Source: Actinospica robiniae DSM 44927
GTDB lineage: Bacteria; Actinomycetota; Actinomycetes; Streptomycetales; Catenulisporaceae
Reading direction: 5' to 3'
Length of the DNA stretch: 64,000 nt
Assembly: GCF_000504285.1 (NCBI RefSeq)
Contig: NZ_KI632511.1
Location: forward strand, 8,600,154 to 8,664,153
Of the stretch, positions 1 to 64,000 are shown piece after piece. The notes under the pieces were generated by a model. The model did no database searches. It saw only the letters and a program-made list of their open reading frames with translations, and had not been told where the DNA came from. Numbering within the stretch: the first letter of the stretch is position 1; each line of letters starts with the position of its first letter. The position numbers and the translations under genes are program-made.

Positions 1-1
1 C

Positions 2-1336
2 TTCCTGCTGCCCCTGCTGATCCTCGCCGCGCTGCCGGGCGGGGTCGCGAGCATGATGTCGTATCGGCGGCGCAACCGCTCACGCATCGCATGGCAGGGC
101 CGGGCGCGCCAGCAACGGCGCCTGGCCGACTTGATGACCGAGAAGCAGCCCGCCCAGGAGATCCGCCTGCACGGAGTCGACCGGTTCCTGCACGCCCACT
201 ACGCCCGCCTGTCCGCCGCCTACGAGGGTGAACAAGAACGCCTCGCGCGCGCGGACGCTCGCACCACCCTGACCGCGGGCAGCGTCTCCGGTACCGCGTT
301 GGCGTGCTGCTACCTGCTGCTCGGCTACCTGCTCTGGCGCGGGGTAGTGCCGCTGGCCACCGCCGGCACCGCCACCTTCGCCATCCGCACCGGCACCGCC
401 CAGATCCGCTCGGCGATCGGCACCGTCAACCAGATCTTCGAATACGGCCTCTACCTCGCCGACTGGCAAGACGCGATCGCCCAGGCCGATGCCGCCGCCA
501 TCACCGGTCAAGGCCTCGTCCCCGCAGGGCCGCCTACGACGATCAGCCTGCGCGGCGTGTCGTTCACCTACCCCGGCCGTGAGAGCCCCGCGATCGCCGG
601 TATCGACCTCGACCTACAATCCGGGCAGGTCATCGCGCTGGTCGGGGAGAACGGCTCGGGCAAATCCACCCTCGCCAAACTCATCCTCGGCCTGTATCTG
701 CCCACCGAGGGCGAGGTGTACTGGGACGGCATGGCGACCTCCGCGATGGACCGCACCCGCGCCGGCACGCACGTGGGCGTGTTGGCACAGGACTACCCTT
801 GCTGGCCGTTCGTGGCCGAAGCCAACATCCAAATCGGCCGCCCCGACCTCGAGGACCCGCAGCGGGTCCGCGACGCGGCCGTGGCCTCCGGCGCGGACGC
901 GGTGATCGAGAAGCTTGGCGACGGATACCGGAGCCTGCTTGCCTCCGAATTCCAGGGCGGCACGAACCTCAGCGGCGGCCAGTGGCAGAAGATCGCGAAC
1001 GCCCGAGCGGCCTACCGCGCCCCGGCCTGGGCTGTCTATGACGAACCGACCGCAGCACTCGACCCCCGCGCCGAGGCCGAGGCCTTCAACCGGGTCCTCG
1101 ACCGCGCCGACGGACGCACCGTCGTACTCATCACCCACAGGCTCTCCTCCGTCGCCCGCGCCGACCGGATCATCGTGCTCAAGGACGGACGCGTCGTGGA
1201 ATCCGGCAGCCACAAGGAACTGATGGGCGCAGACGGAGAATATCGATTGCTTTATATGCTGCAAGCATCTCAGTTCGGCGCCGCTTCCTACGCTGCTGGG
1301 CCCGCGTTGGACGAAAGCGCACGGGCTGCGACGTAA
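2..1336 (+). CDS. ABC transporter, fused permease and ATPase, 5' truncated by window
   Basis: C-terminal 444 codons of an MsbA/LagD-type exporter half-transporter; the frame is open to the first base, so the true start lies upstream. The visible part starts inside a membrane helix, has a second hydrophobic stretch near codons 95-120, then a nucleotide-binding domain: Walker A GENGSGKST (about codon 215), signature LSGGQWQK, Walker B WAVYDEPTAALD and H-loop ITHRLSS. It would use ATP to export a peptide or lipid-like substrate across the membrane. The substrate cannot be told from this fragment. The signature has W where many exporters have R (LSGGQ-R), which is seen in peptide/lantibiotic exporters. 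It converges with the Nudix gene, with only 46 bp between them. Confidence 0.93.
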   Translation, partial: FLLPLLILAALPGGVASMMSYRRRNRSRIAWQGRARQQRRLADLMTEKQPAQEIRLHGVDRFLHAHYARLSAAYEGEQERLARADARTTLTAGSVSGTALACCYLLLGYLLWRGVVPLATAGTATFAIRTGTAQIRSAIGTVNQIFEYGLYLADWQDAIAQADAAAITGQGLVPAGPPTTISLRGVSFTYPGRESPAIAGIDLDLQSGQVIALVGENGSGKSTLAKLILGLYLPTEGEVYWDGMATSAMDRTRAGTHVGVLAQDYPCWPFVAEANIQIGRPDLEDPQRVRDAAVASGADAVIEKLGDGYRSLLASEFQGGTNLSGGQWQKIANARAAYRAPAWAVYDEPTAALDPRAEAEAFNRVLDRADGRTVVLITHRLSSVARADRIIVLKDGRVVESGSHKELMGADGEYRLLYMLQASQFGAASYAAGPALDESARAAT

Positions 1337-1382
1337 TACACAACGTCTACGGACCGGCACGGAGGCCTTATGGATCATGCCG

Positions 1383-1847
1383 CTAAGCCGCACCGTTGGA
1401 TAAGCGGGAGGCGCTCAACTCTCGGGAGGCTTGGACAGCCTTCTTGTAGGGAGCCGGCATCGGAAGCGCTGCGATCTCGGAGGGTTTGAACAGGCCGAGT
1501 TCCCTATGCTCGTGCGAGAGTCGGGGCTCGCCTGGACTGACGCACGTGGCGGCGTAGGCCACGACCAGGACATGGCGTTGCGCGGTAATCGCGTAGATCC
1601 ACGCTTGGACCAGGTGAAGCTGGCTGATGACGATGCCGAGTTCCTCGTGGACTTCACGGATCGCGCACGTCTCGAGGTCCTCACCTGCCTCTACCTTTCC
1701 TCCCGGTAGTTCCCACTCGCCGCGTTCGTTGCGCAGCAGCGGGATGCGGCCGTTGCAGTCGACGACGGCCTTCGCCGAGACGGGCATGACATATTCGAGG
1801 TGGCCATAGACCGGGTGAGGTACGAGGTAGGGCGGGTGCTCGGCCAT
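1383..1847 (-). CDS. Nudix hydrolase
   Basis: 154-residue single-domain Nudix protein. The Nudix box is complete: GGKVEAGED, then REVHEELGI, matching Gx5Ex7REUxEExGU, so metal-dependent cleavage of a nucleoside diphosphate linked to another group is expected. The N-terminal half carries the usual strand pair before the box (VVDCNGRIPLLRNERGEWELPGG region). The specific substrate cannot be inferred; the size fits ADP-ribose or MutT-like members. It is probably co-transcribed with the PP2C-like gene just upstream (6 bp gap). Confidence 0.9.
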   Translation of the reverse strand: MAEHPPYLVPHPVYGHLEYVMPVSAKAVVDCNGRIPLLRNERGEWELPGGKVEAGEDLETCAIREVHEELGIVISQLHLVQAWIYAITAQRHVLVVAYAATCVSPGEPRLSHEHRELGLFKPSEIAALPMPAPYKKAVQASRELSASRLSNGAA

Positions 1848-1853
1848 CTCCGG

Positions 1854-2678
1854 TCAGCGGCTCCTGCTCGGGGCGCACAGCACGGCGGCAAGATCGTCGC
1901 TGCGCTTGAAGTGACTGTCCGTCAGATCATGCTTCGGGTGGTGCTCGATGTTGCGGATCGCTCTGGCGATGGCGGACAACGACTCCTTCAGTGCAGCCTC
2001 GATCAGACTTGGCCAGTCGGGAAACAGGTGGTAATCGGTGATGGCTCTGGCGAAGCCGTCGGTGCACAGCAGGATGTGACGCACGTCCTCACGTCCGACG
2101 GTGGCGCAGTGCACACGCAGCACGGCGTCGGGGTCGCCGGAGAAGACGCCCTCGGCGTGGGCGCCGGTGATGTATTCGCGGCGCCGGCGCAGCAGCGCTT
2201 GGCGCGCGTGGTCGGAGTCCAAGCCGGAGGACCCAGCGGCAGCGACGGCGGCGATCTCGCGCTGGTTGTAGAAGTCGGTGGATAGCTCCGTCAACCCATT
2301 GCCGACCGCGATGATCGTGACATCGCCGATGCGAGCGAACTCGAGTTCATCCCTGCGGTCGAGCGCGAGGCCGAGCGAACAGGTGGGGTGCGTTCGCTCA
2401 GCCGGGAAGCCCCGTGCGGCGATGTCCTCGCGCACGGTGTCGGCAAGATGCCTCAGCAGCCCCTCAGCAGTGAAACTAGGCTCTTCGATCCGCGAGAGTT
2501 CGGCGCCGACGGCATCGACAAGGTAGTGCACGTCGTTGACCGCGGGCAGGAACGGCTCCGGGTAGATGTCTGTGGCGCCGTCGATGACCCATGCGGCGAC
2601 GTGCGAGTGCCCGATCCGGTCCTCGGTCGGCTTCGCGCCGCCGGCATCGCTGACGGTATCGAGGATTTCGAATGTCAT
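1854..2678 (-). CDS. PP2C-like protein phosphatase
   Basis: 274 residues. Acidic metal-binding motifs of the PP2C fold appear in order: WVIDGATDIY near the N-terminus, ARIGDV in the middle, LLCTDGFA late, and RSDDLAAVL near the end. This fits a Mn/Mg-dependent Ser/Thr phosphatase, although the canonical DGxGG is replaced by DGATD, a variant seen in stand-alone actinobacterial members. The ATG at 2678 is chosen because the fold begins with MTFEILDTVS; ATGs at 2687 and 2690 directly abut a GGAGG and are less likely. Longer upstream reading in this frame is only a shadow of the neighbouring SUKH-like gene. Confidence 0.8.
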   Translation of the reverse strand: MTFEILDTVSDAGGAKPTEDRIGHSHVAAWVIDGATDIYPEPFLPAVNDVHYLVDAVGAELSRIEEPSFTAEGLLRHLADTVREDIAARGFPAERTHPTCSLGLALDRRDELEFARIGDVTIIAVGNGLTELSTDFYNQREIAAVAAAGSSGLDSDHARQALLRRRREYITGAHAEGVFSGDPDAVLRVHCATVGREDVRHILLCTDGFARAITDYHLFPDWPSLIEAALKESLSAIARAIRNIEHHPKHDLTDSHFKRSDDLAAVLCAPSRSR

Positions 2679-2769
2679 GCTTCTCATCATCCTCCGCTGC
2701 GGATGGCCGAGAGCGGCAGCGGCGCACTTAACTCGGCGAGAGACGTCAAGCGAAGCGCTGCTGGCTGAA

Positions 2770-3391
2770 CTACTCGTCGTCCTCGTAGCCGGGGTGGTCC
2801 ACTCCCCAACGTCCTGCCGCGTCCTGGGTGACAAGCTGGAACAGGGATTGTTCGCCGAGGAGGATGCGCGCTGAACTGAATTCGATCTCGAGGAAGGTCT
2901 GGGACCACCAGTTCTCGTCGTCGGTGAAAGCGCTGGGGTCGGCCGCGACGGCGTGGATGACGGTCTGGTTGATGAGGTCTTCGCGTGCTTGCTGCTCGAG
3001 GTCATCCGACTCCGCAGAGACGTAGGCCTCGTAGACGGCGAGGACCGCCTGGAGCGCCGTGACCGAGGTGTTGATCTGCTTCGTGGGCGGGTTCGTCGTG
3101 CTGGCCGTAGCGCATCCAGACGGTCCCGTCGGCGAGGCTGAGCCAGTAGGTGTTGTTGAACCCGTCCCAGACCTGACCGAGGAAGGCGGCCTTGCCGCAG
3201 CCGGGCAGATCGGCTTCTTCCAGTTCCCGTTCGGGGACGCGCACGAAGTGCTCGGCGGCGGCATCGGGCAGGCCGCGACCGGTCAACGCGGCTCTCGCAG
3301 GTTCGGGGGCGCCGAGCGTGGCGAGGCGGGCGGAGGCGTAGGGCCGCCAGGCGGGCAGGTCGTAGTCGAACGGCTCGGCTTCGATGCGCAT
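2770..3391 (-). pseudogene. SUKH-family immunity-like protein, frameshifted
   Basis: Two overlapping frames join into one protein of about 205 residues. The first (from 3391) gives MRIEAEPFDYDLPAWRP through WMRYGQHDEP; the second continues from about 3095 with TKQINTSVTALQAVL to the stop at 2770. The order of segments (short N-terminal basic/proline part, GxxxFLGQVWDG, NTSVTALQ, C-terminal WGVDHPGYEDDE) looks like SUKH-4 immunity proteins of actinobacterial polymorphic toxin loci. The switch lies between about 3070 and 3105. Either one base was gained or lost (decay or base-calling error), or the frames are joined by slippage; nothing slippery is evident. The family call is by pattern only. 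Confidence 0.6.
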
Positions 3392-3409
3392 GGGCTCTCT
3401 CCGTTGCGT

Positions 3410-4086
3410 CTACTTGGGCAAGCCTTCGCGGACCTGAGTTAGGGTGCGACGCAGCGAGTTCATGTCGGTGCCGCTTTGGTCAGGCCGTAGTCGAGACTGT
3501 ACGAGAACCGGTTTACCGTCCGTGTCCAGCGACAGCCACTGCTCGCGGCCTCGAAAAATCAGGGTTGGAATTCTTGATGTAAGCGTCCGCGTGCGCGGCA
3601 CTGATGTCATGTGGGAAGCGCATCCCCCGCGACGACTGTGCCGTCAGGCATGATCGTCGCCACGGCCGGTCGACGCTCCCTGAGTCCACTCACTCGAGAG
3701 CCCTCGTCCGCCTCGTATTGGAGTTCTGCTCTGATGACGATGCGAGTGTGCGGGTCGAGACCACGCAGAGGCTCCAGGGACACGGGCACCTCGGCCAGAT
3801 CCGCGATCGCGAGCAACGCCGTATCCGAGGTGAGTTCGGCGATCTCGCGGATGTCGTTACGCAACGACGGCGAGAGCTGGGTCGTTGTCTCGTAGGCACC
3901 ACCCGTCCGCTGCAGCACGTCGGCAAGCAGTTGTCCAGGCTCCCCAGGGCACGTCCGATAACCCGCTTTGTAGATCCGCACCGCGGGGTCGTCGGGCTCC
4001 AGCACTTTGGCGTACGCCCGGAAGATGGCCATCCGATCACGCCCGTCCACGTCACGGCCGGCCCGTTCCCACTGAGGCCGGCCCAT
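3410..4086 (-). pseudogene. Unknown conserved-looking protein split over three frames
   Basis: A sensible protein can be read only by changing frame twice. Frame 1 runs from ATG 4086 to GTVVAGDALP near 3613; frame 3 then gives HDISAAHADAYIKNSNPDF (3611 to about 3555); frame 2 continues with RGREQWLSLDTDGKPVLV to the stop at 3410. The second switch is at a run of five A (plus strand) near 3555, the first at 3612; each needs one extra base removed. Frame 1 stops with TGA overlapping an ATG, which would mimic a separate 66-residue gene. It lies 18 bp upstream of the SUKH-like pseudogene, so it may be the cognate partner, but no toxin family is recognised. Confidence 0.5.
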
Positions 4087-4216
4087 TGGGTTCTCTTGTC
4101 ACCCAACGGTAGTGCAGGTTCGGCGAACAGCAAGGCGCTTCGTCGCGTGGCGCCCTGCCAGCGGTAGCGGCTCACATGAGCGCTGAAGCTGAGGTGAATT
4201 GATGCGAGCGAGAGGC

Positions 4217-4834
4217 CTACGTGAAGAGCAGAGCGTAGAGGGCGCCCGCGAACAGGAACGGGCCGAAGGCGAGCGTGCGCGACGCCGTACCCGTCAGTCG
4301 GCGGCCCAAGATGTAGAAGGCTGCGATCAGGAACGCTGCGAAGATGCCGACCTGGATGTGAGGCCAGCCGAGGTAGCCGAGCGGTAGCGCGCACAGGGCG
4401 GCTGCCTTGCAGTCGCCGAAGCCCAGTCCACCCGGCACGACGACCGCCAAGGTGGTGAAGCCGATGAAGATGACGGTGGCGGCGGTCAGGGCACGCCAGA
4501 GTGGGCCGAATTCTCCAGAGCCGATGGCCGTCACCGCGAGGAGAGCAGCGCAGGCGGCGGTGGCGGGCAGCACGAGAGTGTCTGGCAGCTTCCGGGTGGC
4601 GGCGTCGATCGCCGAAAGCGGAAGTGCAACAGCGAGCAACACGAGGCATGCGGCACCAAGAGCCCAGGGATGGAGCCGGGCCGCGACACCGGCTCCCAGG
4701 GCCGCGCCGAAAATCGAGAAAGCGGCCGTTATCATTCCGTGTCCGTGATAACGGCCAGCGAGCTCCTTCGCTGCGTACGCACCAGACGCCGCACCCACGC
4801 TCCCTCCCGCCACCATCGCGAGCCAACCGCTCAC
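4217..4834 (-). CDS. Prepilin peptidase of the Tad pilus (A24 family, TadV/CpaA-like)
   Basis: 205-residue polytopic membrane protein with six or more hydrophobic segments. The two catalytic aspartate motifs of type IV prepilin peptidases are visible: SAIDAATRKLPD (about residue 83) and GLGFGDCKAAA (about residue 140, the GxGD-type motif). It would cleave the leader of the Flp pilin and the TadE/TadG-like pseudopilins encoded from 11.7 kb. The start is a GTG with GGAG eight bases upstream. It lies on the opposite strand to the pilus operon, sharing the 0.6-kb divergent region with it. The N-terminal methylase domain of PilD is absent, as usual for TadV. Confidence 0.85.
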   Translation of the reverse strand: MSGWLAMVAGGSVGAASGAYAAKELAGRYHGHGMITAAFSIFGAALGAGVAARLHPWALGAACLVLLAVALPLSAIDAATRKLPDTLVLPATAACAALLAVTAIGSGEFGPLWRALTAATVIFIGFTTLAVVVPGGLGFGDCKAAALCALPLGYLGWPHIQVGIFAAFLIAAFYILGRRLTGTASRTLAFGPFLFAGALYALLFT

Positions 4835-5449
4835 TGTTCATACTCCTGACGTGCGTCTATGCATCCTGCAGCCTCGTTCTGGCCGAGGCTGAGATCCCGG
4901 CGATCCGCGACTTGCTTAGGATCGCTAACTTTATAACCGAATGGCAACGGATTGCTGAGCATATGGCAACAATCCGACATGGCGGCCCTTGTGGCCCTTG
5001 CCCCCTCCTGCGTGTGGTCGGGTAAGAATTTAGGGCAAGAGATCATTTGCTCGCGAGAGCACTCTAAGCCCTAGTTTGAGGTGATTCGCCATGCCGCGTA
5101 CCCACGTGCGGCATCGCTTCGCCCTGCCCGCTTCTACCAGCGAGCGCACGGCGTTGCCCCTGTTCCATGGGCTCGGGGCAGATACGGTCTCGGCAACCAC
5201 ATGGATTCTCGCGGGGCGGAGCGCAGTCGGCGCGCCGGCGAGATGGGAGGCGGACGACATCGGCAGACCGGCCATGTCGCCTGACGAAGAGCTCCGTGTC
5301 GGATCCGAACTGGACCGTTACTCACACGGCGGTTGTCGCTCGGCTCCGAGCGACAGGAATCCTGCAGCAGCCACCTAAGGCCTGGTTTTCCCAGGCCCAC
5401 CGGGACGTTCCAGAGCCCGGGCAGTACGACTTCATTGAGGCGGTTGACG
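4835..5449. other. Divergent non-coding region before the Tad operon
   Basis: 615 bp between the prepilin peptidase (minus) and the first plus-strand gene. It has locally lower GC (for example the stretch near 4925-4945) and must hold the promoters for both directions. Short open frames here (5.09-5.4 kb) lack ribosome binding sites and protein-like composition, so no gene is called. Confidence 0.5.
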
Positions 5450-6043
5450 ATGACTCAGTTTCGATTGCGCCGCGGCGCCGCGGCCGGCTTCACCGCGACC
5501 GCGCTGCTCGCGTCCGTTGCCGCATGCGGCGGCCAGAGCGGGCCGGCCGCGCTTCCCGCCGCTTCGGGCGGCGCGACGACTAAGGCAGCGTCCGCGTCTC
5601 CCAGCAGTTCATCCAAGGCGACGGCTGCCGTGAAACAGGCTCTGGCTGCATACCGGTCCGCCTTCGCGGACTGGGCCTCAGTCGAGGCGATATCCAGCAA
5701 GGCTGACTACCAGAATCCTCGGCTAGCCGATCATTTGACAGGAGCAGCGCTGTCGTACGTGACCGGGGCGGTGTACGTCAACACGAACGTCAAGGGCGGC
5801 GTAACCCACGGGCAGCCGGTGTTGCTGCATCCGACAGCCGGTCAGGTCATCCCGGCCAACGACCCGACGCAAGTGGTCGTGAACGACTGCGTCCAGACGG
5901 ATTCCTGGTTGCTCTACACCACCGATGGCCACCTCTACAACAAGGTGCCTGGCGGGCGAGAGAAGACGCAGGCACTCGTCGTCGAATCCAGCGGCACGTG
6001 GAAGGTCAGCCAACTCGTCGTTCAGATCGTCGGGACCTGCTGA
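5450..6043 (+). CDS. Tad-operon lipoprotein of unknown function
   Basis: 197 residues. An arginine-containing signal peptide ends in a lipobox (LLASVAAC), so the mature protein is probably lipid-anchored outside the membrane. A Ser/Ala-rich linker follows and then a domain resembling small exported conserved proteins, with AYRSAFADW, NDCVQTDSWLLYTTDG and a terminal cysteine (VGTC). ATG 5450 is chosen over an upstream ATG because the signal peptide begins there and GAGG sits ten bases before it. It overlaps the next gene by one base (TGATG) and is the first gene of the pilus operon, so a role in pilus assembly or anchoring is inferred from position only. Confidence 0.75.
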   Translation: MTQFRLRRGAAAGFTATALLASVAACGGQSGPAALPAASGGATTKAASASPSSSSKATAAVKQALAAYRSAFADWASVEAISSKADYQNPRLADHLTGAALSYVTGAVYVNTNVKGGVTHGQPVLLHPTAGQVIPANDPTQVVVNDCVQTDSWLLYTTDGHLYNKVPGGREKTQALVVESSGTWKVSQLVVQIVGTC

Positions 6044-6945
6044 TGACCCGCAACGCACTACTTTCGGCCTTAGTTCTAACCCTGATATTGGGCTGCGCGC
6101 AGGCTGCACTAGCGGACAGTGGCATCGCCACCGGCGAGTGCGATCCGGCGACCCAGCAGTGTACGGTGACCGCCGGCACACCGGCTTCTCCGGGCCAAGG
6201 CGGCTCCTCGGGCAGTTCGAACGGCTCTGCGGGCGGATCGGGTTCGACCACGGGTTCTGGCGCCGTTCCCACGCCGACCGTGACGATCGTCAACGGCGCT
6301 TGTACCTATCAGGCGGATCCCGGTTACCAGCCGACGGCTGGCGTTACGCCCGGCAAGAAGCCGGGCGCGTGGTATCTGATGACGTGCCCGGATGCCATCA
6401 ACTCGAATAACATCGCCACCACCACGACCCAGGTGGTGTGGGTGCCGAATGGCACGCTGCCGACTGCGCCTGCTCCTGCGGTGCTCGCCGCTGAGGCGCA
6501 GAAGGAGTTGAAGCTGGCGGTTCCGACCATCGAGTCGAGCCCAGCGCCTGGCAAGCCGCAACTGGTGTCGGTTCCGATGTGGAGTTGGGTGCCGGCCAGC
6601 CAGTTCGCCGCGAAGTCGGCGACCGCGTCGGTTCCGGGCGAGTCGGTGACCGCCACCGCGAAGCCGGTGTCGGTGACATGGTCCTGGGGCGATGGAACGA
6701 GCACGACCTGCTCCGGTCCAGGTACTCCGTACACGAGCTCTGATGCACCGAGCGCCGCCTCCCCGACGTGCGGGCACACCTACACCAAGGATTCCGGCAC
6801 CGGGGATTACACGGTCAGCGCCACGATCACCTGGAACGTCACTTGGGCCGGCGGCGGCCAGAATGGCGCGTTCAACGGCATGACCACCACCGCGACCGAG
6901 GCCGTGCACGTGGAACAATCCCGCGCCCTGGTCACCGGCAGCTGA
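6043..6945 (+). CDS. Secreted protein with PKD-like fold, Tad operon
   Basis: 300 residues with a signal peptide (MTRNALLSALVLTLILG, cleavage near AALA-DS). A Gly/Ser-rich spacer follows, then a beta-rich region containing SVTWSWGDGTSTTC and CGHTYTKDSGTGDY, the WGDG...HTY pattern of PKD-like domains. Paired cysteines suggest disulfides outside the cell. The start overlaps the lipoprotein stop (TGATG), so translational coupling is likely. Position in the Tad operon suggests a surface or wall-associated pilus accessory; no enzymatic motif is visible. Confidence 0.75.
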   Translation: MTRNALLSALVLTLILGCAQAALADSGIATGECDPATQQCTVTAGTPASPGQGGSSGSSNGSAGGSGSTTGSGAVPTPTVTIVNGACTYQADPGYQPTAGVTPGKKPGAWYLMTCPDAINSNNIATTTTQVVWVPNGTLPTAPAPAVLAAEAQKELKLAVPTIESSPAPGKPQLVSVPMWSWVPASQFAAKSATASVPGESVTATAKPVSVTWSWGDGTSTTCSGPGTPYTSSDAPSAASPTCGHTYTKDSGTGDYTVSATITWNVTWAGGGQNGAFNGMTTTATEAVHVEQSRALVTGS

Positions 6946-6996
6946 CGCTCGCCCGGCTACGACATCCATTTCCCGAACCACGTGTAAGGCACCTTC

Positions 6997-7698
6997 ATGG
7001 CTACACCCACCTCTTCTACCAGCCCGGCGCGTCTCGGGCGCGGCGGCAAGGGCCCCAAGCCGTCTGCTCCGGTACCAGGCGCATCGCGGCTTTCGGCCGC
7101 TCCGCGTAAGCGCACACGGCCGTTCCTGGCGATCGGATCGGTGCTCACTCTCGCCGGTGCGGGCGCGTTCGCAGTGGCCTACACGCACCTGGGCGGGCGC
7201 ACATCTGTGATCGAGTTGCGCTCCGCGGTGATCGCGGGCCAGGTGATCAGCGTCAGTGATCTGCGCAGTGTGCAGGTGGCCGCGGACTCCTCGGTCCCGC
7301 TGATTCCGGTGGCCGACGCGGCCAAGGTGATCGGGCACCGTGCCGGGGTGAGCCTGCCGGCCGGCACGCTCCTGTCGGAGGCCGATCTCGGCGGAACCTC
7401 GGTCCCGGCGGCCGGGCAGGCGCTGGTCGCCCTCGAGGTCAAGCCTGGGTCCTATCCGTCCCAGGTGGCGCCTGGAGCGAGTGTGGCGGTAGCTCCCGTG
7501 ACCGCTGCGGGCCAGAGCGCGAGCCCGGTGGAGGTGGCCAGCCTGCCGACCGCGACCGTGCTCTCGATCACGCCCGCGTCGAACTCGAGCGGCGATGTGG
7601 AGGTCTCGCTGCAGGCCTCGCCGTCCGCGGCCGGGCAGATCGCGCCGATCCCGGCGGACGGGGCCCAGCTGATCGTGCTTGCCGCAGGAGACCAGTGA
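6997..7698 (+). CDS. CpaB/RcpC-like Flp pilus assembly protein (SAF domain)
   Basis: 233 residues: cytoplasmic Pro/Lys-rich N-terminus, one membrane helix (about residues 46-65), then an SAF domain (IELRSAVIAGQVISVSDLR, then HRAGVSLPAGTLLSEADL). CpaB/RcpC proteins are pilus assembly components, membrane-anchored with an extracytoplasmic SAF domain. It is followed without gap by the TadZ-like ATPase and sits in the conserved order lipoprotein - PKD protein - CpaB - TadZ - TadA. Confidence 0.82.
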   Translation: MATPTSSTSPARLGRGGKGPKPSAPVPGASRLSAAPRKRTRPFLAIGSVLTLAGAGAFAVAYTHLGGRTSVIELRSAVIAGQVISVSDLRSVQVAADSSVPLIPVADAAKVIGHRAGVSLPAGTLLSEADLGGTSVPAAGQALVALEVKPGSYPSQVAPGASVAVAPVTAAGQSASPVEVASLPTATVLSITPASNSSGDVEVSLQASPSAAGQIAPIPADGAQLIVLAAGDQ

Positions 7699-8507
7699 TG
7701 CTGATCGCTCTCGCGTCCCTCAAAGCCAGCCCCGGCGTGACGACGAGCGCGCTCGCGCTCGCGGCGATGTGGCCCGGTACCCAGCGCGTGCTGGTGATCG
7801 AAGCCGATCCGTCCGGAGGGGACCTCGCCGCGCGCTTCGGCCTGGATCCCGCGCCGGGCTTGGTCTCGCTCTCCGCCGTGGCACGCCGCGACCACTCCGT
7901 GAAGGTCGCCTTCGAACAGGCGCAGGAGCTTCCCGGTGGGCTGCCGGTGATCGCGGCACCGGCCGCGGCAGAGCAGGCCGGCAGCGCGCTCGAACTGCTG
8001 ACCGGGGACGGGCTTCCACTGTGGGCGAACCTTGCGCACGACACGGACACGGTCACCGTCGTCGACTGCGGGCGGCTCGATCCGGGCTCCCACACTCACC
8101 GCATCCTCGCCCATGCCGATGTCGCGCTGCTGGTGGCGCGCCCGACCCTCGATGAATGCGATCGGCTCGCCAAGTCCATAGACGCTCTCGCCGTGCGCGC
8201 CGAGGCCACGGACACCGAGCTCGGCCTGGTCCTCGTCGGCCCCGGGTTCGAACGGGGTCAAGTCGAGGCGAGCATGCGCATGCGCGTGTGGGCCCAGCTG
8301 CCGCACGACCGCAAGGGCGCGGCGTGGCTAGGCGGGGTTACCGGCAAGCGCCGCCACCTCGCCTCGCTGGCGCTTCCCAAGGCCGCACGCGCACTCGGCG
8401 ACGAACTCGCCGCACACCATGCCCTGGCCACCTTCGTTTCCGAACCCCATGCCCAGCCTGCCGAGAGCGCGCACGGGGCTCAATATCCTGTCAGGAACGC
8501 AGCATGA
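7698..8507 (+). CDS. TadZ/CpaE-like ParA-family ATPase
   Basis: 269 residues with ParA/MinD-like organisation: N-terminal LIALASLKASPGVTTSAL in place of the deviant Walker A (the usual KGGxGKTT lysines are replaced; SPGVTTS remains), VLVIEADPSGGDLAARFG, TVTVVDCGRLD and LLVARPT. TadZ/CpaE proteins localise the pilus machine and often have degenerate P-loops, which fits. The ATG at 7698 (seven bases after GCAGGAG) overlaps the CpaB stop; a GTG three bases upstream is the alternative. It overlaps tadA by four bases. Confidence 0.8.
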   Translation: MLIALASLKASPGVTTSALALAAMWPGTQRVLVIEADPSGGDLAARFGLDPAPGLVSLSAVARRDHSVKVAFEQAQELPGGLPVIAAPAAAEQAGSALELLTGDGLPLWANLAHDTDTVTVVDCGRLDPGSHTHRILAHADVALLVARPTLDECDRLAKSIDALAVRAEATDTELGLVLVGPGFERGQVEASMRMRVWAQLPHDRKGAAWLGGVTGKRRHLASLALPKAARALGDELAAHHALATFVSEPHAQPAESAHGAQYPVRNAA

Positions 8508-9823
8508 ACCAGATCACTGATCCGGTGGGCGTAAGCCCGCTGGAGGCGCAGGTGGTCGCCGGGCTGCGCACGACGGTCGGCGAGCGGCTGGCCGCGTGGG
8601 CCGGGGACGAAGCGTATTCGGCGCGCGAGCGTGAGCAGCGCGGGCGAGAGCTGATCAACGCAGCGCTGGCCGAGCGCACCGCGGCGGCGATCAGCAGCGG
8701 AGGGCGGGTGCTCAACTCCGCCGCCGAACAGCGCGTGGCCAAGGCCGTCTTCGATGCCTTGTTCGGGCTCGGCGGATTCCAGGAACTGCTGGAGGATCCA
8801 GACGTCGAGAACATCTACGCGAACGGCTGCGACATCGTGTTCGTCGACACCGTGCGCGAGAAGGGCAAGCGGGTCGGGCCGGTCGCTTCCTCCGATGAGG
8901 AACTGATCGAGATGATCCGGATGCTCGCCGCCCGCGCCGGCACCGAGGAGCGCCGGTTCGACCGCGGCTCCCCGCACCTGAACCTCGCCCTCAAGGACGG
9001 CTCGCGGCTCTTCGCCGTGATGGGCATCTCCGAGCGCCCCTCGGTCTCGATCCGCCGCCACCGCTATACCAGCGTGCCGCTGAAGGAACTGGTCAGGCTC
9101 GGGACGCTTTCTGCGGAGCTGTCCGACCAGCTTGGCGCCGCTGTGCGCGCCAGGTTGAACATCGTGATCGCGGGCGGCACGAACTCCGGCAAGACGACGC
9201 TGATGGACGCACTCTGCGGTGAGATCCCCGCGCACGAGCGGCTGGTCACCGTCGAGGACACCTTCGAGATCGGCCTGCACAAGAACCCGCAGGCACATCC
9301 GAATGTCGTGCCCTTGCAATCGCGGGAGGCCAACTTGGAAGGGGTCGGGGAAATCAGCCAGGCCGCGTGCGTGCGGATGGGGCTGCGTATGTCCCCGGAC
9401 CGGGTGATCGTCGGCGAGGTGCGCGGCGATGAGGTCTTGCCGATGCTCAACGCGATGTCCCAGGGCAACGACGGGTCGATGACCACTGTCCACGCCAATT
9501 CCACCGCGGGCGTCTTTCAGCGCTTCCAGGCCTACGCGGCCCAGGCGCCGGAGAAACTCGGCCTGGAGGCGACCAACCTGCTGGTGGCCGGGGCCGTGAA
9601 CGTGATCGTGCACCTGGCCAAGGACAAGGACGGAGCCCGGTTCATCACCGGGGTTCGCGAAGTTACCGGCACCGACGGCGCGCAGGTCACCAGCAACGAG
9701 GTCTACCGGCCGGGTCCGGACGGGCGCGCCGCGTACGCCTATGGCTGGCGCGCCGAAACGGTCGAGCGGCTCATCGACGCTGGGGCCGACCCGGCCTCAT
9801 TCCAGCGGGGGTGGTCCGCGTGA
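8504..9823 (+). CDS. tadA: TadA/CpaF secretion ATPase
   Basis: 439 residues of the type II/IV secretion ATPase superfamily. Visible motifs: Walker A GGTNSGKTT (about residue 222), VEDTFEIGLHKNP (Asp box region), Walker B-like MSPDRVIVGEVRGDE and the His box TVHANS. It hydrolyses ATP in the cytoplasm to drive Flp pilus assembly. ATG 8504 is chosen because it overlaps the TadZ stop (ATGA) and because the upstream open frame is only the TadZ shadow. It is followed by the TadB and TadC inner-membrane partners with four-base overlaps. Confidence 0.95.
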   Translation: MNQITDPVGVSPLEAQVVAGLRTTVGERLAAWAGDEAYSAREREQRGRELINAALAERTAAAISSGGRVLNSAAEQRVAKAVFDALFGLGGFQELLEDPDVENIYANGCDIVFVDTVREKGKRVGPVASSDEELIEMIRMLAARAGTEERRFDRGSPHLNLALKDGSRLFAVMGISERPSVSIRRHRYTSVPLKELVRLGTLSAELSDQLGAAVRARLNIVIAGGTNSGKTTLMDALCGEIPAHERLVTVEDTFEIGLHKNPQAHPNVVPLQSREANLEGVGEISQAACVRMGLRMSPDRVIVGEVRGDEVLPMLNAMSQGNDGSMTTVHANSTAGVFQRFQAYAAQAPEKLGLEATNLLVAGAVNVIVHLAKDKDGARFITGVREVTGTDGAQVTSNEVYRPGPDGRAAYAYGWRAETVERLIDAGADPASFQRGWSA

Positions 9824-10719
9824 CGCCATCCATGATCGTCCTGATCGTCGCCGGGCTCGCGGTGGCAGCCGGTCTGCTGCTGATGCTGCGTGCCGTCGGC
9901 GACGTGATTGACGCCGCCGGCCAGGGCGAGGGTCCGAGCCGCGCTGAGGTGCTCGCTGTGAGGCTGCACGATCCGCTGTGGTGGAGGCGCGCTGGCATCG
10001 CGCTGGGTGCCGGAGTGCTTGCGGGGCTGTTCACCGGCTGGCCGGTCGCAGCACTCCTGGCTGCGGCGGGAGCCTGGTTCCTGCCGGCCCTGATTGGGCG
10101 CGATACCGGTGCGAAGACGCAGATCGCGCGGATCGAGGCGATTGCGACGTGGGCTGAGATGATGCGCGACACCCTCGCGGCCGCAGCCGGCCTGGAACAG
10201 ACGATCCTGGCGACCGCGGTCGCGGCCCCGGCACCGATCCGGCACGAGGTCGCCGCCCTGGCCGATGAGATCGGGCGCGGCGCGCGACTGGATGTGGCTC
10301 TCGCCCGTTTCCAGCGCGAGCTGGCCGACCCGAACGCGGACGTCATCGTCGTCTCGCTGATCCAGGCGTCCCGGCAGCAGGCCGGCAACCTCGCCGAGAT
10401 GCTCGGCGAGATGGCGGCGGCTACTCGCGCCCAGGCCGGACTGCACATGCGCGAGACGGCCGACCGCGCCCGCACCCGCACGAGTGTGCGCATCATCATC
10501 GGCACGGTCGCGGCCTTCGCGATCGGGCTTATCCTGCTCAACCGGTCCTACCTCAGCCCCTACAGTACGCCCACCGGGCAGTTGGTGCTGCTGATGGTCG
10601 CAGGGTGTTTCGGCACCGCGACGATGTGGCTGGCGAAGATCTCCCGCGGCAAGCCTCCTGCGCGGTTCTTCACCCGCGTCGAGACCCAGCCCGAGACCGA
10701 ACGCAGGGGTCTGTCATGA
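9820..10719 (+). CDS. tadB: TadB-like membrane protein (T2SSF family)
   Basis: 299 residues, N-terminal membrane helix (about residues 4-22), a further helix pair near 55-85, a cytoplasmic T2SSF domain (WAEMMRDTLAAAAGLEQTI; DVIVVSLIQASRQQAGNLAEML) and two C-terminal helices. TadB and TadC together form the platform that TadA acts on. GTG 9820 overlaps the tadA stop (GTGA); a GTG at 9811 is also possible. Its stop overlaps tadC. Confidence 0.88.
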   Translation: MTPSMIVLIVAGLAVAAGLLLMLRAVGDVIDAAGQGEGPSRAEVLAVRLHDPLWWRRAGIALGAGVLAGLFTGWPVAALLAAAGAWFLPALIGRDTGAKTQIARIEAIATWAEMMRDTLAAAAGLEQTILATAVAAPAPIRHEVAALADEIGRGARLDVALARFQRELADPNADVIVVSLIQASRQQAGNLAEMLGEMAAATRAQAGLHMRETADRARTRTSVRIIIGTVAAFAIGLILLNRSYLSPYSTPTGQLVLLMVAGCFGTATMWLAKISRGKPPARFFTRVETQPETERRGLS

Positions 10720-11612
10720 CCGTGTATCTGATGCTGTGCGGGGCCGGGTTCGGCCTGGGATTCGCCCTGATCCTGCGCTGGGCGTTTCCCCCGTCCCCGA
10801 CACTGGCCGACGCGCTCGACGCACTCAACCGGCCGCCGGCGGCCCCGGCGATCCTCACCGCCGACACCGGCGGCTGGGCCACCCGGCTCGGGGCGCCGTT
10901 GGCCGGCCCGCTGGCCGCGGCGAACCTGCCCGGCGTGAAGGTCGCCAAGGACCTCGTCGTCCTCGAGCGCGCTCCGCAGCGCCACCTCGCCGAGAAGGCG
11001 GTGCTCGCCCTGTTCGGGCTGTTGCTCGCCCCGCTCGTGTGGAGCGTGCTCGCGCTGCTCGGCACCCACCTGCCGTGGGTGCTGCCGGTCTGGGGCGCAC
11101 TCGGGCTCGCCGCAGCCGGGTTCTACCTGCCCGACCTGGCCGTCAAGTCCGAGGCACAGGCGCGCAGGGAAGAGTTCCGCCACGCCCTGACGGCGTATCT
11201 CGACATGGTGACGATCTCGCTGTCCGGCGGTGCTGGAGTGGAGGCGGCACTGGCCGAAGCCGCCCGCACCGGCGAGGGCTGGTCCTTCTCCGCCATCCGC
11301 CGTGCGCTGTCCGCCGCGCGCCTCTCGCGGACCGCTCCCTGGACCACGCTGGGTCAGCTCGGCGAGGAACTGGACGTGCCCATCCTTCAGGAGATCGCGG
11401 CGACGATGGCGCTGGCCGGGTCCGAAGGCGCGAAGGTCCGCGCGTCGCTCGCCTCCAAAGCCCAGGGCCTGCGTGCGCAGGCCCTCGCCGACGCCGACGC
11501 CGCGAGCCAGCAGGCCACCGAACGCATGAGCCTCCCAGTGATCTGCATGTTCGCCGGGTTCATGCTCTTCATCGCCTACCCCGCCATGAGCCACGCCATG
11601 TCCGCACTCTGA
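10716..11612 (+). CDS. tadC: TadC-like membrane protein (T2SSF family)
   Basis: 298 residues with helices at the N-terminus, around residues 95-135 and at the C-terminus (PVICMFAGFMLFIAYPA), and a T2SSF domain with TAYLDMVTISLSGGAGVEAAL and SKAQGLRAQALADADAASQ. It is the second platform protein of the Tad machine. ATG 10716 gives the ATGA overlap with tadB. The long open plus-strand frame at 10736-11707 is a shadow of this gene. Confidence 0.88.
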   Translation: MTVYLMLCGAGFGLGFALILRWAFPPSPTLADALDALNRPPAAPAILTADTGGWATRLGAPLAGPLAAANLPGVKVAKDLVVLERAPQRHLAEKAVLALFGLLLAPLVWSVLALLGTHLPWVLPVWGALGLAAAGFYLPDLAVKSEAQARREEFRHALTAYLDMVTISLSGGAGVEAALAEAARTGEGWSFSAIRRALSAARLSRTAPWTTLGQLGEELDVPILQEIAATMALAGSEGAKVRASLASKAQGLRAQALADADAASQQATERMSLPVICMFAGFMLFIAYPAMSHAMSAL

Positions 11613-11631
11613 CATCGCGCCACCTGCTTCC

Positions 11632-11649
11632 CCCGGGCCGACGCCCGGG
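11632..11649 (+). terminator. Hairpin between tadC and the pilin gene
   Basis: CCCGGGC at 11632-11638 pairs with GCCCGGG at 11643-11649 over a four-base loop, flanked by further C/G complementarity. It has no U tract. Lying between the assembly genes and the pilin, it could be a partial terminator or an RNA-processing barrier that lets pilin mRNA accumulate separately. Confidence 0.5.
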
Positions 11650-11703
11650 AGGGACCCCCGACGCACCCGCCGACGGGCCGCACCACGAGAGAGGCACCAT
11701 CCC

Positions 11704-11907
11704 ATGATCCCTGAAATCAAGCCGCTGGCCTTCATGCTGTCGCTGCTAAAGGACCGCTTCGCGGCCCTGCGCGAGGACAAGGAGGCCGGAGGCATCGTCG
11801 AATACGTCGTCATCGTCGGCCTGATGGCCGCAGCCGCCATCACCATCGTCACGATCATCGTCAACAAGGCCACGAACACGGCCAACAACATCAACATGGG
11901 CAGCTAA
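11704..11907 (+). CDS. flp: Flp-type major pilin
   Basis: 67 residues. A basic leader is followed by KEAGGIVEYVVIVGL, the Flp cleavage region (cleavage expected after the Gly, with E at +4 and Y at +5 of the mature protein), then one hydrophobic helix (VVIVGLMAAAAITIVTIIV) and an Asn-rich tail. It would be processed by the prepilin peptidase at 4.2-4.8 kb and polymerised by the TadA/B/C machine. It has its own spacing from neighbours (91 bp upstream, 388 bp downstream), as is common for the abundant pilin subunit. Confidence 0.93.
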   Translation: MIPEIKPLAFMLSLLKDRFAALREDKEAGGIVEYVVIVGLMAAAAITIVTIIVNKATNTANNINMGS

Positions 11908-12295
11908 AACCTTGCTCACACGCGTCGTAGCGCGGGGCCCGGCTGTAGAGATCCACTGAACATATCCACTCGACGGCCTACATGTCCACCGCGTGGCCAA
12001 TCCACGCTCTCTGCTCGGCTTGTTGTCCACCAGGGCGCTCTGACCTGGAATTAGGCGGCTCGCGAACGGAGATTCCATGCGACCAAGCACGACGAGTTGG
12101 ACACGAACAGAGCTCTCGGAGGCCCGCCATCCCTCAGCGAATGGACAACTTCGCCCGTGCACGAGAGGACAAGTCCAGTGGAAACCTACACCGGCCGGAA
12201 ACCCCTGCCTGCAGCCGTCCCCGAACCACCGGGCCCCGCACCCGCGCACGACGCACCCATCGAAGCCCCCTAAGAACGACCGAAAGGAGCGCGCC
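11908..12295 (+). other. Spacer between pilin and TadE genes
   Basis: 388 bp without a long gene. It contains the 31-codon frame described separately (12178-12273) and GAAAGGAG just before the TTG start of the TadE-like gene. Nothing else is identifiable. Confidence 0.4.
12178..12273 (+). CDS. Possible 31-residue leader or small protein
   Basis: GTG start at 12178 with GAGAGGAC about eight bases upstream; the frame encodes METYTGRKPLPAAVPEPPGP and then a Pro/Ala/Asp-rich tail, ending 22 bp before the TTG start of the TadE-like gene. The Pro-rich product may be chance in GC-rich DNA. If real it could couple translation to the downstream pseudopilin operon. Confidence 0.25.
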   Translation: METYTGRKPLPAAVPEPPGPAPAHDAPIEAP

Positions 12296-12730
12296 TTGGC
12301 ACGCCCGCTGCCCACCCGCGACACAGTGCGTACCGCGCTGGCCGTGCGGCTACGCGCGCTTGGACGCGAACGCGGCTCAGCCACCATCGAGCTCGTGATC
12401 GCCACCCCGGCCCTGATCCTGCTGCTGCTGTTCGTCGTGCAGTTCGGACTGATCTGGTCCGCCCAGCAGGCCGCGCAGACCGCCGCGTCCACCGCGGTCA
12501 ACACCGCCCGCGCCCAGGGCGGGAACGCGAGCCTGGGCCAAACTCAGGGCACAGCGACTCTGCAGCAGATCGCCGGCAAGCAGCTGCCCGACGCGGCCAT
12601 CACGGTCACCTACTCCGCTACCACCACCACCGTCGTGGTCACCGGCCACCCCCAATCGCTCATCCCCGGCTGGCACCCCCAGGTGACCGCACACGTCAGC
12701 GCCCCGATCGAAACCCTCACCCAGCCATGA
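12296..12730 (+). CDS. TadE-like pseudopilin
   Basis: 144 residues. Basic N-terminus, then RERGSATIELVIATPALILLLLFV, the TadE/TadF motif (G-S-x-x-x-E before a hydrophobic helix), followed by a small exported domain. The TTG start is chosen because GAAAGGAG lies seven bases before it and no ATG/GTG gives a shorter plausible leader. It is probably a minor pilus component processed by the prepilin peptidase. It overlaps the next TadE-like gene (ATGA). Confidence 0.85.
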   Translation: MARPLPTRDTVRTALAVRLRALGRERGSATIELVIATPALILLLLFVVQFGLIWSAQQAAQTAASTAVNTARAQGGNASLGQTQGTATLQQIAGKQLPDAAITVTYSATTTTVVVTGHPQSLIPGWHPQVTAHVSAPIETLTQP

Positions 12731-13224
12731 CCCGCCCCGACACCACGCCCACGCCACGGCGCCACGCCAATACGGCCCGCACGGTGCGCGCACGCGTCAG
12801 GCGCCTGCGACGCGAGTCTGAGCGCGGGAGCGTGACCGTGGAACTCGTCCTGGTCATACCGATCTTCGTCGTGCTGCTGCTGATCATCGTGGCGCTCGGA
12901 CGCGCCTCGACCGCGAGCATCCAGGTCCAAGACGCAGCCCACGCCGCAGCCCGCGCCGCCACCCTGGCCACCACCCCTGCGGCCGCCGAACAAGCTGCCG
13001 AACAGGCGGCGTCCCAGGCCCTGGCCTCGACCGGTACGACCTGCCGATCCGTGAACGTCTCCGCCGACGTCGGAGCCCTTACCCCCGGCTCGATGGTGCG
13101 CGTGACCGTCTCGTGCGCGGTGAACTACCAGGATCTCTCGGGCATTGCTCTGCCGGGAGCACGCACGATCTCCGCGACCTCCTCCAGCATTGTCGACCTC
13201 TACGGCACGACCGGGACAGGGTGA
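12727..13224 (+). CDS. Second TadE/TadF-like pseudopilin
   Basis: 165 residues with the same architecture: basic leader, ERGSVTVELVLVIPIFVVLLL, an Ala-rich helical segment (AAARAATLATTPAAAEQAAE) and a small beta-rich tail with two cysteines (TTCRSVNVS, VSCAVNY). It is a minor pilin-like subunit of the Tad pilus. Translation is coupled to the upstream gene by overlap, and the next gene starts five bases after its stop. Confidence 0.85.
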   Translation: MTRPDTTPTPRRHANTARTVRARVRRLRRESERGSVTVELVLVIPIFVVLLLIIVALGRASTASIQVQDAAHAAARAATLATTPAAAEQAAEQAASQALASTGTTCRSVNVSADVGALTPGSMVRVTVSCAVNYQDLSGIALPGARTISATSSSIVDLYGTTGTG

Positions 13225-13228
13225 GATC

Positions 13229-13681
13229 ATGAAACCCCTGATAAATCGTTCAGTCCGGCGGCTGCGCCAGCGCGCCAGCGCGACCGGCACGGAGCAGGAC
13301 GGATTCGTCACCGCGTTCACCGTCATCATGGTCCTCGCCCTGTTCGTGCTGGCCGGCCTCGTATTCGACGGAGGACGGGCCCTGTCCGGGCGCGTGACCG
13401 CCCTCGACGAAGCCCAGGAAGCCGCACGCGTCGGCGCCCAGCAGATCGACCTCGGCGTCTTCCGCGCCACCGGCAACGCCGTCCTCAACGACACCGCCGC
13501 GATCCAAGCCGCCGAGAACTACCTCGCCGCCACCGGCGACACCGGCACCGCCAACGTCAACGGCAACGTCGTGACCGTCACCGTCACCCACATCCAGCCC
13601 ACCGAGATTCTCTCCGCGATCGGCATCGGCACCTTCACCGAACACGCCACCGCCAACGCCACCGCCGAACAGGGCACCTGA
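13229..13681 (+). CDS. TadG-like pilus-associated protein
   Basis: 150 residues: basic leader, DGFVTAFTVIMVLALFVLAGLVFDGGRAL (the TadG-type helix with the following DGGRAL), then an Ala-rich region ALDEAQEAARVGAQQIDL and a small domain. Actinobacterial members are much shorter than proteobacterial TadG and lack the VWA domain, as here. ATG 13229 overlaps nothing but follows the previous stop by four bases. Confidence 0.82.
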   Translation: MKPLINRSVRRLRQRASATGTEQDGFVTAFTVIMVLALFVLAGLVFDGGRALSGRVTALDEAQEAARVGAQQIDLGVFRATGNAVLNDTAAIQAAENYLAATGDTGTANVNGNVVTVTVTHIQPTEILSAIGIGTFTEHATANATAEQGT

Positions 13682-13729
13682 CACCCAGCCGACTCCCTGC
13701 CGGAACCCCGAGCACCTAAGGCCCTTCTT

Positions 13730-16700
13730 ATGAGCGCACCCGCCCCCGCACGTCTGCTGGCCCGCGCCGCCCACACCGCGGCACTGACGGCACGCGCCCT
13801 GCTCGCCGCCGCCCTCGCGGTCTTCCTGCTCGCCGGCCTGCCCTACGGCCTGATCCGATACATCGGCTGGCCACTCCCGCACCACCTGACCTCGCTCACA
13901 CAGCTGGGCAAGGACGTTACCGGACCCGTCCTGGGCGACCAGATCTACCTCGACGCCATCGCGATCGTCATCTGGCTGCTCTGGCTCCTGATCACCGTCT
14001 CGTTCGCCGCCGAAACGATCGCACTACTGCGCGGCGTCGAGATAAGGCCCATCCCCGGACTGCGCCCCACCCAGGCCCTGGCCGTGATCCTGCTCACCGC
14101 CATCGGCATCACCGCCCTGATGGCCCGCACCGCCGCCCCCGCCCACGCCGCCACCACCGACCAGGTCCCAGCCCGCGCATCAGCAGCCACCGCGCCCCTC
14201 ACCCCCGCCGAGCGCACCGATATCGTCGCCTCGACGAAGACCACCGCCGATACGACCGGCACGTCACTCACCCACCCAGCCGAAGCCGCCCACACCGTCG
14301 TGGCCGGAGACAATCTCTACGCCATCGCCGAAGCCGACTACGGCAACGGCAAGGACTGGAAGAAGCTCTACGTCCTCAACGCCGGCCACGCCCAGAGCGA
14401 CGGAGAGGAACTCACCAACCCCGACCTGATCAAACCCGGCTGGATACTCGAGACCACCGATACCGCCACCGCGCCGACCACCTCATCGACACCCCGCCCG
14501 TCTCATTCCGCCCCCGACACCGGCCATACCGCGGCGCCCAACACTCCCGCATCCGCCCCAACCCCGTCAGCTAGTCCAGCACGCGACACACCCACTTCGT
14601 CCGGCGCGGACACGCGCGCCACCCCTGACCCGTCCAGCACTGCCAGCACCCCGGCTCTGGAGCGTACTCACGCTGTATCCGTGCCCGAACAGCACCGACC
14701 CGCGCCGTCCACGTCGGCGGGCCCACACTGGACCGAACTGGCCGAAGGCGGAGCGCTCGCGGCCAGTGTGCTGGCCGCCCTCACCCTCGCCCTCGCCCGA
14801 GCCCGCCGACGCCGCCGCTGGCACGGCACCTGCTACTGGCCCACCCCCGGCCAACACCAGCCCGAACCGCTCACCGTGCCCGTCCCGCTGCGACCCGCAT
14901 CACGATCAATCCCGGCGGCGCAGGACGATGCGACGGAGCTGGACGAGTTCGGAGCCCCGACCGGCCCAGGGTTCGCAACGGATCAGCAGCCGGACCCCAC
15001 GATCCTTGATTCCGCTGCACCCGAGAACGCACCGACCTCATGCGCACCCGCCGAGGCGGACGAGGATCGCGACCCGCGGCAGGTCGAGACCGGGCCGGCG
15101 ACCCTCGCCGTGGCGGCGGTCGACGGACGCATCCTTGCTCTACAGGACTTTGCACCCGCCCTCGCCCTCAACGGCCCCGGCGCGCTCGGCGCCGCACGCG
15201 CCATAGCCGCCGCTGTCCTGTCCGCCGCTGAACTCCGCCACGACGGAGCGCGTCTACTCATCTCCGGCACCGACGCCGCCCTGCTGCTCGACGTCGCCGG
15301 AAACGACCTTCCCGCCAAGCTGACGGCCATATCAGACCTCGAATTGTTCGACGACGGCCACAGCGCCCTCGCCCAACTCGAGCAGTACACCGCCTACCGC
15401 ACCCGGATGCTTGAGGAACATGAGGCTGATACCCTCGAGCAGCTTCCTGACGAGGACGACTTCCCGCCCGTCGTCCTGATCGCCGTAGCCCGCCCCGAGA
15501 CCGCCAGGCGCGTGAGTGCCACTGTCCAGGCCGGAGCCGGGCTACGCGTGCACGCGGTACTCCTCGGCGAACACCCGTCCGCACAGGCCTGGCACGTGGA
15601 CACCCACGGCCACCTGACCGGCCCGGACACAACGACGCGGGCGAGGACCTTCCAGCTGTCCGCTGCCGCGCTGTCCGCCGCGCTCGAGCTGCTCGCCGAG
15701 GCGACCGGCGACGCATCGGCCGAACAGGGCCTGCCCATCGCCCCCGACCCGCTCGGCGAACTCGCCATCCCAGAACCCGATCCCGGGCCCGCCGAACCCT
15801 CACCCGACGAGATCACCGAGCCGGCAGCTGACTCCGACGAGACTGCTGCGGACAACCCGGAATCCGCGCCGGTGCCCGAGACCGACAGCGAGGTGGGCAC
15901 GCCTACCGAGAACACACACGCGGAGGCGCATGGTATGGCCGTGATCCACCCCGTACGGATCCTCGCCCCCGACGCGCAGCCGGCGAGCGAGGAGCCGGCC
16001 AGGACAAGCGATGCCGGATCGCGGTGCGCCGAGACCGGGCCGCTGCTGCTCGTGGCCGCTGAGAGCCCAGACCCGATCAAGCAGATCATCGATGACTACG
16101 CCGCACACCCCGTGCGAATCAAAGTATTGGGCGTGCGGGCCATCACAACCCCCACCGGCACCGTCGATGCCCGGCTGCGCAGCGACGCATGGCGGGCGGC
16201 AACGAAATTGGCAGTGGCAGGACGTTACGGCCAGCACCTCGACGACCTCGCCGTGCTCTGGCCCGACCACGACGACCAGGCACTGCGCGTCACCGTGAAG
16301 AACGCGGTCTACGACCTGCGCAAGACTCTGCGACAGCGCTGCGGTGACCCGGCCGGCAACCCCGGGCGCTACATCACCCAGGCCAACCACCGCTACATCT
16401 TCAACGACCAGACCGTCGCCGTCGACCTCGCCGCGTTCACCGCGCTGCGCACCCTGGCCGCGCGAACCCGCGACGTCGGCGAGCGCACCGCCGCCGCACG
16501 CGCAGCCCTCGACCTCTACGACGGCGATCTACTCGCCGGCGAAGACGAAGAGTGGATGATCGCCCCGCGCACCAAGGCGCGCCGGGACGCGCTGGCCACC
16601 GCCACGCTCCTCGCGCAACTCGCCGACCACGCCGAGGACCGCGAGGCAGCGCTCGGCTGGTGGGAGCGCGCACTCGACATCGACGACAACGAAGAGGTCT

Positions 16701-17011
16701 ACCGACAGATCATCACCACGCAACTCTCGCTCGGCCATCACGCCGACGCGCTAGCCACCTGCGACCTGCTCACGTCCCGCCTGAACGCCGACGAACTGGC
16801 ACCCGCACCCGAGACCTTGGCACTGATCGCCCGTGCACGAGGGCGACGAACCACGCCCAGCCATACCGCTCCCACACCCTTGCGTGGCTACTCGTTCGAC
16901 AACAAGCACCACGCTGGAACAGTTCGCGTCCCACAGCGCCAGGCACCGTCCGACAGCGGGGCGAAAAGCCGGCGCGGGCGGACGGCGGCGATGAGCGATC
17001 AGGCGGACTGA
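13730..17011 (+). CDS. Membrane LysM - BTAD (SARP-like) protein of the Tad operon
   Basis: 1093 residues. Three membrane helices lie in the first 140 residues, then a LysM domain (HTVVAGDNLYAIAEADYG, about residues 186-241), a Ser/Thr/Pro-rich stretch, a fourth helix with an Arg cluster (LALARARRRRRW, about 345-365), a long acidic linker, and a C-terminal winged-helix plus bacterial transcriptional activator domain (from about 790: VLGVRAI, NAVYDLRKTLRQ, DLAAFTALR, LYDGDLLAGEDEEW). The topology suggests a membrane protein that binds peptidoglycan outside and carries a SARP-like TPR/DNA-binding domain inside. It closes the Tad operon. A role in sensing the wall or pilus and controlling expression is inference. 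Confidence 0.85.
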   Translation: MSAPAPARLLARAAHTAALTARALLAAALAVFLLAGLPYGLIRYIGWPLPHHLTSLTQLGKDVTGPVLGDQIYLDAIAIVIWLLWLLITVSFAAETIALLRGVEIRPIPGLRPTQALAVILLTAIGITALMARTAAPAHAATTDQVPARASAATAPLTPAERTDIVASTKTTADTTGTSLTHPAEAAHTVVAGDNLYAIAEADYGNGKDWKKLYVLNAGHAQSDGEELTNPDLIKPGWILETTDTATAPTTSSTPRPSHSAPDTGHTAAPNTPASAPTPSASPARDTPTSSGADTRATPDPSSTASTPALERTHAVSVPEQHRPAPSTSAGPHWTELAEGGALAASVLAALTLALARARRRRRWHGTCYWPTPGQHQPEPLTVPVPLRPASRSIPAAQDDATELDEFGAPTGPGFATDQQPDPTILDSAAPENAPTSCAPAEADEDRDPRQVETGPATLAVAAVDGRILALQDFAPALALNGPGALGAARAIAAAVLSAAELRHDGARLLISGTDAALLLDVAGNDLPAKLTAISDLELFDDGHSALAQLEQYTAYRTRMLEEHEADTLEQLPDEDDFPPVVLIAVARPETARRVSATVQAGAGLRVHAVLLGEHPSAQAWHVDTHGHLTGPDTTTRARTFQLSAAALSAALELLAEATGDASAEQGLPIAPDPLGELAIPEPDPGPAEPSPDEITEPAADSDETAADNPESAPVPETDSEVGTPTENTHAEAHGMAVIHPVRILAPDAQPASEEPARTSDAGSRCAETGPLLLVAAESPDPIKQIIDDYAAHPVRIKVLGVRAITTPTGTVDARLRSDAWRAATKLAVAGRYGQHLDDLAVLWPDHDDQALRVTVKNAVYDLRKTLRQRCGDPAGNPGRYITQANHRYIFNDQTVAVDLAAFTALRTLAARTRDVGERTAAARAALDLYDGDLLAGEDEEWMIAPRTKARRDALATATLLAQLADHAEDREAALGWWERALDIDDNEEVYRQIITTQLSLGHHADALATCDLLTSRLNADELAPAPETLALIARARGRRTTPSHTAPTPLRGYSFDNKHHAGTVRVPQRQAPSDSGAKSRRGRTAAMSDQAD

Positions 17012-17571
17012 TCTGAGCTGACGCCGCCGTCAACCGGCGTACACCCGGGCCGCCACGGTGTCGGGCGGTGTGCCCCCTGGCCAATCACCTACTCCCTCTT
17101 CGGCCAGAGCAGCGTGACTCGGTGGAGTGGGACCACGGCCGGAGATCGGGTTCCGTTCGCCCGACGGCCTGCGCCTTCGCAGCACGCTGACCGCTCCGCC
17201 ACCGTTGCCGGGGAGCGCGGTGACCGATTTCGTGCATGGTGGCGGAGCCACGCGCCACGAAGGCGGATTCCTATGACGCCTCGCGGATGGCTTGGCCGCC
17301 GAGGCAGTGGCCTCTGTGCGCTCCGGTCTTCGCGGCCAAGGCGCGAGCGCGGGACGACGCGAAAGAGCTCACTCTCTCGGGAGTGATGAGCTATCCAGCG
17401 GCGCAACGTTGTCAGCATCCGCATATGGGGCTGCCTGATCGGAATCGCGCCCTAAACGCCGCTTTCGAACACCCCAGTCCGGGTCGAGTTCTTCTCTAGG
17501 GTGGAACCCTCGGCCGCCGTGACCCACCCTGGCGACCTGACTATCTGAAAGACCGGAAGGAATACGAAGCG
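17012..17571. other. Non-coding gap before the phosphomannomutase gene
   Basis: 560 bp. No open frame has a ribosome binding site with protein-like composition. The only clear signal is GGAAGGAA shortly before the ATG at 17572. The promoter of the downstream gene should lie here. Confidence 0.4.
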
Positions 17572-18912
17572 ATGCAGGACCTTTCGAAGGTCATCAAGGC
17601 GTACGACGTGCGCGGCGTGGTCCCGGACGAACTCGACGACGCGATCGTGGGTGCCGTTGGCGCGGCCTTCGCGCGCCTGGCCCAGAATGACATCGTCGTG
17701 GTGCGCGACATGCGCACCAGCAGCCCGCAGTTCCTCGCCGCGTTCGCCGAGGGCGTCACCAGCCAGGGCTACGACGTGATCGACGCCGGGCTGGGCTCCA
17801 CCGACCTCGCCTATTTCGCCTCCGGGAAGCTGGACCTGCCCGGCGCGATGATCACCGCGAGCCACAACCCGGCGAAGTACAACGGCCTCAAGCTGTGCTG
17901 GCCCGGGGCCAAGCCCGTCGGGCAGGACACCGGTCTCGGCCAGATCCGGCAGTTGATCGAAGAGGGCATCCCCGTTCACGACGGCGCCCGCGGCAGCATC
18001 ATCGCCCGGCCGATGGCAGATGATTACGCCGCGTACCTGAACTCGCTGGTGAACCTCACCGGTATTCGGCGGCTGAAGGTCGTGGCCGACGCCGGGAACG
18101 GCATGGGTGGACACATGGCCCCGATCGTCTTCGCCGGCCTGCCCATCGACCTGACCCCGATGTACTTCGAACTCGACGGCTCGTTCCCGAACCACGAGGC
18201 CAACCCACTGGATCCGAAGAACCTGATCGACCTGCAAGCGAAGGTGCGCGAGAGCGGCGCGGACATCGGCCTCGCCTTCGACGGCGACGCCGACCGCTGC
18301 TTCGTCGTCGACGAGAACGGCGAACCGGTACCGCCGTCCGCGATCGTCGCGCTCATCGCCACCCGCGAACTCGCCAAGGCACCCGGCTCGACGATCGTCT
18401 ACAACGTCATCACCTCCCGCGCCGTCCCCGAGATCGTCGCCGAGAACGGCGGGCAATCCGCCCGCACCCGCGTGGGCCACGTGTTCATGAAGTCCCTGAT
18501 GGCCGAGACCGACGCCGTCTTCGGCGGCGAGCACTCCGGCCACTACTACTTCCGCGACTTCTGGCGCGCCGACACCGGCATGCTCGCCGCCCTGCACGTG
18601 CTCGCGGCCCTCGGCGAGAGCGACCTGCCGATGTCCAAGCTGGTGGCGCAGTACAGCCGGTACACCGCGTCCGGGGAGATCAACACGGAGGTCGCCGGCG
18701 TCGCGGCAACCCTGGCGAAGGTCGAGGAGCACTTCGCCGGCCGCGAGGACGTCGAACTCGACCGCATGGACGGCCTGACCGTCGTACTTGCCACCGGTTG
18801 GTTCAACCTGCGCCCTTCGAACACCGAGCCGCTGCTGCGCTTGAACGTCGAGGCCGACAACGAAACCGCGATGGCCGACCTGCGCGACGAAGTGCTCGCC
18901 CTCGTGCGTTAA
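17572..18912 (+). CDS. manB: Phosphomannomutase/phosphoglucomutase
   Basis: 446 residues of the alpha-D-phosphohexomutase family. Visible motifs: YDVRGVVPDEL at the N-terminus, catalytic serine loop ITASHNPAKYNG (about residue 94), metal loop FDGDADRC (about 235), sugar loop GGEHSGHYYF and phosphate-binding loop RPSNTEPLLRLNVEA near the end. It interconverts mannose-6-P and mannose-1-P (or the glucose pair), feeding GDP-mannose and glycan synthesis in the cytoplasm. Length and domain order are normal. A hairpin follows its stop. Confidence 0.95.
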   Translation: MQDLSKVIKAYDVRGVVPDELDDAIVGAVGAAFARLAQNDIVVVRDMRTSSPQFLAAFAEGVTSQGYDVIDAGLGSTDLAYFASGKLDLPGAMITASHNPAKYNGLKLCWPGAKPVGQDTGLGQIRQLIEEGIPVHDGARGSIIARPMADDYAAYLNSLVNLTGIRRLKVVADAGNGMGGHMAPIVFAGLPIDLTPMYFELDGSFPNHEANPLDPKNLIDLQAKVRESGADIGLAFDGDADRCFVVDENGEPVPPSAIVALIATRELAKAPGSTIVYNVITSRAVPEIVAENGGQSARTRVGHVFMKSLMAETDAVFGGEHSGHYYFRDFWRADTGMLAALHVLAALGESDLPMSKLVAQYSRYTASGEINTEVAGVAATLAKVEEHFAGREDVELDRMDGLTVVLATGWFNLRPSNTEPLLRLNVEADNETAMADLRDEVLALVR

Positions 18913-18935
18913 GCCTGCACCCCGCTCGTGTGTCC

Positions 18936-18957
18936 GGGCCGGGTTAAGCACCGGCCC
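18936..18957 (+). terminator. Hairpin after the phosphomannomutase gene
   Basis: GGGCCGG at 18936-18942 pairs with CCGGCCC at 18951-18957 around an eight-base loop, 24 bp after the stop. It has no U tract, as usual for actinobacterial terminators. Confidence 0.6.
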
Positions 18958-19029
18958 TGGCACGCGATTGTGGCGAACTCCTCTCCGGCCCGCATCAGCC
19001 TCAGTCCGAGCCAAGGAGCACAGTCCCCG

Positions 19030-19896
19030 ATGACCGTCCGACCCGCTGCCCAGCGCCTCGACCTGCGCAAGACCGACGTCCCCGATGTGCTCGCGCGCGT
19101 CAAGGCCGCGCTGCAAGCGGCCGTATGCGACGAAGGACCAGAGACGTATGTACGGAAACGGCGCTCGATCGGATTCCGGACCGAGCGCAACACCTGGGTG
19201 CGCATCGAATGCCGAGGCCGCGAACGCCTCGACGGCCAAGCCTGGGGACTCGAATCCGCAGCGGCGATCCGCGAGGTGCCCATCCCGACGTGGCACGCCG
19301 GGCTTTCCTGGCTCGACACCGAACGCGATGTGATGTGGAGAGCCGACGAGACCGCGTACATCGATCAGGCACCCATTGGCCGCGCATCCAACGCCCCCGG
19401 TCTTCCCCCGTCCTGGTGGGCCGCCTGCAACGCGGCCCTTGGCGAACTGGCCCGCCACCCGACGGCGCGCAACGCGACCCCGGACCTCGAGCCGATCAAC
19501 GCAGCCCGCGTCGGCGCCGCGATCACCAAGGTATTCCCAGAGTGCGCACAGGTCTCGCTCGACGAATGGACCACCGCCCACGCCGACCTCAACTGGGCGA
19601 ACATGACCGGACCGACCCTGTGGATCCTCGACTGGGAGGACTGGGGGCGCGCCCCCCGCGGCCTGGACGCCGCCAACCTGTGGGCCGGATCCCTCGCCCT
19701 CCCCGCGATCGCCGCCACGATCTACGAACTACGCCGCGCCGATCTCGAGAGCCCGACCGGCAAGCTCATGCGCCTGTTCAAATGCGCCGAACTCCTCGCC
19801 TGGGCGGACGAACGAGAACCCCTCTACGCCCCGAGCCGGCGCGAGGCCGCACGCCTCCTCGCGCAAGGAGTCGGTCAACCGCCCGGCGCAGCCTGA
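19030..19896 (+). CDS. Aminoglycoside phosphotransferase-fold protein
   Basis: 288 residues. The C-terminal half carries kinase-like APH motifs: TTAHADLNWANMTG (Brenner-type HxDLxxxN, about residue 181) and WILDWEDWGRAPRG (metal-binding Asp, DWE). It therefore probably phosphorylates a small molecule or is a fold-only relative; the N-terminal lobe is short and divergent. ATG 19030 follows AAGGAG by twelve bases; an upstream in-frame GTG at 18928 would place the terminator hairpin inside the gene. The natural substrate is unknown and antibiotic resistance should not be assumed. Confidence 0.75.
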   Translation: MTVRPAAQRLDLRKTDVPDVLARVKAALQAAVCDEGPETYVRKRRSIGFRTERNTWVRIECRGRERLDGQAWGLESAAAIREVPIPTWHAGLSWLDTERDVMWRADETAYIDQAPIGRASNAPGLPPSWWAACNAALGELARHPTARNATPDLEPINAARVGAAITKVFPECAQVSLDEWTTAHADLNWANMTGPTLWILDWEDWGRAPRGLDAANLWAGSLALPAIAATIYELRRADLESPTGKLMRLFKCAELLAWADEREPLYAPSRREAARLLAQGVGQPPGAA

Positions 19897-20547
19897 CGCC
19901 GCGTTGCTGCACGGACTAGCGTTGATCACGCCAGGGGCGATCTGGGAGGCCGTCGCCTTCGCCACGCCCATCGCCGGCCCGGAATGGGACTGAGGGAATT
20001 GTGCCGTCGAGTCGAGCCGGCGCCGGAGTTGACCGCGTTCCCGGTCATAGGGGAGCTGTTGTGAGCCGGGCATACCAGCCGCCGCGGAAACTTCCAAGCC
20101 GCCGGGGACGAGACCCTCAACTCCTGGCCAGTGTGCGTGTACTGACATCCAGCCATGGCGGCCGGGCTGTACAAGCGTTAGTGTGGGCCTGATGCCGCGT
20201 ATGCGGCAGGCGCCGCCCGCGCTGGATACCCCCCCCATCCGAGCGGGTCGAGCGTGTTCCGGCCCGACACCATCCCCCGGTGCCGGGCCGGACTCTTCGC
20301 TTGTCATGAATGGCCGATAGGGCCGGCCCCGATTGCTTCGGCGCGAGTCCAGTTTCGCCCTCGGCACAGGGAATCGACGTCGAACCTGCGCCTGTCCGAC
20401 ATGAATGACCCAGCGTAGGCGTGCGGTCATCGGTGCCGCACCCGCAGGGCTCCAGCGATGGCAATGGGTACCCACGGACGGTCGAGGATTCGCGGCCGCG
20501 GCCGAAAGGGTCATCCGGCCGCGAGATTCTCGAAAGCGGCGAGGGCG
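19897..20547. other. Gap with decayed coding fragment
   Basis: 650 bp without an intact gene. Its first part holds the gene remnant at 19901-20064. The rest (20065-20547) has no protein-like frame; a run of eight C lies near 20230. Confidence 0.35.
19901..20064 (+). pseudogene. Possible remnant of a lost gene
   Basis: Two short overlapping frames both look protein-like: 19901-19993 encodes LALITPGAIWEAVAFATPIA and ends in PEWD; 19984-20064 encodes MGLRELCRRVEPAPELTAFP and ends VIGELL. Joined by a frameshift they would form the C-terminal end of one protein. No family is recognised and chance cannot be excluded. Confidence 0.25.
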
Positions 20548-20742
20548 CTAGAAGTCGGCCAGGACTTCGTCGGGTACGACGAACACGGCAGCCCCGGTGC
20601 TCTGCTCAGCTGCGGCGGTGAAGGCCGCGCGCACCTCGCAGGTGAGGGCGTCGAGGGTGGATTCGGGCACAAGCAGCACGGAGCCGCCGAGCACCTCGAG
20701 CACCTGAGCCACACTCACACGAGCACCGCCGCCGTCCATCAC
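20548..20742 (-). CDS. Small hypothetical protein
   Basis: 64 residues: MMDGGGARVSVAQVLEVLGG, then a helix-strand pattern ending VFVVPDEVLADF. Start is GTG 20742 or ATG 20739, with only a weak GGGTCGGG upstream. Composition is more protein-like than the overlapping 67-residue frame. No family is recognised and it stands alone. Confidence 0.35.
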   Translation of the reverse strand: MMDGGGARVSVAQVLEVLGGSVLLVPESTLDALTCEVRAAFTAAAEQSTGAAVFVVPDEVLADF

Positions 20743-21067
20743 GCACCCGACCCTAACCGCCGGGTCCGACAGCGGAATGACGGACGGCTCCGGCGTTGGG
20801 CCGTGCGGCGCCGTTCCGGCTAGGCGAGTTCTCGGCGCCGACGATGTCGATCATCGGTTCAACGTCCCACACGTCTTCGCCACGGATTGGCCACATGCAT
20901 AGGTGTGCCGAAGAGCCCTAGCTGGCCGCTCCGAGGATCGACAGTTGGCCAGTTCTTCAGGGTGGTGGTCGACCTTAAGTTCCGCGCGATCATGAGCGAA
21001 GCGGCGCCGTGTGACGATCCCGGAAACCGGTAGTCCTCGGGGCAGACTGGATGCGATCGTGATCGTT
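20743..21067. other. Gap before HIT gene
   Basis: 325 bp with no supported gene or structured element. The promoter of the HIT gene should lie here. Confidence 0.3.
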
Positions 21068-21481
21068 GTGAACGAGTGCATCTTCTGCGAGATCGTCGCT
21101 GGCCGACAGTCGTCGTATCGCGTCCTCGAGGACGAGCACACCGTGGCGTTCCTGGACATCAGGCCCGCCTCTCCAGGCCACACACTGGTTGTCCCACGTA
21201 CGCACACGCGCGATCTCTATCAGATATCCGAAGCGGCACACGGTCAGGTCGCCGCCACGGTGCATCGAGTCGCCGCTCTGCTCAACTCGGCTCTCGAGCC
21301 CGATGGCGTCAACGTCAAGCACAACACCGGTCAGTCCGCCGGCCAGGACGTCTTCCACTTCCACGCACACGTGGTGCCTCGATGGCGCGGCGACAACCTG
21401 AACCTTATTTGGCGATCCCCACGAGCCTCAGCCGACCAACTTGAAGAAGTCCTCAAGCGGATCAACACACGTCGCCTGTAA
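21068..21481 (+). CDS. HIT family nucleotide hydrolase/transferase
   Basis: 137 residues. It begins with NECIFCEIVAG and ends its core with FHFHAHVVPR, the HxHxHxx histidine triad (about residue 95), whose middle His is the nucleophile for hydrolysis or transfer of nucleoside monophosphates. The GTG at 21068 is chosen because HIT proteins normally start directly before the CIFC motif; in-frame starts at 21011 and 21059 exist. Such proteins cleave adenosine phosphoramidates or Ap-n-A; the precise substrate is unknown. Confidence 0.9.
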   Translation: MNECIFCEIVAGRQSSYRVLEDEHTVAFLDIRPASPGHTLVVPRTHTRDLYQISEAAHGQVAATVHRVAALLNSALEPDGVNVKHNTGQSAGQDVFHFHAHVVPRWRGDNLNLIWRSPRASADQLEEVLKRINTRRL

Positions 21482-21802
21482 CCGTGATCAGCTAGTTCGT
21501 CACGCTGTGCAGCCTAGTGGCGGGCAATGCCGGCCCCCGGCGAACTGGCCAACTGTCGATCCCCGGAACGGCCATCAATCAATCCTCGGCACAATAGGCC
21601 CGCTGACCTGTGTTTATCCTATCGGGCGGTCGCGCCGCTTGACTTCATCAGGGTATCGATGGCTGTATCTGTACACCGCCCCGTGACGACGCACCGCTAG
21701 CACGTGCCGAACGGGACGGAACTCCAAGCGCCCGGTACCGCTCCGGACGCGCCCCGGCCGGGGCATGACCACCCGAAATCACTTTCTGACCAGGGAAGAG
21801 CC
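21482..21802. other. Gap before double winged-helix gene
   Basis: 321 bp without a supported gene. CAGGGAAGAG just before 21803 is the ribosome binding site of the next gene. Confidence 0.3.
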
Positions 21803-22705
21803 ATGTCCGCATCTGAACCCACAAGCAGCTTGACCCCGTCGATGAGCGCGATACTCGCCACGCTGTCCGCTGACGACGGAGCGAGCGTGACCGAGCTGTC
21901 CGAGCGCGCCGGGCTCGGCCGCTCTACCGCCGCCCGCGTTCTGGCCGCCCTCGAGGGCACAGGCCTCGCTCGGCGGGAGCGCGCCGATCGGAGCGCCGAC
22001 CACAGCGCCCCCGACCTGTGGTTTGCCACCGCGTCAGGCGTATACGAGCACGATCATGCCGAGCCCGGCTCCGCCCTGGATGCTGCATGCGAAACCAGCG
22101 CGGAGGAAGTCGAACCGGACCCGCAAGGAGAATCTGGCACTACGTCAGATGCGCGGGGAGAGGTCGCCCGGAGCGACGAGCCTGTCATACCCGAGAACGG
22201 AGCCGAGCCCGGGAACGCGTCCGTTCCGAAGGCACACGACGAGCCCGGATCCGAGCCGACACCCGAGCACGCAGCTCTGCCCACGGCTGCGGAGTCCGAG
22301 CCTGCCGATGACCCGGAACCGGCCATGGAGGAGACCAAGGTAGAGCCGGAGCCCGAGGAGGAGGCCGGGCAAGGTGCGGCGCCACAGGTGGCCGCCGGCC
22401 GCGGCGTCGAGTCGGACGGGCAGAACGCGACCGAGCCCGCTGCTGTGCCCGATCCTGCGGTAGCGCCGCCGTCCGAGACTGGCGTGACGGTCCGCTTGGG
22501 TAAGGGCGAACTGCGGGCGCTGGTGGCCGAGTACCTCGCGGCGCACCCGGACGGCGAGTTCACCGCATCGCAGGTCGGCAAGGCACTGGAGAAGTCCAGT
22601 GGCGCGGTGGCGAACGTGTTCGATGTCCTGGTCAAGACCGGTGACGCGGAGATGACGTGCGAGAAGCCGCGCAGGTTTCGCCGCCTCGCCACGGCAGCGC
22701 ACTAA
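21803..22705 (+). CDS. Protein with two winged-helix domains and an acidic linker
   Basis: 300 residues. An N-terminal MarR/IclR-type HTH (SVTELSERAGLGRSTAARVL, about residues 30-60) is joined by a roughly 150-residue Glu/Pro/Ala-rich linker to a second winged helix (EFTASQVGKALEKSSGAVAN, about 250-285). The second domain closely resembles the winged helix inside the AAA ATPase at 43.6-45.2 kb (EFTVTEVANRLGHSGGAVGN). It probably binds DNA at two sites or bridges DNA; no ligand domain is visible. Start ATG 21803 follows GGAAGAG. Confidence 0.7.
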   Translation: MSASEPTSSLTPSMSAILATLSADDGASVTELSERAGLGRSTAARVLAALEGTGLARRERADRSADHSAPDLWFATASGVYEHDHAEPGSALDAACETSAEEVEPDPQGESGTTSDARGEVARSDEPVIPENGAEPGNASVPKAHDEPGSEPTPEHAALPTAAESEPADDPEPAMEETKVEPEPEEEAGQGAAPQVAAGRGVESDGQNATEPAAVPDPAVAPPSETGVTVRLGKGELRALVAEYLAAHPDGEFTASQVGKALEKSSGAVANVFDVLVKTGDAEMTCEKPRRFRRLATAAH

Positions 22706-22766
22706 TCCAATCCGGTGTCCACGCACCCGCGTCACGGCGCCGCGTCCCCCAGACGGGCGCTGCGCC

Positions 22767-23360
22767 GTGACGCGCGGAATCGATCACGGAAAACCGCATC
22801 ATGATGAATTTCACCCGCTCATGCTCGAGCAGGCCTGCACGCTGGTTCACCGATCGGGCGAGCTGTCCCACCTCAAGATCGGCATCACCTTCCCGCAGCT
22901 GATGCTGATCGCGCCGACGGCGCCGCCGAACTGATCGTGCTGTTGGGCGGCGTCCCCGACGCGGCGGGCAACGTGCAGCTGCACCGCCGCGCCGAGCAGA
23001 TCGGGGCGGTTGCCGCCGCGTACACCGTCGAATCCTGGCTCGGCTACGTCTCCGTCAACCACTCCGGATTCGAACGCCTCGCACCCGATGACCTGCCCCG
23101 CGCGCCCGACCTGCCGGACCGGCGCGAGGCCGTAGTGACCACCGCCGTATGGCCTGGCGGCAGTGCGTTCGTCCACCGCATCACCGCGATCACGCGCCCG
23201 CCCGGCGGATCCGCGCTAGGCCCCGCCTGCTGGATGCAGGCACGCGACTACGGCACCAACCGGTGGCTCGAGTCCCTGCTGATACCAACGGCCGCAGGCG
23301 TCACCGCCGGGGCGGACGGAGACCCGCGGAATTCCGTCCGCCCCGGACGTCGTCGTGCCG
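22767..23360 (+). pseudogene. Conserved-looking protein with internal frameshift
   Basis: The first frame, from GTG 22767, encodes MTRGIDHGKPHHDEFHPLML and then HLKIGITFPQLMLIA; it hits a stop at 22933. The protein continues in another frame from about 22910 (DGAAELIVLLGGVPDAAGN ... SWLGYVSVNHSGFERL ... WMQARDYGTNRWLESLLIP). Removing two bases (a GC doublet near 22911) restores LMLIADGAAELIVLL. The end is unclear because the frame runs into the terminator hairpins. No function is recognised. Either a 2-bp insertion disrupted it or the assembly has an error. Confidence 0.5.
23309..23344. repeat. Inverted repeat at the end of the frameshifted gene
   Basis: GGGGCGGACGGA (23309-23320) and TCCGTCCGCCCC (23333-23344) are perfect complements around a 12-base loop. 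It probably acts together with the next hairpin as transcription terminator. Confidence 0.5.
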
Positions 23361-23389
23361 CCACGTGCCGCCCTCGGGGCGGCACGTGG
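23361..23389. terminator. Bidirectional terminator between convergent genes
   Basis: CCACGTGCCGCCC (23361-23373) pairs perfectly with GGGCGGCACGTGG (23377-23389) over a three-base loop. The 13-bp stem lies between the plus-strand pseudogene and the 3' end of serS. Confidence 0.8.
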
Positions 23390-23433
23390 GCAGTAACCAG
23401 TGACGTAGCTGCACTGCCCAATGGATCAGGTGA

Positions 23434-24711
23434 TCACGGCACGCGGAGCGTGTCGGTGCCGGTCCACCGGTGCAGCACTGCGGGCACGGCCACCGTGCCG
23501 TCGGACTGTTGGCATTGTTCGAGGATCGCGGGCAGTAGGCGGCTGGTGGCGAGTCCGGAGGCGTTGAGGGTGTGGACGAGCTGTGGTTTGCCATGGTGTT
23601 CGCGGTAGCGGACCTGACCGCGTCTGGCCTGGTAGTCGCGGGCGTTGGAGACCGAGGAGACCTCGACGTACGTGTCGAGGGAGGGCAGGCGGACCTCGAT
23701 GTCGACCGTGCGGGCCATCGCCGCGGAGGTGTCGCCCGCAGCCAGTTGGGTCACCCGGTAGTGCAGGCCGAGGTCGGCGACCAGTTTCTCGGCGCGTGCG
23801 ATCAGCGCCTCGTGTTCGGCGTCGGAGTCCTCGGGCCGGGTGTAGCAGAACAGCTCGACCTTGTTGAACTGGTGCCCGCGCAGGGTGCCGCGCTCAGCGG
23901 TGCGGTATCCGCCGGCTTCGCGCCGGTAGCACGGGGTGTAGGCGACGTACCGGGCGGGCAGCTGGTCGGGGTCGAGGACTTCGCCGCGATGCACGTTCGC
24001 CAGCGCGGTCTCCGCGGTCGGCAGGAGGAACAGTTGCGGGCCTGCGCCGCTGGTATCGATCCGGTAGAGGTCTTCGGCGAACTTCGGGTACTGCCCGGCG
24101 GTGTAGACGCTCTCGACGGTGGCCAGGTGTGGCGGCAGGACGAACTCGAACCCGGCGGTCAGGTGCTGCTCGAGGAAGTAGTTGAGCAGCGCCCACTCCA
24201 GCCTCGCGCCGGCTCCGCGGTAGCTCCAGAATCCGCTGCCGGCGATGCGCACGCCGCGCTCGTAGTCGATCAGGCGCAGCCGTTCCGCGAGCGCCACGTG
24301 GTCGAGCCGGCCCTCGGGCAGTGCCGGTGCGTCGCCGAGGGTGCGAAGGACCCGGTTGGCTTCCTTACCTCCAGCCGGCACGTCGGGATCGGGAAGGTTG
24401 GGCAGGGCCTCGAGGAAGGTGCGGCAGTCGGTTTCGAGGCGGGCGATGTGCGCGGTGAGCGCCGCCAGGTCGTCGGCCGCGGCGGCGCCGTCCTCGCGGA
24501 TCCTCGCGGCGGCGGGATCGCCGGGTTCGAGGGCCGCGAAGGCGCGGGCGCGGCGCCTGCGTCCGCCGCGCAGTTCATCAGCCCTGGTGCGCGCCGCGCG
24601 GAGGTCGGCGTCGTGAGCGAGGTAGGTCGCGAAGTCGGGGTGGATGCCGCGCGCGGCCAGGCGCTCGCATACGTACGCTGTCTGGGTCCTGATCACATGT
24701 GGGTCGAGCAC
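23434..24711 (-). CDS. serS: Seryl-tRNA synthetase, divergent
   Basis: 425 residues of class II SerRS. It has an N-terminal helical arm with Arg/Ala-rich coil (about residues 25-100), then the catalytic core: motif 2 region YTPCYRREAGGYRTAERG, followed by FNKVELFCYTRPEDS, and motif 3 LNASGLATSRLLPAILEQ. It charges tRNA-Ser with serine. The protein starts at GTG 24711 (VLDPHVIRTQ), nine bases after GGGAG; the upstream open frame is the riboswitch leader. Motif 3 reads ASGLATSR instead of the common GSGLAVGR, so this may be a second copy serving resistance, biosynthesis or stress. A T-box leader precedes it. Confidence 0.92.
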   Translation of the reverse strand: MLDPHVIRTQTAYVCERLAARGIHPDFATYLAHDADLRAARTRADELRGGRRRRARAFAALEPGDPAAARIREDGAAAADDLAALTAHIARLETDCRTFLEALPNLPDPDVPAGGKEANRVLRTLGDAPALPEGRLDHVALAERLRLIDYERGVRIAGSGFWSYRGAGARLEWALLNYFLEQHLTAGFEFVLPPHLATVESVYTAGQYPKFAEDLYRIDTSGAGPQLFLLPTAETALANVHRGEVLDPDQLPARYVAYTPCYRREAGGYRTAERGTLRGHQFNKVELFCYTRPEDSDAEHEALIARAEKLVADLGLHYRVTQLAAGDTSAAMARTVDIEVRLPSLDTYVEVSSVSNARDYQARRGQVRYREHHGKPQLVHTLNASGLATSRLLPAILEQCQQSDGTVAVPAVLHRWTGTDTLRVP

Positions 24712-24724
24712 GATGGCTGCTCCC

Positions 24725-24985
24725 GTGTCCGTCCGGCCCCGGTCAGGGGCCGGCGTGATCCCCTTCGGGGCGCGGGCGAGCGGGGTGCTCGCGGTGCCAC
24801 CGCGCCTTCGCCGCCCCTGCGGGCGGCCTCGCTGCCCTGTTGACGGCCGGGCAGGCCGACGGACCACGGGCCGGACGGTTGGCCACGGCGTCGCTCGTCC
24901 GTGCGCGGGAGTGGATTCACCCGGGGTGCGGCGACGCCTTCTCAGCTTCCGGCGTCTCTCTCACGGCTCACACGAGCCCGGGTTA
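24725..24985 (-). ncRNA. T-box riboswitch, serine-specific (UCC specifier), serS leader
   Basis: In the serS leader the minus strand carries GCGGTGGCACCGCG (24803-24790), matching the T-box bulge consensus RGGTGGNACCGCG that pairs with the tRNA acceptor end. Upstream, CCGTGAGAGAGACGCC (from about 24966) and GCGCACGG close a Stem I-like structure containing the AGAGA motif. On its 3' side GTGAATCCAC places TCC (24915-24913), a serine codon, in the specifier position followed by A. A strong hairpin (24753-24733, CCGGCCCC/GGGGCCGG) lies about 20 bases before the GTG. Uncharged tRNA-Ser should bind and raise serS expression; whether control is at transcription or translation is unclear. Confidence 0.75.
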
Positions 24986-25075
24986 CTTGGTTCCCACGGT
25001 GCGGATGACCGCCAGGTTAGGACGTCTCCAGCGCCCGGTGCCATCGGTTTTCCTCTCGATGGTCGTTCGCCGGAC

Positions 25076-25483
25076 TCAGTCCTGTTCCCCCGCGTGGGGG
25101 GCACGTGACGCCAGCGTGCGCTGTGCCTGGCGTACTCGTGCGAGTGGCCAGCCGGTCAGTTCCGCGACGGACTCCGGGCTCTCTCCGGCGGCGAGGATCT
25201 CGCGCACGGCTGCTGCGGCCTTCTCATCGAAGACCGCGGCGTCGGCCTCGGCTTTGGCGAGTACCGTCGCGGCTTTCGCCTCGGCGTCGGCGCGAAGTTT
25301 CTCCGCCCTGTTCGCCGCCGCGGTGCGGACCTTCTCGGCCTGCTCGGCCGTTGTGTGGAACGTGGTGACGAGCGCTTCGAGGGCTTTCTCGCGCGCGGCG
25401 AACTCCTCGGCGCGCTTGGCCATCGCCTCGGCGGCCCGTCGAGCAGCACTCCGGCTCTGCGCGGCCGTCGGCTTCCTCGTCAC
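25076..25483 (-). CDS. Coiled-coil protein with C-terminal HTH-like segment
   Basis: 135 residues. A long Ala/Glu/Arg-rich helix (KRAEEFAAREKALEALVTTF through KAATVLAKAEADAAVFDEKA) forms a predicted coiled coil; the end ESVAELTGWPLARVRQAQRT resembles a helix-turn-helix. The start is GTG 25483 (MTRKPTAAQS); 25504 is an alternative. The layout recalls small plasmid-borne KfrA-like or recombination-associated proteins, but no family is certain. It lies directly upstream of the serS leader on the same strand. Confidence 0.6.
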   Translation of the reverse strand: MTRKPTAAQSRSAARRAAEAMAKRAEEFAAREKALEALVTTFHTTAEQAEKVRTAAANRAEKLRADAEAKAATVLAKAEADAAVFDEKAAAAVREILAAGESPESVAELTGWPLARVRQAQRTLASRAPHAGEQD

Positions 25484-25634
25484 GTCCCCGAGGCTATGTC
25501 GCACCCGGAAGCGCGGCGATCACGGCGGCCCGTCTGGGTGAAAGACGTCGCAGCCGCCCGTGCAGCAGCCGGGTGACGCGGGAGCCCACGGGTCGGCGGG
25601 TGGAATCCGAGTCGCGCGGGGCGGCGTGGGTGAG

Positions 25635-25669
25635 GCGGCTCCGCGTCGGCGGTGTGGACGCGGAGCCGC
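25635..25669. terminator. Strong hairpin, distal terminator of the gene array
   Basis: GCGGCTCCGCGT (25635-25646) and ACGCGGAGCCGC (25658-25669) are perfect complements around 11 bases. Confidence 0.65.
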
Positions 25670-25697
25670 AACCGGCTCAATCCACCCAGAGGCGGAG

Positions 25698-25732
25698 AGC
25701 CTTACGCCGGGGGAGGGGTACGGCGTAAGGCT
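25698..25732. terminator. Strong hairpin, proximal terminator of the gene array
   Basis: AGCCTTACGCCG (25698-25709) and CGGCGTAAGGCT (25721-25732) are perfect complements around 11 bases. It is the first hairpin met by minus-strand transcription leaving the array. Confidence 0.7.
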
Positions 25733-25923
25733 CACGATAGGCCGATCAACCTGTGTGCGCAGGCTCTTTCGACGGTTCACACGCGGCTGGGCGGCCCGAG
25801 GCCTGATCGCCGTTTCCTCCCTCCACTCCGCACCGTGCTCGGACCCTGGGCTGGCCACCGAGCCGTAGCCATCAGCGCACGGGCCGGGGGCTGCTTGTTT
25901 CCAGTGGTGGCTCGACGGCTATG

Positions 25924-26661
25924 TCATCGGGCGGTTCGGGACCGGGCGGGGGTATCGAGGCGTCGGCCGAGTCCGGCAACCTCGTCCGGGTCGTGGTGGG
26001 CGGTGATCTCGAACAGCCCGGAGACGAGCGATTCGGCTGCCACCAGGCGCAGGTCCACCGGCGTGCCGCCGGTGGTCACGGCTCCGGGCAGCGGGATCAG
26101 GCGCGACTCGCTGAAGGAATCCGATGCCGGGTCTGCGACCTGTCCGCGCACCGCGACGTTCGCCCAGCGTCGCGGGGCGAGGAAGACGTACCCGTCAGCG
26201 CGGAGGCCTGGACATTGGTGTGCTGCCGTGATCGCGCAGGAGTGGCAGACCGGCGGATCCACGGTCAGGTACGGCGCCGCGGGGCCGAGGCGTTCGAGGT
26301 GGGCGTGCCAGGCAGGGGCCGCGGTCATCCACAGCGAGGCGGGCGCCGTACAGATCTGGCAAGAACCCCTTAACATCACCCTACGGTGACGTATCGGGTG
26401 GACTCGCGCGAACCGGGGCTGGCCCTCGCCCGGCGCCCAGGTCGCGCGCCGCCAGAGGATGCCGTAGCGGTCGCGGTCTTGGCTCTGCTCGTCGGGGTAG
26501 ACCAGCGCCGGTGCGCGGCCCGGGCCCGTGCGCAGGAGTGGCAGCGTGTCCGGGTCGGCCAGGACGTCCTCGGCGGACCAGGCAGTGATGTAAGGGACTG
26601 TCATTCCGTGGTAGGTGCGGGGTTGCGTGGCGGGGCGGGGTGGTCCTTCCATGCCGTTCAT
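25924..26661 (-). CDS. Hypothetical protein with two Cys pairs
   Basis: 245 residues, last gene of the array. Central GSCQICTAPASLW and VDPPVCHSCAITAAHQCPGL give two CxxC pairs plus an extra Cys and His, resembling a small zinc ribbon or treble clef. An N-terminal part (ILWRRATWAPGEGQPRFARV) and C-terminal part (PLPGAVTTGGTPVDLRLVAA) flank it. ATG 26661 is used; 26652 is also possible. No known function is recognised. The gene is 106 bp downstream of the next upstream one. Confidence 0.6.
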   Translation of the reverse strand: MNGMEGPPRPATQPRTYHGMTVPYITAWSAEDVLADPDTLPLLRTGPGRAPALVYPDEQSQDRDRYGILWRRATWAPGEGQPRFARVHPIRHRRVMLRGSCQICTAPASLWMTAAPAWHAHLERLGPAAPYLTVDPPVCHSCAITAAHQCPGLRADGYVFLAPRRWANVAVRGQVADPASDSFSESRLIPLPGAVTTGGTPVDLRLVAAESLVSGLFEITAHHDPDEVAGLGRRLDTPARSRTAR

Positions 26662-26767
26662 CGGGGACCGCCGCGGCTGACGCGGTCGGCGGGCTCGGTG
26701 TGAGGGCGGGTGGGCGGGTGTGGGTGCGGGTTCATGGGCGGCTCGTTTCGGTGTCGGTGTGTGCGGG

Positions 26768-27742
26768 TCACGGCGTTTCTGTGTTGCTGCGGGCGAGCAG
26801 TCGGGCGGCCAGGGCGACGGTGGGGCGCAGGAATTCGATCCAGCCGTCGGTGAGGTTTAGCCAGATGCCGGCCACGTGGAGTTCGCCGTCGGGTTCGACG
26901 AGGTGGAGTACTGCTGCTGCCGGGCTGGTGGCGCCGGGGGCGGCGCCGCGGCCGTAGGTGAGGATGAGCGAGCCGGGCGCGCATGCGGTCTCCTCCGTGA
27001 TGGGCAGGGCGTCGAACTCGCTGCACCACGCGGCGCCGACGGTGGTGATCAGGATGCGGTCGCGGTCGGCTGGGTGGGGCCGGGTCTGCAGGGTGCGGGC
27101 GTCGATCTGGCCGTCGGGGCGCGGGCGGATGATGCCGGGCGTGCCGGGTGTGATCAGGACGGTGGGCCCGTGCGGTGTGGTCATCGGAGGGCTTTCTGAG
27201 GCTGCGTAAGGCGGGCCGGGACGGCAAGAGCACGGAGCGGGATAGACGGGGCGGTGCGCGGTGGCTGGGCGCGGGTCATGGTCGAGTTCGTTTCGGTGCG
27301 CGGCCTGCCTGATGGCGTGGGCGATGTGCCCTTCCCTCGTGTGGATGCCCGCGCGCACGGCGCGGGCGGATAGCGGCAGTGCCACGGCGAGTAGCGGCCT
27401 GTGCCCTGTTCGCGCGATGGCCAGGCCCCACAGGCTCCCGGTGACCGCCTCGATCTCGGCGTAGGGGATCACGTGGGTGCGCAGCACGTTGGTGACGACC
27501 AGTGCGTCGCGGTTCAAGGCGATCCGTGCGCGCCCGAGGTATCCCGCGCCGAGGGCATCGAGCCCGGCGGCCAGGGCGGTTTCCACGCCGAGCGTCGCGG
27601 TGAGCCGTATCCCGCTGGCGAGCAGCGCGTAGACGTGCAGGAGCGCGATGCTCGATGCACACATGGCGGTGATCGCGGCGGCGCATGCCCAGAACGTCGG
27701 CCACCACAGCCGTGTGAGCTCAGGCTCCCGTGATCGTGACAT
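26768..27742 (-). CDS. Two-helix membrane protein fused to an array domain
   Basis: 324 residues in one continuous frame. The N-terminal 150 residues have two hydrophobic helices (LWWPTFWACAAAITAMCASS, then a second) and a beta-rich segment RDALVVTNVLRTHVIPYAEI resembling bacterial PH-like membrane domains. After a Pro/Arg-rich stretch (27275-27185) an internal ATG at 27184 begins a second unit, MTTPHGPTVLITPGTPGIIR, which looks like an independent array protein (137 residues). The two were probably separate genes that lost the intervening stop; both readings remain possible. RBS for the first start is weak (GCAGAG). Confidence 0.6.
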   Translation of the reverse strand: MSRSREPELTRLWWPTFWACAAAITAMCASSIALLHVYALLASGIRLTATLGVETALAAGLDALGAGYLGRARIALNRDALVVTNVLRTHVIPYAEIEAVTGSLWGLAIARTGHRPLLAVALPLSARAVRAGIHTREGHIAHAIRQAAHRNELDHDPRPATAHRPVYPAPCSCRPGPPYAASESPPMTTPHGPTVLITPGTPGIIRPRPDGQIDARTLQTRPHPADRDRILITTVGAAWCSEFDALPITEETACAPGSLILTYGRGAAPGATSPAAAVLHLVEPDGELHVAGIWLNLTDGWIEFLRPTVALAARLLARSNTETP

Positions 27743-27831
27743 CGAATCTTGTTCTCTGCTTTCCGTAAGGGTGCGGGGTGAAGGTGGCTGACGTGCTCGG
27801 CGTTGACCGGTCTTGCCGGGGACGGGCAGGG

Positions 27832-28506
27832 TTATGCGGCGCGGTCGGGGTCGAGTCCCGCAGGGTCGGTCAGGGCGTCGAGGAACGCGGTGATCGCCTC
27901 GCCGGGCACGTGGGCGGTGAAGATCGCCTCCCATTCCCGCCGGTGGACTCCGTCGGGGAAGCTGGCGCGGTAGTGCGGGCCGGTGGCCAGGAACTGGCCC
28001 GGGATCTCGGGCGGGGCGGCGCTGTAGACGAGGTGGACCTGCCCGTGGGTGCCGGTGTAGGTCGCACTGCGCACCGCGCGCGTCCAGCCGCGCGCCTCGG
28101 CCGCGGTGAACACCGCCTGCGCCCCGTCGTAGGCGGCACCGGCGAGGTAGCCGGGGTGCGCGCCGCGGATGCCCGCGGGATCGGTCAGCGCGCGGAGGAA
28201 CGCGGCGATCGCCTCGGCGGGCACGTCCTCGCCGAAGTGCGCTGCCCACCCCCGCTCGCCGCCCGGTTCGGGCCGGTACTCGGCGACCCACAGCCGGTCG
28301 GCGTCGCGGGAGTACCGGTCGGTCTCCGGTCCGAACTCCACGTGGCAGCGCCCGTCGGGGGACCGGTAGGTGAGGTTTCCCGCCTCGTCCTCGGACCTGT
28401 CCCACCCGGCGGCCCGCGCCGCCTCGAGGGCCGGCGTGGGCATTCCGCCGCCCGCCGCGTACGGCGGGGCGAGCACGGGTGCGGGCGGGGTGAACGCAGG
28501 GGTCAT
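27832..28506 (-). CDS. DUF317-type protein with two tandem domains
   Basis: 224 residues. Two copies of a roughly 90-residue unit: GWDRSEDEAGNLTYRSPDG ... AAHFGEDVPAEAIAAFLRAL and GWTRAVRSATYTGTHGQVHL ... AIFTAHVPGEAITAFLDAL. This tandem W-strand-helix pattern is that of the streptomycete DUF317 family, whose function is unknown and which is common on mobile elements. ATG 28506 follows GGAGG by six bases; a Pro-rich upstream extension to 28584 is unlikely. Confidence 0.75.
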   Translation of the reverse strand: MTPAFTPPAPVLAPPYAAGGGMPTPALEAARAAGWDRSEDEAGNLTYRSPDGRCHVEFGPETDRYSRDADRLWVAEYRPEPGGERGWAAHFGEDVPAEAIAAFLRALTDPAGIRGAHPGYLAGAAYDGAQAVFTAAEARGWTRAVRSATYTGTHGQVHLVYSAAPPEIPGQFLATGPHYRASFPDGVHRREWEAIFTAHVPGEAITAFLDALTDPAGLDPDRAA

Positions 28507-28718
28507 CGATGCCTCCGGGGCAGGATGGTCGGTGGGATCCGGCGGCGCGACCGCGCCGCCGGATCGATATCCAGACACAGACATTCGTGGCCGTCAAGCC
28601 GTGTGGCGCCCGCTCGATCGAGCGCCTTCCGTGGACCGGGCGCATCCGGCGAGCCCGCTCGCAGACGCGGCAGAACTGACCTGGGGCGCCCCGTCCTCGC
28701 CGTACTTAATCGATATAG

Positions 28719-28985
28719 CTAAATGTCGTGATTATTGGACGTGCTGATGCCGAGGGCTACAGCCAGGCGGTCTATCCAGTTCTCGAGGCGGTCGGCGACG
28801 TCGATGCCGTGATCGCCTCGTGCTTCGTCGTAGTCCTGGTAGTGCTCGGGGTGGATCTCGCCGTCTTCGTCGGTGTATTCGGCGCGTACGGCCTGCCAGG
28901 CGCTCTCGAGGGCGCGCATCTCGGCGAGCAGGTCGAGGCCGGCGCGTGTGCCGCTGATCGGCTGGGTGGTCGGGGTGGAGGTCAT
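28719..28985 (-). CDS. Small hypothetical acidic protein
   Basis: 88 residues, mostly helical and acidic (LLAEMRALESAWQAVRAEY, then EDGEIHPEHYQDYDEARGDH) ending STSNNHDI. Its ATG overlaps the stop of the upstream gene (ATGA), so translation is coupled. The stop lies in an unusually AT-rich spot (28705-28730). No family is recognised. Confidence 0.65.
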   Translation of the reverse strand: MTSTPTTQPISGTRAGLDLLAEMRALESAWQAVRAEYTDEDGEIHPEHYQDYDEARGDHGIDVADRLENWIDRLAVALGISTSNNHDI

Positions 28986-29317
28986 GGGGTGTTATTTCGC
29001 GGGGGTCGGGCCGTCGTGGCGGGTTGCGGGGCGCGGAAAGGCAGGGGTGTGATCTCGCCGCGGTGGGCGCGGATGCCTTGGCCGGGCTGGAGAGCGGCGG
29101 CGGGGTCTTCGGGCGCGAGGATGTAGGTGAACCGGTCGCAGCCGGCGACGCAGGGAACGGTGAAGCAGTAGTTCCAGGCGTATACGCGGAAGAAGCCGTG
29201 GTGGGCGGCGGCCGGCCCGTGGTAGGCGACGCGCATCGCGACCCAGGTGGTCGGGTGGCCCGGTGGCGGGGCGGGCGGCGCGTGGCCGTCCGCGGGTGCG
29301 GGCGGGGGTGATGTCAT
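28982..29317 (-). CDS. Hypothetical protein with aromatic/Cys core
   Basis: 111 residues. A Pro/Ala-rich N-terminus leads to a compact region MRVAYHGPAAAHHGFFRVYA, WNYCFTVPCVAGCDRFTYIL and a C-terminal GQGIRAHRGEITPLPF. Three Cys lie close together. The frame continues upstream without stop, but ATG 29317 is the first start after the neighbouring gene. No family is recognised. Confidence 0.6.
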   Translation of the reverse strand: MTSPPPAPADGHAPPAPPPGHPTTWVAMRVAYHGPAAAHHGFFRVYAWNYCFTVPCVAGCDRFTYILAPEDPAAALQPGQGIRAHRGEITPLPFRAPQPATTARPPRNNTP

Positions 29318-29343
29318 CGTGGTCTCCGGTGGCCGGTGCGGGG

Positions 29344-29829
29344 TCAGTCGGTGGGGGCGTGCGGGCAGGTGGGGGTGTGGCCGGGGTCGGCGCGGAATTC
29401 GGGGACCGGGTCGAAGGCGTCGTCGCTCAGGGCGGTGGCGTCGAGTTGGGCGCCGTAGTCGGCCAGGGAGCGCAGCCAGCCGAGTGGGGCCTGCTTCCCG
29501 CAGGCGGGGCACGGGCCGAGGGTGAAGATCTGGTCGGGGTTGTTGTGGGCGCCGAGGAATCGGTGTGTCGTGCCGTCGGGCTCGGTGACGGTCAGAAGCG
29601 GCCAGGGCCAGTCGCCGTAGGCGCGGGTGTAGTCGGGGCTGATCTGCACCTGGCTGGGGGTGATGCCGAGCAGGGCGGCCAGTTCCCGGGCGCAGGCTTC
29701 GGCGCGCTCGGCCCAGCGCTGGTCGCGCCAGGTCGGGGGATGGGCGGTGTCGCGGCGGCGCCGGTCGGCGGCGTGCAGGGCGCGGGCGGTGATGCCGCCT
29801 GCTGTCGGGGTCGCGGTGGTATCCGGCAT
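29344..29829 (-). CDS. Array family B protein (CPxC zinc-binding-like)
   Basis: 161 residues and a clear paralogue of the gene at 32327-32803. Shared segments are WRDQRWAERAEACARELAAL, a W...WPLLTVTEPDGT strand pair, LGPCPACGKQAPLGWLRSLA and the end HTPTCPHAP. The CPxC plus CPxH spacing suggests one zinc ion. Start ATG 29829 follows a weak AGAAAGC. No known function is recognised; duplication within the array implies selection for variants. Confidence 0.65.
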   Translation of the reverse strand: MPDTTATPTAGGITARALHAADRRRRDTAHPPTWRDQRWAERAEACARELAALLGITPSQVQISPDYTRAYGDWPWPLLTVTEPDGTTHRFLGAHNNPDQIFTLGPCPACGKQAPLGWLRSLADYGAQLDATALSDDAFDPVPEFRADPGHTPTCPHAPTD

Positions 29830-29873
29830 GGGATGCTCCCAGCTTTCTGTACGAGGGCGTGTGCAGGGACTGT

Positions 29874-30555
29874 TCATGTGCGCGGGTTTTGGGCGGCGGT
29901 GTAGGCGCGGGCGGTGGTCTCGAGGCGGTCGAGGGCGTCGTGGTGGCGTGCGGCGAGGGCGAGCAGGTCGTCGAGGCGGCCGGGCATCGGCCAGTTCCTC
30001 GGCTGCGGCCTGCAGGTCGCTGATCGTGTGCCGGATCCTGCGGGCGAGTTCCAGGTGGCGTTCCCCGGTGCGCAGGGCGGTCTCGTGCAGCAGCTTGGTC
30101 AGCGGCTCGCATCCGGGAGTCTCGGCCGCGCGCCGCAGGTGGGCGGGTCCTTCGCGCCCGAGCAGGCGGGCGAGGACGAGGTCGATGGCCGGCTGGTAGA
30201 CGGGGGTGATGAGACTCCTTGAAAACGGCCAGTTCCTGCTCACCGCTTGGCCGGACCTGCTCAGTGGATCTCCTCACCCCGAACTGCTGATCAGCGGGCT
30301 CGGCGACACAGCGCCGGGGCTGGCCGACAGCTGCGGCGACTTTGGGGCGAGAGGAGCGGTCCAGGGCGGGCGTAGCCCGTCGCGGAGCGACGCCGAAGGC
30401 GCCCTTGACGGCGACGAGCGGCCTGATCCTGATCGGGCGGTCGGCCCCGGCCCCACGGGCCCGAATTCGAGCCTTGCCAAACTGGGGCGTACCCAGAGCG
30501 GCTCTGGCCGTTTTCGGAGGTCCTCATCAGGGGCGGGTGTCGGTGTCGAGGTCAT
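29874..30555 (-). pseudogene. Array gene interrupted by a 323-bp element and frameshifted
   Basis: The original start is ATG 30555 (after GGAAAGG) and encodes MTSTPTPA; the frame is then broken by the element at 30207-30529 and resumes at 30206 with VYQPAIDLVLARLLGREG, in register if four G are counted as target duplication. A second lesion, one extra base near 29988, shifts the end: HTISDLQAAAEELAD must continue as GRLDDLLALAARHHDALDRL to the stop at 29874. Remnant in-frame start GTG 30243 lies inside the element. The product was helical, about 118 residues, of unknown function. Confidence 0.65.
30207..30529. mobile_element. 323-bp MITE-like element with 26-bp inverted ends
   Basis: The ends are imperfect inverted repeats: TGATGAGACTCCTTGAAAAC... 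(30207-30232) and the complement of 30504-30529. The outer seven and inner twelve positions match (TGATGAG and GAAAACGGCCAG). Flanking G runs (30202-30206 and 30530-30533) fit a 4-bp GGGG duplication. Removing element plus one GGGG restores an open reading frame across the junction. No transposase is encoded; the interior is highly structured (GTCGC/GCGAC, GCC/GGC hairpins near 30379-30410), so it is a non-autonomous element or a mobile structured RNA. Confidence 0.65.
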
Positions 30556-30641
30556 GGGTTGGGGCCTTTCCTCGGGTGGTGATGCGGTGCTGTGAGCTCT
30601 TTCCGCTCGTCCGGTCCGGGTGAGTTCGTGCTCGTCGAGGC

Positions 30642-31616
30642 TCAGTGCGTCGCGCGCGGTCCGTCGGCGCTCGGCTCGTCGGGAACGGGTATGGCGCCGC
30701 GCAGGGCGGAGGCGGCATGGCAGAGCAGGCTCTTGACGGGGGTGAGCGCCTCGGCGACGTCTTCCGGGTCACCGCCGTGGGCTGCGGCGGTGGCCCTGAT
30801 GTAGGTGGCGGCGTGGGAGATGTAGTTGGCGGCATCCGCCAGCAGATCCAGGAGTTCGTCGCGTTCTCGGTCGGCCAGCGGGGCCTTGCCTGCGCTCACC
30901 TCTGTGATGGATACCGTGCCGCCGGGAGCGGTCGTGGTGGGCAGTGCCTCGTTGAACCGCTGCGCCGCTTCGCCGAACTCGCGCGCGCGCCGAAGAACCT
31001 CAGCGCTGTGCATCGCGGCGGCGGCCTGTGCGGGGGTTTCGTGGGCTGGGGTGTCGATTCCGGCCATCGCGCGCAGGACGCTGGTCGGGGTGGTGTAGTC
31101 GGCGGTGATCGTGGTGTGGGTGCGGCGGTCGGTGATCTGGAACTCGTCCTCATCCGGACCCCAGGTGATCCGGACGGCGCCGTCCGGATCGGCCAGTTGG
31201 CTGCCGAGGAGTTCGTCGTGGCTGTGTTCCTCGGTGTGGATCCAGCCTCGCGATTCGAGGTCCGCGATCAGCTCGTCGATCTCGGTGTCGTCCTCGGGGT
31301 TTCGGTGGGCGTCCTTGCCGGCGCGCGCGATCGTCTCGAGTACGTCCGCGGGCAGAACCGGGCCGACCGCGCGCCAGCACGCCCGGGAGTTGCCGCCCGT
31401 GCCCGGCCCATGTGGCGCGTTTCCCGTGAGGGTCAACATCGCCGCGGTGCCGACGGCTTCGATCCGTACGGCCAGCTCACCGACCGGCGCGTTGAAGGTG
31501 ATGCTGGTCAGGCCTGTGATCAGCGCCGAGGGCTGGGGCCCCGCGCTCTGCCAGCCGTGCGCATAGAGCGCGTTGCTCAGAACGACGTGCGGGGGCGGGA
31601 ACATGGTCGGGGTCAC
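30642..31616 (-). CDS. Two-part array protein, DUF317-like
   Basis: 324 residues. The first half (NALYAHGWQSAGPQPSALIT ... WRAVGPVLPADVLETIA) and second half (IADLESRGWIHTEEHSHDEL ... ADYTTPTSVLRAMAG) each have the GW-strand-helix layout of DUF317-like units. A helical tail with AANYISHAATYIRATAAAHG follows. GTG 31616 is chosen for its GGAGG five bases upstream; ATG 31661 would overlap the upstream stop (ATGA) and is the alternative. Function unknown. Confidence 0.65.
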   Translation of the reverse strand: MTPTMFPPPHVVLSNALYAHGWQSAGPQPSALITGLTSITFNAPVGELAVRIEAVGTAAMLTLTGNAPHGPGTGGNSRACWRAVGPVLPADVLETIARAGKDAHRNPEDDTEIDELIADLESRGWIHTEEHSHDELLGSQLADPDGAVRITWGPDEDEFQITDRRTHTTITADYTTPTSVLRAMAGIDTPAHETPAQAAAAMHSAEVLRRAREFGEAAQRFNEALPTTTAPGGTVSITEVSAGKAPLADRERDELLDLLADAANYISHAATYIRATAAAHGGDPEDVAEALTPVKSLLCHAASALRGAIPVPDEPSADGPRATH

Positions 31617-31657
31617 GCGGTCCTCCGGGGTCTCGGGGGCGGGGTGTGCGGGCGGAT

Positions 31658-32260
31658 TCATGCGGGGTCTGCGTCGTCGGTCAGGGCGAGCGCGGCGATC
31701 ACGGCGCCCGGGGCGCTCGCGTCCGTGTGGGCGTGGGCGCGCTCGCCGCCGCTGGTGGCCACGTCGGCGCGGGAGATGATCCACGGGCCGCGCTGCAGGC
31801 GGCCGTCATGGCGCCGGTATTGGGCTGAGGCCCAGCGCACCGTGTCGGGGTCGTCGAAGATCAGGGCACGTGTGCCGTATTCGGTGCCCAGGACCGGCCC
31901 TTGCAGCCAGCCCGCCGCGCGCAGGCACGCGATCGGCCCGGTGCCCGAGGGCCCGGCAACCGCCGCGCGGCAGGTCGCGTACAGGATGACAACGGGCATG
32001 TCGGTGGCTTCAACGTGCCAGAGCGCGGCGCGCGGGTCGCTCCCATCGAGCCGCACGATGCTCGTGCTCGCCTTCTCTTCGCGCCAGATCGCGGTCAGAA
32101 GGATCTGCCGGCCGGGGCTTGCCAGCAGGCGGAGACTGACGCCCGTGAGCATCCTGAGGACCTCGCTCCCGCCGAGCTCGAGGTCCATCTCCTCCCATCC
32201 CTCGGCGGTCAGCAGGCCGGTGAGCGTGGCGAGTTCGTGAGCGTGGTCGCGGGGTATCAC
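31658..32260 (-). CDS. Array family A protein
   Basis: 200 residues, one of four paralogues (also 33524-34111, 40479-41030, 41062-41661). Shared features are an N-terminal helix ending LLTAEGW, a beta-rich middle with LRLLASPGRQILLTAIWREE, WHVEATDMPVVILYA, a second unit starting LRAAGW, RGPWIISRADV and a C-terminal APGAVIAALALT. It looks like two fused DUF317-like halves. Cellular role unknown; probably cytoplasmic with no signal peptide. Confidence 0.65.
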   Translation of the reverse strand: MIPRDHAHELATLTGLLTAEGWEEMDLELGGSEVLRMLTGVSLRLLASPGRQILLTAIWREEKASTSIVRLDGSDPRAALWHVEATDMPVVILYATCRAAVAGPSGTGPIACLRAAGWLQGPVLGTEYGTRALIFDDPDTVRWASAQYRRHDGRLQRGPWIISRADVATSGGERAHAHTDASAPGAVIAALALTDDADPA

Positions 32261-32326
32261 GGTGGTCTCCTTCGTAAGGTGCGGGTGGTGCCGGGTACGG
32301 TTCGCCGGTGGTGGTGGGGGGCTTCT

Positions 32327-32803
32327 CTAGTCGCGGTGGAACGGGCAGCGGCTGTGATGGGCTGGGTCTGCGACGAGTTCTTGGGCGAGTGGGGGTTTCG
32401 GCCGACGGAGGCCGGCGCGGTGCTCGAGCAGCTCGCCGAGGTCGGCGAGGTGGCGCAGCGGCGTGAGCGGGACGCGGTTGCCGCATTCCGGGCACGGGCC
32501 GAGGCACAGCAGGCGGTGCGGGTCCTTGTTCGCGGCGATGAACTCGTATGCGGTGCCCTGATCGGTCACGGTGAGCCGGGGCCAGACCCAGCCGTCGTCG
32601 ACGCGTGTTGGATCGGGGCTGATGACGATGTGTTCGCGGGTGATGCCGAGGATGTCGGCCAGGCGGTGCGCGCAGGCTTCGGCGCACGTAGCCCAGTACG
32701 GATCGCGCCAGGTCGCGGGCTCGCCGGTATCGGCGCGGCGGATCGCTGCGGCGTGGCGGGCCCGCTCGACCAGTTCGAGCGTGCGGCGGTGTGTTTTCGG
32801 CAT
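32327..32803 (-). CDS. Array family B protein (second copy)
   Basis: 158 residues, paralogue of 29344-29829: WRDPYWATCAEACAHRLADI, LGITREHIVISPDPTRVDDG, WPRLTVTDQGTAYEF, LGPCPECGNRVPLTPLRHLA and the end HHSRCPFHRD. The paired CPxC and CPxH are conserved between the copies, supporting a zinc site. Start ATG 32803 has no clear ribosome binding site. Confidence 0.65.
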   Translation of the reverse strand: MPKTHRRTLELVERARHAAAIRRADTGEPATWRDPYWATCAEACAHRLADILGITREHIVISPDPTRVDDGWVWPRLTVTDQGTAYEFIAANKDPHRLLCLGPCPECGNRVPLTPLRHLADLGELLEHRAGLRRPKPPLAQELVADPAHHSRCPFHRD

Positions 32804-32859
32804 GGAGGTATCACCAATCGGTGCTGGGGCGGAGGTGTTCGGTGAGGCGGGGGCGTGCT

Positions 32860-33477
32860 CTAGAGTTCCGGGCTCGCGGCGGTCAGGGCCCTGATGAGCG
32901 CGGTGATGACGTGGCGGGGGGTGGCGAGTGCGGCGTGCAGGGCGTAGGGCCCGCCGTGCAGGTGCAGGTCCCAACCCGCTTGAAGGTCAGGGCGGGCGGC
33001 GCCGGGAACGCACCAGTGCAGCGCGGCCAGCCGGTAGGGCGGCGCCGGGGCCTCCCACTGGTAATAGGACTCGGTGTAGTACGCGCCGCGCGGGTGTCCG
33101 CTGGAGGTCTCGCACCAGTAGTCGATGCGCGGCAGCACGGCGACCGGGTCCATCGCGGCCGCGCCGGGCGGGAGCACGGCGGCGGCCAGCAGGTGCGGCA
33201 GGATCGGCAGCGGGCACTGGCCGGTGACCGCCCACGGCGCTGCGCCGTCGGGTGCGCCGGTCACGGCGATGGCGGCGTAGCGCTCGCGCAGGTCGTATCC
33301 GTGCAGTGCGGGTTCGATCTCGGCGGCGGCGAGGTGGGCGGCGGCGTGCGGCGCGCTCCACGCCCCGATGAACACCGCGTCGCCCGGCAGCAGTGATGCG
33401 GTCTCGGCGCGGGGTGGCGCAGGATGCCATCCCGCCGTGCGCGCGAGCGCGGCCAGCGGCTCGGTGAGGTCGGACAC
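32860..33477 (-). CDS. Hypothetical array protein
   Basis: 205 residues with DUF317-like flavour: N-terminal LAALARTAGWHPAPPR, middle segments HGYDLRERYAAIAVTG and PRIDYWCETSSGHPRGAYYT, C-terminal ATPRHVITALIRALT (compare the ...P-x-V-I-x-A-L end of family A). Probably a distant member of the same expansion. Function unknown. It starts after a GAAAGGAAG. Confidence 0.6.
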   Translation of the reverse strand: MSDLTEPLAALARTAGWHPAPPRAETASLLPGDAVFIGAWSAPHAAAHLAAAEIEPALHGYDLRERYAAIAVTGAPDGAAPWAVTGQCPLPILPHLLAAAVLPPGAAAMDPVAVLPRIDYWCETSSGHPRGAYYTESYYQWEAPAPPYRLAALHWCVPGAARPDLQAGWDLHLHGGPYALHAALATPRHVITALIRALTAASPEL

Positions 33478-33523
33478 GGCTGGCTTCCTTTCATCGGGCG
33501 CAGTGGGCTCGGGTGTGAGCGGG

Positions 33524-34111
33524 TCAGGGGGTGGTGGCGAGGGCGGCGATCACCGCGCCGGGGGTGGTAGGGCTGGTGTGGGCGATGGCGCGGGTGCGGC
33601 CGGTGGTGGTCACATCCGCGCGCACGATCAGCCAGGGACCGTGCGCGGCGCCTTCGGGTCCGGGCAGGTAGGTCGCGGCGGCGGTGCGCGCGGCTCGGGG
33701 GTCGTACAGGATGACCGGGGGCAGTGTGCGCGTGCCGGTCGCTCGTTGCCGCCGGGTCCATCCGGCCTCGCGCAGCAGCTTGAGGGGCCCGGGGCTCTCG
33801 CCGGGTTCGGTGGCCGCCTCGGCCGCGGCGGCGAGGATCGAGACCGGGAGGTTGTCGGCCTGGGCGCGCCAGAGCGGGATGGGCGGGGTGTGCGGGTCGA
33901 GGCCCTGGATCTCGGTGCAGGCGTGCTCGGCGCGCCAGTTCGCGCTCAGCAGCACCCGCCGTCCGGGGCTGAGCATCAGCCGCAGACCGATCCCGGTCAG
34001 GTGCAGTGCGAAGTCGGATCCGTCCAGGCCGGTCTCGATCACCTCCCAGCCGCGGGCGGTGAGGTGGTCGGTCAGGTCCTCGAGTTCGGCGGCGTAGTCG
34101 CGGGGCATCAT
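33524..34111 (-). CDS. Array family A protein (second copy)
   Basis: 195 residues and the closest paralogue of 31658-32260: MMPRDYAAELEDLTDHLTAR (against MIPRDHAHELATLTGLL), GLRLMLSPGRRVLLSANWRA, LLREAGWTRRQ, HGPWLIVRADVTTTG and TTPGAVIAALATTP. The starts are both preceded by GAAGGAG-like sequences. Function unknown. Confidence 0.65.
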   Translation of the reverse strand: MMPRDYAAELEDLTDHLTARGWEVIETGLDGSDFALHLTGIGLRLMLSPGRRVLLSANWRAEHACTEIQGLDPHTPPIPLWRAQADNLPVSILAAAAEAATEPGESPGPLKLLREAGWTRRQRATGTRTLPPVILYDPRAARTAAATYLPGPEGAAHGPWLIVRADVTTTGRTRAIAHTSPTTPGAVIAALATTP

Positions 34112-34133
34112 GTCGATCTCTCCTTCGTCGGGT

Positions 34134-34628
34134 TCAGGCGGCGGGGCGGGTGGCTGCGGTGAGGATCGCGCGCATCCACGCGGTCATCCCGTCGGGGTTC
34201 TGGCCGGGGTCGGTGTAGGTCTGCGGAGCCAGCAGGCGGCCGAACGCGCCGTCGATGATGTGGGTGATGCGGAAGACGGCAAGTCCGTCGGCGCGCACGG
34301 CGGTGGTGATGATCGCCTCGTAGGCGCCGGGCATCTCGGCCGGGTGTGCCCGGTCCTCGGCCGGCAGGCGCGCGGCGTTCTCGGTGACCACGCTGCCGAC
34401 CCAGGCCTCCCCGGTCACGATCAGCGCGGCGGCCCGCACCGCGCGAGCACGGGAGGCGAGGCGCTCCGGTGCCGGGGGCGCGTCCTCGATCAGGACCTGG
34501 ACGCTCGGCTCGCCGTGCTCGGGCAGGTAGATCAGCGTGGTCTCGGTGCGCCCCTCGGCGCGCCAATACCTTTGGCCGAGGTTGTGAAAGAACTCTGCTT
34601 CGGCGGTCAGCCGGGATTCGTGCAACAT
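34134..34628 (-). CDS. Hypothetical array protein
   Basis: 164 residues. Beta-rich N-terminus (HNLGQRYWRAEGRTETTLIY), central RARAVRAAALIVTGEAWVGS and a C-terminal DGMTAWMRAILTAATRP that echoes the helical end of family A. The central ALIVTGEAW...AIITTAV strands are hydrophobic but no membrane span is evident. Function unknown. Confidence 0.55.
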   Translation of the reverse strand: MLHESRLTAEAEFFHNLGQRYWRAEGRTETTLIYLPEHGEPSVQVLIEDAPPAPERLASRARAVRAAALIVTGEAWVGSVVTENAARLPAEDRAHPAEMPGAYEAIITTAVRADGLAVFRITHIIDGAFGRLLAPQTYTDPGQNPDGMTAWMRAILTAATRPAA

Positions 34629-34694
34629 GGTTCGGATTCCTTCGTCGTCAAGGGGCGGGTCTGGCGTCGGGCAGTCGGGCAGGCGGGCGCCGGT

Positions 34695-35792
34695 TCACAG
34701 GAGGGTGGCGGCGTCGCGGGCGTCGTGGTGGCCGGGCAGGGCGAGGGCGACGAACACCTCGGTGGAGAACCACGCGTCGATCGCGTCGTCGTCGGGGCTC
34801 TCGGCCACGTCCTCGCACCGCTCGCGGATGTGGTCGGCCAGGGCGCGGCGGAAGGTGGGGCCGGTCAGGTGCGCGGCCTCGGGCGCGTCCGGGGCGTGTT
34901 CGGGCCAGAACAGCAGCGTCCACCGCCCGGATCCGGCTGCTGGGCGGCGGCCGGTGTCGGGTACGGGGGTGAACATGGCGGGGTGGGAGAGGCGCAGCAG
35001 GGCGCCGGTGGCGGCGGCTTCCTCTCCGGTCAGATCGTTCGGGGTGCGCAGGCTCACGGCCCGCCCTCCGGGAAGCGGCACCGCCAGGTGTTCGGTCTCA
35101 GCGGTCGATGTCGCGGCCGGGTGCGGGCGCGGGGCGTGTGCGGGTGTGGTCGGGCGGGTCGGGGCGGCGGGTTCGGTTTCGTCCGTGGGCGCGTCGGCGG
35201 GTTCGTCGATGGGCGGGGTGGTGTAGGCGGTGATCGCGTGCTGCAGGCGGGCGAGGTATGCCTTGACGGTGGTTTGCTTCACCTCGGGGTTGAGGTCGGT
35301 GAAGCGGCGCGCGACCTTCTCGAGGTCGAGCGTGGAGACGTCCTGGTCGGCGAGGTCCGGCAGGTCGCGCAGTACCCTTCTGACGGCGTAGATGTCGTTG
35401 GCGGTGGTGCGGGCGTGCCCCTGGCCGCGCTCACTCGCGTGCTTGAGGAAGACGGGCAGGTCCGCGACGGTGCCGTACGTGTGGACCGGCGGGGCCAGGC
35501 TTGCGCGCAGGCCGTAGATGGCTGCGGCGGCCGAGCGCTCGTAGGTGCGGAGAGTGGCCGGTTCGAGGCCGGGGTCGGCGTCGGCCAGCGCTTTCGACAG
35601 CGCGCCGATTTCGAGAGCGTCGAGGCGGGTGGTGGGGTCGATCCGGTCCGGGGTGAACAGGGAGCGGCACGCCAGGCGCAGCCGTTCGAGGCTGGCGGGT
35701 GCGATGTGCGGGAAGTTGGCCGGGTTGGCGAGGAACGCGGACAGGTCGATCAGGCGCAGGGGCGGGCGGGTTTCGGGTGATGGAGTGGACAT
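34695..35792 (-). CDS. Integrase-core-binding-like protein without catalytic domain (family D)
   Basis: 365 residues. The N-terminal 170 residues look like SAM-like core-binding domains of tyrosine recombinases: SERGQGHARTTANDIYAVRR, LADQDVSTLDLEKVARRF, QTTVKAYLARLQHAITAY. There is no R..HxRxxH..Y catalytic domain behind; instead a Pro/Thr-rich linker and a second domain (LAVPLPGGRAVSLRTPNDLT, GSGRWTLLFWPEHAPDAPE). The core-like part is paralogous to 38316-38864. It may bind DNA without recombining it; function is otherwise unknown. Confidence 0.65.
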   Translation of the reverse strand: MSTPSPETRPPLRLIDLSAFLANPANFPHIAPASLERLRLACRSLFTPDRIDPTTRLDALEIGALSKALADADPGLEPATLRTYERSAAAAIYGLRASLAPPVHTYGTVADLPVFLKHASERGQGHARTTANDIYAVRRVLRDLPDLADQDVSTLDLEKVARRFTDLNPEVKQTTVKAYLARLQHAITAYTTPPIDEPADAPTDETEPAAPTRPTTPAHAPRPHPAATSTAETEHLAVPLPGGRAVSLRTPNDLTGEEAAATGALLRLSHPAMFTPVPDTGRRPAAGSGRWTLLFWPEHAPDAPEAAHLTGPTFRRALADHIRERCEDVAESPDDDAIDAWFSTEVFVALALPGHHDARDAATLL

Positions 35793-35845
35793 CGGGCGGG
35801 TTCTTTCTCGTGTGCGGGTCGGGTGGGTTCTCTGGGGCGGGCGGT

Positions 35846-36808
35846 TCAGAGCGCGGGGTGCGTGGCGGGGTTGAGCAGGCTCGCGGCTTGGCGCAGCAGT
35901 TGGATCTGTTCGCCGCGTTCGAGGCGGTGCAGGTGGCCGGGGAGTTCGGAGGTGTGCAGGCCGGCGGCGCGGGCGAGCGCGGTTTCGGGGCCGTGCTCGC
36001 GCGGGATGCTCAGGAACCTGCTGTTGCCGGCGAGCAGGTGCAGCACGAGGTCGTGGTGCGCGGGGATCGCGCGCAGCCGGTCGGCGGTCTCGGTGAGGAT
36101 CTCGGCGACCTTCGCGCGGGCGATGTCGGCCGGGGTGCGTGCGCGCACCGCAGCGACGGCGCTCTCGACGCTGACCGGGTCGATCTCATTGCCCCAGGGC
36201 AACTCGACGATCGCGGGGGTGAACCGGCCGGAATCCGGGTGCGCGCCGTCGCGGACCTCGATCAGGAGGCCGTCGCGGTACATCAGGTAGATCAGGTCGA
36301 TGCCCTCGGGCACCGAGCCGCGGGTGATCAGCGCGGGGTGGCCGGGTCCGGCGCTGGTGCCCGGCGGGAGCACGCTTGCTGCGGAGGCGTTGCCGTGCAG
36401 GTGCGCGGTCTCCGCGCGGGCATGGGCGGCGAGCGCGGCCTCGATGTACGCGGGGCTCGGGGTGCCGTCGTCCTGGTGGCAGTAGCAGGCGCCGACCGGG
36501 GCCGGGGCGCGGCGCGGGCGTATCTCACGGTCCTTTGACGTCGCCGCGCCCAGGTGCCGCCATCCGCCGGGGTGGGCGTAGATGAGTTCCGCCGCCGCCC
36601 GGCGCAGCCCCTCGCGTGAGCGGTAGCGCACACCGAACAGCTCCAACAGGAGCCGCGCCGTGGCCACAGGCCCCGGAGCGTGGTCCAGGTAGCGGCCTCT
36701 AAACGCGCCACCTCCGGCCGGTATGGCGATCACGGCGCCGCTCGGTTCCTGCTGCGGTTCGCTTTCGCCCGCTGTGGCGGGCGGCGTGTGGATTTCGCTG
36801 CTGGTCAA
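35846..36808 (-). CDS. Array family C protein (long form)
   Basis: 320 residues. Family C markers: FRGRYLDHAPGPVATARLLL, AHPGGWRHLGAATSKDREIR, VGACYCHQDDGTPSP (CxCH motif), DLIYLMYRDGLLIEVRDGA and a helical C-terminus (AAGLHTSELPGHLHRLERGE). Paralogues are 36962-37906 and the short 39462-39962. The C-x-C-H could bind metal. A TTG at 36808 is preferred, seven bases after AGGAG; ATG 36838 lacks such a site. The C-terminal helices resemble a small HTH (LARAAGLHTSEL). Confidence 0.65.
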   Translation of the reverse strand: MTSSEIHTPPATAGESEPQQEPSGAVIAIPAGGGAFRGRYLDHAPGPVATARLLLELFGVRYRSREGLRRAAAELIYAHPGGWRHLGAATSKDREIRPRRAPAPVGACYCHQDDGTPSPAYIEAALAAHARAETAHLHGNASAASVLPPGTSAGPGHPALITRGSVPEGIDLIYLMYRDGLLIEVRDGAHPDSGRFTPAIVELPWGNEIDPVSVESAVAAVRARTPADIARAKVAEILTETADRLRAIPAHHDLVLHLLAGNSRFLSIPREHGPETALARAAGLHTSELPGHLHRLERGEQIQLLRQAASLLNPATHPAL

Positions 36809-36961
36809 CGGTTTCTCCTGGGTGGAAGGGCAGCGCACGGTGTTCGCGCCGGGAGGGGCGGGGGTCCTTCGATGGGTTCTTGAGCGCGCCGCTGAACGTG
36901 AATCACGGAGCGATCGACCGGGGGCGTTCGGCCGGGCCGCCGCCGTGCGGGGTTGCCGGTG

Positions 36962-37906
36962 TCACACGGCGCGGTACGACTCGCCTGGGATCAGCTGTGC
37001 GGCGACTTCGAACAGGTCGGCCTGTGCCTCCAGGCCCGCGCTGGCAAGATGGTCGGGCAGTTCGTCCGGGCCGACTCCGGCGGCGCGGGCGAGCGCGCCG
37101 AGCGCGGCGGCGGTCTCTCGTCCGGTGCGGGCGTGCCAATGCAGTGTCTCGAGCGCGTACTGCCCGCTCACCATCTTCTTCAGGTGCCGTGCCGTGGTAG
37201 TGAGGCTGCGTCCGGCGTCGTCGCGGGCGAGGTCTTCGGGAACGCGGGCGCGGATGGCCGCGGCGGCGGCGTCGATCTGCTCCCAGTTCGCTTCCTCGCT
37301 CCAGCCGACCTCGCCGGCCTTGAGGAATCGCGCGTCGCGGGCGCCGTCGCGCACGCCGACCGTGATCCCCTCGGCGTGCAGGAGGAAGACGTAGACGACG
37401 CGGTCGGGAAGTCCCTTGTGGGGGTTGATCAGTTGAGGGGCGCAGGCGGTCGGATCGGAGCTGCGCTTCACCGCCTTCTCGAGCGCCTCGATGTCGTAGG
37501 GACGAGTCTGCTCGAGGCGGCGGAGCATGCCGAGCAACTGGTTGAGGAACTCGGGCCGCACATAGCCGTCGGGGGTGTGGCAGTAGCAGGATCCTGCGTC
37601 CGCGGGTCTGCGCCGGGCTCTGATCTGCGGGTCCTTGGCGGTGGCGGTCCCGAGGTGCTCCCATCCGCAGGGGTGCGCGTCGATCAGTTCGCTGACTGCG
37701 ACTTTCATGCGGGTGCGGGCGCTCGATCGGGCGGTGACGGTCTCGCGGATCAGCCGGGCGGTGTCCGAGGGCCCGGGGGCGTGGTGCAGGTAGCGTCCGC
37801 TCCAACCCTCGTTGTATCGGCCGGGGCGGGCGATGACGCCTGCGGGCGGGTCCGGCGCTCCGGATTGCGGTGGCGGGCAGGCGGATGCTTCGGTTCTGGT
37901 GTTCAT
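36962..37906 (-). CDS. Array family C protein (second copy)
   Basis: 314 residues, same organisation as 35846-36808: WSGRYLHHAPGPSDTARLIR, AHPCGWEHLGTATAKDPQIR, AGSCYCHTPDGYVRP, YVFLLHAEGITVGVRDGARD, and ARAAGVGPDELPDHLASAGL at the end. ATG 37906 follows AGGAC. The conservation of GRYLxHAPGP and C-x-C-H across copies marks the likely functional site; function unknown. Confidence 0.65.
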   Translation of the reverse strand: MNTRTEASACPPPQSGAPDPPAGVIARPGRYNEGWSGRYLHHAPGPSDTARLIRETVTARSSARTRMKVAVSELIDAHPCGWEHLGTATAKDPQIRARRRPADAGSCYCHTPDGYVRPEFLNQLLGMLRRLEQTRPYDIEALEKAVKRSSDPTACAPQLINPHKGLPDRVVYVFLLHAEGITVGVRDGARDARFLKAGEVGWSEEANWEQIDAAAAAIRARVPEDLARDDAGRSLTTTARHLKKMVSGQYALETLHWHARTGRETAAALGALARAAGVGPDELPDHLASAGLEAQADLFEVAAQLIPGESYRAV

Positions 37907-37920
37907 GTGCGTGTCCTGAG

Positions 37921-38319
37921 TCAGGGGCGGGTAATGAGGTAGGCGAGGATCGCGCGGGCAGCGCGGTGGCGGTTCGCGCGCTCGGTCCCCGTGTGTTCGA
38001 GCGCGACGTACGGGTGTGCGGCGATCGCCGGTGCGGCCGTGCGCAGCCAGGTGCCGGGGGCGAGCCCGGTGTAGCGGGCGACGGGGGCGAAGGTGTCGGA
38101 GATCTGCTCGTGGTCGGCGAACAGCGCGAGGTCGACCTCGCCGCCGGCGCGGGCGGCGAGCGCGAGCCACAGCGCGCAGCCCGGCCCGGTGCTCTGCGTT
38201 CCGCCGTGGTGCCAGGTCCCGGTCAGGTACGGCGCATCGGTCTCCGAGGTGTGCAGGGTGTGGATGCGAAACGCCCAGCCGAGCCCGGGAATCGGGCAGG
38301 CGCCGTCCAGGCGGGTCAC
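37921..38319 (-). CDS. Hypothetical array protein
   Basis: 132 residues. Beta-rich (CPIPGLGWAFRIHTLHTSE, GTWHHGGTQSTGPGCALWLA) with a terminal helix RHRAARAILAYLITRP. The GTG start overlaps the upstream stop (GTGA), so it is translationally coupled to the family D gene. No family is recognised. Confidence 0.6.
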   Translation of the reverse strand: MTRLDGACPIPGLGWAFRIHTLHTSETDAPYLTGTWHHGGTQSTGPGCALWLALAARAGGEVDLALFADHEQISDTFAPVARYTGLAPGTWLRTAAPAIAAHPYVALEHTGTERANRHRAARAILAYLITRP

Positions 38320-38864
38320 CGCGTACTCCCGCGCGGCGAGCTCGGTGTGGTCTCGGCGAGGTACCGGGTGATCGCGCGGCGGAAGCCGGAGGTGTACTGG
38401 GTGATCGAGGCCGGGGCCAGCTCGCCGTGATGGGCCCGGCGGTAGCGGGAGATCGCGTCCTCGACATCCAGGGTCTTCAGGTCGGTGTCGTAGCCGTCAG
38501 GCAGTTCGGCCAGCACCTTGCGGGCTCCGTGCAGGTACGCGGTCGCAGAAGGCCGTTTCACCCTCCCGGTGCGCCGTGCCCAGGCCCAGTACTCCAGCAA
38601 GTCGCGGCCGCACGGGTGCTCGGGGGCGGGTTGCTCGGCCCACATCGCTCCTGATCGCGCCGCCTGGTAGGTCACGGTCGTCAGGAATCCGCGGTCCTGC
38701 GGGCGGATGCGGGCATCGCTTGTGTGCGGGGTCGGGACCCACACCCGCGCCCCGTGCGGGGCGAGGCTGAGGATGGTTCCGCGCCAGCGAGCCCCGGTGC
38801 CCGGCTCGATCAGCCCGACCTCCAGGCCCTCGCTCATCTCCTGCCGCGCCAGCCCCGTGCTCAC
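38316..38864 (-). CDS. Family D protein (core-binding-like, short)
   Basis: 182 residues. The N-terminal part is beta-rich (RWRGTILSLAPHGARVWVPT). The C-terminal half matches 34695-35792: RPSATAYLHGARKVLAELPD, LKTLDVEDAISRYRRAH, ASITQYTSGFRRAITRYL, the pattern of a recombinase core-binding domain. It has no catalytic residues. Start GTG 38864 overlaps the upstream stop. Confidence 0.6.
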   Translation of the reverse strand: MSTGLARQEMSEGLEVGLIEPGTGARWRGTILSLAPHGARVWVPTPHTSDARIRPQDRGFLTTVTYQAARSGAMWAEQPAPEHPCGRDLLEYWAWARRTGRVKRPSATAYLHGARKVLAELPDGYDTDLKTLDVEDAISRYRRAHHGELAPASITQYTSGFRRAITRYLAETTPSSPRGSTR

Positions 38865-39430
38865 GCGTCAGCCGCCTGTCCGTAGGCCGCGGCGAGCAAC
38901 TGCTCGTCGCCGCGCAGGTCCTCCCAAGTGCGCCCGGACAGGTCGCTCGGCCACGACGGTGCGCCGGGAAACGTCCACCAGTCGCCGTTAAGTACGCTCG
39001 GGCGGGTACCGGGGCGCAGGTACTCGTCGGGGAACTCCTGCGCAAAGCGATTAGCCGCGAGAGTGATGGCCGAGGGCAGATCAGGGGCGTGCAGGACGTA
39101 GGTGTGCGCACACACCAGTTCCTCATCGGAGTCGTCCAGGCTCACGGTGAACACCGGAAGCCCAGGTATCGGCGGCAGATCGTGGCCGGTGACCGAGCGT
39201 TCGAAGTCGCCCGCGGTGCCGTGCTCCTCGTGGTCGGCGCGGTAGTCGTCCTCGAGCAGGTCGAGGTCGCCGGCGAGGTCGGGGTGGCGCGGCCGGCCGC
39301 GGCGGGCACGGCGCCGGTCGATCTCCTCGCGCAGCTGCCCGTAGGGCAGGGTGAGCGAGTGCTTCTCGGTGGTGACGGTCGTCCAGGTCACGGTGACCGG
39401 GTGCTCGTCGGATATCAGGGTCGTGCTCAT
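38861..39430 (-). CDS. Hypothetical array protein
   Basis: 189 residues: TVTWTTVTTEKHSLTLPYGQ, an acidic helix (LAGDLDLLEDDYRADHEEHG), VFTVSLDDSDEELVCAHTYV and a Trp-rich tail (NGDWWTFPGAPSWPSDLSG). ATG 39430 (MSTTLISDEH) is preferred over 39499. Function unknown. Confidence 0.6.
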   Translation of the reverse strand: MSTTLISDEHPVTVTWTTVTTEKHSLTLPYGQLREEIDRRRARRGRPRHPDLAGDLDLLEDDYRADHEEHGTAGDFERSVTGHDLPPIPGLPVFTVSLDDSDEELVCAHTYVLHAPDLPSAITLAANRFAQEFPDEYLRPGTRPSVLNGDWWTFPGAPSWPSDLSGRTWEDLRGDEQLLAAAYGQAADA

Positions 39431-39461
39431 CGGCGGGTCTTTCTCGTGCGGGTGGGGTGGG

Positions 39462-39962
39462 TCAGTTGGCCGGGTCGGTGTCCCAGGCGTGGGCTTCACG
39501 CAGTTCGCGGGCGCGCTCGGCCATCAGGTCGAACCGGATCCGGCCGGTCTCGCGGGTGTAGGAGGCGCGCCCGAGCTTGAGCCAGTCGCCGTTCACTCGC
39601 ACCTCGACGCGCAGCCCGGCGGGGGTGAGCAGGTAGGCGTAGCGGGCGGTGCGGGGCTGGCCCGGGGTGAGCATCTGCGCGTCCAGGCCCGTGACGGCGA
39701 CCGGCTCGGGGGTATGGCAGCGGCACGCGCCAAGGCGCTCGTGTGTCGGGGCGATCTCCTCCCAACACACGTGCTCGTCGATCAGGGCGGCGGCCAGGGC
39801 GGTGATGCCGTCGGTGCCGCGTGCGGCGTGGGCGTCGCGGGCGAGGCGGTGCAGGAGCGGGCCGAGGTCGACCGGGGCGCCGTAGGCCAGGACGTAGCGT
39901 CCCTCCCAGGATCCTGCGCGGGGACGGGCGATCACGGCGGTGATCGCGGCCGGGTTGTTCAT
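39462..39962 (-). CDS. Array family C protein (short form)
   Basis: 166 residues. It retains the family C N-terminal domain only: WEGRYVLAYGAPVDLGPLLH, DEHVCWEEIAPTHERLGACR, CHTPEPVAVTG (C-x-C-H), YLLTPAGLRVEVRVNGDW, but lacks the helical C-terminal region of the two long copies, thereby defining the core domain. Function unknown. Confidence 0.6.
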   Translation of the reverse strand: MNNPAAITAVIARPRAGSWEGRYVLAYGAPVDLGPLLHRLARDAHAARGTDGITALAAALIDEHVCWEEIAPTHERLGACRCHTPEPVAVTGLDAQMLTPGQPRTARYAYLLTPAGLRVEVRVNGDWLKLGRASYTRETGRIRFDLMAERARELREAHAWDTDPAN

Positions 39963-40031
39963 GGCGGTGTGCTTTCTTCTCGGATGGCGGGCTGTAGTTG
40001 GCTGGCGGGGTGCAGGTGTGTGTCGTCTTTG

Positions 40032-40457
40032 TCAGGGTTCTTGTGTCGAGTTGTTCGGCAGGCTCGCCACGAGGTCGGCCAGGGTGGTGCCGTCGGGCGT
40101 CTTGAACACCGGCCAGCCCTTGGTGGGGTATCCGGCGATGTGGGTGGCGGCGCGGTTCGGGCCGGTGTGCACGGTTCCGTCGGCGTCGGCCAGGAATCCG
40201 GCGGCGGTCACGGTGAACGTGTAGGTCTCCTGGCTGTTGCGCCGGTACCAGGTGATCTGGTCGCCCGGCTTGATCAGTCCGGCGCGGATGAGCGGGCCGA
40301 GCTGGCCGGGCAGGTCCTCGGCGTCCGGCGTGCTCGCCTGCGCGACCGGGGGTAGGGCGAGCAGGGCCCGGATGACGTCGTTGGGGGTGTCGCGCCAGGC
40401 GCGGGCACGGTCGGCGAGGGCTTCGAAGACCTCGGCGTCGATGAAGATGCGGGGCAT
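40032..40457 (-). CDS. RHH - RAMA domain protein
   Basis: 141 residues. The N-terminus IFIDAEVFEALADRARAWRD is a SeqA/RHH-like DNA-binding strand-helix unit. From about residue 52 a RAMA-like domain (LIRAGLIKPGDQITW, FLADADGTVHTGPNRAATHI, GYPTKGWPVFKTPDGTTLAD) follows. RAMA domains are known beside restriction and modification enzymes and have been proposed to sense modified DNA; combining RHH and RAMA suggests a DNA-binding reader. No methylase is present in the window. Confidence 0.75.
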   Translation of the reverse strand: MPRIFIDAEVFEALADRARAWRDTPNDVIRALLALPPVAQASTPDAEDLPGQLGPLIRAGLIKPGDQITWYRRNSQETYTFTVTAAGFLADADGTVHTGPNRAATHIAGYPTKGWPVFKTPDGTTLADLVASLPNNSTQEP

Positions 40458-40478
40458 GACGGGCTCCGGGTGCGCGGG

Positions 40479-41030
40479 TCAGTTAGTCAGGGCGATGGCC
40501 GCGATGACGGCGGGCGGCGCATCAAGGCCGGTGTGTATGTGCGGGCCGAGCAGGCCTCTGCGGTAGATGGACCAGCCGCTCTCGCTGCGCGGTCCACGCT
40601 GGGGCGCGAGGTACACGGCGCGGCGGACCGTGTCGGGGCCGAGCCAGCGCTGGTAGGCGACGTGGTCGCCCTCGTACTCCTCCGCCTCGAGTACCCAGTG
40701 GCCGTTGGTGAGTCGGCCGGCGAGGCTGCGGGCGTCATCGGGTTCGGTGCTCGCGTGGGCGGCGGCGAGGATGACCGTGGCGGGGAGGTCGATCGCTTCG
40801 ATGCGCCATGCCGGTCCTGCCTCGTACGGGGTGCGCGTGGCGAGTTCGAGGGTCAGGCCGCCCCCGGCGAAGTCCATGAGATAGATCTCGAGTTGTTGCT
40901 CCGGGTCGTGCAGGGTCCGCGCGCTCACGCCGAACGCAGGCGGTATCGGCATGCGGGTCTGGTCGCTCTCCAGACTCCAACCGGCGGAAGTCAGTTCGCG
41001 TACGAGTGCGTCGAGGTCGTCCGTAGGCAT
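40479..41030 (-). CDS. Array family A protein (third copy)
   Basis: 183 residues: LDALVRELTSAGWSLESDQT, LTLELATRTPYEAGPAWRIE, SESGWSIYRRGLLGPHIH and the family end APPAVIAAIALTN. It is more divergent than the 31658/33524 pair. Function unknown; neighbouring copy 41062-41661 may derive from a local duplication. Confidence 0.6.
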   Translation of the reverse strand: MPTDDLDALVRELTSAGWSLESDQTRMPIPPAFGVSARTLHDPEQQLEIYLMDFAGGGLTLELATRTPYEAGPAWRIEAIDLPATVILAAAHASTEPDDARSLAGRLTNGHWVLEAEEYEGDHVAYQRWLGPDTVRRAVYLAPQRGPRSESGWSIYRRGLLGPHIHTGLDAPPAVIAAIALTN

Positions 41031-41061
41031 GTCAGGGCTCTCTAGTTCGGGTCGGGGTCGG

Positions 41062-41661
41062 TCAGGTCAGGGCGAGGGCGGCGATGACGCCGGGCGGGGT
41101 GGTCAGCGCCGCGCTGATGGCCGGGCCCGAGCGCATGACGTCGCGGTAGATCAGCCAGCCCTGGTCGGGGCCCGCCTGCATGCGGATCACGCCGCGCGAG
41201 GCGTCCGGGCCCCACCAGGTGGCCACCAGTTCGGGCCGGTCCGCGCCGGGCGGGTCGGGGGCCCTGCGCCAACCGGCGGCCTCCAGGCACGCCGGGACGT
41301 CGGGCCCCGGGTGTTTGAGGGACTCGGCGGCGACGATCGCTGCGGCGGGGATCAGCCCGGGGCAGCTCGCCCACCAGTCCGCCTTCCAGGCGGGGGCGAT
41401 CATGGTGCGGGTCGGCCAGTGCGAGCCGTACTCGGCGCGCGCGGTCAGCAGGCCGGCTTGATCGGTCACCTCGAAGGCGTGCTGTCCGGCGGTGACCGGC
41501 CGTGCCATACGCCGCCTGTCGGCGAACCCTGCGGCGATCAGGTCTCTGATCCATTCCTGGAGTTCGAGGGCGGCGGTGAAGGCGGCAGGGCCCGTCATCA
41601 CGGCGGCGATCGCGCGGTGCGAGGTGGTGGGCGGGAAGTCGGCGGGGTCGAACGAGGTCAT
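41062..41661 (-). CDS. Array family A protein (fourth copy)
   Basis: 199 residues: LQEWIRDLIAAGFADRRRMA, CLEAAGWRRAPDPPGADR, VIRMQAGPDQGWLIYRDVMR and the family end TTPPGVIAALALT. The N-terminal half is the most changed of the four copies. It follows the VWA gene by 58 bp. Confidence 0.6.
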   Translation of the reverse strand: MTSFDPADFPPTTSHRAIAAVMTGPAAFTAALELQEWIRDLIAAGFADRRRMARPVTAGQHAFEVTDQAGLLTARAEYGSHWPTRTMIAPAWKADWWASCPGLIPAAAIVAAESLKHPGPDVPACLEAAGWRRAPDPPGADRPELVATWWGPDASRGVIRMQAGPDQGWLIYRDVMRSGPAISAALTTPPGVIAALALT

Positions 41662-41718
41662 CGGGTACTCCCGGGGTCAGGCGCCCGGCGGTGCGTTCCG
41701 CCGGGCGCGGCGGGGATG

Positions 41719-43560
41719 TCAGCGGGCTGCGGCGGCCAGGGCGCGGGTGGCGGCCTTGGCGATCGCCTCGGGCGCTTCGGCCGGGTCGGAAAGGTGCAGG
41801 CAGGTCACCCCGTTCGGGACCTTCGCGGTGCCGGTCGGATCCAGCCACAGCACCGCGCAGCCACTCGCGATCAGGTGGGCGATGCGCTCGCGCGCGCCCT
41901 CGATCTCTGCGGGTTCGAACGCGGCGTCGGAGGCGATCACGAGCAGGCGGGCCGCGCCGGGGGCGGCAAGGGCAAGGGCGCCGGTGAGCGCGTCGATCGA
42001 TTCGCTGATCCGGTGCCGTCCCGGGTGCGCGTCGAACTCGGTGACCTGCGTCGGGGGCCTGCCCGGGCGGGTGATCACGGTGATCTGGCTCGCGAAGGCG
42101 ATCGTGGCCGAGGCGTTGTCCACGCCGGCCTGGTAGGTCGCGTTCGCCATGATCCAGGCGGCGGAGGCGACCGGTTTCGCAAAGGCCTGCATCGATCCGG
42201 AGACGTCCGCGAGGATCCCGACGCGCACCGGCGGATTGGGCAGCGACTTGCGGGCGGTGTGCACCCACGGTTCGGCGCTCGGCATCGCACCGGCCGCGCG
42301 CTGGGCCTCGCGGGCGAGTGCCGCGCGCATCCCGAGGCGTCCGGGCGGCGCGATCGAGGTACTGCGGATCTCTTGGCGTTCGCGGGTTCCGGCCTGGCGC
42401 AGGGCGCGCCCGAGGCGGGCTGCGGCGGCCTTCTCCTTCACGCTCGGCCTGCGAACCCCGGTGATCGGCGTGCGGATCGATGTGTCGTTCGGGTCCGGGG
42501 CGGGGGCGCCGAACACGCGCTGCCCGGCCTTGCTGGCCCGCTGCGCGCGGATCCTGGCCTGCGCCTTCGGGCTCGGGGCCGGAATCGCGGCCTGCTTCGC
42601 TATCTTCCGCGCAGCGCGGCGCACCGCCGCCCCGATCCGGGTACTGGTCGGCGCCCCGCCTGCCCCGGGCGCGCCGGGGCCCTGCTGCTGACCCGCGTTC
42701 TGGCCGTCGGGAGCGGGCTGCTCGGCCTCGACGTCCAGGGTCTCGCACCACAGCTTGCCCAGGTGCAGCATCGTGGCGGCGTCCTCGTCCGCCACAGAGC
42801 GGGCGGCGGTCCAGATCATCTGCAGCCGGTTGAACTTTTCGTGGCCGATCACGCGGCGCACCTCGTACTCGACCGGGACGGCGAGGTGTTTCGGCACGAT
42901 CCCCGCGTCAGCGCGGGCGGCGATCAGCCCCGCCGCCATACCCGCCGACCAGGCGGTGTCCGGCAGCGTCGTCGGGAAGCTGGGCAGCACCAGCTCCGCC
43001 ACGCAGGCCCCGAGCCACCGGGTATCGCCGGGGCGCGATTCAAGAAGGCGGGCCTCGGCGCGCGACTCCTCGAGCATGTCGGCCGCCTCCGCCGCCGCAC
43101 TGCCCTGCTTCTCGCGCGGGGCGTTCCACCTCGAGTGCCGGGCATGGGCGGCCTCGTGGGTCAAAGCTCCCCACGCCGCCGCGTAGCGCTCGCGGTCGCC
43201 GAGGATGTCAGGGTCGATACTCGCCGGGTCGATCCGGCCGAACGCCTTCGCCTCGATCTCGATCTTCGCCTGGTCCGGGTAGAACACCGCCTTCGCCCCT
43301 GCGCGGGTGCCGCGCGGGCGCACCTCGACCATCAGGTCGGCGCGGGCGGCGATCGCACCGACCTGGTAGGACAGTGCCGCGCCGACCCGCAGCCACTCGG
43401 CCGCGCGCTTCTTGTTCGTCTTCCTGACCGGCCTCGCCGGGGCGGCGCCGCCCGCTCCTGCCTTCGCGGCGACCGCCTGGGCCATTGCGGAGGCCAGCTG
43501 TCCTCGCATCGCCGTTAAGGCGGGGTCGGGGGCGCGGTGCACGTGGGATCCGACACTCAT
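41719..43560 (-). CDS. VWA protein with metallopeptidase-like motif (MoxR partner)
   Basis: 613 residues. An N-terminal domain carries WGALTHEAAHARHSRWN (HEAAH at 135-139), the HExxH of putative metallopeptidases that accompany VWA-like domains (DUF2201-type). A Gly/Pro/Gln-rich hinge (about 290-320) and an Arg/Lys-rich helix region follow. Then a C-terminal VWA domain with the MIDAS motif DVSGSM (about 450), GVDNASATIAFAS and LLVIASDAAFE. It lies 80 bp downstream of the AAA ATPase on the same strand. The pair resembles MoxR-VWA chaperone systems, in which the ATPase acts with a VWA partner; protease activity is inference. Confidence 0.8.
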   Translation of the reverse strand: MSVGSHVHRAPDPALTAMRGQLASAMAQAVAAKAGAGGAAPARPVRKTNKKRAAEWLRVGAALSYQVGAIAARADLMVEVRPRGTRAGAKAVFYPDQAKIEIEAKAFGRIDPASIDPDILGDRERYAAAWGALTHEAAHARHSRWNAPREKQGSAAAEAADMLEESRAEARLLESRPGDTRWLGACVAELVLPSFPTTLPDTAWSAGMAAGLIAARADAGIVPKHLAVPVEYEVRRVIGHEKFNRLQMIWTAARSVADEDAATMLHLGKLWCETLDVEAEQPAPDGQNAGQQQGPGAPGAGGAPTSTRIGAAVRRAARKIAKQAAIPAPSPKAQARIRAQRASKAGQRVFGAPAPDPNDTSIRTPITGVRRPSVKEKAAAARLGRALRQAGTRERQEIRSTSIAPPGRLGMRAALAREAQRAAGAMPSAEPWVHTARKSLPNPPVRVGILADVSGSMQAFAKPVASAAWIMANATYQAGVDNASATIAFASQITVITRPGRPPTQVTEFDAHPGRHRISESIDALTGALALAAPGAARLLVIASDAAFEPAEIEGARERIAHLIASGCAVLWLDPTGTAKVPNGVTCLHLSDPAEAPEAIAKAATRALAAAAR

Positions 43561-43640
43561 TTGTCTCTACCGATACTTTCAGTACTTGATTCACTGGGCG
43601 GGGCGCGGGGCACCCCGGCCGGAGGCGGGAGGGGGGTGGG

Positions 43641-45200
43641 TTAGTTCTTGGCCTGCTTGCCGAGGGCGAGGGGGCTCGCGGCCTTGCCGAGGATCGTGCG
43701 GACCACGGTGGCGACCTCGTCGCGGTCCTCAGCGGGGGCGAGGGCGACCAGGTTGCCGAACGCGGCGTCCTCGCCGAGGACCTCGTGGATGGCCTTGAAG
43801 GCGAGCAGTTCGCGCAGTTGCGGCGACCAGGCGAGGTCGCCTGCGGCCTGCCGGGTAGCGAGGTTGCGGGCGATCTGGACCGCGCGCCCGTCGACTCCGA
43901 GGCTGACCGCGAGCTCCCAGTCGGTGCCGACCTGGATGCGGGTGGCAAACCGGGAGGCGAGGGCCTCGGTCAGGATCGCGCCGTGCACACCCGGGTTGTG
44001 ACCGGCGATCACGTAGAAGCCTTCGTCAGCGGTGACGGTCTCGCCCCGGTGCTCTTTCACCACGATCTCGCGCCGCCCGTCCATCGCCGGATACATCGCG
44101 GCGAGCACCTTCGGGGAGATCAGGGTGGCGTCGTCGAGGAACAGCGGGCGCCCCTCGGTCATCGCGGTGATCAGCGGACCGTAAACGAACTCGTATCCGC
44201 CGTCGGCGCGCATCGTGTAGGAGCCGACCAGGTCCGCGACCTGGGTATCCCCGTCCCCCGCGACCAGGATCAGGTCCGGGAACGCCGCCTCGACCAGACT
44301 CGTCTTGCCGGTGCCGGGCGGGCCTTCGAGCAGGACCGGGATACCGGCGTCGCGCAGCTTGTGCAGCGCCTGGACATCGGTGAGGTCCTCGCCGAGCTTG
44401 CGCGGGTAGTAGAGCTGCCCGTTGCGGCGGCGGATCGCGGTGTCCTGTTTTTCTGTCCGTGCCGGTGCGGCAGGTGTCGCAGGAGCCGGGTTCACGGGGC
44501 TCGTGTTGGCCGGAGCCGGTGCGGGTGGGGCGGGTGCTCGTGGCGGGCGCGGCGGCGCGGCCGGGCGGGGTGCGGTGGGTGCGGGCCGGTACGGGGTGGG
44601 GTGGCGGGCCTTGTAGGTGCGCGGGCTGCCGTTGGTCTTTGTGATCTTCCTGTCGGCGGCCAGGGTCTCCAGGGCGTTGCCGACCGCGCCTCCGGAGTGC
44701 CCGAGCCGGTTGGCGACCTCCGTGACCGTGAATTCGGTGCCCTCCTCGTCGGCGAGGAAGTGGGCGACCTTGTCCTGCAACTCCCCGGGCCTGCTGCGCC
44801 CGGGCGCGCCGGCCTGGCCCGTGGGCGCACTACTGCCTTGTACCGCGGGGGCGGCGGGCGAGGCGGGTGCGGTACTCGCTGGTGCGGGTGGCAGTGCGGG
44901 CGTGGGCTGTGGGTCCGGTGCCGGGCCGGTATCTTCGTCTTCGTCCTCGGGTTCGGCTTCTTCGTTGTCGTCGTCGGGTTCGGGTTGTTCTTGGCCGTCG
45001 TGCTCGGCGGGATCCTCCTGCGCGCCGGTCTCCTCGTCGGCCGGGTAGTTGGGGGCGTCGTCGGGCGCGTTGTCCGCCTCGGCGCCGGGCATTTCGGCCA
45101 AGCCGTGGGCCCGGAGAATGGCGAGGGCGCGGGCGACTTCGGGGGGAAGCGGGGCGGTGTCGGGGGCATGGGGCGCGGGCGGGGCGTCGAGCAGGGTCAT
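43641..45200 (-). CDS. MoxR-type AAA ATPase with internal winged helix
   Basis: 519 residues. An acidic N-terminal region (residues 40-90) is followed by a winged helix (VAHFLADEEGTEFTVTEVAN, about 140-190), Pro/Ala-rich linkers and an AAA domain: Walker A LLEGPPGTGKTS (about 290), Walker B PLFLDDATL (about 351), YVIAGHNPGVHGAILTEAL (sensor region) and SRFATRIQVGTDW. The winged helix resembles that in 21803-22705. It would remodel a protein target using ATP with the VWA gene downstream. ATG 45200 is chosen; the longer upstream frame belongs to neighbours. Confidence 0.82.
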   Translation of the reverse strand: MTLLDAPPAPHAPDTAPLPPEVARALAILRAHGLAEMPGAEADNAPDDAPNYPADEETGAQEDPAEHDGQEQPEPDDDNEEAEPEDEDEDTGPAPDPQPTPALPPAPASTAPASPAAPAVQGSSAPTGQAGAPGRSRPGELQDKVAHFLADEEGTEFTVTEVANRLGHSGGAVGNALETLAADRKITKTNGSPRTYKARHPTPYRPAPTAPRPAAPPRPPRAPAPPAPAPANTSPVNPAPATPAAPARTEKQDTAIRRRNGQLYYPRKLGEDLTDVQALHKLRDAGIPVLLEGPPGTGKTSLVEAAFPDLILVAGDGDTQVADLVGSYTMRADGGYEFVYGPLITAMTEGRPLFLDDATLISPKVLAAMYPAMDGRREIVVKEHRGETVTADEGFYVIAGHNPGVHGAILTEALASRFATRIQVGTDWELAVSLGVDGRAVQIARNLATRQAAGDLAWSPQLRELLAFKAIHEVLGEDAAFGNLVALAPAEDRDEVATVVRTILGKAASPLALGKQAKN

Positions 45201-45259
45201 GGCGGTTCGCGGTTTCGTCTCTCGGTGGCGCAGCGGGCTACGGGTGTGGCGGGAAGGGG

Positions 45260-45652
45260 TCACGCGGCGGGATGCCAGCCGTACTCGCGCAGGACCGCTC
45301 GGGCTTGTTCGGCGGCGTACTGCAGGAGTTTCAGAGCGTCGGCGGGATTGCGTCCGGCGTAGTACCGCTCGGCCTCGCGCAGGAACCCTCGGGCGTGCAG
45401 GGCTTTCCAGCCGGGGGATTCGGGCGGGTAGTTGGCCTTGGTCGGTGCGGTGCGGGACAGGTCGATCGCGGTGATGTCGCGTTGCAGGGCGGCGTACGCG
45501 TGCTCGCGGCGTTCCCGGTAGCCCGTGGTCAGGGCGATCGCGTCGCCGACCTCGTCGGCGACCCGGTCGTGCCAATCGAGGTAGAGCCGGTCGGATTGGG
45601 CGTCGGTGAGGGTTGCGATCTCGCGGGTGGCGGGTGGGGTGGCGGCGGTCAC
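45260..45652 (-). CDS. Hypothetical helical protein
   Basis: 130 residues, mostly helical: DRLYLDWHDRVADEVGDAIA, LTTGYRERREHAYAALQRDI, FLREAERYYAGRNPADALKL and AAEQARAVLREYGWHPAA. Start GTG 45652. Order AAA - this gene suggests it is part of the same transcription unit. No family is recognised. Confidence 0.6.
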   Translation of the reverse strand: MTAATPPATREIATLTDAQSDRLYLDWHDRVADEVGDAIALTTGYRERREHAYAALQRDITAIDLSRTAPTKANYPPESPGWKALHARGFLREAERYYAGRNPADALKLLQYAAEQARAVLREYGWHPAA

Positions 45653-45666
45653 GGTGCGGGGCTTTC

Positions 45667-45918
45667 TTAGAGTCCGTAGCGGGCATCGAGGTGGGCGTGC
45701 CAGCGTTCGAGGTCGTCGGCGTCGGCGCGTTCGGAGGAAAACCACCAGGCCAGGGCGGTGGTCACATGCCATCCGTCGCGCGGAACCTCACGGCACATCG
45801 CGCGCCATCTCGCGGCCCTGCGGCGTGAACCGGTGCGTACGAGTTCGGCTCCGTCGGCGGCGCGCAGGGTGAAGGTGCGCTGGTGGCGTGGGGTCATCGT
45901 GTCCGATGGGCGTGTCAT
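45667..45918 (-). CDS. Small basic hypothetical protein
   Basis: 83 residues: TFTLRAADGAELVRTGSRRR, ARWRAMCREVPRDGWHVTTA and a terminal acidic helix. ATG 45918 overlaps the upstream stop (ATGA). No family is recognised. Confidence 0.55.
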   Translation of the reverse strand: MTRPSDTMTPRHQRTFTLRAADGAELVRTGSRRRAARWRAMCREVPRDGWHVTTALAWWFSSERADADDLERWHAHLDARYGL

Positions 45919-46316
45919 GACGTTGGCCCGTCTGCGTTCGCGTGGGCGATCAGGAGGTCGCGCACGGTGGGCAGGGTGGCGGCGTCCTCGGGCTCGAGGT
46001 TCGGGTCCTCGGGCTCTACTCCGTAGGTCCGGCTCCATTCCACGTCTCCGCACGGGCCGGTGGTCAGCCGCCCGGCGCTCATGAGCAGGCTGTTGTCCTT
46101 GGTGACCGGGCGGGTGTCGTCGAGGATGGCCAGCCAGGTGACGTGGCCGCCTTCGAAGACCACGGGTTCTCCGGTGCGCGGGAGCCGGGCGGTGGGGATG
46201 TAGGGCCCGAACTCCTGGAGAAACGTGGCGGCTTGGGTGGGGCTCGGGGCGAGGCAGGCGGGCAGGGGCTGGAGGGCGAGGGCCTCCTCGTGTGCGTGGG
46301 CGATGGGTACGGTCAT
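45915..46316 (-). CDS. Hypothetical array protein
   Basis: 133 residues: N-terminal Ala/Pro-rich part, then beta-rich TGEPVVFEGGHVTWLAILDD and an acidic C-terminus (GVEPEDPNLEPEDAATL). No family is recognised. Spacing is 27 bp to its upstream neighbour. Confidence 0.55.
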   Translation of the reverse strand: MTVPIAHAHEEALALQPLPACLAPSPTQAATFLQEFGPYIPTARLPRTGEPVVFEGGHVTWLAILDDTRPVTKDNSLLMSAGRLTTGPCGDVEWSRTYGVEPEDPNLEPEDAATLPTVRDLLIAHANADGPTS

Positions 46317-46343
46317 GGCGCTGCTCCTGAGGGTGGTCGGTGG

Positions 46344-46547
46344 TCAGGCGGGGATGCCGTCGGTTTCGTGGGCGTAGCGGGTCATGGCGCGGGCGTGGTC
46401 GGGCAGGGTCGCAGGGTCCGTACAGGTGCGGGCGAAGGTGCGCAGGTACCAGGCGGCATAGGCGCGGGCGCGGCGGGTCTCGGGCTTGCCGGGCGAGTAG
46501 GCGCTGGCGGCGGCGAAGGCTACGGCGGTGAGGATCTCGGTGGGCAT
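46344..46547 (-). CDS. Small helical hypothetical protein
   Basis: 67 residues: MPTEILTAVAFAAASAYSPG, RARAYAAWYLRTFARTC, LPDHARAMTRYAHETDGIPA. ATG 46547 follows GAAAGGGG by eight bases. It may be all helical. No family is recognised. Confidence 0.55.
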   Translation of the reverse strand: MPTEILTAVAFAAASAYSPGKPETRRARAYAAWYLRTFARTCTDPATLPDHARAMTRYAHETDGIPA

Positions 46548-46584
46548 GGCGTGGCCCCTTTCTCGGGCGGGGGGCGGGAAGGGA

Positions 46585-46878
46585 TCAGGCCTCGGTGAAC
46601 AGGCGGACCCGGTTGGCATCGCCCAGGTTGAACCGCATCGGGGTGTCGTGTCCGATCGGGCGCATGATCACGCTGGTGACTCGGTAGCCGGTGCGGAACT
46701 GGACCGTACGGGCGGCGTGGTAGACCATCCCGCGCACCGTGACCTGTTCTCCGAGTTTGCCGAGGCCTTTGGCCGCGTTCTCCTTCGTGACGACCGTGGT
46801 GATTTCCACGAACTCGCCTTGGTGTTCGGGCCCGAGTTCCGCGCCGGTCATGGCCGGGCCGCGCGACAGGTCTCCCAT
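46585..46878 (-). CDS. Small beta-rich hypothetical protein
   Basis: 97 residues: GEFVEITTVVTKENAAKGLG, GEQVTVRGMVYHAARTVQF, GYRVTSVIMRPIGHDTPM, suggesting a small barrel (OB-like). ATG 46878 follows AAAGGAAC. Its leader (46911-46965) repeats the leader of the first array gene. Confidence 0.6.
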   Translation of the reverse strand: MGDLSRGPAMTGAELGPEHQGEFVEITTVVTKENAAKGLGKLGEQVTVRGMVYHAARTVQFRTGYRVTSVIMRPIGHDTPMRFNLGDANRVRLFTEA

Positions 46879-46910
46879 GTACGTGTTCCTTTCTTCTGCC
46901 GCCACCGCCG

Positions 46911-46965
46911 GTTCTGGGCGTGGCTTGCGCAGGGCTTGCGGGTGGTGGAGGTTCGGGTTCGGCGT
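46911..46965 (-). repeat. Leader repeat, copy 2
   Basis: On the plus strand this reads GTTCTGGGCGTGGCTTGCGC then AGGGCTTGCGGGTGGTGGAG and matches 47359-47420. Both copies lie 25-35 bp upstream of minus-strand start codons, so they are duplicated 5' leaders or operator sites. Confidence 0.55.
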
Positions 46966-47012
46966 GCCGCTGGTGTCCCGTTCGGGATCTTTCGTGTGGC
47001 GGGTGAGGCGGA

Positions 47013-47333
47013 TCACGCCGTTTCGAGGCAGGGGTTGGGCAGGGTGAACTCGCCGTCGCGCAGGTCGTGTTCCATGGCTTCGTAGTCATCGAGTGCGCGC
47101 CAGACGTTTCGGCGGCTGTACTGGCGTGACCATGCGCGCCGGGTGGTGCCGTCCGGGTTTTCTACAATCAGGCCGATCCAGTGGTACATGCCTGAGTTCT
47201 GGCGGTAGACCGGTCCGTAGAGGCCGATTTCGATCCGGCTGCCGTCGGGGCGGGCGGGGGTCAGGAGCTTGCGGCGCCACGGTGCGTCACGCGGTACGGG
47301 TTTGGCGGCGGCGGGCTCGCGGTAGCCGGGCAC
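47013..47333 (-). CDS. First gene of the array, hypothetical
   Basis: 106 residues: KLLTPARPDGSRIEIGLYGP, QNSGMYHWIGLIVENPDGTT, SRQYSRRNVWRALDDYEAME. Beta-rich then helical; no family recognised. GTG 47333 is preferred over 47375 because GAAAGGAA lies seven bases before it and because the upstream codons are the conserved leader repeat. All further array genes lie downstream in the same direction. Confidence 0.6.
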   Translation of the reverse strand: MPGYREPAAAKPVPRDAPWRRKLLTPARPDGSRIEIGLYGPVYRQNSGMYHWIGLIVENPDGTTRRAWSRQYSRRNVWRALDDYEAMEHDLRDGEFTLPNPCLETA

Positions 47334-47358
47334 GTTGTTTCCTTTCGGGTGTTCCCGC

Positions 47359-47420
47359 GTTTTGACATGGCTCACGCAGGGCTTAGGGGCGGTGGGGGTT
47401 TGGTTTCGGTTCGGCGCCGG
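47359..47420 (-). repeat. Leader repeat, copy 1
   Basis: Plus strand GTTTTGACATGGCTCACGCA then GGGCTTAGGGGCGGTGGGGG; matches 46911-46965 with about two thirds identity, including CGCAGGGCTT and GGTTCGG. Confidence 0.55.
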
Positions 47421-47460
47421 TGCCCCTTTAGGGCTTTCCGTTTCGCCGCCATTCTTATTC

Positions 47461-47700
47461 TATCTCGATCTTCGGCTTATATCTAGCAGTGATATTCGCC
47501 GTTTATTGCGGTCAACATTCCCGGTTCGCGTTTCCCGCTTCTGGCTTTCCCTCGGGGATGTTGGTATTACCCTATCTCGATTCCCGGCTTATATCCAGCG
47601 GGATATTCGCCGTTCCCTTTCGGGTTTGTGTCCGGTTCGCGTTTCCCCGCTTGGGGCTTTCCCCCGGGCACATTCAAAATATATCTCGGTGCGGATATAG
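47461..47700. repeat. 112-bp direct repeats, two full and one partial copy
   Basis: TATCTCGA begins copies at 47461 and 47573, with TATCTCGG at 47682. Shared internal blocks are CGGCTTATATC, GATATTCGCCGTT, CCGGTTCGCGTTTCCC and GGCTTTCCC. A CGGTTCGGCGCC...GGGCTTTCC block at 47407-47440 continues the period upstream. The repeats are AT-richer than the surroundings. Confidence 0.65.
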
Positions 47701-47724
47701 CGTCTAGTCTTTGCTATTCCTCTA

Positions 47725-47805
47725 AAAGCGTCGTTGCCCTAATGGCCTAGGACCGTTTTCAAGACTCTTTAGTGGGCGCGGCTCTGAAAGCGTCGTCGCC
47801 CGGGC
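47725..47805. repeat. Short direct repeat pair
   Basis: CTAAAAGCGTCGTTGCCC (about 47721-47738) recurs about 65 bp later as CTGAAAGCGTCGTCGCCC. It lies immediately beyond the 112-bp repeats and may be part of the same control region. Confidence 0.4.
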
Positions 47806-48944
47806 CCGTTGCCTCTGGATCGTTGACGGGTGACGGGTCGAGAACTTTCCGTGAGTTTCTGCGCGGGGCGCGGGCGCGCGCCCGGCGTGACCGAAAAGGG
47901 CGACTGACGTGCAGTTTTGTTCCCCTGCCACGCCCATTGCCGCGCGACGTGATGGTGTAGGCGCCACGGGTGTCGGCTGCTGACTGACGCCCTGTCACGC
48001 GTCCGTAGGGTTGGCGTCGGGCAAGGTGGACGAGTGGCCGGCCGACGTAGGCGTGAGGTTGGAGATTGAGAGATTAGAAGAGGTGAGAAGACGGGCCGGC
48101 ACCGACGGGTGAGGACGGGCCGACATGAGTCAACAAAGCGGAGAATGGGGCCGGTGCGCCGATGTTGATCGGAAGAGACCTATTCTGCAGATCAAGTCTG
48201 GTTGCGAAATCGTGTGCCTTTTTGCGCTGACCTGCGGAGATGTCGAGGTCAGGGGGTCCGTTCTTAATGGTGCTCCGGAACGGGCCACCGAACGCGCATC
48301 CGATCGGACTCCCAATCGGCAAGCGGGTCATGACAGCCTGCTGCGATGTTGCGGGTGGGATAGCGAGTCTGCTGGCGGAATCCGGCGCCGACCGGTCAGG
48401 GTGCGCGCCCTGGTCCGCTGACACATGGAGCGTGATCGGTCCCGAAACCGTTCCGGAGCCGCGCTGTCGGCCCCTCACTGCATGGGCCCGCGGCTGCCCG
48501 TGCTCGGCCGTTCGCATCATCCACGCAGCGGGACTCTCCACCTGCGCATCCATCGTCCCGGCTGCCCACGTGGAGATCAAGCCTTCTCGGCCACGCTGAT
48601 GGTAGTGTGCACTCAGGATTCCGAACGCGACTCCCGCAGTAAGAATACGACAGATCATTCTTGTAGGTTCTCAGCGGGCTTTTCGTCGTGCGATCGCGTG
48701 GCCTGTGGCGACTGAGCATTTCTCGCGAAATTGTCGGTCCTGGATTCTCGGTGATATGTCGTTTTCCTCAGCGTGTCACGCTTCGACGGGAGCGTCCACC
48801 GAGTGTGCTGGCAGGCGCACCGGCGGAAGCCAACAGCATCCGCGCTTGGTCACGAGCGCGAGTTCCGGCCGGCCGGTACCCTCGGTCTGGAGGGGCTTCG
48901 CGGGAGTATGCTTACTGAGCGCTGATGCGTGAGTATTCAGCGAT

Positions 48945-51900
48945 TTAGAACATCGGTCCCTGTGTCGATGGAGTGCCATCCGGCTCAAGGCCGAGCGGCC
49001 ACAGTGACGCGACTTGGCGCACGAGAGCGAGCTGTGCCATGGCGCTTGTATCGCCGGCATCAGCGGCGCGCAAGGCGAGGCGTTCAGCTTCGCCGTGGTC
49101 TCCGGCCTCCTCGCGCATCAGCGCAAGCTGGCCGAGCACTCTGGTGTCGGCGGCGCGCAGGGCAAGGCGCTCGGCCTCGTCGCGTTCTCCGGCCCGCTCG
49201 CGCCGTTCCGCAAGCAGGAGAAGCGCACTAGTGTTGCCTGTGTCGGCGGCGCGCTGGTACAGCGCCTCGGCATTGGCATGGTCTCCGGCCTCGTCACGCC
49301 TCCCTGCTAGCAGGACAAGCACGCTGGCATCTCCGGCACAAAGGGCGAGGCGTTCGGCTTCCTCCCGATATCCGTCCCGCTCTCGCATCTCCGCGAGCCG
49401 GACAAGGGCAATGGTGTTGCCGGAGTGGGCTGCGCGCAGAGCGAGGCGCTCGGCTCCGTTCCGGTCTCCGGTCCGTTCACGCATGATCGCGAGCTCGCCG
49501 AGTGCGACGGCGTTCCCGGTGTCGCCTGCGCGCTGGCAGAGGATCTCGGCTTCATCATGGTCTCCTGCCTCCTCACGCATCCCCACCAGTCGGACGAGCG
49601 CGCTGGCGTTGCCCAAGTTGGCCGCGCACTGATAGACGGCCTCGGCTTCATTGGGATTTCCGGCTTGTTCGCGCATCTCGGCGACCTGGACGAGGGCAAC
49701 GGTGTTGCCGAATTCGGCGGCGGCTTGAGCGAGGCGCTCAGCCTCGGCGTGCTCTCCCGCCTCCTCACGCATCACAGCGAGCTGGACGAGGGCGATGGTG
49801 TTGCCAATATCAGCGGCACGTAGAGCGATGCGTTCAGCTTCCTCCCGGTCCCCTGCCTCCTCACGGATAGCAGCGAGCTCGCTGAGCACGCTCGTGTTGC
49901 CCGCATTAGCTGCGTACTGATAAAGGGTGTCCGCTCCACTGTGGTTTCCGGCTTGTTCGCGCATCTCGGCGACCTGGACGAGGGCAACGGTGTAGCCGAA
50001 TTCGGCGGCGGCTAGAGCGAGGCGCTCAGCCTCGGCGTGTTCTCCCGCCTCCTCACGCATCACAGCGAGCTCGGCAAGAGCGAGGGCGTTACCGGTGTCG
50101 GCGGCGCATAGAGCGAGGCGTTCGGCTCCCTCCCGGTCCCCTGCCCCCTCACGCATCGCCGCGAGCTCACGAAGGGCGACAGTGTCTCCCGCATCGGCGG
50201 CGCGTAGAGCGAGGCGTTCGGCTTCATCTCGACTCCCGACCTGCTCGCGCATGAGTGCGAGCTCACCGAGAGTGGTGACGTCTCCGGTCATTGCAGCGCG
50301 CTGGGCGAGGAGTTCGGCTTCGCTGTGGTCCCCAGCCCGTTCGCGTATCTTCGCAAGCCGGGTCAACGCGATGGTGTTGCCAGCACTCGCGGCGCGCTGA
50401 TAGAGAGCCTCAGCTTTTTCATCTTCTCCATCCCGCTCACGAATCCTTGCGAGCCGCACCAGCGCGCTGATGTTCTCGGCATCGGCGGCACGGTGATAGA
50501 GAGCCTCGGCTTCATCGCGATCTCCGTCGTGCTCGCGCATCTGCGCAAGCCACACCATTGCACTGGTATCACCGGTGTCGGCGGCTCGCTGGTAGAAGGC
50601 CTCGGCTCCATCGCGATCTCCGTCGAGCTCGCGCATCTCCGCGAGCCGCACCAACACGCTGGCGTTGCCGACCTCCGCAGCGCGCTGGTAATGGGCCTCG
50701 GCCCAGAACAGGCGGTGACGGTCCCGGGCGGCCCGGCCCAGGCTCGCGAGCTCGTCCGGGTTGGTGATGAACGTATGGGCGGCTTCCCAAAACGACAAGG
50801 GAGGACAGCTCATTCGACGTTCGCGGCGGCCGAACTGATCGAGGTAATCCGCGAGCCGATACCGCGGTTCGGGCGGCACCGTGAGCCCAGTTTCCGTAGT
50901 GTCTGCTGTTGGGCGAGGGCGTCGGCGACGCGAGTGAACCCGGCGCAGTGGAGCCAGGTCTCCGTGTACCGGCTTGGCCAGATCGGACAGCGCCCGTTCC
51001 AACCAGTCCTCATTCTCGAGTATGTGAAGATCGTCATCGCTCAGATAGTCCGGAGCCGCATCAGTCAGGAACGCCAGCGCCAGATGCGGCCCCACACCGA
51101 GGCGTCGCGCATCCATGGCTGCGTGCGTCAAGGCTCTTGCCGCCGCGGAAAGCTCGTTGTAACGGCGCACGAGCTCGGGCGCGCCGGCCAGATGCTGGGC
51201 GAGGCGTCGGTGGTGGTCGTGCGCGAGCACTTCGGCCCAGAGCCGGTCACCCGCTGCGGCCAGGCTTTCGGCTTTGCGTAGACTTGCGTCGTCGAACTCG
51301 GCGGCTACCTCGATACGTCGACCGGCCAGTAGCTCCCTCGTGCGAGCGTGCGGATCCGGCTGGCCAGGCTGTGGCCGGTGGGTGTACATCACGTCGTAGT
51401 CGGGCCAGAGGGTCGCGAGAACAAGTACCGGAGCATGCTTGGGATCGGTGAGCAGCCTGTGGATCGCCGCAGCCATTTGCTCACCGGCATCCAGGTAGTG
51501 CTGAGCCTCGTTGAGCCACACGACGGTGCATGGTGAGACCCGGTTCAGTCCGCTGAGTGCTGCGTCTACGCGGGTGGGATCGTAAGGGTGCCATACCTGC
51601 CACCCGCCCGCGGCCAGCGGTTGGATCGCCTCCCAGCAGGCGCGGGTTTTGCCGGTCGACGAGGAGCCGACCAGCACCGCCATCGTGCTGTGCCCCGCGG
51701 CCGCTGCGTCGATTACCGCAGACAGCGCCTCATCGTGTGCGCGGCGCACGTACCCGGGCAGCGCTCTAGCGGCATCGCGAACCGGGCCAGCCGGATGCAC
51801 CTCGAGATCCAGCGGATCGCAGTCCCTGATCAGCCTGCCCGATCCGTCCGCTGCCGACGACTCGCCTTCGGCAGCTGCCTTTCGTAGCCGCAACAGGCTC

Positions 51901-52097
51901 TGCTCGTCAAGCCGTAGCACTCTTGCGAGCGCAGCTACCGTGCGCGCGGTTGGGACTCGTTCGGTGCTGTTCAATGCCTGCGACACCGTCGTACGTCCGA
52001 GCTCGCTTCGCACTGCTGCCTGCTCCGCGGTCATCCCGCTGCGAGCGAGACCCTCGTTGAGTTGCTCGCGCAGTTCTTTAGCCGCACGCTCGTCCAC
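48945..52097 (-). CDS. HTH - NTPase - 18-repeat (TPR/Sel1-like) protein
   Basis: 1050 residues. An XRE-type HTH (EQAAVRSELGRTTVSQALNS, residues 24-44) is followed by a P-loop NTPase: VLVGSSSTGKTRA (141-153), Walker B-like TVVWLNEAQHYL (about 190-200), LVLATLWPDYDVMY. From about 465 to 1030 there are 18 repeats of 32 residues with consensus ...EAERLALRAADxGN...ALxxLAxMREEAGD; copies 15 and 17 are 29 residues. This is the STAND-like plan: DNA-binding or effector N-terminus, switch ATPase, repeat sensor. A role in regulation or phage defence is inference. GTG 52097 follows GGGGCGAGG. Confidence 0.8.
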   Translation of the reverse strand: MDERAAKELREQLNEGLARSGMTAEQAAVRSELGRTTVSQALNSTERVPTARTVAALARVLRLDEQSLLRLRKAAAEGESSAADGSGRLIRDCDPLDLEVHPAGPVRDAARALPGYVRRAHDEALSAVIDAAAAGHSTMAVLVGSSSTGKTRACWEAIQPLAAGGWQVWHPYDPTRVDAALSGLNRVSPCTVVWLNEAQHYLDAGEQMAAAIHRLLTDPKHAPVLVLATLWPDYDVMYTHRPQPGQPDPHARTRELLAGRRIEVAAEFDDASLRKAESLAAAGDRLWAEVLAHDHHRRLAQHLAGAPELVRRYNELSAAARALTHAAMDARRLGVGPHLALAFLTDAAPDYLSDDDLHILENEDWLERALSDLAKPVHGDLAPLRRVHSRRRRPRPTADTTETGLTVPPEPRYRLADYLDQFGRRERRMSCPPLSFWEAAHTFITNPDELASLGRAARDRHRLFWAEAHYQRAAEVGNASVLVRLAEMRELDGDRDGAEAFYQRAADTGDTSAMVWLAQMREHDGDRDEAEALYHRAADAENISALVRLARIRERDGEDEKAEALYQRAASAGNTIALTRLAKIRERAGDHSEAELLAQRAAMTGDVTTLGELALMREQVGSRDEAERLALRAADAGDTVALRELAAMREGAGDREGAERLALCAADTGNALALAELAVMREEAGEHAEAERLALAAAEFGYTVALVQVAEMREQAGNHSGADTLYQYAANAGNTSVLSELAAIREEAGDREEAERIALRAADIGNTIALVQLAVMREEAGEHAEAERLAQAAAEFGNTVALVQVAEMREQAGNPNEAEAVYQCAANLGNASALVRLVGMREEAGDHDEAEILCQRAGDTGNAVALGELAIMRERTGDRNGAERLALRAAHSGNTIALVRLAEMRERDGYREEAERLALCAGDASVLVLLAGRRDEAGDHANAEALYQRAADTGNTSALLLLAERRERAGERDEAERLALRAADTRVLGQLALMREEAGDHGEAERLALRAADAGDTSAMAQLALVRQVASLWPLGLEPDGTPSTQGPMF

Positions 52098-52234
52098 CCT
52101 CGCCCCTTGGTCTCAGACGTCGATGACTTGTTGTGTTCGACATCGTTCATCTTCGTCCAGTCGAACCATGGTGCACGCCGCTTCGGCCAGATTTCACGGT
52201 ACCAACCGGTATCCCCCGAGGCCAGGAGTACACC

Positions 52235-52438
52235 GTGACCGACCGCACCGTCGCCGTCCTGCTGGCGGCAGCCCTCACCCTTCTGATTGCTCTCGTTGCC
52301 GCAGCGGCAGCCGCCTACCTCGCCCGACGCGACCACGCCAACTACCCCCAAGCCATCACTCGTGCGGGTGCTGCTTTCGCTACTGCCCTCTCCCTGGCCA
52401 CCGCGTTCATCGCTACTTGGACTGCGCTCGTACGCTGA
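52235..52438 (+). CDS. Small two-helix membrane protein
   Basis: 67 residues: TVAVLLAAALTLLIALVAAA (helix 1), the charged turn YLARRDHANYPQAITRA and FATALSLATAFIATWTAL (helix 2). GTG 52235 follows CCAGGAG by six bases. It is transcribed divergently from the HTH-NTPase gene. Function unknown; similar tiny membrane proteins accompany actinobacterial mobile elements. Confidence 0.7.
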   Translation: MTDRTVAVLLAAALTLLIALVAAAAAAYLARRDHANYPQAITRAGAAFATALSLATAFIATWTALVR

Positions 52439-52590
52439 AAAGCCCAGCCATGGGTGTTGCGATCCCCCGCACGGTCCCTCCGCCTGACCTACGGCGTGCA
52501 ACTAACGCTATCGACTAACTCACCAACCCGGAAGACTTCGCTGTACTCTGCAATTCGGCTCTGACGTGCGTAAGAAGCGAGGGGCAAGTA

Positions 52591-53382
52591 ATGAAACACT
52601 TGGATTTCCCGCCGCAGATGTTGCCGCCCGGCACGCGGAGCCTGTTCGGCGAGGTCCCTCCGGCCCCGCCTGGCACGATATTCGTGCTGGCTGAGGAGGG
52701 AGGATACGCTGTCCCGCCGCGCAGATACACGCTGCTGTTCGGCCGCGACCGCGACGTGGTGCACGTGGCGGTAGGCACCAACGATCCTCACGTCAGCCGC
52801 AAACAGGGCCTGTTCATCTGCGCCGGCCAGGAGTGGTGGTTGCGAAACACTGGCGTGCGTCCTATCGAACTGCCCGGCAGTATCCTGCTGACCGGCCATG
52901 AGCGGCGCATGGAACCCGGCTTTACTCCACTCCTCATCAGGTCCTCACAACGAAGGTCGCACCTGCTGGAGGTCAGGGTGACCGACGGCGGCCCGCCCGA
53001 AGTCGCCTGGTCCACCAACGCACTCACTAAGGGGCCCGACGACGTCTACGAACTCAGCCTCAGCCAACGTATGGTGCTGACCGCGCTCGCCCAGCAGTAT
53101 CTGATCGGGGATCCTTACCCGCAGCCAGTCTCCTGGCGACAGGTTGCCGACAGCCTCAACCAAGCCCCGTCAGTAGAGAGGGCTTGGACGCAGAAGTCGG
53201 CCGAACACATGGTCAGCGAGATACGCAGAGTCATGAGCCAGGAGAGAGGCGTGCGCGGGCTGCTCCGCTCGGAACTCGGCGAACCCGTGGGGAACGTGCT
53301 AAATCACAACCTGATCATGGAGTTACTGCGGACTACCACGCTGACCTCCCAGGACCTCTGCCTGCTCGGCCTCGATGGCTAA
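52591..53382 (+). CDS. FHA-domain protein with C-terminal winged helix
   Basis: 263 residues. An FHA domain (TLLFGRDRDVVHVAVGTNDP, then HVSRKQGLF, NTGVRPI) spans about 45-125; it binds phosphothreonine peptides. From about 160 a winged helix appears (LSLSQRMVLTALAQQYL, VSWRQVADSLNQA, KSAEHMVSEIRRVMSQ). It therefore links Ser/Thr phosphorylation signals to DNA or protein binding. No kinase is present in the window. ATG 52591 follows GGGGCAAGT. Confidence 0.8.
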   Translation: MKHLDFPPQMLPPGTRSLFGEVPPAPPGTIFVLAEEGGYAVPPRRYTLLFGRDRDVVHVAVGTNDPHVSRKQGLFICAGQEWWLRNTGVRPIELPGSILLTGHERRMEPGFTPLLIRSSQRRSHLLEVRVTDGGPPEVAWSTNALTKGPDDVYELSLSQRMVLTALAQQYLIGDPYPQPVSWRQVADSLNQAPSVERAWTQKSAEHMVSEIRRVMSQERGVRGLLRSELGEPVGNVLNHNLIMELLRTTTLTSQDLCLLGLDG

Positions 53383-53526
53383 CGTCAGCCAGCACGCTAT
53401 CCGTCCGATCGAGGCAGATGCCTGACAGAACCGACGGGAAACCGCCCCCGCAGCCGAGACGGCGGCGCGAATCACCGAGAAACTGACAGGTGCACAGCGC
53501 ACGGACAATAAACCTCGATTCTCAGC

Positions 53527-53578
53527 GATCTTTCGAAGACGACATGGTGTCGAAAAATCCGTGAGAATCCGAAAGATC
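53527..53578. terminator. Long hairpin between convergent genes
   Basis: GATCTTTCG (53527-53535) pairs with CGAAAGATC (53570-53578); an inner CGAC/GTCG (53540-53552) makes a cruciform-like structure. It separates the FHA gene from the 3' end of the conjugation operon. Confidence 0.6.
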
Positions 53579-53588
53579 TAACGAGAAC

Positions 53589-54599
53589 CTACAATTCTTG
53601 TGGAACGATTCTCCGAAACGCCACGGCCTGCGTATTCCAATATCCGCCGTCGAATTCGGACAGCTCGATATTCGCACCAGTATGGGGGCTGTCCAGGACC
53701 AGGTTCCGGCCGAGGAAGATTCCGACGTGACCGGGTAGGTTTCCCTCGGGGTCGGAGCCCATCGTGAAGATCAGGTCGCCGGGTTTGAGGTCGGCGGCTG
53801 TTTCGACTGCTTTACCTGAGGCGACCTGCTGGTAGGTGGTGCGCGGCAGGGTGATGCCGGCGGCTTCGTAGGCGGCCTGGGTCAGTCCGGAGCAGTCGTA
53901 GCCTTCGGGGCCGGTGCCGCCGTAGACGTAGGGTTTCCCGAGTTGCGCGAGGGCGTAGTTGATGGCGGTGACCACCTGGGCGGGGGTGCCGGGGGGCAGG
54001 GTGAAGTCCGCGGGCAGTCCTGCGGCGTAGGCGGCCTGGGCGCCGAGGTCGCAGGCTCCGACGGTGCCGGCGAAGGTGGCGACGAGTTCCTCGGCAGCCT
54101 CCTGCCACTGGGCGTACGCGTCGGGGAATCCGGACTCCTGGACGTCCTGGGCGGCTTCGGTGAGCGGGAGGGACTGCCAGCCTGAGACCTTCTCGAGTGC
54201 CTGGTAGAACTTCGTGGCCGCGTAGACGGGGTTCATGATCTGGGCGGGGGTGCCCCAGCCCTGGCTGGGGCGCTGCTGGAACAGGCCCAGGCTGTCGCGG
54301 TCTCCGTAGTCGAGGTTCTTCAGGCGCGATTCCTGGATGGCGGTGGCGATCGCGATCGCCTCGCCGTACGGGGCGATGCCCATCGACAGACCCGTGGTGT
54401 AGATGATCTGGGCGTTGGCGACCTGTTCGGCGGTGAGTTTCTCGCCGTCGCCGATGTCGGTGCCGACTCCGGCGGTCCCGCTCGCGCACACCGGCGTCAC
54501 CCCGGAGGCGGAGCCGAGGCCGAGGAAGCTGGCGGCGCCGGCGCCGGCCGCGCCGATCAGCACGACGATCAGAACGAGGGCGCCGAGCCCGACGGCCAC
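53589..54599 (-). CDS. Transglycosylase-like/NlpC-P60 cell-wall hydrolase of the T4SS
   Basis: 336 residues. An N-terminal membrane helix (GLGALVLIVVLIGAAGAGAA) is followed by a lytic-transglycosylase-like region (AIAIATAIQESRLKNLDYGD, GLFQQRPSQGWG) and an NlpC/P60 peptidase (YVYGGTGPEGYDCSGLTQAA with the catalytic Cys, LPGHVGIFLG with the His). It would open peptidoglycan for the conjugation channel. GTG 54599 is the usable start, but an ATC six bases after GGAGGTGA is equally well placed (giving MGKIVAVGLG), so a rare start codon is possible. Last gene of the operon. Confidence 0.85.
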   Translation of the reverse strand: MAVGLGALVLIVVLIGAAGAGAASFLGLGSASGVTPVCASGTAGVGTDIGDGEKLTAEQVANAQIIYTTGLSMGIAPYGEAIAIATAIQESRLKNLDYGDRDSLGLFQQRPSQGWGTPAQIMNPVYAATKFYQALEKVSGWQSLPLTEAAQDVQESGFPDAYAQWQEAAEELVATFAGTVGACDLGAQAAYAAGLPADFTLPPGTPAQVVTAINYALAQLGKPYVYGGTGPEGYDCSGLTQAAYEAAGITLPRTTYQQVASGKAVETAADLKPGDLIFTMGSDPEGNLPGHVGIFLGRNLVLDSPHTGANIELSEFDGGYWNTQAVAFRRIVPQEL

Positions 54600-54614
54600 G
54601 ATCTTGCCGATGGG

Positions 54615-55670
54615 TCACCTCCGGGAGTGCGAGATCGCGGGCGCGATGGGTGCGGGCGGCTCGGTCCACCAGCCCGGTGCGGCCGCCGGACCGGTCGTGG
54701 TGCGCGGCGCGCGCTCGGGGAGGAGCTGGTCGAGGTCGATCAGCAGGTGGCGTTTGACCGGACGGCCGGGGATGCGCGCGCGGCCGGTGTAGGGCCGCCA
54801 GACCGGGCCGGTCGGGCCGGTCTCGGCGGCGTTGAGGGCCTCGGGGCTGGTGGTGGCGACCGGGATGCGCGGCGGGTCGGCGCGTAGCAGCTGGTGCAGG
54901 TTCTCCTCGCGCTGCGCGGTGGGCAGGTAGAAGAGCACCGGGGTGGGGCTGCTGGCCGCGGCGAGTCTCGCGTATCCGGGCAGTTTCGCCGGCAGCCGGG
55001 TCAGTGCCTCGGTGCCGGTGTCGTATTCGAGGAAGAAGCGCAGGTTGCGTGCCTGGGCTGGTTCGGTGCCGGGCGCAGCGAGGGTGTAGTGGCCGTAGCC
55101 GTCGGGCCGTGCGAGGTCTTGCCACAGGCGCAGGCAGCGCCGTTCGGACCACCAGGCGGCCAGACGGCCCCCAGCCGGGTTGGTGCGGTGGGCGGCGGCG
55201 ATGCGCACGAACACGTCGTTGCACCCCACGGTGTGTGCCAGCTGCGCGGACACGGCGATCTGGTGGGCGCGCGAACGGGAGTAGCCGAACTGACGCGGGT
55301 TCACATCGAGTGCGGCCACGAGGTAGGTCGCCCCGCCCGGGCCGAGCACGTAGTGCTCCGGGGAGGTGCCGGCGCCGATCTGCAGCAGCGGCCGGAACCG
55401 GTCGAGCGCGCGCAGCTCGTGCGTGAGGGTGGCCAGGCGCCGGCGGGCGACGCGTTCGTTGCCGAAGGCGAGGCGGGCGATCTGCCGGCTGGTGAGGACT
55501 TTGTGTTCGTGGACCATCGCGATGATCCACTTGTCGCGCACGGTCAGGTGGGCCGAGAGGATGGCGAGGTGGGTGCGCCGGGCCCGCGCGCCCGCCTCCG
55601 GCTCGGGGGGCGCGGGCAGATACACGGGTGTGGTCGGCGCGGAGGTGGGCGGGATGGGGGTGGTGTTCAA
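54615..55670 (-). CDS. Replication-relaxation family protein
   Basis: 351 residues. An N-terminal winged helix-like section (WIIAMVHEHKVLTSRQIARL, AFGNERVARRRLATL) and a middle domain (LEYDTGTEALTRLPAKLPGY, VLFYLPTAQREENLHQLLR) match the replication-relaxation (Replic_Relax) family often found next to conjugation genes on Gram-positive plasmids. Start is TTG 55670 (MNTTPIPPTS). The first codons (TTG AAC ACC ACC CCC) resemble those of the coupling ATPase upstream. It may act in plasmid DNA processing. Confidence 0.75.
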   Translation of the reverse strand: MNTTPIPPTSAPTTPVYLPAPPEPEAGARARRTHLAILSAHLTVRDKWIIAMVHEHKVLTSRQIARLAFGNERVARRRLATLTHELRALDRFRPLLQIGAGTSPEHYVLGPGGATYLVAALDVNPRQFGYSRSRAHQIAVSAQLAHTVGCNDVFVRIAAAHRTNPAGGRLAAWWSERRCLRLWQDLARPDGYGHYTLAAPGTEPAQARNLRFFLEYDTGTEALTRLPAKLPGYARLAAASSPTPVLFYLPTAQREENLHQLLRADPPRIPVATTSPEALNAAETGPTGPVWRPYTGRARIPGRPVKRHLLIDLDQLLPERAPRTTTGPAAAPGWWTEPPAPIAPAISHSRR

Positions 55671-55717
55671 CTCTCTCCGTTCACAGCCTGGGGATACCGA
55701 TCGGGCCGCTGGACAGA

Positions 55718-58216
55718 TCAGTCGGCTTCGGGCCAGAACCGCGGGTCGGCCTCGGCTGTGGGCGCCTCGGCCTCGGGCGCACCGGAACCGCCGGGCACGG
55801 CGGGGGCGCGGCCGAACGTGGCGCGCGCCGTGTCGCGGATCAGTTGGTGGCGCCCGGGGATCGCGGGGGGCAGCGGTGTGGTGCGCAGTGTGAACGCGGG
55901 CTTCTCCTCGCCCGAGGCGACCAGTCTCGCTGCGGCCTGATACACCCCGAGGTGGCTCAGGTCGTGGGCGTGCAGGAGCGGTGAGGTGTGGCGTTCGAGT
56001 TCGCGCGCGTCCTCGGGGGAGGCGTTGAAGAACACCTTCGTGCGGGCGTTCGCGGAGATGCCCTCGCGCAGGTCCTTCGGCAGCTGCGCGAGGTTCTGGT
56101 GCGCGAAGGTGAGCGAGAGCCGGTAGCCGCGGGCCTCGGCGATGATGTCCTCGACCGGGTACGGCAGGTTCAAGAAGTTCTGCCCTTCATCGAGGTACAG
56201 GCTGCAGTCGATGCGCGCCGACTGCGGGATCCGGGCGCGCTTGGACGCGCCCTGCCAGGCCTTGGCCACGATCAGCGAACCGATCAGCTGCGTGGTCTGC
56301 TCGCCGAGAATGCCCTTGGGGATCCGGGCGAGCAGCAGTCCGCCGTCGAGCACCTTGCTCATGTCGAAGCTCGACGGGCCCGAGGCGATCGAGTTGCGCA
56401 CAAAAGACCTGAGCAGGAACGCCCGGAGTTTGTTCATCAGCGGCCCGATGATCGAGGCCCGGTTCGCCTCCGTCAGCTGCTCGTAGGACTCCCAGAACCC
56501 CTTGAGCACCGGGTCGGTGATCCCCGCGGTCTTGCGCGCCCGCACCACTGGGTTGGTCAGCAGGTCCGCGACGTCCCCGAGATGCGAGTTTCCCGAGGGG
56601 TCGTTCGCCAGCAGGGTCAGGCACGCAGCCCGGAAGACGTCGTCGGTGCGCGGGCCCCAGTAGGCCCGGAAGATCCGGGAGAAGATCCCGGTGACGTTGT
56701 CCACGACCATGTCCCGGTCATCGACCTGGTCGCACTGCAGCACGTTCAGACGCGGCGGGCAGGTCGCGTCGTCGGCGTCGAACAGCACGGTCTGTTTGGC
56801 GATGTGCTCGGGCAGCCGCGCGAGGATATCGATGATCATGTCGCCCTTGGGGTCGACCACGATCGCGCCGCGCCCGGCGGCCACGTCGTCGAGCACCATG
56901 TGCGTCATGAGCGTGGACTTGCCGGATCCGGTCGCGCCCATCACGTGCAGGTGGTGGCGCGCGTCCTGGACGGCGAGCCCGACCGGCCGGGCGATACCGG
57001 TGTCGGTGGTCCCGATCGGCTTGATCCCGCCGTGCGGGTCCGGGGCGAGGATGCCGGGGGGCGGTGCCACTGAGGCGGCGCCGGCGCGCTCGATGCCGGC
57101 CGCGCCCGCGTCGAGCGGGAGGTGGGCCAGGACGGCGAGTTCCGCGGCCGAGAGCAGGTGGCCGGGGCCGTGGAAGGCACGGGAGGCGAGCGCGGCGGCG
57201 GGGTCCGGCAGGCGTTTGCGGGCGAGGAAGTTCGCGCCGGAGTACACGCTGAACGCCGAGGCGATTTGGTGGGCCCGGCCGCGTAGTCGCGGTGAGCTCT
57301 CGCGTTCGCCCGGTTCGCTGCTGGCTGCGGCGTAGGCGATGCGCACGTCCCACAGGCCGCCGGCCGCCTTCGTCGACGCTGCCCGGTACTGGGCGGCCTG
57401 CGCGGGATCCATCCCGCCGGTCCCGCCGCCCTGGCTTTTCGCCGGGGTGCGGCGCGGGCCGGGCGCGAGCGTGTCGAGGAGCCGCTGGGCGCGGGTTTCC
57501 GCGCCGCCGCTGCGCAGGACCCTGAGCTTGCGCCGGGCGGTTCGGGCGCGGCGGCCGGTGACCGGGCGCGCGACGATCTGCACCGCCGCGTACTCGCCGG
57601 CGCCGAGGCTCGCGCACGCGCCGAGCAGCGGGCGTAGCGGGTCCACGTCGTGCTTGGTCTGGATCGGCAGAACTTCGCTGCGGGCGAGCACGAGCCGCCC
57701 GCCGGTCGCTGCGGCGGTGACCGGCAGCGGGGCGTTTTCCACGGCGGCCGGGACGGTGGTGGTGTGCGCGCCGGGCCACGCGGAGCTGATCGCTCTCTCG
57801 ATCATCTGCGGCGGTACGGTTCCGGGCACCCACAGCCGGATCGAGGCGCCGGCGCGGGTGAAGGCGTATTCGAAGGCGAGGTGCGGCTGTCCGGTCAGCA
57901 GCCGGGCTCGGGGCGGGCGCAGCAGTCCGAGCAGGTGCGACCACAGGGCTTCGGCGCCGTGGAGGTCCACGCGGGGCGGGGCGAGCACGGTGATGATCCG
58001 CGCGTTCTCGGTGTAGGCGGTGTGGCGCCGCGCCCGGACCCGGTTGCGCACGATCAGATATCCGGCGGCGCCCAGGGCGAGAACACCGGCCAGGACGGGT
58101 GCTGCGATCGGGCCGTCGTGAGCGAGGGTGTGTCCGATGCGGTGCAGGATCTCGCCGGGGTTCACCAGCGCGTGCGAGAGCGGGCCGGTGGGTGTGGGGC
58201 TGGGGGTGGTGTTCAG
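55718..58216 (-). CDS. VirD4/TraG-like type IV coupling ATPase
   Basis: 832 residues. N-terminal membrane helix (IAAPVLAGVLALGAAGYLIV), a long cytoplasmic middle, then the ATPase domain: Walker A MGATGSGKSTLMTHMVLDD (about 420-438), Walker B region GAIVVDPKGDMIIDIL, LYLDEGQNFLNLPYPV and LTFAHQNLAQLPKDLR. It would bring the DNA/relaxase complex to the channel. The likely start is CTG 58216, which overlaps the upstream stop as CTGA and gives MNTTPSPTPTG, matching its neighbour; GTG 58165 is the conventional alternative. The long frame reaching 60247 is a shadow. Confidence 0.88.
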   Translation of the reverse strand: MNTTPSPTPTGPLSHALVNPGEILHRIGHTLAHDGPIAAPVLAGVLALGAAGYLIVRNRVRARRHTAYTENARIITVLAPPRVDLHGAEALWSHLLGLLRPPRARLLTGQPHLAFEYAFTRAGASIRLWVPGTVPPQMIERAISSAWPGAHTTTVPAAVENAPLPVTAAATGGRLVLARSEVLPIQTKHDVDPLRPLLGACASLGAGEYAAVQIVARPVTGRRARTARRKLRVLRSGGAETRAQRLLDTLAPGPRRTPAKSQGGGTGGMDPAQAAQYRAASTKAAGGLWDVRIAYAAASSEPGERESSPRLRGRAHQIASAFSVYSGANFLARKRLPDPAAALASRAFHGPGHLLSAAELAVLAHLPLDAGAAGIERAGAASVAPPPGILAPDPHGGIKPIGTTDTGIARPVGLAVQDARHHLHVMGATGSGKSTLMTHMVLDDVAAGRGAIVVDPKGDMIIDILARLPEHIAKQTVLFDADDATCPPRLNVLQCDQVDDRDMVVDNVTGIFSRIFRAYWGPRTDDVFRAACLTLLANDPSGNSHLGDVADLLTNPVVRARKTAGITDPVLKGFWESYEQLTEANRASIIGPLMNKLRAFLLRSFVRNSIASGPSSFDMSKVLDGGLLLARIPKGILGEQTTQLIGSLIVAKAWQGASKRARIPQSARIDCSLYLDEGQNFLNLPYPVEDIIAEARGYRLSLTFAHQNLAQLPKDLREGISANARTKVFFNASPEDARELERHTSPLLHAHDLSHLGVYQAAARLVASGEEKPAFTLRTTPLPPAIPGRHQLIRDTARATFGRAPAVPGGSGAPEAEAPTAEADPRFWPEAD

Positions 58217-60117
58217 AGGAGGTCGCCTTCGGGATCGTCGAGGTGGGCGAAGTCGGTGAGCTGCCTGTCGGGCTTGAGGTACGAATGAGCATCTGGGCGC
58301 GGTGGGGTGTAGCCGTTGTCGTCGGGTTCGGTGAAGTAGCCCTCGTCCTGTTCGCTGACCTCGCCGGGGCTGGTGGAGGCGAGGTGGTGTTCGAAGTCGG
58401 AGGCGATGACCTGGAAGGCGACGCGGGCGTTGCCGGCGGCTAGGAGACCTAGGCCGGGGCCGGCGGAGGAGATCAGGGCTGCCTCGCCTTCGGACAGGCG
58501 GAACGCGCGCACCACCGCGTCCAGGGCCTGGGGTGCCTGGCAGAACAGGACCTGGGTCGCCGCGTTCGCCACGATCGCGGCCCCGAGTTCGGAGGCGAGC
58601 AGGTCGGCGATGTCCTGGGTGGTCACCGCGAGCCCGGCCCAGCGCTTGCGTGCGGCTTTCGCCATGCGCAGCAGGAACTTCGCTCCCTCCGGATCGCGCA
58701 TCAACAGCCACGCCTCGTCGACCACCACGAGCCGGCGCCGCGTGTGAGCGGAGGTGACCTGCCGCCAGATCGCGTCGAGCACGAGCAGCGTGCCGACGGT
58801 GCGCAGTTCGTCCGGCAGTTCCCGCAGGGAGAAGACCACCAGGTGTCCGGCCGGATGGGTGGTGGTGGGCCCGTCGAACAGCCCGGCCCACGAGCCGCGG
58901 GTGAACGGCTCGAGCTGCCCGGCCAGCTCCAGCGCCGTCTCGTTGCCCTCGGTCAGGGCGTCGACCAGGTCGGCGAGCACCGGTGCGGGACGCGCCCAGC
59001 TGCGCGGGTCGGAGGTGATCCCGCGCGCCTTGTAGGCGGCGAGGATCGCCTTGTCCAACCCCGCGCGCTCGGCCGCGGTGAGAGTGCGCGCGAGGAGCAC
59101 CTGGATGAAGGTGTGGATGAACAGGGCCCTGCGAAACAGGGCGTTCGAGCCCGGGGTGTCCTCGCTCCCGGTGTGCTGGGGCAAGTCGAAGGGGTTGAGC
59201 CGAACGCCGTCGGCTCCAAGGCTGAGCACGCTGCCGCCGACCGCGTGCGCGAGCCTCGTGTATTCGTGCTCGGGGTCGATCACGAACACCTGCACGCCCT
59301 GGTAGAGGTTCCTGAGCACCTCGCATTTGGTGAAGTAGGACTTGCCGGAGCCGGAGCGGGCGAGCACGACGGAGTTGTGGTTGTCCTGCGTCCACCGGTC
59401 CCACAGCACCAGCCCGGCCGACGCCGCGTTCGCCCCGTACAAGATCCCTGAGCTCGGGGTGGTCTCGGCCGGGTCGGCCGGTGCGAGATCCGGACTGGTG
59501 AAAGGGAACGCGGCGGCGAGCGCGGCGGTGTCGAAGGTGCGCGTGGCACCGATCGCGTCGATCCCGAGCGGCAGACACGTGCTCCAGCCCTCGAGCGACC
59601 GGTAGGTCGTCGGAGCCGTGGTCACCAGAAGGGAGGAGGCCAGAGACCTCACCGCGGCGACCTCCCGCTCGAGCGCGGGCTCGGTCTCGGCGTAGACGGT
59701 CAGGTAGAGCCCGACCCGGAACAGCTTGCCCTCGCCGCGGGCGAGCCGGTAGGCGAGGTCGGCCGCGTCCTGGGCGGCGGCTTCGGCTTCGGGGTCGATG
59801 AGCCGGCCGTGCTCGTAGTCCGAGCGGCGGTTTGACTCCATCCGCGCCCGCTGACGCCGCAGCTTCGTCGCCGCGGTGCTCGGGTCGATCGGGGTGATGT
59901 GCAGCGAGACGTCCAACCGGCCCGGGTAGGTCAGCAGCGGCTCGAGCCATCCGGCGTGCACCTCCGCCGGGTAGCCGGTCACCGTCAGCGACGCGCAGAA
60001 CGAGCCGCCGACCTCCAGATGCCGCGGGGCCACCCGCACCGCCGCGGGGCCCGGGACCGGGGAGAGGTCTGACGCGGCCTCGTGTGCCGCGCGCCGCTCG
60101 CGCTTGGTCGGCTTCAT
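58213..60117 (-). CDS. VirB4-like conjugation ATPase
   Basis: 634 residues. Walker A VVLARSGSGKSYFTKCEVL (about 255-270), VQVFVIDPEHEYTRLAHAVG (typical VirB4/TraC), Walker B RLVVVDEAWLLMRDPEGAKF and LAVTTQDIADLLASELGAAI are visible; the N-terminal part carries the PGRLDVSLHITPIDPSTAAT region of the family. It powers pilus and channel assembly at the inner face of the membrane. ATG 60117 overlaps the upstream stop (ATGA). Confidence 0.9.
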   Translation of the reverse strand: MKPTKRERRAAHEAASDLSPVPGPAAVRVAPRHLEVGGSFCASLTVTGYPAEVHAGWLEPLLTYPGRLDVSLHITPIDPSTAATKLRRQRARMESNRRSDYEHGRLIDPEAEAAAQDAADLAYRLARGEGKLFRVGLYLTVYAETEPALEREVAAVRSLASSLLVTTAPTTYRSLEGWSTCLPLGIDAIGATRTFDTAALAAAFPFTSPDLAPADPAETTPSSGILYGANAASAGLVLWDRWTQDNHNSVVLARSGSGKSYFTKCEVLRNLYQGVQVFVIDPEHEYTRLAHAVGGSVLSLGADGVRLNPFDLPQHTGSEDTPGSNALFRRALFIHTFIQVLLARTLTAAERAGLDKAILAAYKARGITSDPRSWARPAPVLADLVDALTEGNETALELAGQLEPFTRGSWAGLFDGPTTTHPAGHLVVFSLRELPDELRTVGTLLVLDAIWRQVTSAHTRRRLVVVDEAWLLMRDPEGAKFLLRMAKAARKRWAGLAVTTQDIADLLASELGAAIVANAATQVLFCQAPQALDAVVRAFRLSEGEAALISSAGPGLGLLAAGNARVAFQVIASDFEHHLASTSPGEVSEQDEGYFTEPDDNGYTPPRPDAHSYLKPDRQLTDFAHLDDPEGDLL

Positions 60118-61022
60118 TGCGCGCCTCCGTGGTTCTCGTTCGCGATCGCATCGGCCAGCAGCCCGTACGCGCCGGCGGGGGTGAAGGGCACGACGGCCAC
60201 CTGCGCGCCGGCGAGCACCGCGCCGGCTTCGGCGTGCCGGCGCGCAAGGCGCAGGCCCGCGTCGGAGGCCGCTGCCGCCTGCGGTTCGCGGGCGACGAGC
60301 AGGACCTGTCGGCCCAGGAGTTGCTGGTGGCGCGAGAGGTCGGCGAGGAACGCGGCGTGGTCGCGGCAGGCGTCCTCGAGCTGAGGGTGCGGCAGTGCCC
60401 CGGCGACGCCCTCGAGCTCGGACACGAGTGCGGACAGGTCCATGCGGCGGGTGCGCACCAGGATCTGGGTCGGACCGGACAGGGAGTTGAGGAACCGGCC
60501 GAACCCCTGTACCAGGGCGTTCTGCTCGCCCCCGGTGCGCAGGGCGAAGTTCACGGTTGTGCAGGCGGCGATCTGGGCGTAGCCGTGCTCGCGCACGTCG
60601 AGCACGCCGGCGCCGTCGACGCCGGCGGCCGGGAGTACCAGCGGCGAAGGCCGGGGTCCGGCGGCGTTGCGCCAGGCTTTCGGAAGGATCGAGGGCATGG
60701 GCGGGATCCCTTCGGGGGCGTGGACCATCAGCCGGGGGCGGCGGGCGTGGCGCAGCGCGGCGAGCAGGAACCGGTCGGCGCTGATCCCGTCGCGGGTGCC
60801 GAGCGCGATCCCGGCGGCCACTGTCAGTGCCAGCACCAGCGGGGCGAGCAGGATGGTCGCGGGCAGGTGCGGGGCAGCGCGGTGGACGGCGGTGAAGATC
60901 AGCCAGCATCCGCCGCCGGTCCCGGCGATGATCGCGACCTGGCGGAAGGTGAGCCGGGCGACCACGGCGTCGGGCCGGTCGATGTCCGCGGGGATGCGCG
61001 CGGAGTAGTACTCCTCAGACAC
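60114..61022 (-). CDS. PrgI-like membrane protein of the conjugation apparatus
   Basis: 302 residues. YSARIPADIDRPDAVVARL at the start and two helices (QVAIIAGTGGGCWLIF, TILLAPLVLALTVAAGIALG) followed by RDGISADRFLLAALRHARRP match the PrgI/SCO6880-like T4SS component; a soluble C-terminal domain (LARRHAEAGAVLAGAQVAV) is less typical. In Gram-positive systems PrgI partners VirB4. GTG 61022 overlaps the upstream small gene. Confidence 0.8.
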   Translation of the reverse strand: MSEEYYSARIPADIDRPDAVVARLTFRQVAIIAGTGGGCWLIFTAVHRAAPHLPATILLAPLVLALTVAAGIALGTRDGISADRFLLAALRHARRPRLMVHAPEGIPPMPSILPKAWRNAAGPRPSPLVLPAAGVDGAGVLDVREHGYAQIAACTTVNFALRTGGEQNALVQGFGRFLNSLSGPTQILVRTRRMDLSALVSELEGVAGALPHPQLEDACRDHAAFLADLSRHQQLLGRQVLLVAREPQAAAASDAGLRLARRHAEAGAVLAGAQVAVVPFTPAGAYGLLADAIANENHGGAQ

Positions 61023-61221
61023 GCCAGCCCCCGCCCAGGTGCTCGCCCTCGCGGCGGCGTGCCTCGAGCGCGATCTGCCGGGCCGGGCGGCTGGCCGACT
61101 CCCGTGCGGCGATGCGCCGGGCCTTGAGGCGCCGCGCGATCTTCACCGCGAACGCGGGGGCGCGCCAACCGCTTCGGCGGTGGCGACCGGTGGGACGGAA
61201 GAACGACTTCTTCTTGCTCAC
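61015..61221 (-). CDS. Small basic protein of the conjugation operon
   Basis: 68 residues, Arg/Lys-rich (MSKKKSFFRPTGRHRRSGWR, FAVKIARRLKARRIAARES). It overlaps the genes on both sides. No family is recognised; a nucleic-acid-binding or membrane-surface role is possible. Confidence 0.65.
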   Translation of the reverse strand: MSKKKSFFRPTGRHRRSGWRAPAFAVKIARRLKARRIAARESASRPARQIALEARRREGEHLGGGWRV

Positions 61222-63305
61222 GTTGTGCTGTTCCTTGCGGGTCTCGGGACGGTGCGGGACGAGGAGAGCGGGGCAGGGCGCGGTGCCGCGGACGGCGTGG
61301 TCCTGGCGGCGGGCGATACGGCGGGCGTCGGAGTCGGCGCCTGCCGTGCCGGTACGGCGCGCGGAGTACCGATCCGGCCAGGGGCGGGCGACGCCGCGGT
61401 TGCCGGCCCGGGCATCGTGCCGGTGACGCCGCCAACGGCTGGAGTGGGCCGACGGGCCGGGGGTGGAGCGGGCGTGCCCGCCGCGGTCACCGCCGGACCC
61501 GGCGGTCCTGCTGCTGCCGACCTGGACGGTGTGGTCGGGGGTGGGGGCGGGTTCATGCGTGTGGGGCTGCGCGGGAACAGTCCCTCCTGCCGGAAGCGCG
61601 GACCTGCCCCGGCGGCCGGGGACTCGCGGACGGCGGCGGCGTTGCGGGCCACGCGGCGTTGAGCCTCGCGTTCCTCGAGCCAGGTGCCGGGTTGCTCCGG
61701 GCGGCTCATGGCGTTGCGGGCGAGACGGGCGTCGCGCGCGGTGGCCCGCGCCTCGAGCTGCTTGCGCCCGCCGTCGGGAATCGGAATCGGCATCTGATGG
61801 CGGGTCGGGCCGGACGGCGGCCGTTCAGGCGCGCACTCGCGTGACGGACTCGGCGAGGGGACGGCCTCGACGGCTAGGCGCGGGCCCTGCCCGACGGCAG
61901 CGCTGCGCACGCCCGCACCCGTGCGGCGTCGGCGCGCTGCGGGCGTCGAGGTCGGGCTCGCGGCGGCGGTGCCCCAGCCCGTGCTGCTCGGCGCGGGCTT
62001 CGGGCCCGTGCCGCCCGGTCCCGGCCCACGGGGTGCGGAGGCTCGCGGACGGTTCGGGCCGCCGCCGGGCCTGCGGCGGATCGGCAGGCCGCCGGGGCCT
62101 TTCTGCATGCCGAGCACGCCGAGGGTCTTGTACGCGATCACGGCCTTGGCCATCGACCAGATCCGCGACCCGCCGCCGCCCATCATCGTGCGCGAGACCC
62201 AGAACGGGATCTTGATCAGGATCCAGCACACCGCGATGAACACGAGCGGGTCGACCCAGGCGTTGTTGTTCGGCAGCCCGAGCAGGCTCACGTTCGCGTT
62301 CGGGTCGAGCATCACCTGAAGCGCGACGATGAACGCCAACGTCTGCCCGAGCTGGATCAGCAGGCACCCGGTCATCGCCCGCCACCACATCCGCGCGAAC
62401 CCGTCCGCGCCCGGTACGGCGTGCATCGAGAGGGCGAGGGGAGCTGAGACGGCGAGGACCACGGTGAGCGCGACCCGCACGATGTAGGTCAGCAGGATCG
62501 CGGCCAGCATCACCACCCCGCCGAGCAACAGCAGCACCAGGAAGATCCCGCCGCCCCCGACCGCCTCGGTCGACAGCTGATGCCCGAGCGCCGCCCCGGC
62601 GCTCGCCGGACTGACCGTGCTCCCCAGGATCGCGCCCGCGACCGCGTTCGCCAGGCGGATCATCAACGCGATAAGCCCCAGCGAGGCGTTACCCGCGATC
62701 ATCCCGACGGCCAGGCGCGGGATGACCTCCTTCGCGGAGAAGCGGGACTGCACCGTGCCGTGCGTGGTCACGATGACCGCGCCGGCCAGCACGAGCAGGA
62801 TGTAGAGCGCGTTGGCCAACAGCGCCATCTGCGTCCAGATCCGGGTGACCCCCGACATCACGGTGACGTCCGGGGTGCCGAGCAGGGTCGCGCCGAGTAG
62901 GTTCAGCATCGGGGTCAGGGCGCTGGTGACCATGGAGGCGAACCAGTCGTTGATCGCCTTGTTGATCTGCCCCGGGATGTCGTACCAGGACGGGTCGCTC
63001 CCACCCCCGGTGGTCGGGTCGGAGGTGGTGACCGGGGTCGGTGCGGTCGGTGCGTTAGTGGGCGCTCCGGGCCCCAGCCCGATCCCCGGGTCCGAGGATT
63101 GTGGCGACGGGCTGGGGGCGGGGTCGGCGAGCACAACCCGGCCGTCGGCGGAGGCCGGCTGCTGCGCGCCGGCCGCGTTGGCCGCTGGCGCGGCCAGCAC
63201 GGCCGCGAGCACGGCTAGCGCGATGGCCGTAGCGATCCGGACCGGGCTCCGGGCCGTGCGCCCGCCGCGGGGCGGGCGCACGGCCGTGTCCGTGAGGGCG
63301 GCCAT
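61218..63305 (-). CDS. TrbL/VirB6-like channel protein
   Basis: 695 residues. A signal-like helix (residues 23-45), a Pro/Ser/Thr-rich stretch, then at least six membrane helices between about 115 and 370 (for example MALLANALYILLVLAGAVIV, RVALTVVLAVSAPLALSM, LIQLGQTLAFIVALQVML) and a 300-residue disordered Pro/Arg/Ala-rich cytoplasmic tail. This is the organisation of actinobacterial TrbL/VirB6-type conjugation proteins. ATG 63305 lies just after the pilin stop. The tail length is unusually large. Confidence 0.82.
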   Translation of the reverse strand: MAALTDTAVRPPRGGRTARSPVRIATAIALAVLAAVLAAPAANAAGAQQPASADGRVVLADPAPSPSPQSSDPGIGLGPGAPTNAPTAPTPVTTSDPTTGGGSDPSWYDIPGQINKAINDWFASMVTSALTPMLNLLGATLLGTPDVTVMSGVTRIWTQMALLANALYILLVLAGAVIVTTHGTVQSRFSAKEVIPRLAVGMIAGNASLGLIALMIRLANAVAGAILGSTVSPASAGAALGHQLSTEAVGGGGIFLVLLLLGGVVMLAAILLTYIVRVALTVVLAVSAPLALSMHAVPGADGFARMWWRAMTGCLLIQLGQTLAFIVALQVMLDPNANVSLLGLPNNNAWVDPLVFIAVCWILIKIPFWVSRTMMGGGGSRIWSMAKAVIAYKTLGVLGMQKGPGGLPIRRRPGGGPNRPRASAPRGPGPGGTGPKPAPSSTGWGTAAASPTSTPAARRRRTGAGVRSAAVGQGPRLAVEAVPSPSPSRECAPERPPSGPTRHQMPIPIPDGGRKQLEARATARDARLARNAMSRPEQPGTWLEEREAQRRVARNAAAVRESPAAGAGPRFRQEGLFPRSPTRMNPPPPPTTPSRSAAAGPPGPAVTAAGTPAPPPARRPTPAVGGVTGTMPGPATAASPAPGRIGTPRAVPARQAPTPTPAVSPAARTTPSAAPRPAPLSSSRTVPRPARNSTT

Positions 63306-63307
63306 GG

Positions 63308-63652
63308 TCAGCCGCCGACGATGGACTTGAGGATGGTGATCACGACGGGGGCGAGGATGGCGAGGCAGTAGCCCATGGCCGCGGACTTGAACGCGGACTT
63401 GGCCTTCTCGACCTCGCCGGGGTTGCCGCCCGAGATCACGTAGCGGACGCCGCCGATGACCAGGAACAGGGTGGCAAGCCCGGCGAGGATCCCGACCAGC
63501 CAGGTCTGCAGGTTCGAGATCACGGTGGGGATGTCGTCGGCCGCCAGCGCCGGGCTCGCGGTACCGAGGGTCGCAAGCAGCGCGGTGACGCTTGCGCCGA
63601 CCGCCGCCCGGGCCAGGGCGTGCCGGGATATCCGAGGGTTGGTGGTGCTCAA
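63308..63652 (-). CDS. VirB2/TrbC-like pilin
   Basis: 114 residues. A signal peptide (ALARAAVGASVTALLATLGT, cleavage near PALA-AD) is followed by two hydrophobic segments separated by VISGGNPGEVEKAKSAFKSA, the VirB2/TrbC pattern. The TTG at 63652 gives a normal signal peptide; longer frames to 63880 have no known pilin analogue. It would form the conjugative channel or pilus. Confidence 0.72.
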   Translation of the reverse strand: MSTTNPRISRHALARAAVGASVTALLATLGTASPALAADDIPTVISNLQTWLVGILAGLATLFLVIGGVRYVISGGNPGEVEKAKSAFKSAAMGYCLAILAPVVITILKSIVGG

Positions 63653-63932
63653 GACGGATGCTCGTTTCGGTGGTGCGGATGGGGGTGTTGCCGCGATGCG
63701 CGGCGAGGAAGCTCGGCCGGGCGCGCACGACACCTGCTCCTTTCGAAAAGGGGGCGGTGTCGGAGGTGGTGGAGGGGTCAGCGCCACGCGGCGAGCTGAC
63801 CCGGCCGGGGCCGGTCCCGGGGCCGCCCCGATTCGGGCGGGCGCGGTGCGCGGCACTACAGAAATGGCCGGGAGGGCCATTGTTTCTCGGACGACTTTCT
63901 GACGCTGCCTCAGGGCGGCAGTCCGCCGCCGG

Positions 63933-64000
63933 TCACATCGCGTCGAGGTCGCCGTCGGCGATGGCCGCGGCGAGCTTGTGCCCGGCCGCGAGCCGACGCC
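63933..64000 (-). CDS. 3' end of an upstream conjugation-operon gene, partial
   Basis: Only the last 21 codons lie in the window, ending RLAAGHKLAAAIADGDLDAM and a TGA at 63933. The helical, acidic end is protein-like. The gene continues beyond the window edge and cannot be identified. Confidence 0.45.
   Translation of the reverse strand, partial: RRLAAGHKLAAAIADGDLDAM

Follow-up and report, generated by a model that had tools for sequence, protein, structure and literature searches.

A gene array behind the conjugation operon of an actinomycete ICE

The array described here lies directly downstream of a T4SS operon (64.7-53.6 kb), within an ICE, in a 64,000-nucleotide stretch of the Actinospica robiniae DSM 44927 genome (the window, whose numbering is used unless stated otherwise). 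Its surroundings comprise the following features:

5630..17011, plus strand: Tad/Flp-pilus-like module with a LysM-like/BTAD protein (Pfam SAF, T2SSE, T2SSF, Tad, BTAD)
21842..22705, plus strand: stand-alone winged-helix protein beyond the distal array end, its C-terminal domain matching the MoxR N-terminus
25635..25733, no strand assigned: two perfect 13-bp inverted repeats (25635-25669 and 25697-25733), downstream of the array
25924..47333, minus strand: variable array of 31 co-directional genes (gene calling and a colinear copy in the same genome)
47457..47693, minus strand: conserved structured non-coding element, two copies, with a degenerate third copy towards 47335
53589..54599, minus strand: NlpC/P60 protein, last gene of the T4SS operon (Pfam NLPC_P60, 8e-26)
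54615..55670, minus strand: putative relaxase (Pfam Replic_Relax, 2e-42)
55718..58165, minus strand: T4SS coupling protein, TrwB/VirD4-like (Pfam)
58213..60117, minus strand: VirB4/TraC ATPase (Pfam)
60114..63652, minus strand: genes for PrgI, a VirB6-like protein (assigned on position and size only) and a VirB2-type pilin (Pfam PrgI 6e-14, T4SS_pilin 1e-19)
74034-75812, beyond the window end: serine integrase (serine recombinase), overlapping tRNA-Leu

The array is almost certainly part of an ICE: VirB4, coupling protein and relaxase are present by Pfam (the relaxase by Replic_Relax only), and a site-specific integrase lies at an attachment site. A related element, G003, carries a 64% identical integrase, likewise at tRNA-Leu, and the Tad/Flp-pilus-like module is kept in related elements as well. 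Over the 144 kb read, the 3' end of the tRNA does not recur, and no left attachment site was located. The original prediction had suspected an element-encoded system of regulation, defence or DNA maintenance; the guess of an element-encoded, possibly regulatory system was right, because the array sits within the ICE beside its T4SS. No defence effector was found among the ten proteins run through PADLOC, and the defining features of vWA-MoxR-VMAP systems are absent. The array is not a stand-alone system.

Codon-usage gene calling gave 31 genes, every one of them on the minus strand; the gaps between them have a median of 44 bp, and a single one measures 654 bp. The one-direction array of about 30 small genes over some 21 kb is real; the "many" four-base overlaps ascribed to it were overstated, because only four of the 30 junctions are of this kind. 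Of the domains named before, Pfam recovered AAA_5 in g52, VWA_CoxE in g51, RAMA in g48 and two DUF317/SPDY domains in g30, nearly all other proteins remaining without a match in a scan that covered 30 array proteins. The four paralogue families noted before also exist: the DUF317-like proteins, g42/g43/g47, g41/g45 and g33/g37. A close-relative search of genome contigs gave no match. The genes discussed below are, all on the minus strand:

27832..28506, minus: g30, DUF317 protein with two SPDY domains (Pfam SPDY, 1.6e-24)
31658..32260, minus: g36, DUF317-like (family profile)
33524..34111, minus: g39, DUF317-like (family profile, AlphaFold2 model)
34695..35792, minus: g41, paralogue of g45
35846..37906, minus: g42 and g43, paralogues (profile family)
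38316-38837, minus: g45, paralogue of g41
39462-39962, minus: g47, third member of the g42/g43 family (profile family)
40032..40457, minus: g48, RAMA-domain protein (Pfam RAMA, 1.5e-10)
40479..41661, minus: g49 and g50, DUF317-like (iterative profile family)
41719..43542, minus: g51, VWA co-chaperone with an N-terminal zinc-metallopeptidase motif HEAAH and the MIDAS motif DVSGS (Pfam VWA_CoxE, 9e-10)
43641..45200, minus: g52, MoxR-type AAA+ ATPase with an N-terminal winged-helix domain (Pfam AAA_5 5e-18, MarR_2)
45260..45652, minus: g53, 130-aa protein (93% at the amino acid level in copy B, profile matches in elements A-F; see below)

Between the T4SS and the array lies a conserved, hairpin-forming non-coding region, the repeat-rich upstream region noted before, in which a unit of about 111 bp stands three times in tandem; the two hairpins noted downstream were found too. 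An Rfam search of the upstream region gave no match. Strong copies of the motif occur, among 60 genomes, only on elements of this kind, namely the present one (A), its copy B and the elements G002, G003, G011 and G012, and none beyond. The motif copies are 82-93% identical, whereas for the MoxR and VWA proteins of G003 and G012 the value is only about 50%, and the outer stem shows paired changes.

Related elements and the turnover of the small genes

A colinear second element, copy B, is found at 1.37-1.42 Mb of the same genome, its array (1374.4-1396.2 kb) having 19 of 22 small genes in common with the present one at a mean of 78% on the amino acid level. Four compact relatives in this genome, C-F, are T4SS elements with short DUF317-type arrays and no MoxR-VWA pair; a plain winged-helix gene occupies the MoxR position in these, followed by DUF317-like genes, and relatives of g53 are present as well. 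Across 22 loci the pair tracks the T4SS and the small genes are freely replaced: small genes were found in common in only 0-10 of 22 cases outside copy B, as against eight of nine T4SS genes in most comparisons. VirB4 lies within 18 kb of the VWA gene in 14 of the 22 loci, usually 8-10 kb away and in 12 of the 14 on the same strand, and 52-55 kb away on the same contig in two more (the VWA gene was sought in 33 genomes picked for a close VirB4 relative, plus 60 close relatives). The claim that the array is built around the MoxR-VWA pair thus fails on two counts, the pair following the T4SS rather than particular small genes and the elements C-F having arrays without it. Whether pair and small genes belong together has a divided answer: there is no co-variation of the pair with individual small genes, but genes of the DUF317-like kind keep returning, and where the pair is present the arrays are longer (11-31 genes, against 0-11 where it is absent), in a comparison of related, non-independent elements in which the count stops at insertions.

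The DUF317-like family is the largest, with 44-46 members in 14 elements by iterative profile; here it comprises g30, g36, g39, g49 and g50, to which g35 is partly linked. Pfam SPDY/DUF317 is matched by 16 of 39 members scanned; in the array, g30 belongs to PF03771 directly and g36, g39, g49 and g50 only via the family profile. Such genes also stand behind T4SS operons without MoxR-VWA. Structure models were made for proteins of the window, and that of g39 (AlphaFold2, mean pLDDT 82.6) consists of helices and strands in a repeated pattern, yet despite its good quality it gave no significant PDB or viral structure match. The TNT immunity factor IFT was not accepted as a fold relative of DUF317 (probability 0.91, but TM 0.36). 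As to the other families, g42/g43/g47 has 10 members in five elements and g41/g45 has 10 members in seven. A helical domain resembling the integrase core-binding domain is possible in g41/g45 on weak sequence grounds, Phage_int_SAM_1 being matched by one family member only (E=0.08) and the structure model being of low confidence. PDB profile searches with three families returned nothing useful.

In sum, what follows the T4SS of this actinomycete ICE is a variable region with some constant features: the hairpin-forming non-coding region, a T4SS-proximal winged-helix gene, fused here to the MoxR AAA+ ATPase and followed by its metallopeptidase-VWA partner, and the DUF317-like genes. Often a further gene of this winged-helix family lies past the distal end, on the opposite strand.

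The ATPase-metallopeptidase pair and its possible roles

A MoxR homologue is present in 21 of the 22 loci, and its winged helix (about residues 147-186 here) was detected in at least 19; its PDB relatives are midasin, NorQ and CbbQ. In the VWA protein the metallopeptidase residues H129, E130 and H133 are kept in 21 of 22 homologues and the MIDAS residues D446, S448 and S450 in 22 of 22, so that HExxH stands N-terminal to a MIDAS vWA domain, beside a MoxR gene. The vWA domain ends at about residue 578 of 607, with no effector domain C-terminal to it. The stand-alone winged-helix gene of the window is encoded on the strand opposite to the array.

Our main reading, to which we give a probability of roughly 0.5, is that the array is an establishment or regulatory island of the ICE, placed only as lying behind the putative relaxase gene, where a DNA-tethered AAA+-metalloprotease would control the element; the function is inferred. 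The region may work like the establishment genes of conjugative plasmids. Those of pLS20 are variable next to a conserved conjugation operon, and the same contrast is seen here between small-gene turnover and T4SS conservation (PMC8708921). The regulons of the pLS20 family are, like the present array, clusters of highly variable, mostly unknown small genes adjoining that operon, and in front of them stand conserved non-coding sequences that contain inverted and internal repeats; unlike it, they belong to another phylum and element type and form several operons instead of one long array, and the array has MoxR-VWA and DUF317 but no recognised ArdC or methyltransferase (PMC8708921). Leading-region anti-defence islands with single-strand promoters are similarly one-direction islands of small genes near a relaxase gene with hairpin-forming DNA before them (PMC11541004), although here oriT was not located and the array matches no known anti-defence gene: scans with Pfam, PHROG and PADLOC assigned none of the proteins covered to an anti-restriction, anti-CRISPR or SSB family already known. 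The array would be repressed in the donor and expressed upon activation of the element or entry into the recipient, where the variable proteins might counter host defences or help the element to settle.

The ATPase-protease pair probably helps to switch the element on or to settle it in a new host. That it does so as a regulator-remodelling protease is a tentative proposal: the winged-helix MoxR would bind element DNA and, with the HExxH/VWA protein, unfold or cleave a regulator bound to DNA. The sister winged-helix protein is a plausible candidate for this regulator, its cleavage or remodelling being conjecture. The model is the ImmR/ImmA switch of ICEBs1, where ImmA cleaves ImmR. It shares the combination of DNA-binding regulator and metalloprotease on an ICE, an analogy only, and differs in the regulator fold and in that ImmA is not known to involve an AAA+ or VWA protein.

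Less likely than the main reading, though the strongest of its rivals, is that the pair serves the conjugation machine or the Tad pilus as a chaperone in assembly and processing, and that the small genes are unrelated accessory cargo accumulating downstream. The pair does track the T4SS, whose last gene usually precedes it by a few kb on the same strand, and group 2.2 jumbo phages have a MoxR and metallopeptidase-vWA pair that follows the same two-protein logic and likewise has its metallopeptidase on the N-terminal side of vWA, for which virion assembly and processing were proposed (PMC7824862); the pair described here differs in its residence on an ICE, a link for which no report was found in the literature searched, and in the winged helix of the ATPase. 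A DNA-binding winged helix is nothing an assembly chaperone needs, the four T4SS elements C-F do without the pair (two of them having Tad genes in the stretch read), and in G164 and G241, which keep it, the stretch read contains no Tad ATPase gene.

That the array is a cargo system of the ICE, serving defence or conflict, seems improbable. Published vWA-MoxR-VMAP ternary systems have the same core pair in the order MoxR then vWA (PMC7159879), and the array contains many small genes that change fast, as well as a RAMA domain. Against this, the published systems have a VMAP and an effector fused after vWA (PMC7159879), whereas the present pair is linked to a T4SS, no VMAP or iSTAND Pfam domain was found in the genes around MoxR and VWA, the VWA protein lacks a C-terminal effector, and the constant position behind the T4SS is unlike that of cargo. 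PADLOC, run on ten proteins, yielded no defence effector and only weak P-loop matches plus one to the RAMA domain, and membership in a defence system was rejected. Hardly more probable are DNA-binding proteins for ICE maintenance and regulation acting in the donor and not in the recipient: the winged helices, the RAMA protein, the possible (weak) integrase-like helical domains and the DUF317-like genes in every compact array of this genome would suit them, but high gene turnover is unusual for core maintenance functions and no partition or replication family was recognised in the array.

Implications for actinobacterial ICEs

DUF317 is a large actinobacterial family of no known function: a full-text literature search gave only eight papers that name it, none of which looks like a functional study from its title and abstract. 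The family now has a constant place behind the ICE conjugation operon, in elements with and without MoxR-VWA, so that transfer assays could test its role. The winged-helix MoxR fusion together with its stand-alone sister makes a concrete hypothesis for ICE control. In its most far-reaching and rather speculative version, the winged-helix MoxR and the HExxH-VWA protein would form an ATP-driven, DNA-tethered metalloprotease by which a widespread ICE family of actinobacteria is switched on: a sister winged-helix repressor would be removed or remodelled, which would release a fast-evolving island of DUF317 proteins acting as unrecognised anti-defence factors. The array would also be worth searching for new anti-defence proteins of Streptomyces and its relatives.

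The array and its conjugative element

The window, positions 8600154-8664153 of a 9.92-Mb genome on a single contig, was originally predicted to hold a one-direction array of about 30 genes, with hairpins downstream and a repeat-rich non-coding region upstream, and gene calling with a codon-usage script agrees on the first as the sequence does on the latter two, the upstream repeats being tandem ones: 31 small genes were called, with a median gap of 44 bp and four overlaps of four bases. Pfam matches above cut-off within the array are confined to AAA_5, VWA_CoxE, RAMA and DUF317, plus a borderline general AAA match in the MoxR protein.

Upstream of the array, a T4SS operon encodes a VirB2-type pilin, VirB6-like, PrgI and VirB4/TraC proteins, a TrwB/VirD4-like coupling protein, Replic_Relax and NlpC/P60. 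On the other side a plus-strand Tad/Flp-pilus-like module ends in a BTAD protein gene. A serine integrase gene past the window end overlaps the 3' end of tRNA-Leu(gag), a layout repeated in a genome of the same family (G003; integrases 64% identical). The array is part of an ICE (element A), which has the features of this class except for a proven second attachment site; a search for the left site of A found none. The genome has a second, colinear copy at about 1.36-1.42 Mb, element B (DNA identity to A 80-87% in the array, 71-76% in the T4SS). Four more related T4SS elements, C-F, were found at 5.79, 6.11, 6.49 and 6.69 Mb (stretches L171-L178), making six related ICEs in this one chromosome. 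The array and other gene groups in or near A are, in window numbering:

25924-47333, minus strand: the array
17572-24711: phosphomannomutase, HIT-family and seryl-tRNA-synthetase-like genes between Tad module and array, possibly cargo; relatives absent from B and from the other elements in the comparison
48945-51749: AAA_16/TPR protein gene with 96-bp tandem repeats, between T4SS and array; no counterpart found in B
66976-70076 (L015:2976-6076): recombinase-like gene trio, one with a Pfam Phage_integrase match; 100% identical in B, present also beside F; a recent mobile insertion
-14462 to -12337 (L013): transporter-like and acetyltransferase-like genes, repeated at the edge of the elements A, B, C and that of G012; cargo common to several elements

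The MoxR-VWA pair and the compact relatives

Of 60 near relatives, 13 have a relative of the VWA protein (g51), as do 11 of a targeted set of 33 further genomes of the class that were picked for a close VirB4; the genomes are drafts, some fragmented. Among the 22 VWA loci gene-called for neighbourhood comparison, 14 have VirB4 no more than 18 kb away, mostly at 8-10 kb and in 12 cases on the same strand, and NlpC/P60 is often at 4-5 kb. Two further loci have VirB4 52-55 kb away on the same contig, five sit on short contigs or contig ends, and in a Streptomyces-like genome (G014) the neighbourhood of the VWA gene offers no more than an NlpC/P60 gene and a distant VirB4-like ATPase. In the VirB4 relatives of G075, G241, G069, G070, G226 and G242, one or two in-frame TGA codons fall in the aligned stretch, which possibly runs past the true stop.

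Most comparisons share 8 of 9 T4SS genes with element A and both MoxR and VWA, but only 0-10 of 22 small array genes outside B; what the pair goes with is therefore the conjugation machinery rather than any given small genes. The original prediction of an array built around this pair, to be checked by co-variation in other actinomycetes, does not hold: the pair is present, but it follows the T4SS, and particular small genes do not track it. In one family of elements, f1, the runs of co-directional genes that follow the relaxase gene number 11-31 genes in the seven elements with VWA versus 0-11 in the 13 without, A and B being entered as whole arrays since insertions stop the automatic count (Mann-Whitney p=4e-4; 1.5e-3 without the pair itself; the elements are related and the values indicative only).

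HExxH is found in 21 of 22 VWA homologues and MIDAS in all 22, MoxR (g52 in A) has Walker motifs, and its N-terminus bears a winged helix in at least 19 of 21 copies; in A and B, where a weak stretch is listed first, this helix is backed independently by a MarR_2 match and the profile family. We assign the two to the MoxR plus metallopeptidase-vWA pairs, and the array does not qualify as a vWA-MoxR-VMAP conflict system. Many elements also have the winged-helix domain in a protein that stands alone, so that a winged-helix regulator of this ICE family has apparently gained an AAA+ engine together with a metallopeptidase-VWA partner. Behind each T4SS of C-F, 0.7-0.9 kb of non-coding DNA precedes a stand-alone winged-helix gene at the place of MoxR in A, followed by one to three DUF317-like genes and a relative of array gene g53, with a further gene of this winged-helix family next, on the opposite strand, in C, D and E; C-F have neither MoxR nor VWA. 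Iterative profile searches place the array genes g30, g36, g39, g49 and g50 in a single family, which has 44-46 protein members across 14 elements, with a Pfam SPDY/DUF317 match in 16 of 39 scanned members.

The upstream motif and a proposed mode of action

Directly upstream of the array, about 110 nt are conserved and enclose a 51-nt motif, present in A as two copies and a degenerate one. Its model, R1, has eight strong copies in 60 genomes (two each in A and G002, one each in B, G003, G011 and G012), all remaining matches staying below 27 bits. In A, B, G003 and G012 the copies occupy the T4SS-array gap; both of G002 are on the VirB4 contig and that of G011 is on a short contig. One group has UGUG/CACA as the outer stem, the other CAACAU/AUGUUG; the two differ on both sides, so that pairing was kept through the changes, although the sequences are few and an inverted-repeat binding site in double-stranded DNA would look alike. 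Possible roles of the motif are those of a leader RNA, of a single-strand promoter and of a part of oriT. At this position other elements carry non-coding DNA of unrelated sequence, rich in hairpins. Very strong inverted repeats (z to about -11) were seen in the T4SS-array gap of elements of other families (L130 of G164, L133 of G192, L136 of G319).

In pLS20, constant transfer genes are set against clustered, variable establishment genes behind conserved regulatory DNA (PMC8708921). The array is likewise clustered and variable, the T4SS constant, and conserved DNA precedes the array, which like the leading-region islands (PMC11541004) is a small-gene island. We infer that it works like an establishment region and may be one, and by the published comparison it would be switched on at activation or entry of the element. 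From domain logic, the winged-helix MoxR and its HExxH-VWA partner may remodel or cleave a regulator bound to element DNA. For DUF317 proteins and winged-helix MoxR, whose functions we infer, a new context is established.
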